From NCBI GenBank assembly GCA_937928555.1, contig CALFWR010000039.1, forward strand, positions 1-49,322: a DNA stretch of 49,322 bases. Direction: 5' to 3'. Positions within the stretch are counted from its first letter, which is position 1, and the number at the start of each line of letters is the position of its first letter. Positions 1-49,322 of the stretch are shown here, in pieces. Position numbers and translations under genes: made by a program. The notes beneath the pieces are model-generated. The model had not been told where the DNA came from. It was given only the letters and a program-made list of their open reading frames with translations, and made no database searches. Source of the stretch: an uncultured Pirellulaceae bacterium. GTDB lineage: Bacteria; Planctomycetota; Planctomycetia; Pirellulales; Pirellulaceae.

Positions 1-23
1 CCACGCCTCGTGAATAATCCGGG
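1..23 (+). mobile_element. Right end of a 187-bp MITE-like element (cut by window edge)
   Basis: The first 23 bases match the conserved right end (CGCCTCGTGAATAATCCGGG) of the dispersed element found repeatedly in this window. The rest of the copy lies outside the window, so the left end and target duplication cannot be checked. It ends 34 bases from the stop codon of the GAPDH gene. Confidence 0.8.
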
Positions 24-57
24 TTAATTTTTGGCTGAATCGTTGCCACTCGTTGCA

Positions 58-1077
58 CTAACCAATCTTTGCGATCAGGTCCGCAGTGCGTGAGCTGTAG
101 CCCCACTCGTTGTCGTACCACGTGACGATCTTGACCATGTTGGCGTCGCCGTCGATGACCTTGGTGAAGTCCGCTGCAAAAATGGAGCTGTGTGGATCGT
201 CGATGATGTCGGTCGAAACCAGTGGATCGGTCGCGTAGAAAAGGACACCCTTCATTGGGCCTTCGGCTGCTGCTTTGATCGCGGCGTTGACTTCGTCGAC
301 AGTGGCTTTTTTGTCCAAGCTGCAAACAAGGTCAACCACCGAACCGGTCGGAACAGGAACTCGCATCGCCATGCCGGTAAGCTTGCCGTTGAGTTCCGGG
401 ATCACGATGCCAACCGCTTCGGCGGCACCGGTTGTGGTCGGGATAATGTTTGCGGCCGCGGCGCGAGCACGATACGGATCGCTGTGAGGCAGATCAAGGA
501 TGCTCTGGTCGTTGGTGTAAGCGTGGATCGTCGTCATCAGCCCCGAGTTGATACCGAACGTATCGTTGAGGACTTTGGCGACGGGAGCCAGGCAGTTCGT
601 GGTGCAGCTCGCGTTGGAGATGCATTTCATGTCGTCGGTCAGTTTGTCATCGTTGACGCCGATGACACAGGTGAGGTCCGGAGCATCCTTTGCAGGTGCG
701 CTGATGACGACCTTGCGGGCACCCGCGGTGATGTGCGAATCGTAACCGGGCTTGCCGTCTTTGGCTCGGCCGCGGAAAACGCCGGTGCTTTCGACAACAA
801 CATCGACACCGTGATCGCCCCAGGGAAGCTTTGACGGGTCACGCTCTTCGTAGATGCGGATCTTTTTGCCATCGACAATCAGATTTTCGTCATCAAAGGA
901 AACTTCGCCCGGATAGCGCCCGTGGACGCTGTCATACTTGAGGAGCGTCGCGAGCATTTTGTTGTTCGTCAAGTCGTTGACGGCGACAACTTCGAACTCG
1001 TCGGTTCGTTGCATAAGATTTCGAAAGGTCAATCTTCCGATGCGGCCAAAGCCATTGATTGCTACCTTAATCGCCAC
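58..1077 (-). CDS. gap: Type I glyceraldehyde-3-phosphate dehydrogenase
   Basis: Catalyses the NAD-dependent, phosphorylating oxidation of glyceraldehyde 3-phosphate in cytoplasmic glycolysis/gluconeogenesis. At 339 residues it has the usual family length. The Rossmann fold starts with NGFGRIGR (residues 8-15). Asp35 in the NDL segment is the usual NAD-preferring acidic residue. The active site motif SNASCTTNC puts the catalytic cysteine at about residue 158, and the partner histidine lies in HAYTNDQ at about 185. The ATG is preceded by an AGGAGA ribosome-binding site. It is transcribed divergently from a methyltransferase gene and no partner glycolytic gene is adjacent. Function is near certain; the paralogue designation (gapA or other) cannot be decided here. 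Confidence 0.97.
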
Positions 1078-1220
1078 GTGATTCTCCTGTGGTTGGTGGT
1101 TGGCGTTGAAAGTCCCTGTGGTGAATGCTCAAACGATATCAGAAACCCATCCCCCGGCAAGTCTGCCCGCGGCCGAGCGGGCTGTGGACTTTGCGGGTAC
1201 GGCAAATACGGAGCTCGCTT

Positions 1221-2003
1221 GTGTCGCAAGGTGAATGGCAACGCCCGGAAGGGGTAACGAAGGGAGCCTGGGATTACATCCGCAGTGGCTCGATTGCCAA
1301 CGGTTACGATGACTTTTTGTTGGGCGATCGACTTGCCGAGTTGGACCGGTGCGTGGTGCAGCAGTGGTTGGGTGATCTTGAGCACCAGCGGGTGGCTGAG
1401 TTCGGTTGCGGAACGGGAAGGACATTGCTGCCGTTGGCCCTAGCCGGTCACCGCGTCGTTGGGGTGGATCTTTCGCGGCAGATGTTGCAACGGTTTGCCG
1501 ACAAAGCCAACCAGGCGGGCGTGTTTGACCGCTGCGTCCTTGTCCGGGCGAACCTGACGGAACTTGGCGGGATCGGCGACGGGACGCTTGATCATGCGGT
1601 CTGCCTGTTCAGCACGTTGGGGATGATTCAGGGGCGGGCGAATCGAATTCGTTTTCTGCGTCACGCGTGGCGGACGCTGCGGCCCGGTGGGTACTTTATC
1701 GTTCACGCGCACAGTTCGTTGTTTCAAATTCGACAACGCGGCGGGTTGAAATGGGCGCTCAAAAGTTTGCTTTCGAAAGCCGAATTCGGCGACCGCTACG
1801 CAGAGTATCGTGGCATCCGGGACTTCTTCATTCACAGCTACCGGCGTCGCGAGTTGGAGCGTGAATGGACCGCGGCAGGTTTTCAATGTGTCCAGTGGAA
1901 CGAGATATTGCGATCTGCAAACGGGCTGGCGTTGCGACAGGCCGAAGGCAGCTTTACCAGTGGCCTTGGGGCGGTGGGCTGGATTGCGGTGCTGCAGAAG
2001 TAA
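1221..2003 (+). CDS. Class I SAM-dependent methyltransferase
   Basis: A 260-residue Rossmann-fold methyltransferase of unknown substrate. The SAM-binding motif I, EFGCGTGR, is at about residues 60-67. A motif II-like acidic strand end follows (VVGVDLSRQML), and a later segment LRPGGYFIVHAH is typical of the post-motif region in Methyltransf_11/25-type enzymes. I chose the GTG at 1221 because GGAG sits 7 bases upstream; an in-frame ATG at 1125 has no such signal and would add a non-conserved-looking basic leader. It is divergent from gap. The neighbouring gene gives no clue to substrate. Confidence 0.85.
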   Translation: MSQGEWQRPEGVTKGAWDYIRSGSIANGYDDFLLGDRLAELDRCVVQQWLGDLEHQRVAEFGCGTGRTLLPLALAGHRVVGVDLSRQMLQRFADKANQAGVFDRCVLVRANLTELGGIGDGTLDHAVCLFSTLGMIQGRANRIRFLRHAWRTLRPGGYFIVHAHSSLFQIRQRGGLKWALKSLLSKAEFGDRYAEYRGIRDFFIHSYRRRELEREWTAAGFQCVQWNEILRSANGLALRQAEGSFTSGLGAVGWIAVLQK

Positions 2004-2173
2004 CTTTTTTTGTTTTCGCACTGAGTGGTTACGCCGCGAAAATGTGGCCCAAAGTGAACTTTGCCGCTGCGCGAACGTATATTCACATCCCGTGTCTTTC
2101 CCGGCGAAGACTTTCGCCTAGAATTCAGCTCTTGCGAGTTCGTCGCCAAACCTTTTCTCCGTCCAGGTATTCA

Positions 2174-2917
2174 ATGACCCGATTTCAGGATCTGTGCAAT
2201 GAGCACTTCATCAATCTGAACCTGACCACCGAGACCCAGCTTCCGCAGCAACGCGAGTCGGTGCTGCACTTTTTTGAGCAGCTTCGTAAGCGCTACCCGA
2301 CGATGCGAAATTTCTACAGTCGCGATGTCGGTGACTTTGTGCTCGAAGAAGACAAAGACGGTGGCAAGTACCGCTGGGTCACACTGGACTCCAAACGGCT
2401 TGGCAGTGGGTCGATGAATCCCGAATCGCCCGACGCCGCGACCGAGCAGCACCTTGCGATCCTTGACGCGATCCCGCACCAGCTTTCGGTAAGCCCGCTG
2501 GATTGCGAAACGATCAATTTGACTTACGGTTTTGAGTTTGCCTATTCTGGAAACCAATACAAACTCTTGGCCGACGCGTTGGGACTGGGGACCGCGTTCG
2601 AGAAAGCCCTCGACATCCCCGGCAGTGAGCTGGTTTGTCTTGACCCGGTGATGCAGTTGTCGCTTGAACCGGAATGTCGCGTCCAGTGCCGGCTGAGTTT
2701 TGAGCCGCGGACGACGGCGTACCAGATTCGCACCAAAGAGTTTTCCGAGGAGAACCTGTCGGTGTTCTTTACGATCCGGCGCTACGGCAGCATCGACGCC
2801 GGCGAGACCTATGTGTCGACGTTTCAGGATCTGATTCGGCGTGGCAATGAGTTGATCGAAAGTTATCTTGTCGAAAGCGTGCTGCGGCCACTGCAAACGG
2901 CGATTCTGATCAACTGA
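2174..2917 (+). CDS. Conserved-type hypothetical protein
   Basis: A 247-residue soluble protein that I do not recognise. It has no signal peptide, membrane segment or cysteine motif. Composition is ordinary for a folded cytoplasmic protein, with acidic and aromatic residues spread evenly (for example RKRYPTMRNFYSRDVGDF near residues 37-54). The ATG at 2174 was chosen because the frame upstream overlaps the methyltransferase gene in another frame. It lies about 170 bases downstream of the methyltransferase on the same strand, so co-transcription is possible but not shown. A mobile repeat follows about 36 bases after the stop. Confidence 0.7.
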   Translation: MTRFQDLCNEHFINLNLTTETQLPQQRESVLHFFEQLRKRYPTMRNFYSRDVGDFVLEEDKDGGKYRWVTLDSKRLGSGSMNPESPDAATEQHLAILDAIPHQLSVSPLDCETINLTYGFEFAYSGNQYKLLADALGLGTAFEKALDIPGSELVCLDPVMQLSLEPECRVQCRLSFEPRTTAYQIRTKEFSEENLSVFFTIRRYGSIDAGETYVSTFQDLIRRGNELIESYLVESVLRPLQTAILIN

Positions 2918-2953
2918 ACTCTGGTATTGCGCAAGCGTGCGGGCGACGGTAAG

Positions 2954-3140
2954 CCCGAATTATTCACGACGACGGGCGTTGATTCTACGTCTGGCCAACA
3001 AGAGCAAGGGAAAAGCTGAAATTCAACAAGAAATGTAAATCATGCAGTGGATGAAAACCACGGCGATCGTTTCATCGCATCAGAGACGCGGATCACTGTC
3101 TCAACTGATTCTGACGCCCACGACTCGTGAGTAATCCGGG
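2954..3140 (+). mobile_element. 187-bp MITE-like element, type I core
   Basis: Full-length copy in forward orientation. The left end has one change (CCCGAATTATT) and the right end reads GTAATCCGGG. The core contains the conserved segment GCGATCGTTTCATCGC, which can form a small hairpin. Flanking pentamers GTAAG and ATCAG match at three of five positions, so the target duplication is degraded. It has no open frame of its own. Confidence 0.85.
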
Positions 3141-3162
3141 ATCAGGCAAACGGATATTCGAT

Positions 3163-5628
3163 CTACTCCAGGTATTCTTCTATCGATGCTGCTGGCCAAT
3201 AAAACGATCTGTCATCGCTGGTCGATTCGTCTCCGCCGTTATCAATCCCGTCAAGTCCAGCGGAGTAAAGTTGGAAACGTTCGGCGGATTGCCTGTAGAT
3301 CAACGGTTCGCTAGAAAACGGGTCTAGGGTATCAATCCCCAACTGCTCCAGAGATTCGGGAAACGATGCATGTTCCTGACGGTGCAGCAGCAATTCCAGG
3401 GCAATCTGACGAAGCTTGGCTAGCAGGGCAAAAATTACGTGCAATCGTAATTCGCTATGATCGAAACTGGAAAGAGTGTTTACGATTTGTTGTGATCGGT
3501 TGGCTGGAAAGTCAAACAATTCACTCGCGTGTTCATGAAATTGCCATTCCTCTTTCTGATTGGCCAAAGCAATTTTTAACAGCTCATCATGCCGTGACTC
3601 GCGCAACACTTTTTCGCGCAATTGGCGAAACCGATCGAATCGCTGCTTGCACGCTGTGATGTACAGATTCCAGTCAATCACTTGCGGGTGAACAGCGATC
3701 AGGCTGGCCATTGGTTTTTGTCCAAGCAGCAGATAATTGCTCTCCGAAACAGCACTCGACATGTTACCTCTGCTTTGCAGCATTTCCTGTGCAAACCGGG
3801 CGGCGTCATCGGTTGCCGAATCATGTTTCGACGGCTTTAAACGGCTGGCGATTTTTCTGATTTCACCAATCGTGGCTTTGTCGAGTTCATTGACCTCGGC
3901 AATGTGAATCAGAACGCCCATCGCTCGCGCCTGAATTCGCTGCCTTATGAAAACTTCCGAAAGTCGGCCGTGAGGAATCGTGTTCGCAAACCTAGAAATC
4001 GAACCGAGGTTATGCAGTGCTGCGGACAGATCATTTTTTGCGACCGCAAATCTTGTGTCTGCAAACAACATGTTGGCAGCAAAGTTCAAGATGTCGTAGG
4101 AAAAGAAATAACCGCCGGTTGAGACGGGGAAGAAAATTTCGTTGCGAGCCGCAACGATCTCCCGCAATTCACCGAACACGGCTTGCTTCTCACGGCAGAA
4201 TCTCGCCGCCAACGGCATTGAAAATTTATCCCATGGAGCGTCTATTGTTCGAGATTCAAACTCGGATACGTCGATCCGGTCCACATCGAAATCAATGTCT
4301 TCGAAATCGCTCTCGAAGATTATCGTTTTAGCGATGTCCGGATCGGTGCGATTGGCAAATAACCAGCCGGCAAACGTTTCATCGGGAAGCAAAGCGATTT
4401 GCTCTGGCGTGAAACCCATCAGGCGCCGGTTTTCCCCCGCTGCTTCAGGCGCATCGAAAAACTCCAACTTTGTCAGCGATGCAATTTGATACAGCAAGTC
4501 CTGTTCTTTTGGCACAAGATCCCGTCCAAGACAGTTAAGCCATTGATCCAGAGTTTGCGGACCGTGTTCTGCCTGAACCCGTTTGATGGCCTCAGAGCCA
4601 TAGGCATTTTCGAGCTCCTTCATGATCACCGGCGAGTCATCAAAGTGAGCCAGCGATCGCTCCGGGGCGCGCGTCACAAAGTTGCTGACAAACCAAAATG
4701 CGAGAAACCCCCACAATCCAATCGACACGATCGAAAACGAACCCAGCGCAATTCGCCGCACACTTCCAAAAGCAACTGAGGTTTGACACTCAGCGCGTTT
4801 CCCAAAACAGGTTCTCACCGCTCCGATCCATGCCAGGTACAGCATCGCCGCCATCGAGAAAGCAGCGATTTTCGTAAAGTAACCATCACGCGCATCGTAT
4901 TCGCTCCGCTCCAGCCCGACGAAGCAAAAGACAATCCAAGCGACGGCAAACATAATCACCCATACTCCTGCGGCAACAAGGACAAAGTACCGTGTTCGGA
5001 TCAGCCACCGTGTCAGCGGCAGGGCGATCAACGGCAGGACGATCAAACAGACCCCCAATTCTGCTGGTGGATCCATAATCGCATTCCAGTTTGGTGGAAA
5101 CGGGAGCGATTGTGATTGCGTGATTACCGCGACAAACATTCCAGCGAGCGTCAACCAGGCCAGGATCGAGCCGATGGAAAACTGCGAACGGCCTTCGGAC
5201 GTACCCGGAAAAACTGTTGGCTCCGTCCGCCGAATTCGCCACCAAACGAAAAGGCCTACGAGAAAACTTGCAATCAGCCATGCAAACAAAAAAGTAATTT
5301 TCCGGTCAGTTGCGTCCAGATTGGGACGAAACCAGCACCACTGCGCCAGAGCAAATAAAATCAGGACGATCGCCGCCAGGAAAGCCGTCAAACGATTGAC
5401 ACGCACTTTGCCCAGGACGATCCGGTCGGCAAAAGTTACCGCACACGCGAGGAAGTACGCCCCAACAACGAGCACGACCTGGACAAGAAGCTCTGTCAAC
5501 GCGACTTGCGTTGGCTTTCCAAAAGGCTCCGCCAATTCGGGACAAAGCCAGTACAGAATTGCTAAAGGCCCAGCGACACAACAAATCACCAATGCCACAG
5601 AAAGAGAATGTTTCCTGACTCGTTGCAT
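3163..5628 (-). CDS. Polytopic membrane protein with large C-terminal domain, function unknown
   Basis: An 821-residue protein. The N-terminal part (about residues 1-345) has roughly nine hydrophobic segments, including YFVLVAAGVWVIMFAVAWIV. A long, mostly hydrophilic helical domain follows to the end. The C-terminus carries a DPFSSEPLIYR...LYSAGLDGIDNGG stretch, a pattern I associate with many planctomycete secreted or membrane proteins and with pseudopilin C-termini. The start at 5628 avoids overlap with the upstream gene, which ends 31 bases away; a further in-frame ATG at 5721 would overlap it by about 60 bases. It probably forms a unit with the upstream gene. Function is not inferable. 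Confidence 0.8.
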   Translation of the reverse strand: MQRVRKHSLSVALVICCVAGPLAILYWLCPELAEPFGKPTQVALTELLVQVVLVVGAYFLACAVTFADRIVLGKVRVNRLTAFLAAIVLILFALAQWCWFRPNLDATDRKITFLFAWLIASFLVGLFVWWRIRRTEPTVFPGTSEGRSQFSIGSILAWLTLAGMFVAVITQSQSLPFPPNWNAIMDPPAELGVCLIVLPLIALPLTRWLIRTRYFVLVAAGVWVIMFAVAWIVFCFVGLERSEYDARDGYFTKIAAFSMAAMLYLAWIGAVRTCFGKRAECQTSVAFGSVRRIALGSFSIVSIGLWGFLAFWFVSNFVTRAPERSLAHFDDSPVIMKELENAYGSEAIKRVQAEHGPQTLDQWLNCLGRDLVPKEQDLLYQIASLTKLEFFDAPEAAGENRRLMGFTPEQIALLPDETFAGWLFANRTDPDIAKTIIFESDFEDIDFDVDRIDVSEFESRTIDAPWDKFSMPLAARFCREKQAVFGELREIVAARNEIFFPVSTGGYFFSYDILNFAANMLFADTRFAVAKNDLSAALHNLGSISRFANTIPHGRLSEVFIRQRIQARAMGVLIHIAEVNELDKATIGEIRKIASRLKPSKHDSATDDAARFAQEMLQSRGNMSSAVSESNYLLLGQKPMASLIAVHPQVIDWNLYITACKQRFDRFRQLREKVLRESRHDELLKIALANQKEEWQFHEHASELFDFPANRSQQIVNTLSSFDHSELRLHVIFALLAKLRQIALELLLHRQEHASFPESLEQLGIDTLDPFSSEPLIYRQSAERFQLYSAGLDGIDNGGDESTSDDRSFYWPAASIEEYLE

Positions 5629-5659
5629 ATTTTGCCCAGCAGAGATCTGATCCACTGAA

Positions 5660-6268
5660 TCAGATGCGGTCACGAGATTGCGCCAGCAGCTCCAACTGAC
5701 GTGGCGACGGCGCGTGGCCAAGCTTCATCGTCATGCGAAAGTCATCGGCCAGAAAACGCCTAGGCAAGGGGAATCCGTTTCGCTTGAGAGTGTACTCAAT
5801 TCGCTGCACTTTCTGACTCCAGAACATTCCCGCCAGATCGCAGATCAGCGGCCTTAAGCGACCGTTGTCCGATTTAAGTTCGACCGAATCCCCGATTTCG
5901 AAACCATCGGTGGAAATCTCGCGCCACAAAATCGGCAGCCCGCGAAATTGCTTTTGCCCGTAAGTGAACTCGCAGTAGCCAATGTTGCCCAGCACCGAAT
6001 CGTCGCAGTCGATCTTTCGAAAAATGCGTTTTGATGGCAGCAGCGAGAGGGCGACCTTGAGATCTTGCGGGTGGATCCAGTCGGTTCCTTCTTCGGGCCA
6101 CAGGCAGATGCCATGTTGCGGCAAGTGAGAAATGGATTTCTGTCCAAAACCGACTTGCCTGCTGACCCACTGCGACGGCTGGATATCGCCGGGCGAATCC
6201 CAGTCCAGGCCGTCGATGTGCAACGGCGGATTGGCAGCGACGTCTTCCACAAAATCATTGTCGATCAT
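5660..6268 (-). CDS. Hypothetical protein, 202 residues
   Basis: A soluble-looking protein with many Trp, Asp and Gly residues and no signal peptide or membrane segment. I do not recognise the family. A good ribosome-binding site (GAGGTG, 4 bases before the ATG) supports the start. The gene lies immediately upstream of the polytopic membrane protein on the same strand, so the two may be co-expressed. It diverges from the disrupted small gene that begins at 6341. Confidence 0.75.
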   Translation of the reverse strand: MIDNDFVEDVAANPPLHIDGLDWDSPGDIQPSQWVSRQVGFGQKSISHLPQHGICLWPEEGTDWIHPQDLKVALSLLPSKRIFRKIDCDDSVLGNIGYCEFTYGQKQFRGLPILWREISTDGFEIGDSVELKSDNGRLRPLICDLAGMFWSQKVQRIEYTLKRNGFPLPRRFLADDFRMTMKLGHAPSPRQLELLAQSRDRI

Positions 6269-6352
6269 GGTTCACCTCGTTCGAGAGCTTCTATTGTACG
6301 CGAAATCAGCTGCAGATCCAAAAAACGCCTGACGAATCAAATGGCAACGAAA

Positions 6353-6378
6353 AAAGCCGAAGCAAATGCTTCGGCTTT
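6353..6378. terminator. Perfect 11-bp hairpin, terminator-like on the minus strand
   Basis: AAAGCCGAAGC, a four-base loop (AAAT) and GCTTCGGCTTT form a perfect stem. On the minus strand it is followed by a run of T. No minus-strand gene lies just upstream, and the hairpin sits inside the presumed coding start of the disrupted gene at 6341. Its role is therefore unclear; it may be a leftover terminator or a coincidence of Ala/Glu codons. Confidence 0.4.
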
Positions 6379-6445
6379 GTTTGAAAGTTTAGGTTTTGCT
6401 TCTGTGCTGGTGGTCGTTCTATGCTGCCAGCGAGACCTGTTTTTG

Positions 6446-6632
6446 CCCGGATTATTCACGAGGCGTGGGCGTCAGAATCAGTTCCGACAGTGATCCGCGT
6501 CTCTGATGCAATGAAACGATCGCTGTGGTTTTCATCTATCGGATGATTCGCGATTCTTGTTGAAATTCAGCTTTTCCCTTGCTCCCGTTGGCCAGACGTA
6601 GAATTAACGCCCGTCGTCGTAAATAATCCGGG
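6446..6632 (-). mobile_element. 187-bp MITE-like element, type I core, inverted
   Basis: Full-length copy in reverse orientation: it opens with CCCGGATTATTCACGAGG and closes with CGTCGTAAATAATCCGGG. The core is closely similar to the copies at 7375, 17537 and 32642. Flanks TTTTG and TTGGT do not form a clean duplication. It lies within what appears to be a small membrane-protein reading frame (6341-6829). Confidence 0.88.
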
Positions 6633-6888
6633 TTGGTGGAGTCTCCGAGTCAGCAGGTAATGATCCTGATGACATCAACTCATGGAACTTCGACAGGCAA
6701 AGGTATTATGGACGGGTTGAAGCTAATCAAGAGCACCGGAAAACAATTCACGCTACCTTGATACTTGCTCCGATCGTGTTTGTCATTTTTGCATTGCTTG
6801 ATCGTTCGATCCATCGGTCGCCCAGGTAGATCGCGATTTCGCAATTCGCAATTCGCAATTTCGCAACTCATTATCTGACTGAACTGAC

Positions 6889-7440
6889 ATGTTTTGGCTA
6901 TCATCCATTTCTTCTGTCGCAATTGCCGGGTTCGTCCTTCGATTGCTGCACGTTTCTGAGTTGGCTAAATCAACGTTTTACATTTTCCTTTCGATAACGC
7001 TGCTGCTTTTCAATCTTGCCATCGCAACAGTTCTGGCCTGTTTTTGGAACGACGGGCAACCTTGGACAAAACCAAAAATGCTTCTTGGGTTGGTTGCAGT
7101 TACTTTGGGTTTGGCGTTGCTTGTTCGCCTGCTTTGCCCAGTCAAGCTGCGAAATCTGACGAATCACAAAGCCATACTCAAAACTTATTCGGTAATTCTG
7201 TTTTCTTGCGGATTGATAGCGGGGCTGATATTTGGATCGCCGGTATTCACTGGATTTTACACATTTCAGTCAGATCGATGGGCTGACATCGGGGCTGCAG
7301 TTGCGATTGTTGAGATTACGTCATTGTATACGCTTGTCCTCGCACTGGTGCTTTCAATTGGGGCATCTGTGGACCCCGGATTATTCGCGACGACGGGCGT
7401 TGATTCTATGTCTGGCCAACAGGAGCAGGGGAAAAGCTGA
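6889..7440 (+). CDS. Small polytopic membrane protein with element-derived C-terminus
   Basis: A 183-residue hydrophobic protein with about five membrane segments (for example STFYIFLSITLLLFNLAIAT and VILFSCGLIAGLIFG). Family not recognised. The last 21 codons (from 7375) are read from the left end of a 187-bp mobile element and give PGLFATTGVDS and then a stop. Removing the element and one copy of the 5-bp target duplication joins codon 162 to EQKTKPDASE and a TGA at 7597-7599. That is a more natural hydrophilic tail, so the present end is probably acquired. No convincing ribosome-binding site is visible before the ATG. Confidence 0.65.
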   Translation: MFWLSSISSVAIAGFVLRLLHVSELAKSTFYIFLSITLLLFNLAIATVLACFWNDGQPWTKPKMLLGLVAVTLGLALLVRLLCPVKLRNLTNHKAILKTYSVILFSCGLIAGLIFGSPVFTGFYTFQSDRWADIGAAVAIVEITSLYTLVLALVLSIGASVDPGLFATTGVDSMSGQQEQGKS

Positions 7441-7561
7441 ATTTCAACAAGAAATGCGAATCATCCGGTAGATGAAAACCACAGCGATCGTTTCATCGCA
7501 TCAATGTCGTAGATCACTGTCTCAACTGATTCTGACGCCCACGTCTCGTGAATAATCCGGG
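7375..7561 (+). mobile_element. 187-bp MITE-like element inserted in a 3' coding end
   Basis: Full-length forward copy with both conserved ends. The flanking pentamers TGGAC (7370-7374) and TTGAC (7562-7566) match at four of five positions, consistent with an aged 5-bp target duplication. The insertion falls on a codon boundary of the membrane-protein gene starting at 6889 and supplies its current last 21 codons and stop. Confidence 0.9.
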
Positions 7562-7732
7562 TTGACGAACAGAAAACCAAACCGGACGCGAGCGAATGAC
7601 AATGGGTTGAATGCGGGACCCCGGTTGTGATGTCGTTGATGGTTTGATGCGACTGGCGAAAACCGATAGTACGAGTTTGGGGCCAGGTCACGCAACAATA
7701 GATCTGCATCCCGAGACGGCATTTGCAATTGG

Positions 7733-8170
7733 CTACCAGAAGTTCTGCCACGAGCAGGGCGGTTGCTGAGGCAGTGTTGCGGGCGAATCGGACATTCGTG
7801 ACTCAAGTATTTTTTGTTCGTCAAGGATCGAGTCAAGCAAGTTTTTGTACTCGGGACGTTGGAGAAGATCGGGATTTTGTTTCGCTTTGGACGCGAAATG
7901 CGACCTGACCGCAGAAAGGCTGCGATGAGCGAGGCTGACCAGTTTGTCGATTTCGTCCAGAGCCACTTCTTCGTCCTCGCTTAAAGTGGACCAAAGCCCG
8001 GGTCGACCGAACATGATTACCATCGAAGCGGCAGCACGGATCTGGTGTGGATACTTGTCGATTGCCAGTCGGAGTGTGCCTTCCACGAGTTGGCAGGTTT
8101 TTCGCCATGCATCGGAGTTGTGGATCCAGGCCGCCGCCTGCTCGTTTTCCCATGGCAAGCCCGCATTCAT
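7733..8170 (-). CDS. Hypothetical protein, last gene of the cytochrome unit
   Basis: A 145-residue helical, Ala/Leu/Glu-rich protein without signal peptide or cysteine motif. Start chosen at 8170, where ATGA overlaps the stop codon of the preceding gene and a purine-rich GGGGGAAG lies upstream; an ATG 18 bases earlier is less likely. Both this and the preceding gene end in a short Trp-Gln/Gly-Lys/Asn-Phe-Trp-like tail (WQNFW and WGKFWS), hinting that the two are distantly related. Function unknown. The tight coupling suggests it works with the cytochrome-like protein upstream. Confidence 0.65.
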   Translation of the reverse strand: MNAGLPWENEQAAAWIHNSDAWRKTCQLVEGTLRLAIDKYPHQIRAAASMVIMFGRPGLWSTLSEDEEVALDEIDKLVSLAHRSLSAVRSHFASKAKQNPDLLQRPEYKNLLDSILDEQKILESRMSDSPATLPQQPPCSWQNFW

Positions 8171-8601
8171 GACCAGAACTTCCCCCATGCTGGTGGAGCC
8201 AGCTTGTTTTTGAGATTGGACATGCCCAGTCGGCGACGGAGGTGCTCAAGTTCGAGTTGGATTTCCTGTTTTTGCATTCGGTTGGCGCGGTGATCCTGCA
8301 TCGTCATCGGTTTCCCGGAAGTATCAGTGGATTTGTTACCAAGTTCTGCGGTCCGGCGAGCGACTGTGCGAAGAACACTTTTTTGTTGTTCGGGCCAAAC
8401 CCCGTCGCGACCCAGTAGCAGGCTAAAGGCCAACATAAGCCGCGTGATTTCTTCGCTACGTGCCAATTCGGGGCGATCGACGGCGTCTTCGATCATCAAC
8501 GGTAGAGCGGTCTTGTCCATCAACTCATGGAACCATTGTTGTGCTTTGGGGTGCGCCCAGGGAGACCACGTTTTTTCGTTCGTGGATTTTTCCCTGTTCA
8601 T
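8167..8601 (-). CDS. Hypothetical protein, middle gene of the cytochrome unit
   Basis: A 144-residue predicted soluble, mainly helical protein that I do not recognise. It lacks cysteines and membrane segments. It begins 3 bases after the stop of the class II cytochrome-like gene and overlaps the next gene by four bases (ATGA), so the three are almost certainly one transcript. A heptad-like stretch (QKQEIQLELEHLRRRLG) near the C-terminus could form a short coiled coil. Confidence 0.65.
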   Translation of the reverse strand: MNREKSTNEKTWSPWAHPKAQQWFHELMDKTALPLMIEDAVDRPELARSEEITRLMLAFSLLLGRDGVWPEQQKSVLRTVARRTAELGNKSTDTSGKPMTMQDHRANRMQKQEIQLELEHLRRRLGMSNLKNKLAPPAWGKFWS

Positions 8602-8604
8602 TAC

Positions 8605-9750
8605 CTACCGCCATTGCTCATGACAATTATCGCAAGACTGTGTGATTTGATTGGCGAACCGGCTGGCCGAATCAAAGTCATCATTTTGGACCGCTGTGAC
8701 GGTATTCAGGGCGGCCTCTTTCATTGCTTTGGAGAACTCGAGGTAGCCGTCATCGTCGGCGTCGTCCATTCCTTCGCGCGAGATAGCTTCGGCGATGGCA
8801 GCGATCCACTGGGCTTCGCGGGCGATGTCATTTCGTTTTTTGGTAAACGTTTTTTTGTCAGCGGTCCACTCTTTGAGATCATCGTCCGCGTTCTCTAGGC
8901 GAATCATGGTTTCGGTACGACCGATGACATCTGCCCACTCCAACGCGTCGTCCGGTTTTTCACTTTCCGGAAACGAACCGCCGCGAACGAGGTCTTCGAG
9001 GTCAAACTTTCTGGATTTGCAGTAGTTGAACGCCTGATCGGAATTTGATCGCGAGTTAACCATCGCTTGTTGAAGAGCCGCCTGGGCGGCGGCGGAGCTG
9101 TCTTTCCAGCGGACCTCATCGTCGTATTCGCGGATCACGGCAAAGGAAAGCGAAAGCATCGCCATCGCCTGATGGACATCGCCAGAGTTGGTTTTGAATC
9201 GAACCGGCGTGGTGACGGATTTCGCCAAATCCTGACTGAGTGATTTGATTTCGTCCTCAAGTGCATCGCGGCCGATTAGCGAGGACCAGCGAAAGCCACT
9301 GTCGACGCCGCCGGCTTGCGATGTGCTGCCCTTGCTGGCGGCGACGGTTGGCGATTGTTGTTGGGCCGTCGTCGGGCGGGCGCCGACAAGCCCTTGCCTG
9401 GCGACGTCGTCAAACCAAACATCGCTGGGTTGGTTGTCGAATTTGGGACGGGCCACCCGTTTGACTTTGCGAATACGCTTGAGCGATTTGGCGGCTAGGG
9501 CTTTTTCGGTGGCCGCTGGTTTGACGTCGACCGTGGGTTTGACATCGGTCGTGGGCTTGGCGTTGGTCGCGGGCTTGATATCGGTCGCGGGCTTGGCGTT
9601 GGTCGACGGCGTTTTTTCTTGGCTGAAACAGTGGCTTGCGAAAACGCCCAAAACCAATGCGCCCAAAACCAATGCAATCGAAACCAACACGATGTGAGGC
9701 CATGGGGGCCAAGGCAGGATGCGGAACCGGATTTGGGGGGTGTCGATCAT
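8605..9750 (-). CDS. Membrane-anchored protein with C-terminal CxxCH (class II cytochrome c-like)
   Basis: A 381-residue protein. One membrane segment near the N-terminus (HIVLVSIALVLGALVLGVFA) is followed by a Pro/Lys/Thr/Asp repeat linker (units such as NAKPTTDVKPT). A helical domain then ends in SCDNCHEQWR. A haem-binding CxxCH at the very C-terminus of a four-helix domain is the hallmark of cytochrome c'/c556 (class II). The linker would place the haem domain in the periplasm. Start taken at ATG 9750; an ATG 42 bases upstream would add a non-membrane leader. It heads a three-gene unit. A role in electron transfer or gas sensing is only inferred from the fold. Confidence 0.75.
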   Translation of the reverse strand: MIDTPQIRFRILPWPPWPHIVLVSIALVLGALVLGVFASHCFSQEKTPSTNAKPATDIKPATNAKPTTDVKPTVDVKPAATEKALAAKSLKRIRKVKRVARPKFDNQPSDVWFDDVARQGLVGARPTTAQQQSPTVAASKGSTSQAGGVDSGFRWSSLIGRDALEDEIKSLSQDLAKSVTTPVRFKTNSGDVHQAMAMLSLSFAVIREYDDEVRWKDSSAAAQAALQQAMVNSRSNSDQAFNYCKSRKFDLEDLVRGGSFPESEKPDDALEWADVIGRTETMIRLENADDDLKEWTADKKTFTKKRNDIAREAQWIAAIAEAISREGMDDADDDGYLEFSKAMKEAALNTVTAVQNDDFDSASRFANQITQSCDNCHEQWR

Positions 9751-9871
9751 GCTTTCATCATAGCCCGAAAACAGCTCATACTCAAACAGCACGATGATGC
9801 GAGCCTTCGCGACAAAAGGGATTCAATTTGTTACCATGTGAACGTACGCAAATTTCTTCGGAATCGATTCA

Positions 9872-10591
9872 TTGAGCACGGAAACAAAAAAGGTCGACTA
9901 CAAGCTTCTGGGACGAGTCCACAGCTGTTTGCGGCAACTTACGGATATCGCGGATCGGATGCGACGGGGCCCCATTCGGGTTAAGGTCGCCAAAAGCAAC
10001 GAGTTGGCATTTGGGACCGCTCTTGAGGAAAAGAAAGAAGAAGTACTCAAGGCCAAAAAGGAGTCCAAAGCCAAACAGATGCAGTTGGATGAACGCGAGG
10101 CCAAACTGGTCGACTTGCAGAATAAACTCAACGCCGCTGAGTCCAACAAGGAGTTTCAGCTGATCAAGGATCGCATCGCCGCTGACGAGCAAGCCAACAG
10201 TGTGCAGTCTGACGAGATTCTTGAGGGGCTTGAAAAACTTGACGTGCTCGAATCTGAACTCGCTGCCGCGAAGGAGAATCTGCAAAAATCCCAGGCTGAA
10301 ACCAAAGCGGTTGAAGAAAAAGTTCAAACCGAACTGGCAGACCTTAAAAACTTGCAGGCTCAGGTTCAGGAGCAGTTGACCGAAGCCGAAAAGAAGCTGC
10401 ATGGGGACCTTGCCGGACCGTACCGTCACAGCGTCAAAACCAAAGGCGAAGACACGCTTGCTTCGACTGATGGTTCGACATGCGGCAACTGCCATCAAAC
10501 GATCCGACCGCAAAAGGCCAGTGAGTTGCGACAGTTCAAGCCTGTGGTGTGCGAAGGTTGCGGTGCGATTCTTTATCGGAATCAGGATTGA
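9872..10591 (+). CDS. C4 zinc-ribbon protein with long coiled coil
   Basis: A 239-residue protein with a central coiled coil (about residues 50-175, rich in Lys/Glu/Ala/Gln) and a C-terminal zinc ribbon with two CxxC pairs (CGNCHQTIRP and, about 30 residues later, CEGCG). This matches the architecture of the zf-RING_7/CT398-type family, whose members are implicated in secretion or nucleic-acid handling. The start is TTG at 9872, chosen because no ATG or GTG covers the conserved N-terminus. Its TGA overlaps the selB start (TGATG), so the pair are translationally coupled. A link to selenoprotein synthesis is suggested only by this coupling. Confidence 0.7.
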   Translation: MSTETKKVDYKLLGRVHSCLRQLTDIADRMRRGPIRVKVAKSNELAFGTALEEKKEEVLKAKKESKAKQMQLDEREAKLVDLQNKLNAAESNKEFQLIKDRIAADEQANSVQSDEILEGLEKLDVLESELAAAKENLQKSQAETKAVEEKVQTELADLKNLQAQVQEQLTEAEKKLHGDLAGPYRHSVKTKGEDTLASTDGSTCGNCHQTIRPQKASELRQFKPVVCEGCGAILYRNQD

Positions 10592-12531
10592 TGGATTCGG
10601 ATTCCGAACTGACGGATTTAATTCTTGGCACCGCGGGCCACATTGATCACGGTAAGACTTCGTTGATCGGAGCTCTGACCGGGACCAACACCGATCGTCT
10701 GCCCGAAGAAAAGAAGCGTGGTATCACGATCGAGTTGGGCTATGCGTTTCTGTCGATTGATCGCTTTCGTATCGGCGTCGTGGATGTGCCCGGCCACGAA
10801 AAGTTCGTTCGTCAGATGCTTGCCGGTGCGACGGGCATGGACATGGTCATGTTGGTGATCGCGGGTGACGATTCGGTCAAACAGCAAACGCTCGAGCACT
10901 TGGATATCTTGCGGATGCTCGATTTGAAGTTCGGTATCATCGCGTTGACCAAATGCGACCTTGTCGATGAAGACTGGCTGGACCTAGTTGAAGACGAAAT
11001 CCGTCAGACGGTCGGCGATACGTTCCTGAAAGACGCGCCGATCATCCGCACCAGTTCCAAATCCGGGATGGGAATCGAAGAGCTTCGCGCCGCCCTTGCT
11101 GCGGGAGCCGAAAAGGTCGCGGCATCGAACATCGCCAATCGCCAGAGCGCTCCTTTTCGGATGGCGATCGACCGGGCGTTCACCATCGAAGGCCACGGCA
11201 CCGTCGTCACCGGAAGCGTTAGCAGTGGCACGCTGAACGTTGGTGATTCGGTAGAAGTTCAGCCGGGGCGGATGGAAGTCCGCGTGCGTGGGATTCAAAA
11301 CCACGACAGCTCCAGCGAGCAGGCGTCGCGCGGCCAAAGAGCGGCGATTAACCTTGCCGGGGTCAAGCTAGATGATATCGATCGCGGTCATGAACTGGCT
11401 GCCGAGGGCCATCTGGTTCCGTCGCGGCGACTGACGGTGAAATTGAGTTTGCTTTCTTCGATCAAGCGTCCGCTGCGAGACAGAGCCCGGGTCAGGTTTC
11501 ATGTCGGCACTGCGGAATTGATGGGCAACGTCAGATTGCTTGGGTGTGAACAGGTTGAGCCCGGCGAATCCTGCTACGCCCAAATCTGGCTTTCCCAGGA
11601 CGCAGTCACCGTTTGGAATCAGCCGTATGTGATCCGCCTGCAATCGCCGGTGATCACCATCGGCGGTGGAAAGATTTTGCACCCGGAAGCTCTGGCACTG
11701 AAAAAGCCCACCGAAACGGACCTCAGGCACGTTGCCAATTTGACCAGTGACGATCCGCAAGCTCGAGCCGCGTCAGCGGTTTATCTTGCCGACGATCCGG
11801 GCTTCAAACCAAGCAAATGGCCGCGCACTGCGGGAGTGGCAGCGGACATCAGCATGTGGAACGCACTGATTGAGTCGGGAGAGCTGATTGAAACATCGAT
11901 TTCGCAAACTCGCAGCGTCTGCATGCATCGCGATCGATTCGAGGACCTTGGTGGGTTGGTCGTGAAAGTTCTCCAGCGGCTTCACGAGGCTAACCCGCTG
12001 CGATTCAATCACCCGCGTAATCTGGTCGAAAACGAGTTTGCGTGGTTGGAACAAAAAGAGCTGCTCGATGCCGTGATCGAGCATCTGAAGAAGCAAAAGA
12101 AAGTCATCGCGAATGTGAATTCGGTGCAACTTGATGGCTTTGGCCCCAAGCTCTCCAAGGGCCAAAAGGCGTTGTTGGAAGAATTGTTGCAGAAGCTTCA
12201 TGCTGCCCAAATGAAGCCTCCGACAGTCAAGGAATTGCAGGACGGTGCGACAAAGAACAAAGATTCGGTCGGTGAATTGCTCGCCATGGCAACGGAAAAT
12301 GGCGATTTGGTGGCGGTAAACAGCGAGTATTATTTTCACGCTCAACGAATTGAAGAAGCGAGGGCGAAACTCGGTGAAGCCATCAAGTCGTCTGGCGGTT
12401 TGTCGATGAGTGACATTCGTCAATTGCTCGATACGACGCGTAAATGGTGTGTGCCCGTCTGCGAGTACCTTGATGAGACCGGATTCACCCGGCGCGAAGG
12501 CGACCTTCGTGTGTTGGCAGAGACAAAGTAG
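10591..12531 (+). CDS. selB: Selenocysteine-specific elongation factor SelB
   Basis: A 646-residue GTPase that delivers selenocysteyl-tRNA to the ribosome at UGA codons followed by a SECIS hairpin. G1 GHIDHGKT is at residues 16-23, switch motif RGITIE at 43-48, G3 DVPGHE at 65-70, and G4 TKCD at 120-123. Domain II follows, and the C-terminal third is winged-helix in character, ending YLDETGFTRREGDLRVL like known SelB proteins. Length fits (E. coli about 614). The ATG at 10591 shares bases with the stop of the zinc-ribbon gene; an earlier in-frame start would only add a leader with no similarity. selA, selD and the tRNA-Sec gene are not in the window. Confidence 0.93.
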   Translation: MDSDSELTDLILGTAGHIDHGKTSLIGALTGTNTDRLPEEKKRGITIELGYAFLSIDRFRIGVVDVPGHEKFVRQMLAGATGMDMVMLVIAGDDSVKQQTLEHLDILRMLDLKFGIIALTKCDLVDEDWLDLVEDEIRQTVGDTFLKDAPIIRTSSKSGMGIEELRAALAAGAEKVAASNIANRQSAPFRMAIDRAFTIEGHGTVVTGSVSSGTLNVGDSVEVQPGRMEVRVRGIQNHDSSSEQASRGQRAAINLAGVKLDDIDRGHELAAEGHLVPSRRLTVKLSLLSSIKRPLRDRARVRFHVGTAELMGNVRLLGCEQVEPGESCYAQIWLSQDAVTVWNQPYVIRLQSPVITIGGGKILHPEALALKKPTETDLRHVANLTSDDPQARAASAVYLADDPGFKPSKWPRTAGVAADISMWNALIESGELIETSISQTRSVCMHRDRFEDLGGLVVKVLQRLHEANPLRFNHPRNLVENEFAWLEQKELLDAVIEHLKKQKKVIANVNSVQLDGFGPKLSKGQKALLEELLQKLHAAQMKPPTVKELQDGATKNKDSVGELLAMATENGDLVAVNSEYYFHAQRIEEARAKLGEAIKSSGGLSMSDIRQLLDTTRKWCVPVCEYLDETGFTRREGDLRVLAETK

Positions 12532-12533
12532 CA

Positions 12534-12550
12534 GGCACACACCGTGTGCC
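12534..12550. repeat. REP-like palindrome GGCACAC-N3-GTGTGCC
   Basis: A 7-bp perfect inverted repeat with a 3-base loop, preceded by AGTAGCA. It lies three bases after the selB stop. The same unit recurs at 23818-23900 and 24020-24036. It could stabilise the 3' end of selB mRNA, but no T-run follows. Confidence 0.75.
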
Positions 12551-12669
12551 GCCGAGCGAATTGACCTTCCGTCGTTGGTGCCCGTAAACGGTCCTCCTCG
12601 AAGCGTCGTTCACATTGGAGCACCTCCGGGCAAGCCGCCAAAATTCAACTTTTTGCTCTTGCATCCAAC

Positions 12670-12754
12670 CGTCCTTCATTCAGTCGTCCTTCATTCAGTC
12701 GTCCTTGATTCAACCGTCCTTGATTCAACCGTCCTTGATTCAGTCGTCCTTGAT
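12670..12754. repeat. Tandem 15-bp repeat between selB and the FAD oxidoreductase gene
   Basis: Nearly six copies of a 15-bp unit, CGTCCTTSATTCARY, in direct tandem array. Units differ by one or two bases (CATTCAGT, GATTCAAC). It lies in the noncoding gap, about 40 bases upstream of the FAD oxidoreductase gene. Confidence 0.85.
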
Positions 12755-12792
12755 CTCATTCCAACGGCACACTGAGCGTGCCTGCTGCTTTT

Positions 12793-14070
12793 ATGACACG
12801 CATCGCAATTATTGGATCGGGTATGGCGGGACTGTCTGCGGCCTCGATGCTGTCACGGCGCGGCATGCAAGTCGTTTTGTTTGAAAAAGCCGACAAGCCC
12901 GGACTGGCTGCCCACTCGCGGGACTTTGCCGAATTCGTGGGGGGAAGCGGGCCGCTGATCGGCGATGTCCCATCTCGCATGATCAACCAATCGCTTTGGC
13001 CTGGCGTCTGCGATATTTACGCCCAAGCTGGAGTTGCGACGGTCAAAGTTGACGCCGACCAGTCGTTTTACAACGTCGATGGCGTTTGCTTTCGCGCCCG
13101 CCTGCCCTACGTGGCAAGCGATGCCTTGGGGGCAATTGCCAGGCCCTCGCAGGCGATTATCTTCAATCAATTGAATCAGTTGCGAAAGGTTGGCATGCAG
13201 TGGCTCGCCAAGCATCCTTCCAGCGGCGAAAATTTTGAATCCTTCTTGCAGGAGCAGTTTGGTTCTCAGGGAAACGAAACATTTCTCAGGCAATTTCTGT
13301 TCCCTGCCCTCTCGGCGACGGTGTTCACCTGTCCGGTCGAATCGCTCAAACGATACCCTGCGGCGTTGGTGTTGGAGGCCCTGAAAAAGATTGCAGGCGG
13401 CAGTGCGTTGATGCGGACCAAGTTGGGATCTTCCGACGCCGCTACCAAGCTGTTGGTTGATGTCAATCGCCTGCATTTCTCAACGCCCGTCCAGCAGGTA
13501 CATCAGGAAGGCAGCAATGTGATTGTTGTTTCGTCCAGTGGGCGTGAAACGTTTGACCATGTGATCGTCGCCACGCAAGCCAACCACGTGGCGGGAATTG
13601 TGAAAGATCGTGACCGGGAGATGGAGTTGCTTGGCCGTTTTCGCTATACCGATGTTCCTGTCACGCTGCACACCGATTCGTCGTTGTTGCCGCAGCGGAA
13701 AAAGGATTGGGCAACATTCAACTTTGATTCGCAACCCAAGCAGCCTTGCTGCACCGTTTGGATGAATCGATTTCATGACCAATGGCCGGCGGGTATTGAC
13801 GTGTTTCAGACCATCTTTCAAGCCCAAGTCGATCCGGACCGTGTCATCTCCCGGACCGTTCTTCAGCGTCCCTTGGTGGACGAAAAAACCGACGAACTGT
13901 GGTCTCAATTGGACAGCCTGCACAGCGAAAAGGCTCGCCGAATTTGGTACGTGGGCTCTTACGCTGTGCCCGGGGTGCCCTTGCTCGAATCGGCTTGCCA
14001 ATCCAGTCGGGCGGCGGTAACGCGTATCATGGAATCAATCGCGCTGCCCGGATCCCGCAAGTTTTCCTGA
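12793..14070 (+). CDS. NAD(P)/FAD-dependent oxidoreductase (COG2907/amine-oxidase-like)
   Basis: A 425-residue flavoprotein. The N-terminal dinucleotide fold has GSGMAGLSAASML followed by a strand ending in an acidic residue (VVLFEKAD). Later segments DVPVTLHTDSSLLPQRKKDW and IWYVGSYAVPGVP resemble the predicted NAD/FAD-binding proteins of COG2907 and related desaturase or protoporphyrinogen-oxidase-like enzymes. The start at ATG 12793 puts the GxGxxG motif about 7 residues in; an upstream GTG at 12778 would add five residues. No clear ribosome-binding site is visible. Neighbours (selB, TadE) give no pathway context, so the substrate is unknown. Confidence 0.8.
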   Translation: MTRIAIIGSGMAGLSAASMLSRRGMQVVLFEKADKPGLAAHSRDFAEFVGGSGPLIGDVPSRMINQSLWPGVCDIYAQAGVATVKVDADQSFYNVDGVCFRARLPYVASDALGAIARPSQAIIFNQLNQLRKVGMQWLAKHPSSGENFESFLQEQFGSQGNETFLRQFLFPALSATVFTCPVESLKRYPAALVLEALKKIAGGSALMRTKLGSSDAATKLLVDVNRLHFSTPVQQVHQEGSNVIVVSSSGRETFDHVIVATQANHVAGIVKDRDREMELLGRFRYTDVPVTLHTDSSLLPQRKKDWATFNFDSQPKQPCCTVWMNRFHDQWPAGIDVFQTIFQAQVDPDRVISRTVLQRPLVDEKTDELWSQLDSLHSEKARRIWYVGSYAVPGVPLLESACQSSRAAVTRIMESIALPGSRKFS

Positions 14071-14098
14071 GCGATATCGTTTTTCGTGTCTTTTTCAG

Positions 14099-14285
14099 CC
14101 CGGATTATTGACGAGGCGTGGGCGTGGCTTTTCGCTCAGTCAATGAACACCGTATCAGTCCGAAAAAAGTCCTGTTTTGGAACTCTATCAGCGAGGTGAA
14201 CCGAATTTCCGGAGGCAATCTAGCTTTCGGGTACGCATAGCGAGATTTAACCGCAATCAACCGCCGTCGTCGTGAATGATTCCGG
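14099..14285 (-). mobile_element. MITE-like element, second (type II) core, inverted
   Basis: The ends match the family (CCCGGATTATTGACGAGG and CGTCGTCGTGAATGATTCCGG), but the interior does not match the type I core. Its reverse complement aligns with the interior of the disrupted element at 32485-32863, for example GTTCACCTCG and AAAGCTRGATTG at equivalent positions. A perfect 5-bp target duplication TTCAG flanks it (14094-14098 and 14286-14290). No coding capacity is seen. The remaining gap to 14488 shows nothing I can support beyond a TTGACA-like hexamer near 14440. Confidence 0.85.
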
Positions 14286-14488
14286 TTCAGAGCTGTGTTC
14301 TGTCGGCTTTTTCACACCGGAGAAATTCGAACACCATTATTTGGCGCATTATCGCTACAAGCGGACTTGGGCTCGTGGAAAGCACTTTAACCCATTTTTG
14401 ATGATCACCACCCAAGCGATCTGCGACCTAACTTTCGGTTGACAGAAATCTCCGATCTTCAATTTCCCGGCTTTCGCTGGTCCTACCG

Positions 14489-14929
14489 ATGCGAACTAAC
14501 AAGAAAACTACTCGAAATGGCGCTGCCTCTGTCGAATTTGCACTTGTGGCACCTTTGCTACTGGTATTGGTATTCGGAATGTTCGAAGCCAGCCGATTCC
14601 TGATGGGGCTTCACGCCGCGACTGGTGCCGCACGCGAGGCGGTCAGAATCATGGCGGTCGCAGGTGAACAGTCCACCGCTGAATCGGTGGCGGTTGACTA
14701 TCTGCGACGAAGCTCTTTCGATGTCGGTGAAGTGAATTTCGATTTTGTAACTTCAGAATCGTCGATCCCAGGCTATCAGAACATCGAATGCACTGTCGAA
14801 GTTGACTATGCCGATGTGAGCCTGATCGGAGATCCATTCAATATCGGAGCTTCCCATGTGCGTGGCTATTCGGCGATGCTTGCCGTCGAGGCGGAGTCTG
14901 AGTCTGAGTCTGAGTCTGAGTCTGACTGA
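14489..14929 (+). CDS. TadE-like pseudopilin/secreted membrane protein
   Basis: A 146-residue protein with the TadE signature at its N-terminus: a short basic leader, then GAASVEFALVAPLLLVLVFG (residues 11-30), in which Glu follows the hydrophobic boundary as in Flp/Tad prepilins. TadE proteins are minor pilin-like components of tight-adherence (Flp) secretion systems. The C-terminus is an acidic tail made by five in-frame GAGTCT units (14894-14923), giving alternating Glu-Ser. It is followed by a TadG-like gene about 100 bases downstream; the machinery genes (tadA, B, C, Z, cpaF) are not in the window. Confidence 0.85.
   Translation: MRTNKKTTRNGAASVEFALVAPLLLVLVFGMFEASRFLMGLHAATGAAREAVRIMAVAGEQSTAESVAVDYLRRSSFDVGEVNFDFVTSESSIPGYQNIECTVEVDYADVSLIGDPFNIGASHVRGYSAMLAVEAESESESESESD
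14894..14923. repeat. Hexanucleotide microsatellite (GAGTCT)5 within tadE-like gene
   Basis: Five exact copies of GAGTCT encode alternating Glu-Ser at the C-terminus. Because the unit is six bases, slippage would change tail length without shifting frame. Confidence 0.9.
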
Positions 14930-15030
14930 GCCCAAGCAAGTTGCTGTGCAACAGTAGTATGGCACGAGGCATAAATTATCGATCACCAACCCGACTGGAC
15001 CCAACAGTCAAAACATCCAGGAGTCCCATC

Positions 15031-15603
15031 ATGATTGCCGTCAAGTCGTTGTCATTAGCAGATGGCGTCCAACCATTGGAACCCGGCGGAAGCTTGTGCA
15101 TCAGAACGCGACGAACCGGAGTCGTTGCGCCTTTGGTTGCCTTCGTTCTGCCATTACTTTTTGTGTTTATTACGTTGGCAGTCGACTACGGCACGATATC
15201 TGTTGCGAAACAGCAATTGCAGAATGCTGCCGACGCCGCCGCAGAGGCATCGGTAAATGCTTATTTCGAAGACAGAGAGTTGGGCGACCAGGCAGCTCAA
15301 GAAGTTATCACGAACAATATTCTGCTGGGCGACACAATCGATTTCGATATTCGCAGAAGTGTTGACTACGGGACTTGGGACGCGAACACACGGCAGTTCT
15401 CTCCGTTGGAAAGAACCGGGCAACCCAATGCCAGTGATGACTATTCGGGAAGCTCGATTCCAATTGGTGCTACGGCAGTCCGGGTCACTCTCGCACGCAC
15501 TCCAGAAAACGGAAATGGATTGAATCTTTTCTTTGCACCGATATTCGGAACCGATCACGCAACTGTGGTTGCCCAGGGAATCGCGAGTGTTTCCCCGACT
15601 TGA
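15031..15603 (+). CDS. TadG-like protein, N-terminal part (interrupted by in-frame TGA)
   Basis: 190 codons encoding a Tad/TadG-like protein: an N-terminal basic stretch RTRRTGVV, a membrane segment APLVAFVLPLLFVFITLAVDYG, and KQQLQNAADAAAEAS, the classic TadG/TadE-like 'LQNAADAAALA' motif. ATG 15031 is preceded by AGGAG at 7-base spacing, which decides the start over an upstream ATG at 14941. The frame stops at TGA 15601-15603, but the same frame continues open for another 251 codons with sense-like sequence. The product is therefore probably one TadG-like protein of about 441 residues, interrupted in this genome or assembly. Confidence 0.75.
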   Translation: MIAVKSLSLADGVQPLEPGGSLCIRTRRTGVVAPLVAFVLPLLFVFITLAVDYGTISVAKQQLQNAADAAAEASVNAYFEDRELGDQAAQEVITNNILLGDTIDFDIRRSVDYGTWDANTRQFSPLERTGQPNASDDYSGSSIPIGATAVRVTLARTPENGNGLNLFFAPIFGTDHATVVAQGIASVSPT

Positions 15604-15633
15604 GTTGGTTTTATCGGAATCGAGTCAGTTGAC

Positions 15634-16356
15634 TTGCAAAACAATGCGACCACCGACAGTTACGATAGCGAGATAGCGCCTTACGGCCCAGCCAATCAGG
15701 CCCGAAACGGCGGAGTCTGCAGTGCCGGCCCGGTCACTCTCGCTTCGGGTGCTGATGTCCTTGGCAACGTGCAAGGTACCAGCGTCAGCCAATTCCAGGG
15801 AGGCGGGACATCGATCGCCGGTTCTGTTCTCGAAGTTCCCATCCCGGACGTCTTCGAGCCTGTGGATTTTTCGTCCGTCGGTTCAAACAATAATCTCGAT
15901 ATCGAACGCGGTCCCGTCTGGGCGCCGCCATTCTACAATTCATCGACAAGGGATTTGGTCGTTAACAATGGACGTAACCTGACGCTGCAGTCTGGCACCT
16001 ACCATTTTCGAAACATGTTTCTTGCGGGGGGATCGACTCTCACGATTGACGGCGATGTCGAGATTTTCATCGAACAGGAAATGCGATTTGACAACGGGAC
16101 CGTGGCCAATTTGGACCAACGACCTGAAAACTTCAGGTTGAACGTGGGAGCGGGCCCGGTCAATGTGCAAGGTGGACACAACCTGCACGCGGTCATCTAC
16201 GCCCCTGAGGCCACCGTTGAAGTCGCCAACGGAACAGGATTTTTCGGTTCCATCGTTGGCCGGACGTTGACTTTCGCTGGCGGTGGCGGATTGCATTTCG
16301 ATGAATCACTCATCGAGGACAATCGGGAACCCGGGCCTTCCAAGCTGGTTTTCTAA
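15634..16356 (+). CDS. TadG-like protein, C-terminal part (same frame after TGA)
   Basis: 240 codons from a possible TTG start at 15634; the frame is open from 15604, directly after the TGA of the TadG-like gene. The residues just before the TTG (VGFIGIESVD) read as ordinary protein and lead into LQNNATTDSYDS, a segment I associate with the extracellular part of planctomycete TadG-like proteins. The later HLHAVIYAPEATVEV-type beta-rich region (near 16175-16220) also fits an extracellular repeat domain. It has no signal peptide of its own, so it makes little sense as a separate secreted protein. A rho-independent terminator follows. Annotated as a separate frame only because of the TGA. Confidence 0.65.
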   Translation: MQNNATTDSYDSEIAPYGPANQARNGGVCSAGPVTLASGADVLGNVQGTSVSQFQGGGTSIAGSVLEVPIPDVFEPVDFSSVGSNNNLDIERGPVWAPPFYNSSTRDLVVNNGRNLTLQSGTYHFRNMFLAGGSTLTIDGDVEIFIEQEMRFDNGTVANLDQRPENFRLNVGAGPVNVQGGHNLHAVIYAPEATVEVANGTGFFGSIVGRTLTFAGGGGLHFDESLIEDNREPGPSKLVF

Positions 16357-16372
16357 CCAAAAGCCACTAATA

Positions 16373-16415
16373 GGGCGGGCGGAAGATCGGCAATCGATCC
16401 CGCTCGCTTTTTTTT
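16373..16415 (+). terminator. Rho-independent terminator of the tadE/tadG unit
   Basis: A GC-rich stem (GGGCGGGCGGA pairing, with one G-T pair or bulge, to TCCCGCTCGC), an AT-containing loop, and then eight T. It lies 16 bases after the stop of the TadG-like frame on the plus strand. Confidence 0.8.
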
Positions 16416-16439
16416 GGCAGCCGTCCAGGTTTGCTTTGC

Positions 16440-16499
16440 GTGAACATCACTTGGGTCATTGCCGCCGACAATGAATGTAGTGGGATTCGCCAGAATTCC
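16440..16499 (+). repeat. Dispersed repeat containing TGAATGTAGTGGGATTCGC
   Basis: The segment from GTGAACATCA through the 19-bp unit TGAATGTAGTGGGATTCGC to CAGAATTCC closely resembles the sequence at 36689-36805 after the sulfatase gene, where the 19-bp unit is tandemly repeated. A shorter match (GTAGCAGGATTCGCCAGAATTC) is at 27489-27512. It is noncoding and the function is unknown. Confidence 0.75.
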
Positions 16500-16515
16500 T
16501 TTTGTATTCCATCAG

Positions 16516-16555
16516 CCCGGATTATTCACGAGGCGTGGGCGTCAGAATCAGTTGG
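16516..16555 (-). mobile_element. Solo end of the MITE-like element
   Basis: About 36 bases match the right end of the element (CCCGGATTATTCACGAGG and GGGCGTCAGAATCAGT) and then the sequence diverges. No partner end is found within 700 bases, so this is a truncated copy. Confidence 0.8.
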
Positions 16556-16668
16556 GGAAGGATCTTTTTCTTTTCTGGGCAAAGAGTCGCCGTTGAACGG
16601 ATTGACGCTTGCCATGGTATACTTGCCCACGGCCTCAACGGTTGAAGGTTGAAGAACAGGGAACTGCC

Positions 16669-17097
16669 ATGAAGTTTGGGATTTCGGTGCTTGCAGTTGC
16701 GTTTGCGTTTGGTAGCTCGCATCGCTGCAAAGCTCAGTCGTCTACCGAACAACTGGTTTTGGGTGAGATCTGCTGTAGCATGATCCGGTCTGAAATTGGT
16801 TGTGGCATGAGCCACGCCGAAGTGGTACTTCAAATGAGACGTCTTAACGCTGTAGAGATCCTGAGACCGGTCGATAGCATCATCAGTGAAGTTGAAGCCA
16901 TGGGAGTTCACAGCCGTTACCGATACTGGCTAATTGGTAGATCAAAGGTAGTGACTGCGCGCTTTTACAGTCGGCTAATTTCGATCAGCTTGGACAACGA
17001 GCCAATCGAGAAATTGACTGTTTGGAAATCATCACCGAACGTGGGGTGCTCCAAACTGTTTGCGGAAAAGGAAATGCGGAAAAGGAAATGCGGATAA
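16669..17097 (+). CDS. Small secreted hypothetical protein
   Basis: 142 residues. The N-terminus MKFGISVLAVAFAFGSS followed by CKAQS is a plausible signal peptide. The mature part has a cysteine cluster (GEICCSMIRSEIGCGMS) and otherwise no recognisable domain. CAGGGA about 8 bases before the ATG supports this start. The C-terminus is built from a short direct duplication (GGAAAAGGAAATGC twice) giving Lys/Arg/Glu repeats. Downstream to 17252 I see nothing I can support, although the minus strand has an Ala/Thr-rich open stretch. Confidence 0.6.
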   Translation: MKFGISVLAVAFAFGSSHRCKAQSSTEQLVLGEICCSMIRSEIGCGMSHAEVVLQMRRLNAVEILRPVDSIISEVEAMGVHSRYRYWLIGRSKVVTARFYSRLISISLDNEPIEKLTVWKSSPNVGCSKLFAEKEMRKRKCG

Positions 17098-17252
17098 GGT
17101 TTGCGGAGCTTGGTTTTGGCTGTGATTTCAGTGGAAGCGGCTTCTTTGACCGGGGCGGTTTTGTCTGTGAAGGCGGCGGCTTCAGTGGACGTTACTACCG
17201 GGAAGCTGGCGGAAAGTTTTGGCGCATTGGACGTAGCAGCAGACTGAATGAA

Positions 17253-17446
17253 CCGGGGCTATTCACGATGACGGGCGTTGATTCTACGTCTGGCCATTGG
17301 CCAACATAGGCAAAGGAAAAGCTGAATTTCAACAAGAAATGTGAATCATCCTGTAAATGAAAACCACAGCGATCGTTTCATCGCATCAGAGTCGCGGATC
17401 ACTTTCGCAACTGATTCTGACGCCCACGCCTCGTGAATAATCCCGG
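17253..17446 (+). mobile_element. MITE-like element, type I core, 194 bp
   Basis: Forward copy with an altered left end (CCGGGGCTATTCACGATG) and a right end TCGTGAATAATCCCGG. It is 7 bases longer than the others because of a small local duplication (GGCCATTGGCCAAC). Flanks ATGAA (17248-17252) and ATAAA (17447-17451) match at four of five positions. Confidence 0.88.
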
Positions 17447-17536
17447 ATAAAACTTTGGATCCGATACTGTCGGTTTCGTGACGAACAAGGCGATATGGAA
17501 ATACGACCAGTGAAAATTCGAATCTGGCAATTGATC

Positions 17537-17723
17537 CCGGATTATTCGCGACGACGGGCGTTGATTCTACGTCTGGCCAACGGGAACAAGTGAAAAGCTG
17601 AATTTCAACAAGAATTGCGAATCATCTGATAGATGAAAAACCACAGCGATCGTTTCATCGCATCAGAGCCTCGGATCACGGTCGGAACTGATTCTGACGC
17701 CCACGCCTCGTGAATAATCCGGG
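17537..17723 (+). mobile_element. 187-bp MITE-like element with perfect TTGAT duplication
   Basis: Full-length forward copy, both ends canonical. Perfect 5-bp target duplication TTGAT at 17532-17536 and 17724-17728. It is 90 bases from the preceding copy and lies at the 5' end of the small membrane-protein gene starting at 17727. Confidence 0.92.
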
Positions 17724-17726
17724 TTG

Positions 17727-18125
17727 ATGTTTGCAATTTTCGTCGTATCAACTTTGCTTTCCGCGTCTCAGCTTGGTTGGATTCCCGTATTCTTGTCCGC
17801 ACTCTTTTGGTGTGCCGCAATTGTGAACGCCAGATCCAGATTCAAGTGGGGCAACAGCCGGATTGTCTCAGGGCTTCATGGAATCATCGCCGCCATGTTG
17901 CTGGGAGGGTCTTGCACCGCCGCCTGTGGATGTTGGGCAAATGGGTCGATTGTCGGGTTGTTGTACGCGTTTGCCGGGATGAGTATTGGTCTTGTTGCCG
18001 GAATGATTCCTGTGATGCTTCTGGGGACGATCCCCGAACCCAAAACGCGGTACTTGGGTGAGAAGAACGAGCGTCACGACAGCGGATTTGCCAGTATTGT
18101 TGCCTATATCGCTGCCGGAGGTTGA
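17727..18125 (+). CDS. Small membrane protein with 5' end at an element junction
   Basis: 132 residues from the ATG that overlaps the TTGAT target duplication. There are three or four membrane segments (MFAIFVVSTLLSAS, LHGIIAAMLLGGS, LYAFAGMSIGLVAGMIPVMLL). Joining the sequence before the inserted element (17510-17536) to 17729 gives an in-frame KFGIWQL directly before MFAIFVV. That resembles the usual N-terminus of short planctomycete membrane proteins. The nearest start there (GTG 17510) is off by one base in an A4 run. The true original N-terminus is therefore longer, and the present gene may be 5'-truncated or rescued by the ATG at the junction. Confidence 0.6.
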   Translation: MFAIFVVSTLLSASQLGWIPVFLSALFWCAAIVNARSRFKWGNSRIVSGLHGIIAAMLLGGSCTAACGCWANGSIVGLLYAFAGMSIGLVAGMIPVMLLGTIPEPKTRYLGEKNERHDSGFASIVAYIAAGG

Positions 18126-18152
18126 CGCTCTCTGTTTACGGCGATGTGAAAA

Positions 18153-18539
18153 TTACCTGCTTCGCCAAATCGAGCGACGAATCAGTAAACGGACGCCAGT
18201 TCGTCTGACCGGGCCCATGCGATGGCCAAGGTTTTCAGCGTTGCTGATCGTTCGGGCGGCAATGCTGTCAAAGTTATTTCGAACCCATTGCGATCCGTTG
18301 GCATCCATCTGTGCTGCCAACGCTTTACAGCGACCGCAGTCGGATCCCAAACCAAGCCGGTTGATCATTTTGGTCATTTCGGTGCCCGGTCCGCCGGTTG
18401 GGGCAATCGCGTTGACGATTCCAGCGGGTTGCTGAGCCTGAGCAGGCTGAACCATCAGGGCGATCGCCACGATGCAGATCGGCAGAACTTTGGCGAGCAA
18501 GGAAAAGGTACGTATCGCGTTTTCGGATTGCTGATTCAT
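18153..18539 (-). CDS. Small secreted protein with CxxC, hypothetical
   Basis: 128 residues. The N-terminal hydrophobic segment LAKVLPICIVAIALMVQPAQAQ with an Ala-Gln-Ala site fits a signal peptide. The mature part contains CGRCKALAAQM, a single CxxC that could bind metal or form a disulfide, but the pair is not in a recognised fold. The ATG at 18539 was chosen because it places the signal peptide near the N-terminus; an in-frame ATG at 18641 would add a 34-residue leader. It converges with the membrane-protein gene ending at 18125. Confidence 0.6.
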   Translation of the reverse strand: MNQQSENAIRTFSLLAKVLPICIVAIALMVQPAQAQQPAGIVNAIAPTGGPGTEMTKMINRLGLGSDCGRCKALAAQMDANGSQWVRNNFDSIAARTISNAENLGHRMGPVRRTGVRLLIRRSIWRSR

Positions 18540-18963
18540 TTTACAAACAGGCCTGTTCGAAGCAGACCCACAAGGTTTCAGGTTAAGAACTTTGGACTGA
18601 TCAATAAAAACAATGCTGACCACAATTGAAATTCGAATCAATTGGGTTGTCGGCAGTTGATTGTGTTAACTTAACACAGCAAACGATGATCGCGAATCAC
18701 TTGCAGTTTGTATCAGTGAATTGTGAGTGGACTGTAGAATGGCGTACGGTTTGACGTATGCATGCAGTCAATGGTACCGCTCGAACGGGACCGATGATTA
18801 TTGACGTCGCGTCCCTAGAATCAGATTCAATTGCCGACGTTTGTGATGCTTTTTTGACTGACGCATTGTGTTGGCAAGCAAACCGCGCACGGGCGCAGTC
18901 CGGAGTTGGCAAAGCGTCAAAGTAAGTGATTGAAAACCGCGTCGAGATTACTGGAACCAGAGA
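18540..18963. other. Divergent intergenic region, 424 bases
   Basis: Between the minus-strand small secreted protein and the plus-strand esterase gene. It contains a perfect 17-base palindrome (18662-18678, listed separately). No open frame, tRNA or element copy is visible in the rest. Confidence 0.6.
18662..18678. promoter_or_regulatory. Perfect palindrome, candidate operator
   Basis: TGTGTTAA-C-TTAACACA is an 8-bp perfect inverted repeat around a single base, the form expected for a dimeric repressor site. It lies about 120 bases upstream of the minus-strand gene at 18539 and 285 bases upstream of the esterase gene. There is no T-run, so it is unlikely to be a terminator. Its regulator is unknown. 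Confidence 0.45.
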
Positions 18964-20742
18964 ATGAGAATTTCCAAATCCATTTGTTTGATGATGTTGT
19001 TTTGCTTTGGCTGTTTCGCGATCGCAAGCTTGCAAGCCGCGATGCAGGAGGGCGACGGTCCTTATCCTGTTGACGACTCGCAAATCAGGAAGCCGGATGT
19101 GCCGATCGGAAAGGTGACCCGACACAAATTCTTCAACAGTAAAATCTTTCCCGGCACGCAGCGAAACTACGCGGTCTACGTTCCCGCGCAGTACGACCAG
19201 AGCAAGCCAGCGTGTCTGATGGTCTTTCAGGACGGAACGGGATTCTCAAAAATCGAAGGCCGTCCGAGCAAGACACCGCTGGTGTTCGACAACCTGATTC
19301 ACTCTGGTGAAATGCCGGTTACCATTGGGTTGTTCATTGATCCGGGAGTCGTGCCGGCCCAGAACGAGAATGCCTTGCCAAGGTTTAATCGCAGTTTCGA
19401 ATACGATTCGATCGACGATCGTTACGCAAGGTTTCTGGTCGAAGAGATGATCCCGGCAGTCGAAAAGGACTACGCGATTAGTGACGACCCAAATGACCGC
19501 GGCATTTGTGGTTCAAGTTCCGGAGGTGTTGCGGCGTTCAATGTTGCCTGGCAACGTCCCGATCAGTTCCGCCGCGTCTACACGATGGTGGGGACCTACA
19601 TCGGGCTGCGTGGAGCCAACGAGATGTCGGTGTTGGTCCGCAAGACGGAGCCAAAACCGATTCGCGTTTTCCTACAGGATGGTAACAAAGATTTGAACAT
19701 CTATTGCGGTGACTGGTGGGTTGCCAACCAGGGCATGCTGTCGGCGCTTCAGTTCAGTGGCTACGAAGTCGAACACGCGTGGGGGCAGGGCGGTCACAAT
19801 CGAAAACACGGTGGAGCGGTGCTTCCTGATGCGATGCGATTTATCTGGAAGGACTGGCCCAAGCCGGTTGAGACCCATTTTGACAAATCAAAAAGCCGGG
19901 CCCCGCAGATGCTGGTCGATGGTGAAGGCTGGGAGTTGGTCAGCAAGGGCCACAGGTATCTGACGGGCTTGGCATCTGACCGGGAAGGCAACGTCTATTT
20001 TTCCGACCGCAAGAATGGGACTCTTTTTTCCATATCCAGAGACGGTAGCGAGCACAAGATTGACACCGGTGTAAAAGTGAACAAGGAACCGGGAATACTT
20101 TCAATCGCGACAAAACCTGACGGTTCTGTTTACTACTCTCACGACATGGGCATCTCTGCTTTGCCGCCAGCGTCGAACATTGATCGCGTTCGAGCAAATG
20201 CGATCGTTGTCGCTAGCGACGACTCGTTGTACTTCACTGATTTGAAATCGAAGTCAGTTTGGATGAAAAAGGTTGGCGAAAAACCAAAGCTTGCCGTCGA
20301 AGGACTGTCCGGAGCCCATGGCATCACGCTGTCTCCGGATCAAACACTGGTTTACGTATCCGACTTTAACGGACGCTACGTTTGGTCATGCGTGCGAAAA
20401 GAAGACGGGACGCTGAGGTACGCCCAGCCGTACTTTCATATCCATTCACCACCCGCCGCGGTCGATATGCGGACTCGCAGCATGGGCATGTGCGTCGACA
20501 AAGATGGCTGGGTTTTGGTTGCGACAAAAATGGGGATTCAAATCTGCGACCAGCCCGGACGTGTGAACCTGATTTTACCACCGCCGGTCGGCGCCAGTAG
20601 ACCAACGAATGTGATTCTCGCCGGTCCCAAGCAGCAAACGATGTACGTGACCTGTGGTGGCAAGCTGTTCAAGCGAAAGACAAAACTGACCGCCGCGAAT
20701 CCCTGGGCCGATCCGATCAAGCCGGAAAAGCCCAGGCTATAG
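18964..20742 (+). CDS. Secreted esterase fused to SMP-30/gluconolactonase-like domain
   Basis: 592 residues. A signal peptide (residues 1-25, ICLMMLFCFGCFAIASLQA) is followed by an esterase-D/feruloyl-esterase-type alpha/beta hydrolase (about 50-290). The nucleophile elbow GSSSGG puts Ser at about 185, a following LQDGNKD gives the acid, and GGHNRKHGG gives the histidine. From about 320 to the end, a beta-propeller with repeated DREGNVYFSD- and SDFNGRYVW-like blades resembles SMP-30/gluconolactonase. The fusion suggests sequential ester and lactone hydrolysis of an extracellular carbohydrate; the substrate is unknown. ATG 18964 is preceded by a weak AGAG. Confidence 0.88.
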   Translation: MRISKSICLMMLFCFGCFAIASLQAAMQEGDGPYPVDDSQIRKPDVPIGKVTRHKFFNSKIFPGTQRNYAVYVPAQYDQSKPACLMVFQDGTGFSKIEGRPSKTPLVFDNLIHSGEMPVTIGLFIDPGVVPAQNENALPRFNRSFEYDSIDDRYARFLVEEMIPAVEKDYAISDDPNDRGICGSSSGGVAAFNVAWQRPDQFRRVYTMVGTYIGLRGANEMSVLVRKTEPKPIRVFLQDGNKDLNIYCGDWWVANQGMLSALQFSGYEVEHAWGQGGHNRKHGGAVLPDAMRFIWKDWPKPVETHFDKSKSRAPQMLVDGEGWELVSKGHRYLTGLASDREGNVYFSDRKNGTLFSISRDGSEHKIDTGVKVNKEPGILSIATKPDGSVYYSHDMGISALPPASNIDRVRANAIVVASDDSLYFTDLKSKSVWMKKVGEKPKLAVEGLSGAHGITLSPDQTLVYVSDFNGRYVWSCVRKEDGTLRYAQPYFHIHSPPAAVDMRTRSMGMCVDKDGWVLVATKMGIQICDQPGRVNLILPPPVGASRPTNVILAGPKQQTMYVTCGGKLFKRKTKLTAANPWADPIKPEKPRL

Positions 20743-20824
20743 CTGTCGCCGGATCACGACGATCCGCGGGGCTGCTTTCCTCGCAGGGTGCTATTGATCA
20801 GCGATCGACATTCATTATCCCGGA

Positions 20825-21246
20825 TTATGTGCCAAAGGTTGGACGGAATGAGGAATTGGTATTTACGAAAATGTGTATTCCTTGAAAAAGCTTGAGCACT
20901 TCGTTGATTTGTGTTGATTTGACTTTCGGGCAGTTTTCAAACCGGAGCGTCTTCAAATTATTTATTGATATGAGAGGCCTCAGTTCTTCAAGTTCCGTGC
21001 AGTCTGAAAATGTCAGTTTGATTTCTGTCTTTTCTGGCCAGACATTGGCAACGACTTGTCAAGGATTTCATCGATCGCAGCGATGGCTTTGGCTTCGCGT
21101 CGGGCGCGCAATACCTTGGGTGCGACCAAGCCCATGAGGACGCCGCAGATTAGCATCATCGCCAGCAGCGTTTTGAGATTGAATCGCAAAAATCGCGTTT
21201 TGGGTTTGAGGCTGGGCTTGGGCTTGGGTTTGGGCGATTCGCTCAT
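20825..21246 (-). pseudogene. Frameshifted LRR membrane protein (paralogue of upstream gene)
   Basis: The ATG at 21246 overlaps the stop of the upstream LRR gene (ATGA). The frame encodes a Lys/Pro-rich leader and RFNLKTLLAMMLICGVLMG, paralogous to the N-terminal anchor of that gene, and stops at 21013 after 77 codons. From about 21055 a -1 frame carries VVANVWPEKTEIKL and then LRR-like TELEELRPLISINNLKTLRF, ending at TAA 20825-20827. One missing G after the AAG codon near 21054/21055 would join the two. The last residues run into an ATAATCCGGG remnant like the mobile-element end. Confidence 0.6.
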
Positions 21247-22649
21247 CGGCTGTTTCTGATTTGGGAATCGGGAAAGTGAGCTCTAACTGCGGCCAAGTGC
21301 GAGCGATCGACCGCTGCACACCGTTTGAACCGAATGGTTTTCGCCGCGTGGAGCGATGCCAAAGATTGCACGTCCGTTAGTGAGGGGCAATCTTCGAACA
21401 GCAATGAATCCAGCTTGGGTGCCTTCAGCGAAGCAAAGCCATCGAGGTTTTTAAGGTCCAGCAGTCCGTAGACTTCCACGTGAACAAGCTCGGGCAGGTT
21501 TTCCAGTTCGGGCAAAAAGTCGATGGGCAGATTTCGAATCTTGAGCGACTTCAGCTTTGGCAGGTTCGCCAACGCGTCGAGATTCTTCAGGCCCGAGCAC
21601 CAGTTGATTTCAATTTCTTCTAACGCGTCAAATGATTCGACACCATTAAGGTCCTGAAGTCCGTGGCAGCAGTGCAACTTGAGTTTTGTCAACGCGGTTT
21701 TGCCCGGCGGTATGTCGCTGAAGCTGAATTCGCAATTGCTATACTCGAGGTGCAGAGATTTTAATTGGGAAAGTTCACCTATTGATTGGAGATTGGCAAG
21801 ATTGTTGAAGGCGCTGACGCGAAGATCGGTAAGGCCCTTGTTGTGGCGGATCAATCCCAAATCGAATGACTCCAGAGCCAAAGCATGGCAGACCGAGAGT
21901 GATTCGAGGTTTTCCAGGCCGGCGAGAAAGTCCAGTGACGTGACCGAAGGAACGATCCGCATCTCAAGATTTTTGAGATTCTTGTGATTGGCAATTCCTG
22001 CCAGCGATTTGACTTCGCGACAGTGCAGAATGGTGAGGTCCGAAAGTTCCGACAGGTCGCCCAGAGGTTCGAAGGACTCTGCGGACACGTTATCCAGGGT
22101 GAGCGAGTGCAGCCGTTTGCAATTCTCAATGCCAGCGAACGTTTGGAGGGTGTTGCTGGAGCTAACCGAAAGCTTGCGAAGCTTTTTCATTTTCGACAGG
22201 CATTGGAGGTCTTGCACGCCGGAGAAACAGTTTTTCGTATTCAGCACCTCGACGTTACGAAAGGTCTCAAGTTGAGTTGTCAAACCGTTGCTGCTGTTGA
22301 GCGATGTTGACCATGGGAAAGCACTGGTTGCCTCAAGAGAAATGTACTTTACCGTTGAAAACGTATATTCTCCAAGGACTTTTTGGATCCACACGGGTGT
22401 TGGGTTTTCCGGATTGGGGTTACGGCGGGGGTTGCCGGATTCATCCAGTTGGTAGTCGTAAAGAAATTGGCCATGGTAAGCCAATCCCCGGATTGCTTTG
22501 ATGGCATCGGATTCGCGTTTGCCGCGCTGCTGTTTGGGAATCACCACGCCAAAATAGATTCCCGAGAGAAGCATGAAGATCAGCAGCGTTTTCAGGCTGA
22601 AGCGAAACAGGCGAAAGCGGCGAATGGGATGAGTGGGATGATCGCTCAT
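21243..22649 (-). CDS. Membrane-anchored leucine-rich-repeat protein
   Basis: 468 residues. The N-terminal anchor FRFSLKTLLIFMLLSGIYFGVVIP is of the short planctomycete type. From about residue 100, irregular leucine-rich repeats with xLxxLxxLxxLxL spacing continue to near the end (for example LPKLKSLKIRNLPIDFLPEL). LRR domains usually mediate protein binding; orientation and partner are unknown. GAGG lies upstream of the ATG at 22649. It overlaps the frameshifted paralogue by four bases, so the pair arose as a coupled tandem duplication. Confidence 0.8.
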   Translation of the reverse strand: MSDHPTHPIRRFRLFRFSLKTLLIFMLLSGIYFGVVIPKQQRGKRESDAIKAIRGLAYHGQFLYDYQLDESGNPRRNPNPENPTPVWIQKVLGEYTFSTVKYISLEATSAFPWSTSLNSSNGLTTQLETFRNVEVLNTKNCFSGVQDLQCLSKMKKLRKLSVSSSNTLQTFAGIENCKRLHSLTLDNVSAESFEPLGDLSELSDLTILHCREVKSLAGIANHKNLKNLEMRIVPSVTSLDFLAGLENLESLSVCHALALESFDLGLIRHNKGLTDLRVSAFNNLANLQSIGELSQLKSLHLEYSNCEFSFSDIPPGKTALTKLKLHCCHGLQDLNGVESFDALEEIEINWCSGLKNLDALANLPKLKSLKIRNLPIDFLPELENLPELVHVEVYGLLDLKNLDGFASLKAPKLDSLLFEDCPSLTDVQSLASLHAAKTIRFKRCAAVDRSHLAAVRAHFPDSQIRNSR

Positions 22650-22930
22650 GTGGCCTCATTGTTGGAGGATGCGAGAATCCAATTGTAGCGTTCTGAATTG
22701 CGTCGGTGGGAGTTGGTGCAAGGTGAGCCGCTGGCCGTGAAGCCTCGGGTGTCCGGTGGGTCGGGCGGCGGTTTATGGCGGTGTTTACTGCGGAATTGCT
22801 TGTGGTTGGGAACCCGGCGGCTTTCGCCAATTGGCTCACTTGAGAGGGTGTGAGTTTTACCTACCGCGATACCAATACCCTCCTTTTCAATGCCCTCCTT
22901 TTGGCAATGCTGCACGCGCGCAACCCTCCC

Positions 22931-22966
22931 CGGCGGTGAACCGCCGACCCTCCCGGATGGGAGGGT
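22931..22966. repeat. Two adjacent perfect palindromes (REP-like)
   Basis: CGGCGGT-GA-ACCGCCG (22931-22946) directly followed by ACCCTCCC-GGAT-GGGAGGGT (22947-22966). Both stems are perfect. They lie between the stop of the methyltransferase gene and the LRR gene, both on the minus strand, with no T-run. They may stabilise the methyltransferase mRNA 3' end. The rest of the 22650-23000 gap contains no gene I can support. Confidence 0.8.
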
Positions 22967-23000
22967 GATCGGAAAAGGCACAGCCTTGGAGTGTGATGCG

Positions 23001-23780
23001 CTACTTTTTTCGCAGCACGAACACGACGTCTTCGCTGGTGGCATCGATTTCGATCGGATGGTCGATGCGGTAGGTGAAATCGAAGGTGGCTTCGATGTCC
23101 CAGCTGCCTTCCATTTCGATCATGCGGATAAACTGCTGGTCGGTGTAGGATCGCATGACCAGTTCGTCAGAGATGCTGAACTGTTTTGTTGGTGTGTAGA
23201 TGTCGAAGCGAACGCCGAAGCGATCAAGTCGCTTTTTGCTGTCGCGGTTGTTGGTCCACATGTGCGAGACGATCGAAAGATGCCCGCGACGGGCGGACCA
23301 TGATTCCTCGTCAACCATTTCGGCTTCGGTGGGGTTAAGGTGAAGGCCGATCAGGTAGACGGCGTTCTTTTTCGCACCCGCAGCCATGCAGCTGAGGTGG
23401 GCGGTGGCGGTTTTGGGTTTGAGCAGGTGGCGAAAGCTGTTGATCGTGTTGAAGGCAAGGTCGTATTTCTTTTTTGGAACAAAGTCCGCCATGTCGGCGA
23501 CCCACGCGGCTTGCGGCAGGTCGTGTTTTGCGAATCGCTTGTTGGCAAAATCGATGGCTTTGTCGTTCAGGTCGATGCCTTCGACGGAAAAGTCACGTTT
23601 GGCCAGCCACTGGATCAAACGCCCCGTGCCACAGGCGGGCTCGAAAAGCTGTTTGGCGTTGCCGTCGAGGAATCTGTCGTTGATGGCGTTGATGAATTTG
23701 ACTTCTGCCGCGCAGTCGGACCCGAAGACCAGGTCGTAGTATCGCGGGTGATCGTAGATGCTTTCGGTGACGGTTTGCAT
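23001..23780 (-). CDS. Class I SAM-dependent methyltransferase
   Basis: 259 residues. Motif I EPACGTGRL is at about 47-55, an acidic strand end at VEGIDLNDKAI, and AFNTINSFRHL follows in the motif IV region, typical of Methyltransf_25-like enzymes. The N-terminus IYDHPRYYDLVFGSD resembles small-molecule methyltransferases of this type. The substrate is unknown. It is not obviously in a unit with xylB, which is separated from it by 260 bases containing palindromic repeats. Confidence 0.85.
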   Translation of the reverse strand: MQTVTESIYDHPRYYDLVFGSDCAAEVKFINAINDRFLDGNAKQLFEPACGTGRLIQWLAKRDFSVEGIDLNDKAIDFANKRFAKHDLPQAAWVADMADFVPKKKYDLAFNTINSFRHLLKPKTATAHLSCMAAGAKKNAVYLIGLHLNPTEAEMVDEESWSARRGHLSIVSHMWTNNRDSKKRLDRFGVRFDIYTPTKQFSISDELVMRSYTDQQFIRMIEMEGSWDIEATFDFTYRIDHPIEIDATSEDVVFVLRKK

Positions 23781-23817
23781 AAAGTATCAGGCAAGTGTGC
23801 GGTTGTTAAAAATAGCA

Positions 23818-23900
23818 GGCACATTCCGTGTGCCGTTGGTCAAAGTAGTAGGCACACTCCGTGTGCCGTTGGTGAAAGTAGTAGGCACACTCCGTGTGCC
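23818..23900. repeat. Three tandem REP-like palindromes, 33-bp period
   Basis: Three copies of GGCACAC-N3-GTGTGCC (the first has one mismatch) at 23818-23834, 23851-23867 and 23884-23900, spaced 33 bases apart by AGTAGT/GTTGGT-type linkers. They lie upstream of the methyltransferase start and downstream of the xylB stop on the minus strand. Confidence 0.85.
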
Positions 23901-24019
23901 GTTGAGGTCGGGTGAACCGAGTTTGAATTTCGGTTGATTTTCGGTTGAATGAAGGCAGTGTGTCGTGTCGTTGTGTGTGATTGTTTTACGTAATTGAGGT
24001 GGGAATTGGTGCGGCGGAC

Positions 24020-24036
24020 GGCACACGGAGTGTGCC
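24020..24036. repeat. REP-like palindrome, inverted copy
   Basis: GGCACAC-GGA-GTGTGCC, the same 7-bp stem as at 12534 and 23818-23900 but in the opposite orientation, six bases after the xylB stop. Together with the three direct copies it could form a larger foldback. Confidence 0.8.
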
Positions 24037-24041
24037 TACTA

Positions 24042-25556
24042 CTATAGCGTAGAGATCTTCTTGAAATCGCCGGCGAGGGACTGGTACAAGTCTTGGAAAA
24101 TGGGAAACGCTGCGTCGTATTGTTTCTTTGCTTTTGTGGTTGCGGACGTTTTTTCGACAACCTTGATGGTGGCTTTGCAGGCTTTGGTGATGGATTTGTA
24201 CTCGCCGCCGCCGACCGCAGCCAGCAAGGCCACGCCGAACGCCGGGCCCTGTTCCGCGTTGATGCGGACAACGCTCTGCCCCATCACGCCAGCCTGGATC
24301 TCGCGCCACACTTCGCTTTTCGCGCCGCCGCCAGAGGCAATAATTTGCTTGACCGGGACTTCCATTTCCTTGAGGATCGCGAGGCTGTCGCGGAGCGCGT
24401 AGGCGACGCCTTCGAGGATCGAGCGAGTCAGGTGGCCGCGTTGATGCTTGAGAGTCAAGCCAATAAAACTGCCACGGGCATCGGGGTCGGCGTGCGGTGT
24501 TCTTTCGCCAGCAAGGTAGGGCAGGAAAAACAGGCCTTCGCTGCCGACAGGGATTCGGGCGGCTTCGTCGATGAGAACCTTGAAGGGATCTTTCTTTCCG
24601 GCGGCAAGTTCTCTGGCCATCGTTTCCACGAACCAGTTCAAGGCTCCCGCTGCGGTCAGCGTCACGCCCATCATGTGCCACTTGTCGCGAACCGCGTGAC
24701 AGAAAGTATGCAGCCGTCCGGTAGGATCGACTTTGACATCGTCGCTGTGAACGAACATCACACCGGAAGTCCCCAGAGACATCGAAAGCGATCCGCTGTT
24801 GACGACTCCGGTTCCCAATGCGTTGGCGGCGCAGTCACCGGCACCTCCCACGACGATGCAGTCGGTCGTCAGGCCGAGTGATTTTGCGGCTGCAGCGGTC
24901 AGGTTTCCGGTAACGTCTTCGGATTCGTAAACTTTGCCGAACAAATCGCGATCGAGTTCCAGTTTGGAAAGCAGCTTGGTGGACCATTTGCGTTTGGCGA
25001 CATCAAGGAGCAACATTCCGCTGGCATCGGAGACGTCGGTGGCATATTGGCCCGTCAGGCGGCGGCGGACGTCGTCTTTGGGAAGCAGGACCTTGCGGAG
25101 CCGGTCGAACTTTTTCGGTTCGTTGTCTCGCAGCCAAAGGATTTTGGGAGCCGTGAATCCGGTCAAAGCCGGGTTGGCCACCATTCGGATCAGGGCTTTG
25201 CGTCCACCGGCCCGAGCTTCAATCTCTTGGCATTGGGCAGCGGTTCGCTGGTCGTTCCACAGCAGCGCCTTGCGGATGACTTTATCGTTTTTGTCAAGAA
25301 AGACGCTGCCGTGCATCTGCCCGGAAAGCCCGATGGCTTTGACCGATGCGGGTTTTACGCTGGCTTTGCGGACGACGGATTTGACCGTTTTGCAGACCGC
25401 AGTCCACCAATCTTCGGGATCCTGCTCGCTCCAGAGCGGTTTGGGATGGTAGAGCCGGTAGGCTGCGCTTGCTTCGGCGAGGATCTTTCCAGCCGGGTTG
25501 ATCAAAATGGTTTTGGTACTGGAAGTACCGATGTCGACACCAAGGTAGTAGCTCAT
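24042..25556 (-). CDS. xylB: Xylulokinase
   Basis: 504 residues, the usual length for FGGY carbohydrate kinases. It phosphorylates D-xylulose to xylulose 5-phosphate for the pentose-phosphate pathway. The N-terminal phosphate loop is GVDIGTSSTKT. The xylulokinase motif GLSGQMHG and WNDQR (sugar binding) follow. VVGGAGDCAANALGTG carries the catalytic Asp, and IIASGGGAKSEVW is the C-terminal ATP-binding motif. It is divergent from a solute-binding lipoprotein gene 110 bases away, which may import a sugar. No xylose isomerase gene is adjacent. Confidence 0.95.
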   Translation of the reverse strand: MSYYLGVDIGTSSTKTILINPAGKILAEASAAYRLYHPKPLWSEQDPEDWWTAVCKTVKSVVRKASVKPASVKAIGLSGQMHGSVFLDKNDKVIRKALLWNDQRTAAQCQEIEARAGGRKALIRMVANPALTGFTAPKILWLRDNEPKKFDRLRKVLLPKDDVRRRLTGQYATDVSDASGMLLLDVAKRKWSTKLLSKLELDRDLFGKVYESEDVTGNLTAAAAKSLGLTTDCIVVGGAGDCAANALGTGVVNSGSLSMSLGTSGVMFVHSDDVKVDPTGRLHTFCHAVRDKWHMMGVTLTAAGALNWFVETMARELAAGKKDPFKVLIDEAARIPVGSEGLFFLPYLAGERTPHADPDARGSFIGLTLKHQRGHLTRSILEGVAYALRDSLAILKEMEVPVKQIIASGGGAKSEVWREIQAGVMGQSVVRINAEQGPAFGVALLAAVGGGEYKSITKACKATIKVVEKTSATTKAKKQYDAAFPIFQDLYQSLAGDFKKISTL

Positions 25557-25666
25557 TGAGTGACTTCAAACAAAGTTGTGGCTGGCACGTAGTAAATGGC
25601 GTGTTGGAGTTTAACATAATCGTGAAATGCTTTCGGCAGGGCTGACAAAGGAACCCGGAAATCCAG

Positions 25667-27136
25667 ATGACGACGAGAAACAGAAGCAAACATTGGATTG
25701 GGCTTGGCTGCCTGTTGCTGGGAATGCTGCTGCCGGGTTGCGGCGAACAAAAGTCGGCTTCCACGTCGATAGATTCGGCGCAGCCTTCGGGGGGTTCGGT
25801 CAGCCGACCGCTGAGCCTGTTGGCGATTGGCGTGCCCGGGTTCGGCGACGAGATCGCGCGTCAGTGGTCGGCGAAGCGTGACGGTGTTCTGTCGATTGAA
25901 CATATGAGCATGGCCGACTTCGAGAATTTGCGGCGTGAAGAAGGCAAGCTGGAGTTGGGGGCTGAATTTGATTTGGTGGTTTTTCCAGCGTCGATCAACG
26001 CGGACCTCTACGCGGCGGACTTGATTCGGGAAATCCCCAAGGAAGTCGTCGACAACGATGTGTTCAACCGAAACGGGATCTTGAGACATTTTCGCCGGGC
26101 GTTCGTGCGGCACAACAATCAAGTGCGATCGATTTGCCTGGGCGGTTCATCTCCGGTGTTGTTGTACCGCAAGGACATCCTGAAAAAACTGGATGTTAAG
26201 CCGCCGGAGACGTGGGAAGAATTGGCGCGAGTTTTTGATAAAGTGGAACAGGCCAAGGGAGGCTTTGAGGGGATTGAGTCCGTATTTTTGATGCCCACTG
26301 GCGAAGGTACCGCAGCAAAGATGTTTCTGGCGCGCAGTGCCAGCGAGATCCGTTCACTGGGAAAGCTGACAACTTTTTTTGATCGCAGGACAGTGAAGCC
26401 GCTGTTGGATCAGGCTCCGTTTGTGCGGGCGTTGAAAGATTTGAAGGCTTTGGCAAGCGAATCGATAGCTTCCGGAGAGGAGCTTTCGTCCGAAGAGGTG
26501 TTCCGGCGGTTTGCGCAGGGAAGATCCGTGTTTGCGCTTGGCCGACCGATCGCCGCTACGCCACTTTCGGATCAGGAGATCGAAGGGTCGGCGACGTGGG
26601 GCGTGATGAACTTGCCGGGGTCGAAAGAGTTTTTTGATTTCAAGGATAGCAAGTGGAAACCGCGTCAGCCCGGTGAAAAGTACGCCGTCCATTCGCTTGA
26701 TTTTGACGTGTTTAATATCGGGGTTTCGACGCGTTCGGCATTGGCGACTGACTCATTTGATTTTGCGATCTGGTTGGTCGAAAAAAAGATCAGCAGCACA
26801 ATTTTGCCATCGCTGACAGGTCCGTTTCGCGCGTCGCATTTGGGGCGGATTGATCGATGGTTGAAGCTTGAGGATGTTGATCGGGATTTTCAGGAAAGCT
26901 TGTCGGATTGGAATCGGGCGATGCATGAAGAGAAGGTCGTGTTGTTGTTCCCACAGATTTTGCGCCGCAGCGAGTACGTCGGGGTGCTGGACGAGAAGGT
27001 AGCCGGTTGGCTTGAGGGGTCGGGCGAGGATCCCGGTGCGGCGCTGAAGGAAGTTGCTGATCAGTGGGAGCGTTTGACCGATGAGGTTGGGCGGGAGGCG
27101 CAGCGGAACGAACTGGCGAACACGAGTGGGTTGTAG
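25667..27136 (+). CDS. Extracellular solute-binding lipoprotein
   Basis: 489 residues. A lipoprotein signal peptide ends in LLPGC (Cys at about 25), then a periplasmic-binding-protein fold of the family 1 (sugar) type, with FDLVVFPASIN, VLLYRKDILKKLDVKPPETWEEL and a late WLVEKKI segment typical of sugar-binding proteins. The ATG at 25667 is supported by the lipobox position and by GGAAA about 8 bases upstream. It is divergent from xylB, so it may bind xylose or an oligosaccharide, but no ABC permease gene lies in the window. Confidence 0.8.
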   Translation: MTTRNRSKHWIGLGCLLLGMLLPGCGEQKSASTSIDSAQPSGGSVSRPLSLLAIGVPGFGDEIARQWSAKRDGVLSIEHMSMADFENLRREEGKLELGAEFDLVVFPASINADLYAADLIREIPKEVVDNDVFNRNGILRHFRRAFVRHNNQVRSICLGGSSPVLLYRKDILKKLDVKPPETWEELARVFDKVEQAKGGFEGIESVFLMPTGEGTAAKMFLARSASEIRSLGKLTTFFDRRTVKPLLDQAPFVRALKDLKALASESIASGEELSSEEVFRRFAQGRSVFALGRPIAATPLSDQEIEGSATWGVMNLPGSKEFFDFKDSKWKPRQPGEKYAVHSLDFDVFNIGVSTRSALATDSFDFAIWLVEKKISSTILPSLTGPFRASHLGRIDRWLKLEDVDRDFQESLSDWNRAMHEEKVVLLFPQILRRSEYVGVLDEKVAGWLEGSGEDPGAALKEVADQWERLTDEVGREAQRNELANTSGL

Positions 27137-27583
27137 AGACGATAAAGTTCATTGTTTGTAGAACCGCTGTCTGCTGTCCGGGAATTCGGAGAAAGTTTGA
27201 TACCGTTGTGTCGCTTTTGGGTTCGGATTTTCGGCGAGGGGGGAGCTTTGTTTTGGTTGGCCGGGGCGTTTGCGGCCAGTGGCCACCCGAGGCCTTATGG
27301 CCAACGGCTCACTTTGTTGCGTTTGCGTCCGGAAGCTCACTGATGAAGTGCTCTGGTTTGAGGAAGGGGCGATTGCCGGAGCGTCGGACGGGCCAGGAGG
27401 TTGTGGCGTTTTTGATTGGTGCGGATTCGTTTGGTTTGTTTGAGCGTCGCGTGGTTCGCGTCCTTGATCCGGCCTACTGGCTCGCTGACGTAGCAGGATT
27501 CGCCAGAATTCGGATCAAGCACCCCAAGGCCAAGTTTGCCAAGTCGGTTCAACGCGGTGATCGGTGCATCAACATGTCACATT
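27137..27583. other. Gene-free stretch with dispersed repeats
   Basis: No frame here looks coding in either direction. It contains a repeat segment, CACCCGAGGCCTTATGGCC (27284 onward, to CACTT at 27314), that matches 35062-35092, and a GATTCGCCAGAATTC segment at 27489-27512 related to the repeats at 16440 and 36721. Confidence 0.65.
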
Positions 27584-28150
27584 TCATTGCGACCGTTCGG
27601 TTGTGAATCCGATCATCCAGTGAGCCCACGCGACTCCGAGGATCAGGCCGACGACGCTGAACAACGTCGCGCATTCAAGCGGCGTCGCAGTCAGGAAGAC
27701 GTTGACATTGCCAAGGATGAACCCTAGCAATGCGGTGCCGCCCATGATCTTTAGCGCCAGTCCAATGGGTTTTACGTTGAGAAGAACCCAGTCTGAGAAG
27801 TTCAGCAGCGTGCAGGTGGCCATGACTCCAAAACTGGTTCCAATACAGAACTGTCCGATGCAGAGTGAAATCGGTTCCAGTTTTCCAATCTTGTCCAGTT
27901 GCCAAAAGCAGTTGCAGTCTACAAAAAAGACCGTGGCGACGATGAACGATACTGCGCAGCAAGTGCAGATCGCTCTTTTCATGCTCGCCGACGGCCAGCA
28001 AACGGCAGCGCTTACCAGCGTTGTGATCAGGATTGGCGCAATGATCACGACCGGAGCCAGAGTCGAAAGCTCGATCGAAAGCGACCGCATTCCAAAATAG
28101 ATCGACGCGACGAAGACCATGAAGAAGATGTCTCGGGTCGTGAACTTCAA
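27584..28150 (-). CDS. Small polytopic membrane protein
   Basis: 188 residues starting at TTG. The N-terminus LKFTTRDIFFMVFVASIYFGM is the standard start of many short planctomycete membrane proteins, which argues against an ATG farther upstream that would read through the rpoD terminator region. About five further membrane segments follow. GGAGG lies 8 bases before the TTG at 28150 (5 before an alternative TTG at 28153), but this GGAGG is also the 3' arm of the hairpin that follows rpoD. Function unknown. Confidence 0.7.
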   Translation of the reverse strand: MKFTTRDIFFMVFVASIYFGMRSLSIELSTLAPVVIIAPILITTLVSAAVCWPSASMKRAICTCCAVSFIVATVFFVDCNCFWQLDKIGKLEPISLCIGQFCIGTSFGVMATCTLLNFSDWVLLNVKPIGLALKIMGGTALLGFILGNVNVFLTATPLECATLFSVVGLILGVAWAHWMIGFTTERSQ

Positions 28151-28151
28151 C

Positions 28152-28181
28152 AAAAAAACCTCCACACGAAATGTGCAGAGG
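28152..28181 (-). terminator. rpoD terminator overlapping the next gene's ribosome-binding site
   Basis: On the minus strand CCTCTGCACA-TTTCG-TGTGGAGG pairs CCTC/GAGG and CACA/TGTG (with a 2-base bulge) and is followed by seven T. It lies 46 bases after the rpoD stop. The 3' arm GGAGG is also the only ribosome-binding site for the gene starting at 28150, so the hairpin may hide that site. Confidence 0.65.
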
Positions 28182-28227
28182 TCATTATAGGGCTTCAGTA
28201 GGGTTTCAGTTTTCGAAGCGGTAATTT

Positions 28228-30063
28228 CTACGCTGCGTGAGGCAAGGATGCCAAAGCGTCGTCGCTGGGGCCGTCGTCCCAACTTTCGGTAAACAACGTT
28301 TCCTGCGTCGGTTGGCTGAACGGCAGAATTTCTGCGACCTCGGGAGTGGGTGCCGGATTGGAGGCAGGAGCCTTTTCGTGGGTCGCAGGAGCCTTTTCCG
28401 GTGTCGCTTTGGGAGCCTTATCGGCTATCCGCTGCAAAGCTTCAAAGTCGATGAAGCCTTCGAGTTTCTGGCTGCGAACCGGATTCTGAAGCTTGCGAAC
28501 GGCTTTGGCTTCGATCTGACGCACCCGCTCACGTGTGACTTTGAAGATGCGGCCGACTTCTTCGAGCGTGTAGGTGTAGCCGTCGCCTAGGCCGTACCGC
28601 AGACGAATGATTTCACGTTCGCGATAAGTGAGAGTTTTGAGCAGGTTTTCAATGCGGTCACGAAGGATCACATTGGAAGCCGAACGGACCGGATTGTCGG
28701 TCGACGAATCTTCGATAAACTCGCCGAACGAGCAGTCGTCGCCTTCGCCGACGGGTCGATCGAGGCTGACCGGGTGACGTCCGATGTCCATCACGCGGCG
28801 GACTTCTTCGACATCGATTTCGGCGACTTTGGCAATTTCCTGCATCGTCGGAGGTCGCTTGGTTTCCTGCAAAAGCATCTTTTGGATGTTCCGCAGTTTG
28901 GTCAGAACATCGATCATGTGGACCGGGATGCGAATGGTGCGTGCCTGATCGGCGATCGCGCGTGTGATCGCCTGACGGATCCACCACGTAGCATAGGTCG
29001 AGAACTTGAATCCGCGACGGTACTCGTATTTGTCGACCGCACGCATCAGCCCGGTGTTGCCTTCCTGAATCAGGTCCAGAAAACTCATCCCGCGGTTACG
29101 ATACTTTTTGGCGATCGAAACAACCAATCGGAGATTACAACTGGAAAGGTAACGCTTGGCATTCTCGAACTCCTTGAAGTTCTTTTTGCAGGTTTCGACA
29201 CGGGTCGCGAGGCTGCTGGGGCTTTCCTGGCAAAGCCGCAGCAGGCGAATGTACTCGCTGCGGAATCGTCGTTTTTCAACGGCCGAGATTTCTGGGTTGT
29301 CCAATTGCTCACGCAGCCAGTGGACGCGATCGGAGAACTTTTGCAGTTCTTGAATCAGCGGACTGATGCGGCGCGAACGGAGGCTGAGTTCTTCGATGAG
29401 AACGGTCAGCTTTTTGCGACGGGAAAGAAATCGTTTGCGGGCTGCGGTACGATCCTGTTCACTGGCGTTTTTGTTGATCAGGACATTGAAATCCTTTTCC
29501 TTTTCCCGCACGAGGTGGTCGATGGTGCGGAAGTTATGTGGCATGCGAGCCTGAATCTGTTCTTTGGTCAGATTTTCTGTGAGGGAAACCTTGATCGTGC
29601 GATCAAAAGGAAGCTCACCGGCGTGGACGCGTTTGAGTGTTTCGAGTGTCGCCATGAAAGCGTAGTGGCAACCCATGACGCTGTTTCGGTAACGTCGCCT
29701 GGTGATTTCAATTCGCTTTGCTAGGGCAATCTCTTCGTCGCGATTGAGCAACGGGATGACCGCCATTTGGCTCAGGTACATCCGGATCGGATCGTCGCTG
29801 GGCCGGGGAAGTCGACCTGAATAGCGGAGTGGTTCAGGATCGATTTCGGCTTCGGCGCGGGCAAGGTCTGCGGCGGAGGGTTCTCCGGGTGCGGATTGGA
29901 CCAGGTCGATTCCGGAGCCTTCGAGGGCGGAGATGAGGCTATCGAGTTTGTCGGCACTGGCGGCTTCGTCGGGAAGAAATTGCCCGACTTCGGCGTAAGT
30001 CAAATATCCCTGTTCTTTACCTTTGCTGATCAGGGTTTTGAGTTCGTCTTCAACGACTTGCAT
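28228..30063 (-). CDS. rpoD: Primary RNA polymerase sigma factor (sigma-70/RpoD)
   Basis: 611 residues. An N-terminal region 1.1-like segment is followed by region 1.2 ([17 protein letters not shown]), a long non-conserved insertion, region 2 ([55 protein letters not shown]), region 3 ([11 protein letters not shown]), and region 4.2 helix-turn-helix ([20 protein letters not shown]). The ATG at 30063 has a perfect AGGAGG 7 bases upstream; an ATG at 30246 would add 61 residues with no such site. It follows dnaG on the same strand, 267 bases apart, as in the classical macromolecular-synthesis operon. The Pro/Ala/Glu tail after region 4 is unusual. Confidence 0.97.
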
Positions 30064-30330
30064 ATCAAATCCTCCTGCGAATTCCATTTCGCGTTCCCGC
30101 CGGGTATGCGGGGCCATTCGAGTCTGGTCTGCGGTCCATCCTGTTTCGGATGGCCCATACGGGGTCAGTTCGAGTTGGCGAGGTGTGTGATCTCTGGTGA
30201 CTGCGAAGCGGCAAATTGGCAGCGTGTTGCTGTCAAACACATTCACGCGGTTGTTCCGCAGCGAAGTTCGACGTTTGCGTTTGCAATTTCAGTGATCGGA
30301 CGACGTGGCAGTGATTCTTCCTTGAATCTC

Positions 30331-32208
30331 CTAAAGACCATGCCGCTGTCTGGCTTGTTTGAACAGCTCTTCAAGAGCCGTCACTTCGTCCTCCTTGCTT
30401 AAGTTATTGTCTTTGAGTTGAGAAAGCTTTGCCCGCTGCTGCTGCTGAATCTCTGCATCAGCGAAGGAAGCCAAAACAGAATCAAATTGCGTTTTAATAT
30501 CAAGAGCAATCATCGTCGAATCCTCATGTTGTGTTTGACGCTTGCAAATTGCGTCTTCATGAAGCTGTGACAGCAGATTTCGCAGGTAGGGATCGGTGAT
30601 TTCGAGAATCAAATTGTCGAAAACAACGTCGCGGCCGTCGTGGAAAAAGTCATCCATCAGTTGATAGATGGCTTTGAGTGGTCCGTCTGTGAACTGGACC
30701 ACGGCGACTTTTTCGATCGCCCGGTCCAGCAATTCGGGGTGGACGATGAGTATCTGCAAAAGCTCTTTTTCTTTGCCGATGAGTGATTGCATGTGCGGTG
30801 CTGGCACCGACGTGGGGGCTTCTTCGCCCGGCGGGACGAACATGGGCGGCCGATTGCTGTTGCGAATTTCGGCAATGCGTCGCTTGACCGATTCGGCGTC
30901 GATGTTGAACTGGCGAGCGAGGCGGGTGATGAGCTGTTGCTGGCGAAGCTGACGGGCTGCGGAGCTGGTTATCGATGAGACCGGGACCGCGGCGAGGGTT
31001 CTGAGGATGTTGTCGAGTGCCTGGTTGGCGGCGTGGGTCTGATTGAGAATGTCGATGCCCGCAGTTTCGGACTGGATGCGGTGGGCGATCGCGTCGGGTG
31101 CGCCGTCGACAAGCCGTTGGAAGGCTTCGCCGCCGTGGGTCATGCAATAGTCGAAGGGGTCGGTGCCTTCGGGGAGAGTGAGGATTCGCAGGTCAATGTC
31201 GCTGGTGACGAACAAGTCGAGGACTTCGTTGGTGCGTTTTTGGCCTGCGGTGTCTCCATCAAGGACCAGGGTGATGGTTTCTGCAAATCGTTTGATCAGC
31301 CGAACGTGTCGTTCGTTGAGCGCCGTGCCGAGGGCAGCGACGACGTTTTTGACACCCGATTGCCAGGCGGCGACCACGTCGGTGTAGCCTTCGACGACGG
31401 TGAGCGATTTGGAATTCTGCAGTTCGTGGCGAGCAAGGTCCAGGGCGTAGAGGTTGTCGCTTTTGGAGAAGAGCTTGGTTTCGGCTGAGTTGTAGTATTT
31501 ACCGCGTGGTTCTTCTTCGGTGCCATAGATTCCTGGAACAACACGGCCTCCCAAACCAATCGGGCGATCCTGTGTGTCGCGGATGGGGAACAGGACGCGG
31601 CCGCGGAAACGCTCGTACCATGTGCCGCGACTGTTCATCGTGACCAGGCCGCAGGCTTCTAGGATTTGTGGCGAGAAAGTTGTCTTTTTGGAGCGGTCCA
31701 CCAACCAGCTCCACGCCAAGGGTGCGAACCCGATGCGGAACCTGCGGATGGATTCCTGGGAGATGCCGCGCTCTGCCAGGTACTCGCGAACCGGGATGGC
31801 TTCGTTGGAAGAAAGCAGGCAGTGGTGGTACTGCTCTTCGACCCACTTCATGGCCTCGTAAAGGGTCGGTTTGTGATTCGGGTCACCGGGTTTGGCTTTG
31901 GGGCCGGATTGTTGACGGAGCTCGATGCCGGCCTTTTGTGCGAGGATCTCAAGGGCACCGCGAAAGTCCACCGCCTCCTTACGCATCACGAAATCGAAAG
32001 CGTCGCCGTGCAGATTGCAGACCCAGCAGTCCCAGCGCTGCCTCGCGGGGTTGACCTGAAAGCTGGGTTTGGTGTCGGTGTGCCACGGGCAAAGCCCCAC
32101 CATATTTCTGCCTTGCCGGCGCAGGTTCATATATCCGCCCACCAGGTCAACCAGATCTGTCGCCTGCTTGATACGGTCTTTCACGTCAAAGTCTGGGCCG
32201 ATGGGCAA
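30331..32208 (-). CDS. dnaG: DNA primase
   Basis: 625 residues; makes RNA primers at the replication fork and is recruited by the DnaB helicase. The N-terminal zinc-binding domain has Cys40, His43, Cys61 and Cys64. The TOPRIM fold follows, with LTVVEGYTDVVAA and TLVLDGDTAGQKR, and a C-terminal helicase-binding region ends the protein. The start is TTG (32208) with AAGGAG six bases before it. The 187-bp mobile element at 32225 begins four bases beyond that ribosome-binding site, so the transcript must cross the element or start inside it. dnaG and rpoD are adjacent as in many bacteria. Confidence 0.96.
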   Translation of the reverse strand: MPIGPDFDVKDRIKQATDLVDLVGGYMNLRRQGRNMVGLCPWHTDTKPSFQVNPARQRWDCWVCNLHGDAFDFVMRKEAVDFRGALEILAQKAGIELRQQSGPKAKPGDPNHKPTLYEAMKWVEEQYHHCLLSSNEAIPVREYLAERGISQESIRRFRIGFAPLAWSWLVDRSKKTTFSPQILEACGLVTMNSRGTWYERFRGRVLFPIRDTQDRPIGLGGRVVPGIYGTEEEPRGKYYNSAETKLFSKSDNLYALDLARHELQNSKSLTVVEGYTDVVAAWQSGVKNVVAALGTALNERHVRLIKRFAETITLVLDGDTAGQKRTNEVLDLFVTSDIDLRILTLPEGTDPFDYCMTHGGEAFQRLVDGAPDAIAHRIQSETAGIDILNQTHAANQALDNILRTLAAVPVSSITSSAARQLRQQQLITRLARQFNIDAESVKRRIAEIRNSNRPPMFVPPGEEAPTSVPAPHMQSLIGKEKELLQILIVHPELLDRAIEKVAVVQFTDGPLKAIYQLMDDFFHDGRDVVFDNLILEITDPYLRNLLSQLHEDAICKRQTQHEDSTMIALDIKTQFDSVLASFADAEIQQQQRAKLSQLKDNNLSKEDEVTALEELFKQARQRHGL

Positions 32209-32224
32209 ATTTCACTCCTTGAAT

Positions 32225-32411
32225 CCCGGATTATTCACGACGACGGGCGTTGATTCTACGTCTGCCCACTGCAGCGAGGAAAAAGGCTGAATTTCAACAA
32301 GAAATGTAAATCATCCGGTAGATGAAAACCACAGCGATCGTTTCATCGCATCAGAGTCGCGGATCACTGTCTCAACTGATTCTGACGCCCACGCCTCGTG
32401 AATAATCCGGG
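32225..32411 (+). mobile_element. 187-bp MITE-like element in the dnaG leader
   Basis: Full-length type I copy, perfect ends, perfect 5-bp duplication TGAAT (32220-32224 and 32412-32416). It separates the dnaG ribosome-binding site from the upstream region that would hold the original promoter. Confidence 0.93.
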
Positions 32412-32430
32412 TGAATATGTCAGCCAGAAG

Positions 32431-32461
32431 TTTAAAGCGAACCGCGAATTTGGAAAGTCAA
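32431..32461 (-). promoter_or_regulatory. Possible original dnaG promoter (weak)
   Basis: On the minus strand TTGACT (32456-32461) is followed after 19 bases by TTTAAA (32431-32436). The -35 is good, but the -10 is poor and the spacing long. If real, the element at 32225-32411 lies in the 5' untranslated region of dnaG. Confidence 0.25.
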
Positions 32462-32484
32462 AATCGGATTGGGTGGTTTTTCGC

Positions 32485-32863
32485 CCCGGATTATTCACGA
32501 CGACGGGCGTTGATTCGCGTTGAACCTCACTTATACAAAGGTCAAAGCTGGATTGTCGCCCAGAATTCCGTTCACCTCGTTGATGAAGTCTAGGATAGAG
32601 ACTCTTTTCCAACCCGTGCGATGATCATTGGCTAAACTGAACCCGGATTATTCACGAGGCGTGGGCGTCAGAATCAGTTCCGATAGTGATCCGCGGTTCT
32701 GATGCGATGAAACGATCGCTATGTTTTCATCTGTCAGATGATTCGCAATTCTTGTTGAAATTCAGCTTTTCCTTTGCTCCCGTTGGCCAGACGTAGAATC
32801 AACGCCCGTCGTCGTGAATAATCCGGGCTGAAAGCTACGCCCACGCCTCGTGAATAATCCGGG
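32485..32863 (+). mobile_element. Type II MITE-like element interrupted by another copy
   Basis: The left end is canonical (CCCGGATTATTCACGACG, 32485) and the right end CGCCTCGTGAATAATCCGGG is at 32844-32863. Outer flanks TTCGC and TTCAC match at four of five positions. Subtracting the nested copy (32642-32827) and its 5-bp duplication leaves 188 bases, the family length. The interior matches the copy at 14099-14285, not the type I core. Confidence 0.85.
32642..32827 (-). mobile_element. Nested 186-bp type I MITE-like element
   Basis: Inverted full copy with perfect ends, flanked by a perfect duplication CTGAA (32637-32641 and 32828-32832), inserted inside the element spanning 32485-32863. 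The perfect duplication indicates it arrived later than the outer copy. Confidence 0.92.
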
Positions 32864-32977
32864 TTCACCAAAGGGAGATGTCCGGAGCGGTGTTTATTTT
32901 TTTGCCGATTGGTAAGGGAAGTTGTGTAAAATGCCAGTTTGACCAATCCTCTGTCTTGTCCGATTTGTGAACCAGCC

Positions 32978-34912
32978 ATGAAAGCTGCATCCCCGCTCGC
33001 ACTTTTTCTGTTGACCTTTTTTATCGCTGTCCCAGCGCAGGCTCAGTCGGGATTTTGGTACCCGCGACCACAGGTGCCGCAAGCGCCGATGAGCTTTCCC
33101 GTTCAACCGCTGCAGGTTCCGGGAAACACGTGGTCGGTGCCGCAGTCTCAGGTTCCGCTGCCTCAGGTTCCATTATCGCAGGTGCCACTATCTCAGGCTC
33201 CGATTTACAGTGGAGTGCCGTTTGGTGCTGTCGAGCCGATGATTGTTCCACAGTCTTACGTTCCGCAGTCTTACGTTCCGCAGTCTTACATTCCACAGCC
33301 CATAGTCATGCCGCAGAGTGGAATGATTGTTCCGCAGTCGGCTTATCAGAGTTTGGGTCAGCCTGCCGCGGTTCAGGGAATTGGCGGAGTTGAGCTTAAA
33401 GAGACGATCATCAGTGAAGAGCCAGTCGACGGGATCATCATTGGGGTCGTGAAGGATGGCGGTATCGTTGTTGATCCGTCAAGCAATTATTCGCCGCAAT
33501 TATTCCAGGAAACAATTATCTCCGAGGAGCCACCGGTTGGCGCGTCGCCAGAGGCCACGATCGTCGGCGGGCTTGAAGAAGCACCGATGGCCGGAGGCGA
33601 AACCATTGAATCGATGCCCGATCCCGGGCAGATCGTCGAGATGCCCGGAGTAGACGAGCCTCTTTTTGTTGATCCGATTGACAATTCCGTTGTTGAAGTT
33701 GCGGGCTCAGAGGGCAAACCAGTGCTTCCTCCCTCGCTCGCGAAGGAACTTTCTGCGAGTGACGACAGCGAAGAGGCGCCGGGTCCGATGGCGGACACCG
33801 ATCGCGACGTCACGATGGCAAGTCAGTTGGCCGAATTCGAAAAGCAACGGGATGAAGCGGAAGCCAAAGCAATGTCCAAAATCGCAAAGCTTGAAAAAGA
33901 AGCCCAGGCGACGATGGTGAGACTCAAGAAGCAACGTGACCAGGCACTGGCTTTGGCGGAAAAGTCCAAACGAGCTGCTGAAAAAGCCGCCGGAAAAGCA
34001 ACGAAGCTTGCCACGGAAATGGAAAATTTCCGCAAGCAGAAAAAGGCTTTCGGTCGCGAAATGGAAAAGCGGATTGCGGCCCTTGAGGCGGAGCTTGCCA
34101 AGGCGAAGGCTGCCAACAAGGCGAGGCGTTCTGCTGGCAGGCCAACAACACGCGTTGCAGAGGCGGACAGGCAGGCAGATATGCTTCGCAAAAAAGTTGC
34201 CGCAGCACGCAAGAAGGCGCGTGCGTCGGCAGATGCTGCCAAACCCAAGGATGAGGCTTCGGATAGGGCTTCGAATATGGCCAAAGAGCAGATGGACATG
34301 CTTGAGGAGCGGGCTGCTGCGGCTCGCAAAAAAGCCCTCGCCGCTGCGGACAAGGCCAAGCCCAAGGTCAAGGCCAAGGGCAAGGATCAGGAGATGGCGG
34401 ATCAGCAGATGAGCATGCTTCAGCAGAAGGCTGCCGCTGCTCACGAAAAAGCCCTTGCCGCTGCCAAAGCGGCGGCCGTTGCGGAAAAGAAGGCTGCAAA
34501 GAAAAACAAGAAAACGTCTCAGGGCAAGAACGCGAAGAAGAAAGCGAAAAAGAAGCGAGAGAAAAAAGAGAAATCGAGCGACCAAGGCAAGGGGAAGGAT
34601 GCTGTTTCGCCAGAGCAGAGTCGGGACATGGCCACTGCCCGCAAGAACCTGGAAGAGAAGATCGCGGAATTGGAATCCGAGATGAAGGACCAGATGAAGG
34701 TCAGCGAGAAACGCGTCCGCGAGAGCGGAAAAAAGCGGGTGGCTCGGATGATCAAAGACGGCAAGAAAAAGAGTAGCAAGGAAGTCAAAGCTGCGAAGGC
34801 TCAGGTTGAAGATTCGGTAAAGCTAAGTGACCGGAAGTTGAGGGCGCGATTTGAGCGAAAGAAGCGGCGGTTGATGCGAGAGTTTGAAGAGAAAGCAAAG
34901 AAAGCAAAGTAG
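32978..34912 (+). CDS. Secreted Pro/Gln-repeat and Lys/Ala coiled-coil protein
   Basis: 644 residues. The signal peptide ends in VPAQAQ (about residues 1-23). Residues 25-130 are Pro/Val/Gln/Ser-rich with short repeats such as VPQSYVPQS and VPLSQ. A variable acidic linker follows, then from about 290 to the end a Lys/Ala/Glu coiled coil with near-repeats such as AAARKKALAAADKAKPK. It looks like an exported structural or cell-envelope protein; the family is not recognised. ATG 32978 was chosen because it places the signal peptide at the N-terminus; the upstream ATG-type frame start would add 13 residues. The upstream region carries several mobile elements. Confidence 0.75.
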   Translation: MKAASPLALFLLTFFIAVPAQAQSGFWYPRPQVPQAPMSFPVQPLQVPGNTWSVPQSQVPLPQVPLSQVPLSQAPIYSGVPFGAVEPMIVPQSYVPQSYVPQSYIPQPIVMPQSGMIVPQSAYQSLGQPAAVQGIGGVELKETIISEEPVDGIIIGVVKDGGIVVDPSSNYSPQLFQETIISEEPPVGASPEATIVGGLEEAPMAGGETIESMPDPGQIVEMPGVDEPLFVDPIDNSVVEVAGSEGKPVLPPSLAKELSASDDSEEAPGPMADTDRDVTMASQLAEFEKQRDEAEAKAMSKIAKLEKEAQATMVRLKKQRDQALALAEKSKRAAEKAAGKATKLATEMENFRKQKKAFGREMEKRIAALEAELAKAKAANKARRSAGRPTTRVAEADRQADMLRKKVAAARKKARASADAAKPKDEASDRASNMAKEQMDMLEERAAAARKKALAAADKAKPKVKAKGKDQEMADQQMSMLQQKAAAAHEKALAAAKAAAVAEKKAAKKNKKTSQGKNAKKKAKKKREKKEKSSDQGKGKDAVSPEQSRDMATARKNLEEKIAELESEMKDQMKVSEKRVRESGKKRVARMIKDGKKKSSKEVKAAKAQVEDSVKLSDRKLRARFERKKRRLMREFEEKAKKAK

Positions 34913-35061
34913 TCGTTTTCGGGAAGCGGCAGGTTGCAGGGTGCGCAATTGGAGTGAGGGCTTCCAGCGGTCGCCTTTTGCGCCAGGCGAGCCGTGTAGG
35001 TGAGCCGAGTCGCGCAAGCGGCCGGGTGGCAGTTGGCTTGACGCGTAATCAATCGGCAACG

Positions 35062-35092
35062 CACCCGAGGCCTTACAGCCAGCGGCTCACTT
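35062..35092. repeat. Dispersed repeat CACCCGAGGCCTTA
   Basis: CACCCGAGGCCTTACAGCC and the following AGCGGCTCACTT match the repeat at 27284-27314. It lies in the gap between the coiled-coil gene and the sulfatase gene. Confidence 0.65.
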
Positions 35093-35177
35093 GGATCCGG
35101 GGCAACTGGAACAAAACGGCGCTGAAGGAGGGCTTTCAGTCCTCGCCACGATGTGTGAAAGTGAAGTTGAGGTAAAC

Positions 35178-36665
35178 GTGAAAGTTAAATGCAGCGTTCT
35201 GGTCGGGGTTCTGTTTCTGCTGGTACACATTGCGTGCGGCAGTTTGGTGGCTGATGAAACTGCCAGGCCCAATGTCCTGTTTCTAATTTGCGACGATCTG
35301 AATTGTGATATCGGTTGCTACGGTCACCCACGGGTCAAAACGCCGAACATCGACGCGTTGGCGGCACGCGGTGTCCGCTTTGCCAACGCGCACTGCCAGT
35401 ATCCGCTTTGCGGACCTAGTCGGGCGTCGCTCATGTCGGGCTGGTATCCGGATCAGACGTGCATCCGTAACAACGTGATTCACTTGCGGGAGCGAGCTCC
35501 CAATGCGGTCACGATCCCGCAGCACTTTCGCCAGGCAGGGTACTTTGCCACACGGGTGGGAAAGATCTATCACTACAACGTTCCGCTGCACGTTGGAACC
35601 GGGGGTCACGATGATCCCAACTCGTGGAACAAAACCATCAACCCGCGCGGCAGCGACATGGACGACCTTGACGCCGGCAAGGTGTTTTCGCTTGTTCCCG
35701 GCAAATACGGCGGGACGATGTCCTGGTTGGCGGCCGAAGGAACCGACGAAGCGCAGACCGACGGGGTCGCCGCGACGGAAGTTATCCGGATCCTGCAAAA
35801 CCACAAACCGGGAGACAAGCCGTTCTTTCTGGCAGCGGGACTGTATCGTCCGCACACTCCGTATGTCGCGCCAAAAAAATGGTTCGACAAGTATCCCGCA
35901 GGCCAGATCAAAGTTCCCGCCGTGCCGGAAAACTACCTAGACACGATCCCGCAACCGGCTCGGGATTGCCTGTTAAAGAAAAAGGATCAAATCGACTTGG
36001 ACCCGGATTTGGCGAGGCAAGCCATCGGGGCTTACTACGCGTCGATCTCGTTTGCTGATTCGCAGTTGGGGCGAATTCTCGCCGCTCTGGAAAGTAGTGG
36101 CTTGAGCGACAACACGATTGTGCTGTTCACCTCCGATCATGGCTATCACATGGGCGAACATGGCCACTATCAAAAGCGGACTTTGTTTGAAAACGCGACG
36201 CGGGTTCCGTTGGTGATCGCGGGACCGGGAGTTGAAAAAGGTGGCGTCGCGCAGACGTTTGCCGAGATGGTGGACTTTTATCCGACGCTGTCGCAGCTGG
36301 CGGGGCTTTCGGATCGCAAAACGATTTCCGGGAAAAGCCTGGTCGCTGCGCTGAAGGATCCTGCTGCGATCGTGCGGGATTCGGCTTTCTCGCAATGCTA
36401 CGGCGGTTACTCGTTACGCGTCAAAGATTTCCGCATCACGATCTGGGGCAAGGACGGGCAAGCGGGCGTGGAGCTTTACGACCACCGCACCGACCCGGCA
36501 GAGATGGTCAACGTGGCGGGGCAGCAAGACTACCAGCAGATTCAAGACGCTCTGTTTGTCAGAATCAAAGAGCGAATCGCACAAGCAAGGCTTGCTCCCC
36601 AAGGTCAACAAAGAGTTGTAGGAAAAATTGAGCGGATGGTCCGGAAAAAGAAAACCAAAAAGTAG
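35178..36665 (+). CDS. Secreted sulfatase (iduronate-2-sulfatase-like)
   Basis: 495 residues. A signal peptide (CSVLVGVLFLLVHIACGSLVA) precedes the alkaline-phosphatase-superfamily core. RPNVLFLICDDLNCDIG gives the metal-binding Asp pair, CGPSRASL at about 78-85 is the C-x-P-S-R site whose Cys is converted to formylglycine, and GLYRPHTPYVAPKKW and LFTSDHGYHMGEHG supply further active-site and metal ligands. This fits iduronate-2-sulfatase-like enzymes that desulfate polysaccharides outside the cytoplasm. The GTG at 35178 is preceded by GAGG at 5 bases; an ATG at 35151 is an alternative. The GGH/GHD loop after HYNVPLHVG is also intact. Confidence 0.92.
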   Translation: MKVKCSVLVGVLFLLVHIACGSLVADETARPNVLFLICDDLNCDIGCYGHPRVKTPNIDALAARGVRFANAHCQYPLCGPSRASLMSGWYPDQTCIRNNVIHLRERAPNAVTIPQHFRQAGYFATRVGKIYHYNVPLHVGTGGHDDPNSWNKTINPRGSDMDDLDAGKVFSLVPGKYGGTMSWLAAEGTDEAQTDGVAATEVIRILQNHKPGDKPFFLAAGLYRPHTPYVAPKKWFDKYPAGQIKVPAVPENYLDTIPQPARDCLLKKKDQIDLDPDLARQAIGAYYASISFADSQLGRILAALESSGLSDNTIVLFTSDHGYHMGEHGHYQKRTLFENATRVPLVIAGPGVEKGGVAQTFAEMVDFYPTLSQLAGLSDRKTISGKSLVAALKDPAAIVRDSAFSQCYGGYSLRVKDFRITIWGKDGQAGVELYDHRTDPAEMVNVAGQQDYQQIQDALFVRIKERIAQARLAPQGQQRVVGKIERMVRKKKTKK

Positions 36666-36720
36666 CCCATCCGGGTTTGATGCGATGGGTGAACATCAGA
36701 GAGATCATTGCCATCGACAA

Positions 36721-36796
36721 TGAATGTAGTGGGATTCGCTGAATGTAGTGGGATTCGCTGAACGTGGTGGGATTCGCTGAACGTAGTGGGAGTCGC
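36721..36796 (+). repeat. Four tandem 19-bp repeats, TGAATGTAGTGGGATTCGC
   Basis: Four direct units at 36721, 36740, 36759 and 36778, with 0-2 changes each. The preceding 30 bases and the first unit also match 16440-16490. Noncoding, 55 bases after the sulfatase stop. Confidence 0.88.
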
Positions 36797-36924
36797 CAAA
36801 ATTCCTGATGGCATGCAAAAGGAATTCTGACGAATCCCGCGACGCTCTCCCGGTCGCCCATGAAATTCCCGGGAAGGACCAAAAAATAATGGGCAATGGT
36901 TTGCTTTTGGCCGCCTGTTTTGAT

Positions 36925-37111
36925 CCCGGATTATTCACGAGGCGTGGGCGTCAGAATCAGTACTGACAGTGATCCGTGACTCTGATGCGATGAAACGATC
37001 GCTGTGGTTTTCATGTACCGGATGATTTACTTTTCTTGTTGAAATTCAGCTTTTCCCTTGCTTCTGTTGGCCAGACGTAGAATCAACGCCCGTCGTCGTG
37101 AATAATTAGGG
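36925..37111 (-). mobile_element. 187-bp MITE-like element with perfect TTGAT duplication
   Basis: Full-length inverted type I copy; its right-hand end reads AATAATTAGGG (two changes). Perfect TTGAT duplication at 36920-36924 and 37112-37116. It lies 83 bases upstream of the large membrane-protein gene. Confidence 0.92.
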
Positions 37112-37194
37112 TTGATGCGGAGGATCGTCCCGACAGTAATAATGGGGACGTAGCGTCAAAGCCATTCTCGCGTTGCCGGTACTGACGGTCTGCC

Positions 37195-40100
37195 ATGGAA
37201 TTTCTAGTTTTCCTTTTTGCGATTCTGATATTCGCAATCTATGGCTTTGCCAGTTTTTGCGTCTGGTTGGTCAAACCCCGCAAGGACGAGCAGCGAAAAG
37301 AACCGACTGCCCTGGATGTTCCCAACGAAACCGATGATGTTCGCGGGGCCGAAAGAATACTTGAACATCTGTTGCTGACGGGAAAGATCAAGCACAGCCA
37401 GTACCGGCGGATTCGCGATTACCTGGAGCAGGAGTTCGAAGGAGTTTTGCAACGGAAGCGGATTGGTGAATCCGGTGAGAAAGTACCGGTGGAGATAATC
37501 CTTGACGATGAAGATGCGTCGGTGCGGTCTGCCGCAGTGCCGCCTGTTGAGGTGCCAGTTGTCGCGGCGCTGGTTGCAGCGCCGGGCCCTGGCAGCGAAA
37601 GGTCACACGATCGACCGGTTCATCCTCTCGATGCACCGGAAGATTCTGAAGCGGTGGAAGTTTTGGAACCTGCCGAGCCACGGCGAACGGTGGCCGAGAT
37701 GCTGGCCGGTTTCATGGAAAAGCGAAACATCCGCTGGGGAGAGCTTGCCAGTGGATTGCTGATTGTCGGCAGTGCGGTCGGTCTGGTGATCAGTTTGCGG
37801 GAAGAGTTGCGCGACCGTATTCCTTACTTTTCAGCGCTGGTGTTCATGTTGATCACTGCGGGTATTCACGCCGTTGGGGCTTACACGCTCAAGCGGTGGA
37901 AGCTGCGGAATACCAGTCGCGGTATCCTGCTGATTGGAATGCTTTTGATACCGCTGAACTTTGTCGCCGCCTGTATGCTCAACGGCGCACCCGAACAGCG
38001 ACGCTCGCTTGGTGATCCGCTGCTGTGGATCGCGGTCGTAACCGGCAGTGTGGCGTTTTCGGCGATGAGCTGGTTTTCGACTGGCAATCTGTTCCGGATT
38101 CGGCATATTGGAATTGCGATCGCGGTGGTTGTCAGTGGCCTGACTGTGCTTGTGGCCAACCGGATGGATGGATTTTCGTCGGCGATTGTTTCGACGTGGC
38201 TGCTGGCAGCAGCCAGTTTTTTGGCTTGGCACGTGGCGGTGCTGACGTCCGCGCCGGGGATTCTCAAAGGCCGATACGCAAGTGCCCGGTTTCGGGATCG
38301 CCTGTTGACGATCAGTGGAATCGGGCTTTTTGCGCTGATCTGTGTGGTGGCAATGTTTCTGATTCGCAGCGAGGATCGACTGCGTACGCTGTTGATGCTG
38401 ACGCCGTTGATTGCATCGGTTGGCATTGGGCTGGTGTTTGTAGGCGATCGACTTTCTGGACGTACTCAGGCGGTGACGGTGAAAGGGCTTAGGCCCGAAT
38501 CGGCGCGGACGACCAACTTTGTCGGTCGCAGCACCAACCTGATTGGCTGGACGACGTTTTTGCTGTCGGTGGCCGGTTCTTTGTTTCATCCGTTGGTAAC
38601 GGTAGCGACGGGAGTCGTTGTCGTCGTGATGGCTTGCGCGATCCGTGGTCAGCGACGCATCCCCGGCCTAGCAACTGCGGCGTGGGTTTCATTGGCCGCC
38701 ACGATCCTGATTGTGACGGCGGTTGCGTCGAATCGTATCGAGTCCGTTTCGTGGTCGAGTTTCCGGGAGCTTGTAGGCGGATTGTCGCACAGTCAATCCG
38801 GGTTTGCTTCGATGATCGTGGCGGCGATGGCACTGGTGGTGTCCTGGAGTTGGAATCGGCGGAAGGCCGCGTCAGCAGAAAGCCGATCGGACACGCTGGC
38901 GAGTTCAAGGTTAAGCGGCGTGATTCCCGAGTCCTTGCATCGATTCAGCGTCGCCCAGGTGTGTGCGATGGTTGCTGTGGTTGGCGGGTTGGTGTGGATG
39001 GTTTTTGCCAGTCTGATTCATCGGTCAGATTGGTTGGATGTCAACGCGGGAACTTTTTCGATTGGTTTGGCGGCGATTGGCGGATTGGTGCTGGTGGCGG
39101 TTCGGGCGGTGAGCGTTTCGCTGAAGTACGTTCTGGTTGGGTTGCTTGCCGGTGCCGGACTTCATTTGCTGCATTGGAATCAGTTCTTCAGCGAGCTGTT
39201 TTTGAATCGTTCCTGGTTGGGTGTGCCGGTGGCGGGTTATGACGCGAGGGCAATCAGCTATGCGGCGGGTGGCGCGCTTGCGGTCGGCGGATGCCTTTTT
39301 GTGGGGCGAAACCGGATTGTGTCCGAAAGCCATGATCCGCTGCGAATTTTTGGATGGTTGTTGGCCGCTGCTGCGGTTTGGTTTTCATTGACGGTCAGCC
39401 CTTTGCAGTCGACAGTGACCATTGGGGCGTTGATCGTTGCGGCGATCGGATGCGTGCTGCTGTACGCGGTCACGGTCCCGGGCAGATCCGGCGGGTTTGT
39501 GTTGATGGGGACGCAAGTTGTGATGTTGCTGGTGGCTGTTGGGTTGGTCGCCAACGCGGTCGTTCGGATGGGGATTGCTTCGTCGCTGGACACGCCACAC
39601 CATGCGCTGCTGCAGTTCGGGGTGCTGGCGACTGTGCTGACGGTGGTTCACAAAATTGGGTTGCGATTTGCAATCGGCGACTGGAAGTGGTTGTTGCGGG
39701 CGGTGGCCGGGCTGTTTCTGGTGTGGCTTGGGATTGGATTTGGAGTCCAGTGTTTTGTCGAGTTGGTCGCCGGGTTTGAAGGACAAGTCAGTGGCTGGAT
39801 GAATCCACGGGTTACTCTGTGGTCGCTTGTGGCCAGCTGCCTGGTGCTGCTGGTCGCTCAAATGTTCGTTGCCGAATCGACGACGCCGACTACCGATGGT
39901 GTTTTGGCGGGTCTGTTGGTGGTGGCGATGGTTGCTTCTGCGGCAGTTCTGTTTTTTGATTCACGCGCCGTTGCCACCGCTTGCCGCTGGCTTGTTCCCG
40001 GCGGAGTCGCAGTGGCGGCGGTGCTGATCGGATGCCGCAAACTGATGCCGCAGCGATGGCGACCCGCCTTGCTGCTTGGCGCCGATGATGCGGGCCAGCA

Positions 40101-43100
40101 ACGGATCATTAACGCGCTGCTGTCGGTGGCGGTGATTGTTGTGCTTGGGATTTCGACCGTCGCAATTGCGAGATTCCTGCTGGTCGGCGGCGGTGCACTT
40201 GGTGGCCCACTCAAGGAAACGTGGCTGGGGGATATGAGAAAAGATATCTCCTACGGTGGACCGGTGGGCTTGATCGTTGCCACGTTCATGTGGTTTGCGA
40301 TCACCGAGCGGCGAAGCTTTTTGGCGATGGCGGGTTCGGGGGTTTTTCAGTACGTGGTGCTGTTGTCCATCGTGCTGCTGTTTCTTTCTCCGCATCCAAA
40401 TTTGGAGTCGACATGGTTCCTGAACATCATGCAAGCTATTTCTTTGGGCATGACGGGTTACGGCATCGTGTGGCTGTGGCAGCGAGGGCGGATCGGACAG
40501 GGCGCGATCGACTTTGGCATGACTCGGGCGCTGTCGCGATGGAAAATGCTCGACGCCCACGCGATCATCAACGTGTTGTTGGTGCTGAGCATGGTGGTGT
40601 TGATCTTTCAGCGGTACTTCTTTTTTCCCACCGTATCGGGAGACTGGATCACGTCGGCGGGATCGTTTCTGGGGATTGGGTCTGCGATCGCCGTGACCGG
40701 GTTCGCGATTTTGCTTTGGCGGAACCATGTTTCGAGTTGGATGGATCTTTTTCTGCTGTTGGCCAGTCTGGCATGTGTGGCGTTTGTTGCTGCTGCGGTC
40801 GATCGATTTCAGTCAAACCGAAGCGGATACGTCGCGTGGAGTTCGTTTCGTGTGCTTGCCGGCGGAAGCCTGCTGACGACTGCGATGTTGGTGGTCAAGA
40901 CGCTGGTGCGACGACCTGCTGGCGGTGCGGGGCTGTTGGCGTTGAGGACTTCTTTGCCGCAGCATCGTAGTCGTTATAGCAGAATTGCGATCGGGGCTGC
41001 GATTGCTGTCAGCTTTCTGTTTTGCATTGCTGGAGCCGACGCCGATTCGGGAGGGAGTTGGGTGTATCTGACCGGAAGCGGTATCCTGATAATGGCGATG
41101 GCATGCCATGCGTATTTCTTTTGCGGTTGGTTTGTTGGTTTTGCAGTTCTGCCAATGGTTTGGGTTTTTGCAAGTCAGTTGGTGTCGACATTTGGCAGCC
41201 GTTTGGACGGTCAGCCCGGACCAACAGGCTACGAGGTGTTTCTTGCGCAGTTGGGTGCCACCGGGATGGTTGCTGCGTTGTGGATTGTGATCGATCGGCT
41301 TTCGAGTCGACTGAAGCAGATGCCGATGGGGTCGGGGTTCTTTGTGATGCCGGTGTTGGTCACTGTTGGCGGTGTTGTGTTGGCATTTGGAACGGCGACT
41401 TTGGCTCTGCTGACGGTAAACGACATTGAAGATTTTTCTGCCAGTGGTTTTCACTGGTTTGCGACTATCGGAATCGGTGCCACGTGGGTGGCGGGATTCT
41501 GGAGTCCACGGGCGCGTAGCCGGTTGTTCGCGGGGATCTTGATCGTCGCCTCGTTGATGACGTTGCTGATTTGTCTGCTGCCGGGAAGGGTAGTGGGCGA
41601 TCCTCCGATGCGGATGGCGCTGGCGTGCCTGGCGTGGGCTTTGACGCTGTTTGCTGTGGCTGTTGTTTGGGCGCGGATTGGCAATATTCGTGCCGGGGCG
41701 CAAAGGCTGCGGGTGGTTGGCGTTGACCGTTTCGAAAATGCGATTGAAGGACGGTTTCCGATCTGGATGCTGGCGGTCGGCGGGGTGGTCTTTGTGTTTG
41801 CGGCGGTCATCGTCTGGAACATCGACTCAAGGGCCTCGCGGATGACTGCAAGTTTTTCCACGCTGACGGTTGCCGTGGCGGCAATCGTTTTCTCATTGCG
41901 CAAGCCGGTGGCAGGGATTCAGCTATTCGCCATTTTGGCCGCTGTGGCGGCGTTTGTGTTGATAAGTATTTCCGGTGATGGGGTGGTTCATGCGGCGGCC
42001 AGCGGGATGACTGTTTTCCTTCGCGGGCTGTTCGTGCCGGCGTTGGCGGTCTTCATTTTCGGAGTCTTCGCAACCCGGTGGCTTGGTGCGGGCGATTGGT
42101 GGGCGGTTCCAATTCGGGACGCAACGGCAGTGCTTACGGTGACAACGCTGATAGGCAGTTTGGTGCTTCTGTTGTTTCAGTACGCGGAATTCGATTCTGA
42201 ACTGGGGTCCGGAATTGAGGTTCCGACCGCGATTGCCTGGTTTTTCATATTGTTCGGCATCGTCCTGGGATTGCTGACGATTGCGGTCGTGCCAAAGCGG
42301 GATCCGTTTGCGTTTTCGCTGGAGCGAAGGAAGGGATACGTCTACGTGGCGCAGTTGGTTTGCGTTATCGCCGCGGCGCACATCTATTTGTCGATGCCGT
42401 GGCTGTTGAAGACAGGGATTTTGAAGTACTGGCCTTATCTTGGGATCGCTGTGTCTTTGGCCGGCCTGTTGGTAAGTGAATTGCTCAAGCGTCGCGAACT
42501 GGAAGTGCTCAGTGAACCGGTGTACAACACCGCAGCTCTGATTCCGGTCCTGGTGGCGATCGGGTACTGGCTGGTGGACTCCCGGGCTGATGCTTCGCTT
42601 ACGTTTCTGTTAGCGGGTTTGATTTATTTGGGGATTGCGATTGGGCATCGTGCCGCGTGGTCTGGAGCGATGTCGATGTTATTGGGAAACATCTCGTTGT
42701 GGTTGTTCTACTCGGTCCATGCCATCGATTTCAGCAGCCACCCACAACTGTGGCTGATTCCGCCGGCGCTTTGTGTGCTACTGGCGACATGGTTTGAACG
42801 AAAGTGGCTTTCGCCGCAGCAATTGACGGCGATACGCTACGCCTGTGTGTTTACGATTTACCTGAGTTCAACGGCCGAAGTTCTGATCGATGGTTTTGGC
42901 CAGCAGCTTTGGCCGCCGATGGTGTTGGCGGTGTTGAGTCTGATCGGTATGGCGGCGGGGATCATGTTGCAAGTGCGTTCGTTTCTGTTTGTCGGTGCTG
43001 GGTTTTTGTTGTTGGCAATCATTGCGATGGTTTCCCATGCCCAGCAGAGGCTGGATCATGTTTGGCCGTGGTGGGCATTTGGCATCCTGATGGGGGCCGG

Positions 43101-43185
43101 AATTCTTGGGGTGTTTGGTTTTTTTGAGAAGCGCCGCAACGAATTGGTGTCCTTTGGCAAGCAGATGCGGGACTGGGATGGTTAG
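37195..43185 (+). CDS. Very large polytopic membrane protein, function unknown
   Basis: 1996 residues. A short N-terminal membrane segment, a charged linker (to about 170), then FMEKRNIRWGELASGLLIVGSAVGLVISL and a long series of hydrophobic segments that fill almost the whole remainder. The first part of this stretch resembles the large membrane proteins sometimes annotated as SCO7613 C-terminal-domain-like; I place no function on it. There are no obvious transporter, kinase or secretion motifs. It is followed 125 bases later by the glutamate dehydrogenase gene. Confidence 0.85.
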   Translation: MEFLVFLFAILIFAIYGFASFCVWLVKPRKDEQRKEPTALDVPNETDDVRGAERILEHLLLTGKIKHSQYRRIRDYLEQEFEGVLQRKRIGESGEKVPVEIILDDEDASVRSAAVPPVEVPVVAALVAAPGPGSERSHDRPVHPLDAPEDSEAVEVLEPAEPRRTVAEMLAGFMEKRNIRWGELASGLLIVGSAVGLVISLREELRDRIPYFSALVFMLITAGIHAVGAYTLKRWKLRNTSRGILLIGMLLIPLNFVAACMLNGAPEQRRSLGDPLLWIAVVTGSVAFSAMSWFSTGNLFRIRHIGIAIAVVVSGLTVLVANRMDGFSSAIVSTWLLAAASFLAWHVAVLTSAPGILKGRYASARFRDRLLTISGIGLFALICVVAMFLIRSEDRLRTLLMLTPLIASVGIGLVFVGDRLSGRTQAVTVKGLRPESARTTNFVGRSTNLIGWTTFLLSVAGSLFHPLVTVATGVVVVVMACAIRGQRRIPGLATAAWVSLAATILIVTAVASNRIESVSWSSFRELVGGLSHSQSGFASMIVAAMALVVSWSWNRRKAASAESRSDTLASSRLSGVIPESLHRFSVAQVCAMVAVVGGLVWMVFASLIHRSDWLDVNAGTFSIGLAAIGGLVLVAVRAVSVSLKYVLVGLLAGAGLHLLHWNQFFSELFLNRSWLGVPVAGYDARAISYAAGGALAVGGCLFVGRNRIVSESHDPLRIFGWLLAAAAVWFSLTVSPLQSTVTIGALIVAAIGCVLLYAVTVPGRSGGFVLMGTQVVMLLVAVGLVANAVVRMGIASSLDTPHHALLQFGVLATVLTVVHKIGLRFAIGDWKWLLRAVAGLFLVWLGIGFGVQCFVELVAGFEGQVSGWMNPRVTLWSLVASCLVLLVAQMFVAESTTPTTDGVLAGLLVVAMVASAAVLFFDSRAVATACRWLVPGGVAVAAVLIGCRKLMPQRWRPALLLGADDAGQQRIINALLSVAVIVVLGISTVAIARFLLVGGGALGGPLKETWLGDMRKDISYGGPVGLIVATFMWFAITERRSFLAMAGSGVFQYVVLLSIVLLFLSPHPNLESTWFLNIMQAISLGMTGYGIVWLWQRGRIGQGAIDFGMTRALSRWKMLDAHAIINVLLVLSMVVLIFQRYFFFPTVSGDWITSAGSFLGIGSAIAVTGFAILLWRNHVSSWMDLFLLLASLACVAFVAAAVDRFQSNRSGYVAWSSFRVLAGGSLLTTAMLVVKTLVRRPAGGAGLLALRTSLPQHRSRYSRIAIGAAIAVSFLFCIAGADADSGGSWVYLTGSGILIMAMACHAYFFCGWFVGFAVLPMVWVFASQLVSTFGSRLDGQPGPTGYEVFLAQLGATGMVAALWIVIDRLSSRLKQMPMGSGFFVMPVLVTVGGVVLAFGTATLALLTVNDIEDFSASGFHWFATIGIGATWVAGFWSPRARSRLFAGILIVASLMTLLICLLPGRVVGDPPMRMALACLAWALTLFAVAVVWARIGNIRAGAQRLRVVGVDRFENAIEGRFPIWMLAVGGVVFVFAAVIVWNIDSRASRMTASFSTLTVAVAAIVFSLRKPVAGIQLFAILAAVAAFVLISISGDGVVHAAASGMTVFLRGLFVPALAVFIFGVFATRWLGAGDWWAVPIRDATAVLTVTTLIGSLVLLLFQYAEFDSELGSGIEVPTAIAWFFILFGIVLGLLTIAVVPKRDPFAFSLERRKGYVYVAQLVCVIAAAHIYLSMPWLLKTGILKYWPYLGIAVSLAGLLVSELLKRRELEVLSEPVYNTAALIPVLVAIGYWLVDSRADASLTFLLAGLIYLGIAIGHRAAWSGAMSMLLGNISLWLFYSVHAIDFSSHPQLWLIPPALCVLLATWFERKWLSPQQLTAIRYACVFTIYLSSTAEVLIDGFGQQLWPPMVLAVLSLIGMAAGIMLQVRSFLFVGAGFLLLAIIAMVSHAQQRLDHVWPWWAFGILMGAGILGVFGFFEKRRNELVSFGKQMRDWDG

Positions 43186-43309
43186 CCGAAGGATGTGAAA
43201 ACCCTTCCCGGTCTAATACATACTTCGAAAGCCCTGTCGCCAAAACTCGCTTTTCAGGTATCTTCTGGGAGTCAATCATCCGCAAACGCCCGTTAGGGGG
43301 CAGTAATTC

Positions 43310-46225
43310 GTGACACAGCAAGCCAACAGCCACCCCATCGGCCCAGATTCTCCCCGCGTTAGAGCATTACGAGACAAGATCATTGCGGAATTGGATGACC
43401 GCATCGGCGATACACTTTCTCGCTTGCCCGAGGAGTACTTTCAGCAGATTCCTCCGGACGAGCACCTGCAGCACTTCAAGGCGCTGGTGGCGATCAAGGT
43501 TTGTGAAATTGATCAGGAGATCATGATCCGTCACAAAAATGGCAATCGCGTGACGGTGATCTCGCATCAGAACCACCCGGGGCTTTTGGCGAGGCTGATC
43601 CGTGGATTGCCGCGTGAAAAGCCGCTTGTCGGTGCGAAAATCTTTACCTCTCTGGACAAAGATTTCATTGTTGACGTGTTTGAGTTTCAGGACGCGTTTG
43701 AAAAGAAGCTTGCGGTCTCTGATTCGAAAGAACTCTGCGGGCTGGTCGCAAAAGTCCAGCAGCTTACCGGTGCCAGCGCCGAGGAAGTCGCGACCTTTGT
43801 TGAACGTTACGATTCGCGTAATGTCATTTTGAATTCTCCTGAAGAAGTCGCACACCAGTATGTCGCGCTGCGTGAGACGGCTCACGAAAACGACATCAAG
43901 GTTCTGTGTGAGAAGGCTTCCGATTCGACATGTCAGGTGACCGTTTCGGCGGCCAGCAGCACGACGCGGGATGTTTTCGAGCGGTCGGCTGAATTTTTCG
44001 GCAGGCAGGAAATCGATATTCATCGCGCGGTTTGTGAAAATGTGATCGTACGCGATACCATCGATGTTGCCTTGTTGACGTTCAATGTGGAAATGGGAGG
44101 CGGGTTCAATACCCAGGCTTTTGCCGGTTCGATGGAGCACTTTCTGTCGGTCGACGAAGAAGTCATCCTTGGGCTTGGCGACCTTGCCACCCGGCCCACG
44201 CCGACATGGATTTCGGAACTGGGATTTGCGGAACTTTTTTGCTGTTTGGGCAAACTGACGCAGCACCAGATTAACTTTTGCGAATCGGTCAACCTTTCGC
44301 ACGAGCGAGTGCTGCGGACCATGCGAAAGCACTTTGATTTGTCCGCCGAAGCGCTGCGGGGGCTCTATTCGCGATTCAACGCCGACATGTATCGCGGAGA
44401 TTCGACCGCCGGGATGCCGGATGTTCCTTTGCAGCAGATCACCGATCCGACGGAACGACGGACGATCAAGACGCTTTTTCGGCTTGCCGGTGAGATTCAG
44501 CGAGCCAACTTTCGCACCGCTCGGCGGCGGGGGATTGCGTTTCGCTTGCCCGGTGAGTCGTTTGAGAATTTGAGTCGCGGCGAAAGTCCGCATGCGGTTT
44601 TCTTTGTCTACGGTGCCGGATTTGAAGGCTTCCACGTTCGCTTTCGCGAGGTCGCTCGTGGTGGCATGCGACTGGTGCCGACTCGCAACGGTGAACACTT
44701 TGTGTTTGAGTCGTCGCGTACTTTTGATGAAGCCTGGCGACTGGCGACCGCGCAGCAACTCAAAAACAAGGACATCGCCGAAGGTGGGGCAAAGGCCGTC
44801 GTCGTCGTCAAGCCCGGTGTTTCGCCGGGAAGGGCAGGGCGGGACTTTGTCGAAGGCCTGCTGGATCTGATCACCGATGTGCGGGGCGCAAGTGCATTGG
44901 ACCAGGAAAATGAGGGAGAAGAGTTTCTGTATTTGGGGCCTGACGAGAACGTAACCAATGAATTGATCAACTGGATCGTGGACCGCAGTAGCGACCGTGG
45001 TTATCGATTCCCGGAAACGATTATGAGTAGCAAGCCTACGACGGGCATCAATCACAAAGAGTTCGGCGTCACCAGCGAAGGCGTTTTGGTGTTCCTCAAG
45101 CATGCCTTGTTGGAACACGGGATTGATCCGAAGAAGGAGCCTTTTTCGGTAAAGCTGACCGGCGGGCCTGACGGAGACGTCGGCGGCAACGCGATCAAGA
45201 TTCTTGCGAGGGACTATCGGGACACTTCAAGGATTGTCGGCATCGCTGACGGAACCGGTTCGGCAAGCGATCCGCAGGGTCTTGAAAAGGACGAACTGCT
45301 GCGGCTGTTTCGCGAGGGATTGGGGATTGCAGAATTTGATCCCAAAAAGTTGTCTGCTGACGGTGAAGTCACCGGCTTGCGAACCGAATCCGAGATTACT
45401 CGCCGAAACGAGTTGCACAACACGATCAAGTCCGATGTGTTTTTGCCTGCCGGAGGGCGGCCTTCGACGATCAACGAAAACAACTGGCAGCGGTTTCTGG
45501 ATGACCAGGGCGTGCCCAGTTCTCCGATCGTTGTCGAAGGCGCGAATCTTTTCATCACCGATCAGGCTCGCAAGGAACTGTCGGCAAAGGGCGTTTCGAT
45601 CATCAAGGATTCTTCGGCTAACAAGTGCGGCGTGATCTGCAGCAGCATGGAAATCATGGCCGGGATGTTGATGAGCGAAGAGCAGTTTGTGGCGTCGAAA
45701 GCCGATTACGTGGCTGATGTCTTGAAGGTCCTTGCCTCGCTGGCTGAAATCGAAGCCATCAGTCTGTTCAACGATGGCTTACGTCGTCCGGATCTGACGT
45801 TGCCGGAAATCAGCGTGCAGATCAGCAAACAGATCATTCGTGTCGGTGACGTGGTTGAAAAGACCTGCGATGACTGGTCGGCGGAAGATCAAGAGCTGGC
45901 GAACGAGTATGTCGGAACGTTTTTGCCGGCCACGCTGGAAAAAGTGCTTGGCGGGGGCGTGGTGGAGAAGATTCCCGAGAGCTACCGGCGGCAGTTGTTG
46001 TCGGCGTTGTTGGCCAGCCGAATTGTTTACCGCGAAGGTTGTTTTTCGATCCAGACAATGCGTGACGACAGTATCGCAGCGCTGGCGAGAAAGACACTTG
46101 CCTATGAAGCGAACGTCCGCGAGATGGTTTCGCAGGTTGAAGGATCGGATCTGGCGGGGAAATCTGGAATCGCGGACATCCTCAGGCACGCCGGAACCCG
46201 GGCTCAGCGGGATCTGAAGTGGTAA
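43310..46225 (+). CDS. gdhB: Large NAD-dependent glutamate dehydrogenase
   Basis: 971 residues. It interconverts glutamate and 2-oxoglutarate plus ammonium using NAD. An ACT-like N-terminal region (RVTVISHQNHPGLLARLIRG) is followed by the catalytic core of the large-subunit GDH family: GGMRLVPTRNGE, LKNKDIAEGGAKAVVVVKPG (the conserved Lys is in LKNKD) and GGPDGDVGGNAIKI (nucleotide-binding). Length is nearer the roughly 115-kDa class than the roughly 180-kDa class. The start is GTG 43310 with AGGGGG about 9 bases upstream. The gene symbol is tentative. Confidence 0.9.
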   Translation: MTQQANSHPIGPDSPRVRALRDKIIAELDDRIGDTLSRLPEEYFQQIPPDEHLQHFKALVAIKVCEIDQEIMIRHKNGNRVTVISHQNHPGLLARLIRGLPREKPLVGAKIFTSLDKDFIVDVFEFQDAFEKKLAVSDSKELCGLVAKVQQLTGASAEEVATFVERYDSRNVILNSPEEVAHQYVALRETAHENDIKVLCEKASDSTCQVTVSAASSTTRDVFERSAEFFGRQEIDIHRAVCENVIVRDTIDVALLTFNVEMGGGFNTQAFAGSMEHFLSVDEEVILGLGDLATRPTPTWISELGFAELFCCLGKLTQHQINFCESVNLSHERVLRTMRKHFDLSAEALRGLYSRFNADMYRGDSTAGMPDVPLQQITDPTERRTIKTLFRLAGEIQRANFRTARRRGIAFRLPGESFENLSRGESPHAVFFVYGAGFEGFHVRFREVARGGMRLVPTRNGEHFVFESSRTFDEAWRLATAQQLKNKDIAEGGAKAVVVVKPGVSPGRAGRDFVEGLLDLITDVRGASALDQENEGEEFLYLGPDENVTNELINWIVDRSSDRGYRFPETIMSSKPTTGINHKEFGVTSEGVLVFLKHALLEHGIDPKKEPFSVKLTGGPDGDVGGNAIKILARDYRDTSRIVGIADGTGSASDPQGLEKDELLRLFREGLGIAEFDPKKLSADGEVTGLRTESEITRRNELHNTIKSDVFLPAGGRPSTINENNWQRFLDDQGVPSSPIVVEGANLFITDQARKELSAKGVSIIKDSSANKCGVICSSMEIMAGMLMSEEQFVASKADYVADVLKVLASLAEIEAISLFNDGLRRPDLTLPEISVQISKQIIRVGDVVEKTCDDWSAEDQELANEYVGTFLPATLEKVLGGGVVEKIPESYRRQLLSALLASRIVYREGCFSIQTMRDDSIAALARKTLAYEANVREMVSQVEGSDLAGKSGIADILRHAGTRAQRDLKW

Positions 46226-46409
46226 ATGGCGTTGCGAGTTGCAGCTTGGGCAGCCTGAAGTGTGCAATTGGTAACCCGAAGCGTCAGCGAGGAAAGCCCG
46301 GCGAAGGCGGCGAAGGCTGTTCGGTCCTCGTTGATGCGTCAGGTTGCCCTTGACCTGAATCCCGGAAGCATCACTCTGATAGTTACAGTTTGCCCAGACT
46401 GCATCCGGG

Positions 46410-46453
46410 AAGGCGGTTGTCTTTGGAAGGCGGTTGTCTTTGGAAGGCGGTTT
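46410..46453 (+). repeat. Two and a half tandem 17-bp repeats
   Basis: AAGGCGGTTGTCTTTGG at 46410-46426 and 46427-46443, then a partial third. It lies in the gap after the glutamate dehydrogenase gene and has no coding meaning that I can see. Confidence 0.85.
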
Positions 46454-46599
46454 GGTGACTGGCGCTTCGGTCGCGGAGCACGGGCGTGGGCTTGAGCCTG
46501 AAATTCCTCAAAATAAGTTCCAACGGCACGTTCGCGGCATCAGCCATCCGGCTTTGCCTATTCCACCAGCTCTACCGCTTCAGGTGGCTTCTCGCGTTA

Positions 46600-46760
46600 A
46601 ACGATAGCGATTGTTGTAGTTCCTGCCACTGCGATGTCTGTCGCTAGCCCTACGATTGTAAAAAGGGCTTAAAGAATTGGCCTCGGAATAAACGAAACAT
46701 AGTGCAGGTAAGCGAAATACCTTTCGTGCCGTTTAACCGGCATGGCGCCTCTGGCACGGT
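46600..46760 (+). promoter_or_regulatory. Candidate structured RNA region upstream of the HTH-receiver gene
   Basis: No open frame of interest. Several stems in a row: TAGCGA (46605) with TCGCTA (46641), AGCCCT (46646) with AGGGCT (46664), CGAAA-TACC-TTTCG (46713-46726), GCCG (46728) with CGGC (46738). It could be a long 5' leader or an independent small RNA; I cannot assign a known family (it does not look like tmRNA, RNase P RNA, 6S or SRP RNA). Confidence 0.3.
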
Positions 46761-46968
46761 GTTTCACTTCCAGGGGGGAATTCGATAACGGGCCGTTGGT
46801 CTGTTGATGTCATGATTTGTGGGCGACCCAACCTACAAAGCGGGCTCGATTTCTCTCCGGACGATGTCTTCGTCGCCAATTGTTGATTTGGTCATGTCGA
46901 ATCTTCAACTGATACTGATGTCGTAACAGGATTCACGTACGGAAACGTTTGTCCTTTTAGCGATTGCA

Positions 46969-47008
46969 ATTTGTCCTGACCCAGACGGGACTACCCGTAG
47001 GGACAAAT
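46969..47008 (+). promoter_or_regulatory. Strong leader hairpin before the HTH-receiver gene
   Basis: ATTTGTCC (46969-46976) pairs with GGACAAAT (47001-47008), with an inner stem ACGGG-ACTA-CCCGT (46985-46998). A second TTTGTCC copy at 46949 could compete for the same 3' arm, suggesting two alternative folds. It lies 24 bases upstream of a 20-codon ORF. Confidence 0.45.
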
Positions 47009-47031
47009 AGTTACGTGAGCGAAAGTTTCTT

Positions 47032-47094
47032 ATGAAGCGTTTGGTTCGTGTAGCGAAAGACGATTTAAAAGTGTTTATGGAGAGCCTGCGATGA
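47032..47094 (+). CDS. Possible 20-codon leader ORF coupled to the regulator
   Basis: ATG 47032 opens a 20-codon frame beginning MKRLVRVAKD and ending with TGA 47092-47094, which overlaps the start codon of the regulator (ATGA). The peptide is short and basic. Its own ribosome-binding site is weak, so it may be a regulatory leader rather than a protein, or chance. Confidence 0.35.
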   Translation: MKRLVRVAKDDLKVFMESLR

Positions 47095-47663
47095 AGGTGT
47101 TCACAACTGGACAGGTCGCCAAGATCTGTAAAGTGGCCCCGCGCACGGTCAGTAAGTGGTTCGATTCCGGTCGCCTTAAAGGTTACCGAATCCCCGGCTC
47201 ACAGGACCGTCGTATTCCACGCGAATACCTGATCAAATTCCTCAAGGAGCATGGTATGCCCCTGGGGGATCTGGAAGATGAAGCGATGGCAAAAATTTTG
47301 ATTGTCGCTCAAGATCAGGTACTGATTGAGAATCTCAAACGGGAACTTCCACCCGAAAAATCTTTCAAGGTAGCTGTCGCTGCCAGCGGTTTTGAAGCTG
47401 GTATTCAAGCGGAAAGCTTCCACCCCGACTGCATCATCACTGACTTTTCCATTGGAAAAGTTGAAGCTATGCAGATCTGTCAGAACCTCAGGAAGAATCC
47501 AAACTTCTCTGAGACCATTCTGATCGCTCTGCTGCCCGATGACGGTCAACCTGTTTCGTTTGATCGAAGTGCGATTAACGAGACGTTCAAGAAGCCGTTC
47601 GATGCAAGCCTGCTTGCTGAACGACTTCGCACGCTGATCGGTTCGGTCAAGGAACTGGTGTAG
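47091..47663 (+). CDS. BldC/MerR-type HTH fused to a response-regulator receiver domain
   Basis: 190 residues. Residues 3-53 form a BldC/excisionase-type winged helix-turn-helix (TTGQVAKICKVAPRTVSKWF and then GRLKGYRIPG), a DNA-binding domain. Residues 67-188 form a receiver fold: ILIVAQDQVL (only one acidic residue where most receivers have two), phospho-acceptor Asp118 in PDCIITDFS, and Lys168 in FKKPF. The order HTH first then receiver is the reverse of most response regulators. ATG 47091 has GGAG about 9 bases upstream. A partner kinase is not in the window. It is preceded by a long leader and followed by a terminator. Confidence 0.85.
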   Translation: MKVFTTGQVAKICKVAPRTVSKWFDSGRLKGYRIPGSQDRRIPREYLIKFLKEHGMPLGDLEDEAMAKILIVAQDQVLIENLKRELPPEKSFKVAVAASGFEAGIQAESFHPDCIITDFSIGKVEAMQICQNLRKNPNFSETILIALLPDDGQPVSFDRSAINETFKKPFDASLLAERLRTLIGSVKELV

Positions 47664-47731
47664 CCCCACCATTGTTCGCCGCAAGAAAAATTGACTGAGC
47701 TCAGTACGCTACAACTCGCCGTCTTTCGCTC

Positions 47732-47770
47732 AAACCACCCGTCGACGACCCTCGACAGGTGGTTTTTTTT
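47732..47770 (+). terminator. Rho-independent terminator of the HTH-receiver gene
   Basis: AAACCACC and GGTGGTTT form an 8-bp stem with an inner GTCGA/TCGAC pair and are followed by eight T. It lies 69 bases after the stop. This would also protect the convergent minus-strand gene that ends at 47877 from read-through. Confidence 0.85.
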
Positions 47771-47876
47771 GTTGGCATACCGATCGCGAGTCTGGTCACG
47801 AATGCTCAGCGACCCGGCGGACTGAGACCCGTACGATCCCGTAAGCTGCTTGCGAAACCCGCCTGCTATCTGGCCG

Positions 47877-48242
47877 CTATCTGGCCGTAAACTGCTTGAT
47901 CCACTTTGAGATCGCCAGCAGGATACTGGTGACCACAACGATCGACGCCAGCAGTCTGAAAAAGTTGGGTCGGGCAGAAACGAAAGCGGCGACAATCAAT
48001 AACACGCCCAGCATCAGTAGTGGTAGGCGATCAAGGACCGGACGTAGTTGCGGCAGAGCCAGCCAGATCGCGCCCAGAACCAATCCCAGTCGCAAACTTA
48101 TCGCAAGCGAAGCCAGTTCGATGGACTGGGTGCTGATGAAAATCACAGTCGCCAGCAGCAGGCACCCAATCGCAAGAACTCCAATGATCGTGCGTTTGAG
48201 TTGAAACTCCCGAAGTTGATCGGTGCTTGTGTCAGACATCAA
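47877..48242 (-). CDS. Small membrane protein, hypothetical
   Basis: 121 residues with four hydrophobic segments (IIGVLAIGCLLLATVIFIS, LASLAISLRLGLVLGAIWLAL, RLPLLMLGVLLIVAAFVSA and FFRLLASIVVVTSILLAIS), each about 18-22 residues. No motif recognised. The start codons ATG-ATG at 48242/48239 overlap the stop of the upstream isomerase-like gene (ATGA), indicating translational coupling. Confidence 0.75.
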   Translation of the reverse strand: MMSDTSTDQLREFQLKRTIIGVLAIGCLLLATVIFISTQSIELASLAISLRLGLVLGAIWLALPQLRPVLDRLPLLMLGVLLIVAAFVSARPNFFRLLASIVVVTSILLAISKWIKQFTAR

Positions 48243-49087
48243 GTCGTCCGCATTTTGTCACGAATGTTTGTGATGACGCGGACCGCGTGGCCGATTTCGT
48301 CCTTTTGCCGTTGGGGTTGCTGAGGGATCTCGCGTTCGATCGTTAACGGACCTTCGTAGCCGATGGCCTTGAGCGTTTCCATGTACTGTTGGATGTTGAC
48401 GTCGCCGTCGCCAAGACGAACTTCCTGGCCCCACTCGACCCCGGGCTTGTCGCCCCATTTGGCGTCTTTGAAGTGAACGCTACGCACAAGCTGCCCCAGT
48501 TGATTGAGCGCCTCGATGGGCTCACCGGCACCGTAAAGAATCATGTTGGCGGGGTCAAAGTTTACAAACAGGTTATCGCGAGCAACATCGCTGATGAATT
48601 CGACGAGTGCTACGGCGGTTTCCTGTCCCGTTTCCAGATGCAGGCTCTGTCCGTTGCCTTGAGCGTACTGACAAAGGTCGCGGGTGACTTCCACGACGTC
48701 GCGATACGACTGGCTGTCGGAATCATGCGGGACGAACCCAAGGTGAAGTGCGATGACGGGGCAGCCAAGATGTTTTGCGAAATCCGAAATCTCTTTCATC
48801 TCGGCCAGACGATCCTGACGCGTCGCTTCGGGGACAAGTCCAACGGTTTTCACGACCGTTGGAATGTCGGCATAGCTTTCGCCTTCGAACCCGCCAAAGA
48901 CTGCCGTTGCGGTGATGTCAAATTCGTCCAGCCGTTTTTTGACCGCCGCAGCAGAATCGGCGGAACGATTGCCTGCGTGAGGCGCGTGGATTTGAATTGT
49001 CGGGATGCCAAGTTCCCGGGCGACGCCAAGATCGACGCCAAGCCCGGCATCGATACTGGTGAACACACCTACGGGCCAATTTTCCAT
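48239..49087 (-). CDS. Sugar phosphate isomerase/epimerase (xylose-isomerase-like TIM barrel)
   Basis: 282 residues. The AP-endonuclease-2/xylose-isomerase-like TIM-barrel family: metal-ligand positions are visible in LHLETGQE (Glu), NFDPANM (Asp), SVHFKDAKW (His and Asp) and PLTIEREI (Glu). Members isomerise or epimerise keto-sugars or inositol intermediates; the substrate is unknown here. ATG 49087 is preceded by GGAAAAAG. A mobile element begins 37 bases upstream of the start. It is coupled to the small membrane-protein gene downstream. Confidence 0.88.
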   Translation of the reverse strand: MENWPVGVFTSIDAGLGVDLGVARELGIPTIQIHAPHAGNRSADSAAAVKKRLDEFDITATAVFGGFEGESYADIPTVVKTVGLVPEATRQDRLAEMKEISDFAKHLGCPVIALHLGFVPHDSDSQSYRDVVEVTRDLCQYAQGNGQSLHLETGQETAVALVEFISDVARDNLFVNFDPANMILYGAGEPIEALNQLGQLVRSVHFKDAKWGDKPGVEWGQEVRLGDGDVNIQQYMETLKAIGYEGPLTIEREIPQQPQRQKDEIGHAVRVITNIRDKMRTT

Positions 49088-49124
49088 TCTTTTTCCAGAC
49101 TGAACTGAGGATGATTTTCCTTAT

Positions 49125-49311
49125 CCGGAATTATTCACGACGACGGGCGTTGATTCTAGGTTTGGCCAACAGGAGCAAGGAAAAAACTGAATTTCAACAA
49201 GAAATGTGAATCATTCGGTAGGTGAAAGCCACAGCGATCGTTTCATCGCATTAGAGTAACCGATCACTGTCGGAACTGATTCTGACGCCCACGCCTCGTG
49301 AATAATCCGGG
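49125..49311 (+). mobile_element. 187-bp MITE-like element upstream of the isomerase-like gene
   Basis: Full-length forward type I copy with a changed left end (CCGGAATTATTCACG) and perfect right end. Flanks CTTAT and ATTAG match at three of five positions. It covers the region where the promoter of the minus-strand isomerase-like gene would be expected. Confidence 0.88.
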
Positions 49312-49322
49312 ATTAGTCGTTT

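Follow-up and report, generated by a model that had tools for sequence, protein, structure and literature searches.

What are the short repeats scattered along the 49,322-nt stretch of DNA analyzed here (the window), and which enzyme moved them? The original prediction read them as a non-autonomous element dependent on a transposase with 5-bp target duplications. The sections below follow this proposal from the copies in the window to the whole draft genome and to insertion sequences in related bacteria.

Elements in the Window

At up to three mismatches, the window holds 24 matches to the end sequence CCCGGATTATTCACGA, compared with 0.37 expected. There are 11 paired elements of about 187 bp, with CCCGGATTATTCACGA at the ends and 16-bp ends on both sides, and two fragments (Table 1), in agreement with the thirteen copies or fragments counted at the outset. 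The original coordinates stand, except that one copy begins at 17536 and not at 17537. The items first listed separately at 32485 and 32642 do not stand as such: together with 32848, they represent one 188-bp element interrupted by another of 186 bp rather than three placed side by side. Every perfect duplication called in the original prediction (TTGAT twice, TGAAT, CTGAA, and TTCAG) was found again at its site. Four-of-five flank matches are present at three further copies, those at 7375, 17253, and the outer element of 32485. At three copies, those at 2954, 6446, and 49125, the flanks match at fewer than four of five positions.

Table 1. Copies and fragments of the element in the window.
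Feature	Position	Strand	Flanks and remarks
Fragment, type I, GGCGTGG-type end	1..23	-	Truncated by start of window
Type I, 187 bp	2954..3140	-	GTAAG/ATCAG, 2 mismatches
Type I, 187 bp	6446..6632	+	TTTTG/TTGGT, no visible duplication
Type I, 187 bp	7375..7561	-	TGGAC/TTGAC, 1 mismatch
Different core (type II of the original prediction), 187 bp	14099..14285	+	TTCAG duplicated exactly
Fragment, type I, first 39 bp	16516..16554	+	39/39 identical to consensus; unrelated sequence thereafter
Type I, 194 bp	17253..17446	-	ATGAA/ATAAA, 1 mismatch
Type I, 188 bp	17536..17723	-	TTGAT duplicated exactly
Type I, 187 bp	32225..32411	-	TGAAT duplicated exactly; sole non-NTNAN case among 29 exact duplications
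Composite; 188-bp outer element, second core type	32485..32863	-	Split by the 32642 element; outer flanks TTCGC/TTCAC, 1 mismatch
Type I, nested in outer element, 186 bp	32642..32827	+	CTGAA duplicated exactly; empty site from uninterrupted copies elsewhere
Type I, 187 bp	36925..37111	+	TTGAT duplicated exactly
Type I, 187 bp	49125..49311	-	CTTAT/ATTAG, 2 mismatches

Target-Site Duplications and Nested Copies

In a 434-kb sample of this genome that includes the window, an exact 5-bp duplication flanks 29 of 59 copies, compared with a mean of 1.6 and a maximum of 6 in 500 shuffles. Exact 4-bp duplications are present at 3/59 copies (shuffled mean 0.9, maximum 5), and duplications of 6-11 bp at none. 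The target is NTNAN: of the 29 exact duplications, 28 conform to it, as do 103 of 120 flanks, against a background of 4.4%. The TTSAN consensus proposed originally is too narrow, fitting 13 of the 29 when read on either strand. Copies with an exact duplication are no closer to the consensus sequence than the others (p = 0.61), i.e., duplication and age show no correlation.

Nested copies supply empty sites. The outer element of the composite in the window is interrupted at CTGAA, and comparison with an uninterrupted copy (C2:17510) reveals the sites that two inner copies entered, the one at 32642 in the window (CTGAA) and another on contig C79 (CTGAT). The same composite lies on contig C33 with TTGAG on both sides, so that it is present at two places in the genome.

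Abundance and Distribution

The assembly is a draft of 168 contigs with a completeness of 91%. It contains 1,115 CCCGGATTATTCACGA-type ends at no more than one mismatch; a reversed-pattern control gives none. Scaled from this end count, the estimate is about 600 copies, or about 2.3% of the genome. Among 60 paired copies in the 434-kb sample, 39 are exactly 187 bp long. The sampled copies lie about 6% from their consensus, and no two of them are nearly identical, which suggests an old burst. Conservation in type I is higher in the end segments (0.96-0.98) than in the core (0.93). The elements are shorter than 500 bp and gene-less, carry terminal inverted repeats, duplicate their target site, and occur in many copies with both occupied and empty sites; they are a large new example of an already known kind of element, the gene-less MITE.

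A search of 240 other genomes from this bacterial family turned up the longer end sequences only as four left ends in one congener. Viral contigs yielded no exact match to either extended end (27 and 32 bp), and plasmids none to the type I consensus. Genes that flank the copies have congener matches mostly 62-75% identical in DNA. The swarm is a clear case of a non-autonomous burst filling one bacterial species.

The pairing search also returned a 95-bp class, represented by 10 end pairs when four mismatches were allowed; it was gone at three mismatches and is taken as an internal look-alike of the end. End pairs spaced 852-1727 bp came up in the same search.

Search for an Autonomous Partner

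Searches of the assembly with the PF13701 profile, and with the IS1380 transposase L207 from the same bacterial family at E ≤ 1e-60, returned no IS1380 element with these ends, although one may have been missed in a draft of this completeness. PF13701 marks three places in the whole assembly (L031, L032, and L033), none bearing these ends. The IS1380 copy L031 was rejected as a partner because its inverted repeats are CCTAGTCCTTAA, and L032 is a short PF13701 piece near a CCCGAATATTTCATC end. The IS4-family gene L033 was considered for an adjoining CCCGGATTATTCATCA match and discarded: the real end type is GAATGGCACTGTC, found at L033 and in 13 of its relatives in MAG ACE_PLA12.

In agreement with the original statement that the window encodes no such transposase, none of 19 transposases used as tblastn queries matched the 434-kb sample, window included. 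The element cores, which in a deletion derivative of an IS1380 element would match internal IS sequence, have no DNA match in 21 IS loci, none of which is the true partner, and at the protein level have two very weak matches only (E 0.07 and 0.09); reading frames of three consensus sequences gave no convincing transposase match. Longer elements with the same ends around a transposase reading frame, the partners that the original prediction would call for, were not found in this draft genome; its relatives have IS1380 elements with the same or similar ends.

IS1380 Elements With the Same or Similar Ends

Full-length insertion sequences whose ends are identical or almost identical to these occur in the same bacterial family and code for transposases of the IS1380 family. 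The transposase of those in genome G381 that carry a CCCGGATTATTCACGA end scores 265.8 bits on NF033539 (386-residue part scanned; cut-off 180), and the NTNAN-group protein L207 scores 285.8 bits. Two groups can be distinguished, one with an NTNAN target and a 5-bp duplication and the other with a YTAR target and a 4-bp duplication; with duplication length associated with the group in this way, its basis becomes testable by comparison of the enzymes.

The complete NTNAN-group elements (L207, L266, L274, and relatives) resemble the window copies in their near-identical ends, 5-bp duplication, and NTNAN target. Their ends are of the ACCA type, e.g., CCCGGATTATTCACCA and CCCGCATTATTCACCA, with 0-3 differences from the element ends in the first 14 bases and then CA instead of GA; the window copies read CACGA where these read CACCA. 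Furthermore, NTNAN-group elements span 1.73-1.85 kb and contain a transposase gene, broken in some, whereas those in the window measure about 187 bp and are gene-less. Among eight end pairs around L207-type genes, two have an exact 5-bp NTNAN duplication (TTCAA and TTGAT), whereas six, L207 included, are without an exact duplication; exact duplications of 4 bp are seen at none. Judged by eye, 15 of the 16 flanks fit NTNAN. At L269, a shorter element is flanked by an exact duplication of 5 bp, GGGAG (by eye), which lies outside NTNAN. ACGA ends are linked to NTNAN through genome G232, in which a gene is visible at one locus only, its frames broken, and the remaining copies extend past the contig ends. 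In a tree, the eight NTNAN-labelled proteins are separated from the others by a branch supported at 100/99, the label following from an exact duplication in L266 and from the flanks in the remaining rows; the L207 query yielded seven of the eight, directly or indirectly, and the clustering therefore partly reflects ascertainment.

The complete YTAR-group elements (L163/L164 in G381, L206 in G278) have the exact 16-mer CCCGGATTATTCACGA in common with the window copies, at one end in G381 and at both ends in G278. They differ in duplicating 4 bp, TTAG or CTAG, in 3 of 3 cases in G381 and as CTAG at both ends in G278.

Origin of the Swarm

The exact 16-mer in YTAR-group elements would be accounted for if YTAR-group transposases had moved the MITEs and the 5-bp duplication were local variation. 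Duplication length already disfavours this explanation, which we consider unlikely: YTAR elements duplicate 4 bp, whereas this genome has 29 exact 5-bp duplications against three of 4 bp, and its target is NTNAN. Could the enzyme belong to another family, such as IS4 or Tn3, whose ends are alike by chance? The searches of this genome returned no partner, so the identity of the enzyme is not read directly, and other families also generate 5-bp duplications, Tn3-derived elements making 5 or 6 bp according to the available text of PMC4133298. However, IS1380 elements from the same bacterial family carry the 16-bp end as well, the IS4 relative present here ends differently, as do its 13 relatives, and Tn3-derived miniatures carry 38-bp repeats in the same source; a non-IS1380 origin is thus quite improbable. 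Least plausible is an immobile repeat conserved for its structural or regulatory function, e.g., a hairpin, a terminator, or a REP-like sequence. The one copy subjected to folding folds better than its shuffled versions (z -2.48; 3 of 200 shuffles as good) and the copies avoid long reading frames, as such a repeat might, but different cores lie between common ends and congeners nearly lack the sequence. Flanking duplications, empty sites, and the recurrence of the composite at a second place also speak against such an origin, a secondary role acquired after insertion aside.

Very probably, the repeats form a swarm of MITEs that owes its mobility to IS1380 transposases of the NTNAN group. The original reading as a non-autonomous element is upheld by the excess of 5-bp duplications, the nested empty sites, and the IS1380-matching ends, and the relatives contribute IS1380 elements whose ends and target correspond to those seen here. 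The transposase, most likely an IS1380-family DDE enzyme of the NTNAN group, would have been supplied in trans. It is predicted to recognize the 16-bp inverted ends together with inner stretches that differ between the two sides (GGCGTGGGCGT and CGACGGGCGTTGATTC). In a cut-and-paste route, the enzyme would cut the element free and insert it at an NTNAN target opened by a staggered cut of 5 bp, in most cases between genes. The autonomous partner was presumably lost.

Cores of equal length but different sequence raise the question of what fixes element length. A tentative and rather doubtful answer is that a single, since-lost transposase moved at least two core types of 187-188 bp that share little beyond their ends, that length is set by the machinery and not by descent, and that about 600 copies arose in one species before the enzyme vanished.

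Comparison With Known Elements

IS1247 of Paracoccus, a member of IS1380, is described in the available text of PMC3281130 as a 1,672-bp element that duplicates 5 bp and has 16-bp repeats matching at 13 positions. By this description, it resembles the window copies in inverted repeat and duplication length and differs in having a gene and belonging to another phylum. In copy number, the swarm is comparable in order of magnitude to the highest figure in the accessible part of a MITE review (PMC10969869), in which 711 copies of ERIC are reported for Photorhabdus luminescens. ERIC and other high-copy bacterial MITEs are, as described there, likewise short and gene-less; ERIC spans two families of bacteria, whereas the present swarm occupies one species among those searched.

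Copy Number and Target Duplications

Within the window, the 16-base end is matched 24 times at up to three mismatches (0.37 expected), and the thirteen copies or fragments of the original prediction resolve into 11 paired elements and two fragments. A length of 187 bp is shared by seven of the paired elements; the remaining four measure 186, 188, 194, and 379 bp, the longest being a composite of a 188-bp outer element with a 186-bp inner element inserted at CTGAA. The draft genome (4.87 Mb in 168 contigs, 91% complete) contains 1,115 ends at ≤1 mismatch, compared to none for the reversed control, while the left-type 26-mer and the right-type 32-mer occur at 673 and 545 places, respectively, both at ≤3 mismatches. 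In the window and C2, another contig of the same genome, 68 ends at ≤1 mismatch correspond to 37 pairs of ≤260 bp, a count that leaves out the 379-bp composite; this ratio extrapolates to ~607 paired copies, ~113 kb or 2.3% of the genome. C2 (229 kb) was sampled whole; stretches of the contigs C4, C6, C10, and C14 (156 kb) were picked around listed matches, which leaves C2 and the genome count as the only guides to density.

The 434-kb insertion sample yields 60 pairs, 59 of them with both flanks present. Exact 5-bp duplications border 29 of the 59 copies (shuffled mean 1.6, maximum 6), upholding the predicted duplication length, and flanks of a further 14 agree at four of five positions. Exact duplications of 4 bp are seen in three copies (shuffled mean 0.9, maximum 5), of 3 bp in one (shuffled mean 0.2), and of 2 bp or 6-11 bp in none of the 59. 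The target consensus is NTNAN, with T2 in 29/29 and A4 in 28/29 exact duplications; 103 of 120 flanks fit it, vs. a background of 4.4%. When each element is excised by script, only 11 of 56 swarm sites fall within frames of ≥300 codons, as compared to 1,080 of 1,500 random sites; thus, insertions are mainly intergenic, long frames being only a proxy for genes. The single copy folded is more stable than shuffled sequence (z -2.48).

Coordinates of individual elements
Sequence	Position	Feature
Window	32225	Copy with the sole exact duplication off NTNAN
Window	32642	Inner copy; its empty site, CTGAA, is visible in the uninterrupted copy on C2
Window	36925-37111	Type I copy, an example of a core with an internal sequence that resembles the end of the element (CGGATGATTC), near element position 92
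C2	17510	Uninterrupted copy
L033 (swarm-genome locus)	1227-2416	IS4-family relative with GCCTGACC at its border

Divergence and Nested Copies

Grouping of 53 pairs of 180-215 bp at >75% identity gives 42 type I copies, two further groups of five and three, and three singletons. The smaller groups are alike (across its full length, the outer element shares ~70-76% identity with several of them) and diverge from type I chiefly interior to the ends. The internal look-alike of the type I core is the likely source of the 95-bp pairs obtained when four mismatches are allowed.

Identity of type I copies to their consensus ranges from 84.0 to 97.3% (median 94.1%), and within this set of 42 even nearest neighbors are no more alike (median 94.1%, maximum 97.3%). 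At ~6% change per site, both 5-bp copies would, by our arithmetic, remain intact in ~54% of cases, and 49% are observed; the swarm therefore fits an old burst that has now stopped. Distance from the consensus and exactness of duplication are not associated within the sample.

The uninterrupted C2 copy also reveals, by eye, an empty site (CTGAT) for a nested copy on contig C79. Contig C33 holds a composite similar to that of the window, with the inner copy at the identical site and in the identical orientation; TTGAG borders this composite on either side. Most simply, the composite would have transposed as one unit; alternatively, a second insertion into the identical site may have made the other composite.

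Distribution Among Relatives

At ≤1 mismatch, the 16-base end is absent from 25 of 27 congeners, occurring once in G008 and six times in G015. Within the order, 18 of 396 genomes contain exact ends: the swarm genome has 787 and the runner-up 19. Extended ends (≤3 mismatches) were not found in the 240 other family genomes searched, save G015, which has four of the left type. Three G015 loci (L095, L096, and L100) are short relatives of 83-86 bp whose ends resemble those of the swarm and whose cores differ, which suggests that the ends predate the swarm. The congener G009 has 22 matches to the transposase profile PF13701 and many IS1380 gene pieces, several with stops and some adjoining CCCGGATATTTCAT ends; these may be traces of an earlier, distinct burst of a related insertion sequence.

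IS1380 Elements and the Missing Partner

A transposase-bearing element with the swarm ends, sought as the autonomous partner, is not found in the swarm genome but has IS1380 counterparts in the genomes G381 and G278. In G381, an insertion sequence with one end CCCGGATTATTCACGA and the opposite end CCCGGATTATTCACGG lies at three places, with 4-bp duplications TTAG or CTAG; its gene, read at two of the three, encodes an IS1380 transposase. G278 has one insertion sequence whose two ends are both exact, with a CTAG duplication.

The G388 protein L207, assigned to IS1380 by the profile NF033539, matches 10 of 241 genomes at E ≤1e-60 and reveals a second group. At eight of 12 loci of this group the end pair is 1.73-1.85 kb apart; two of the eight have exact 5-bp duplications (L266, TTCAA; L274, TTGAT) and none an exact 4-bp one. 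By eye, 15 of their 16 flanks fit NTNAN, the misfit being the doubtful L268 end; some paired ends carry three mismatches in 14. Among the other loci, L272, L273, and L276 have single flanks that fit NTNAN, and L269 has ends ~1.15 kb apart with a GGGAG duplication, exact by eye and off NTNAN. In the genome G232, NTNAN fits seven of nine flanks by eye, a count that omits one internal match and one 4-mismatch match; one locus, L253, has ACGA ends and a transposase in broken frames. In a 19-protein tree, a branch with support 100/99 separates all eight rows labeled NTNAN from the four labeled YTAR (the target of the 4-bp duplications), which lie among six unlabeled rows; a further unlabeled row is a long branch. 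The tree is rooted at its midpoint, and either group may be the older.

In the swarm genome, PF13701 finds three places, none bearing swarm ends, and L207 has no match at E ≤1e-60. Of 22 solitary ends in the 434-kb sample, 19 can be matched to an element consensus and represent truncated or diverged copies; the other three, with three mismatches each, match no element consensus. The partner may have been lost or may be unassembled. Among the matches listed from the MITE, IS1380, and Planctomycetes insertion-sequence literature, mostly non-subscription papers, no title or abstract start describes the swarm element; PMC3733652 treats REPs in Planctomycetes, and its REP passages do not mention IS1380.

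A swarm copy lies immediately upstream of the L033 gene, and the contig terminates within that copy. In the MAG ACE_PLA12, an IS4-family element with GAATGGCACTGTC ends (L046-L058, 13 copies fetched) is directly abutted at its left border by GGGTC(T/A)GACC in seven of 13 copies and by near variants in the others, by eye; a short palindromic repeat appears to be its insertion target.
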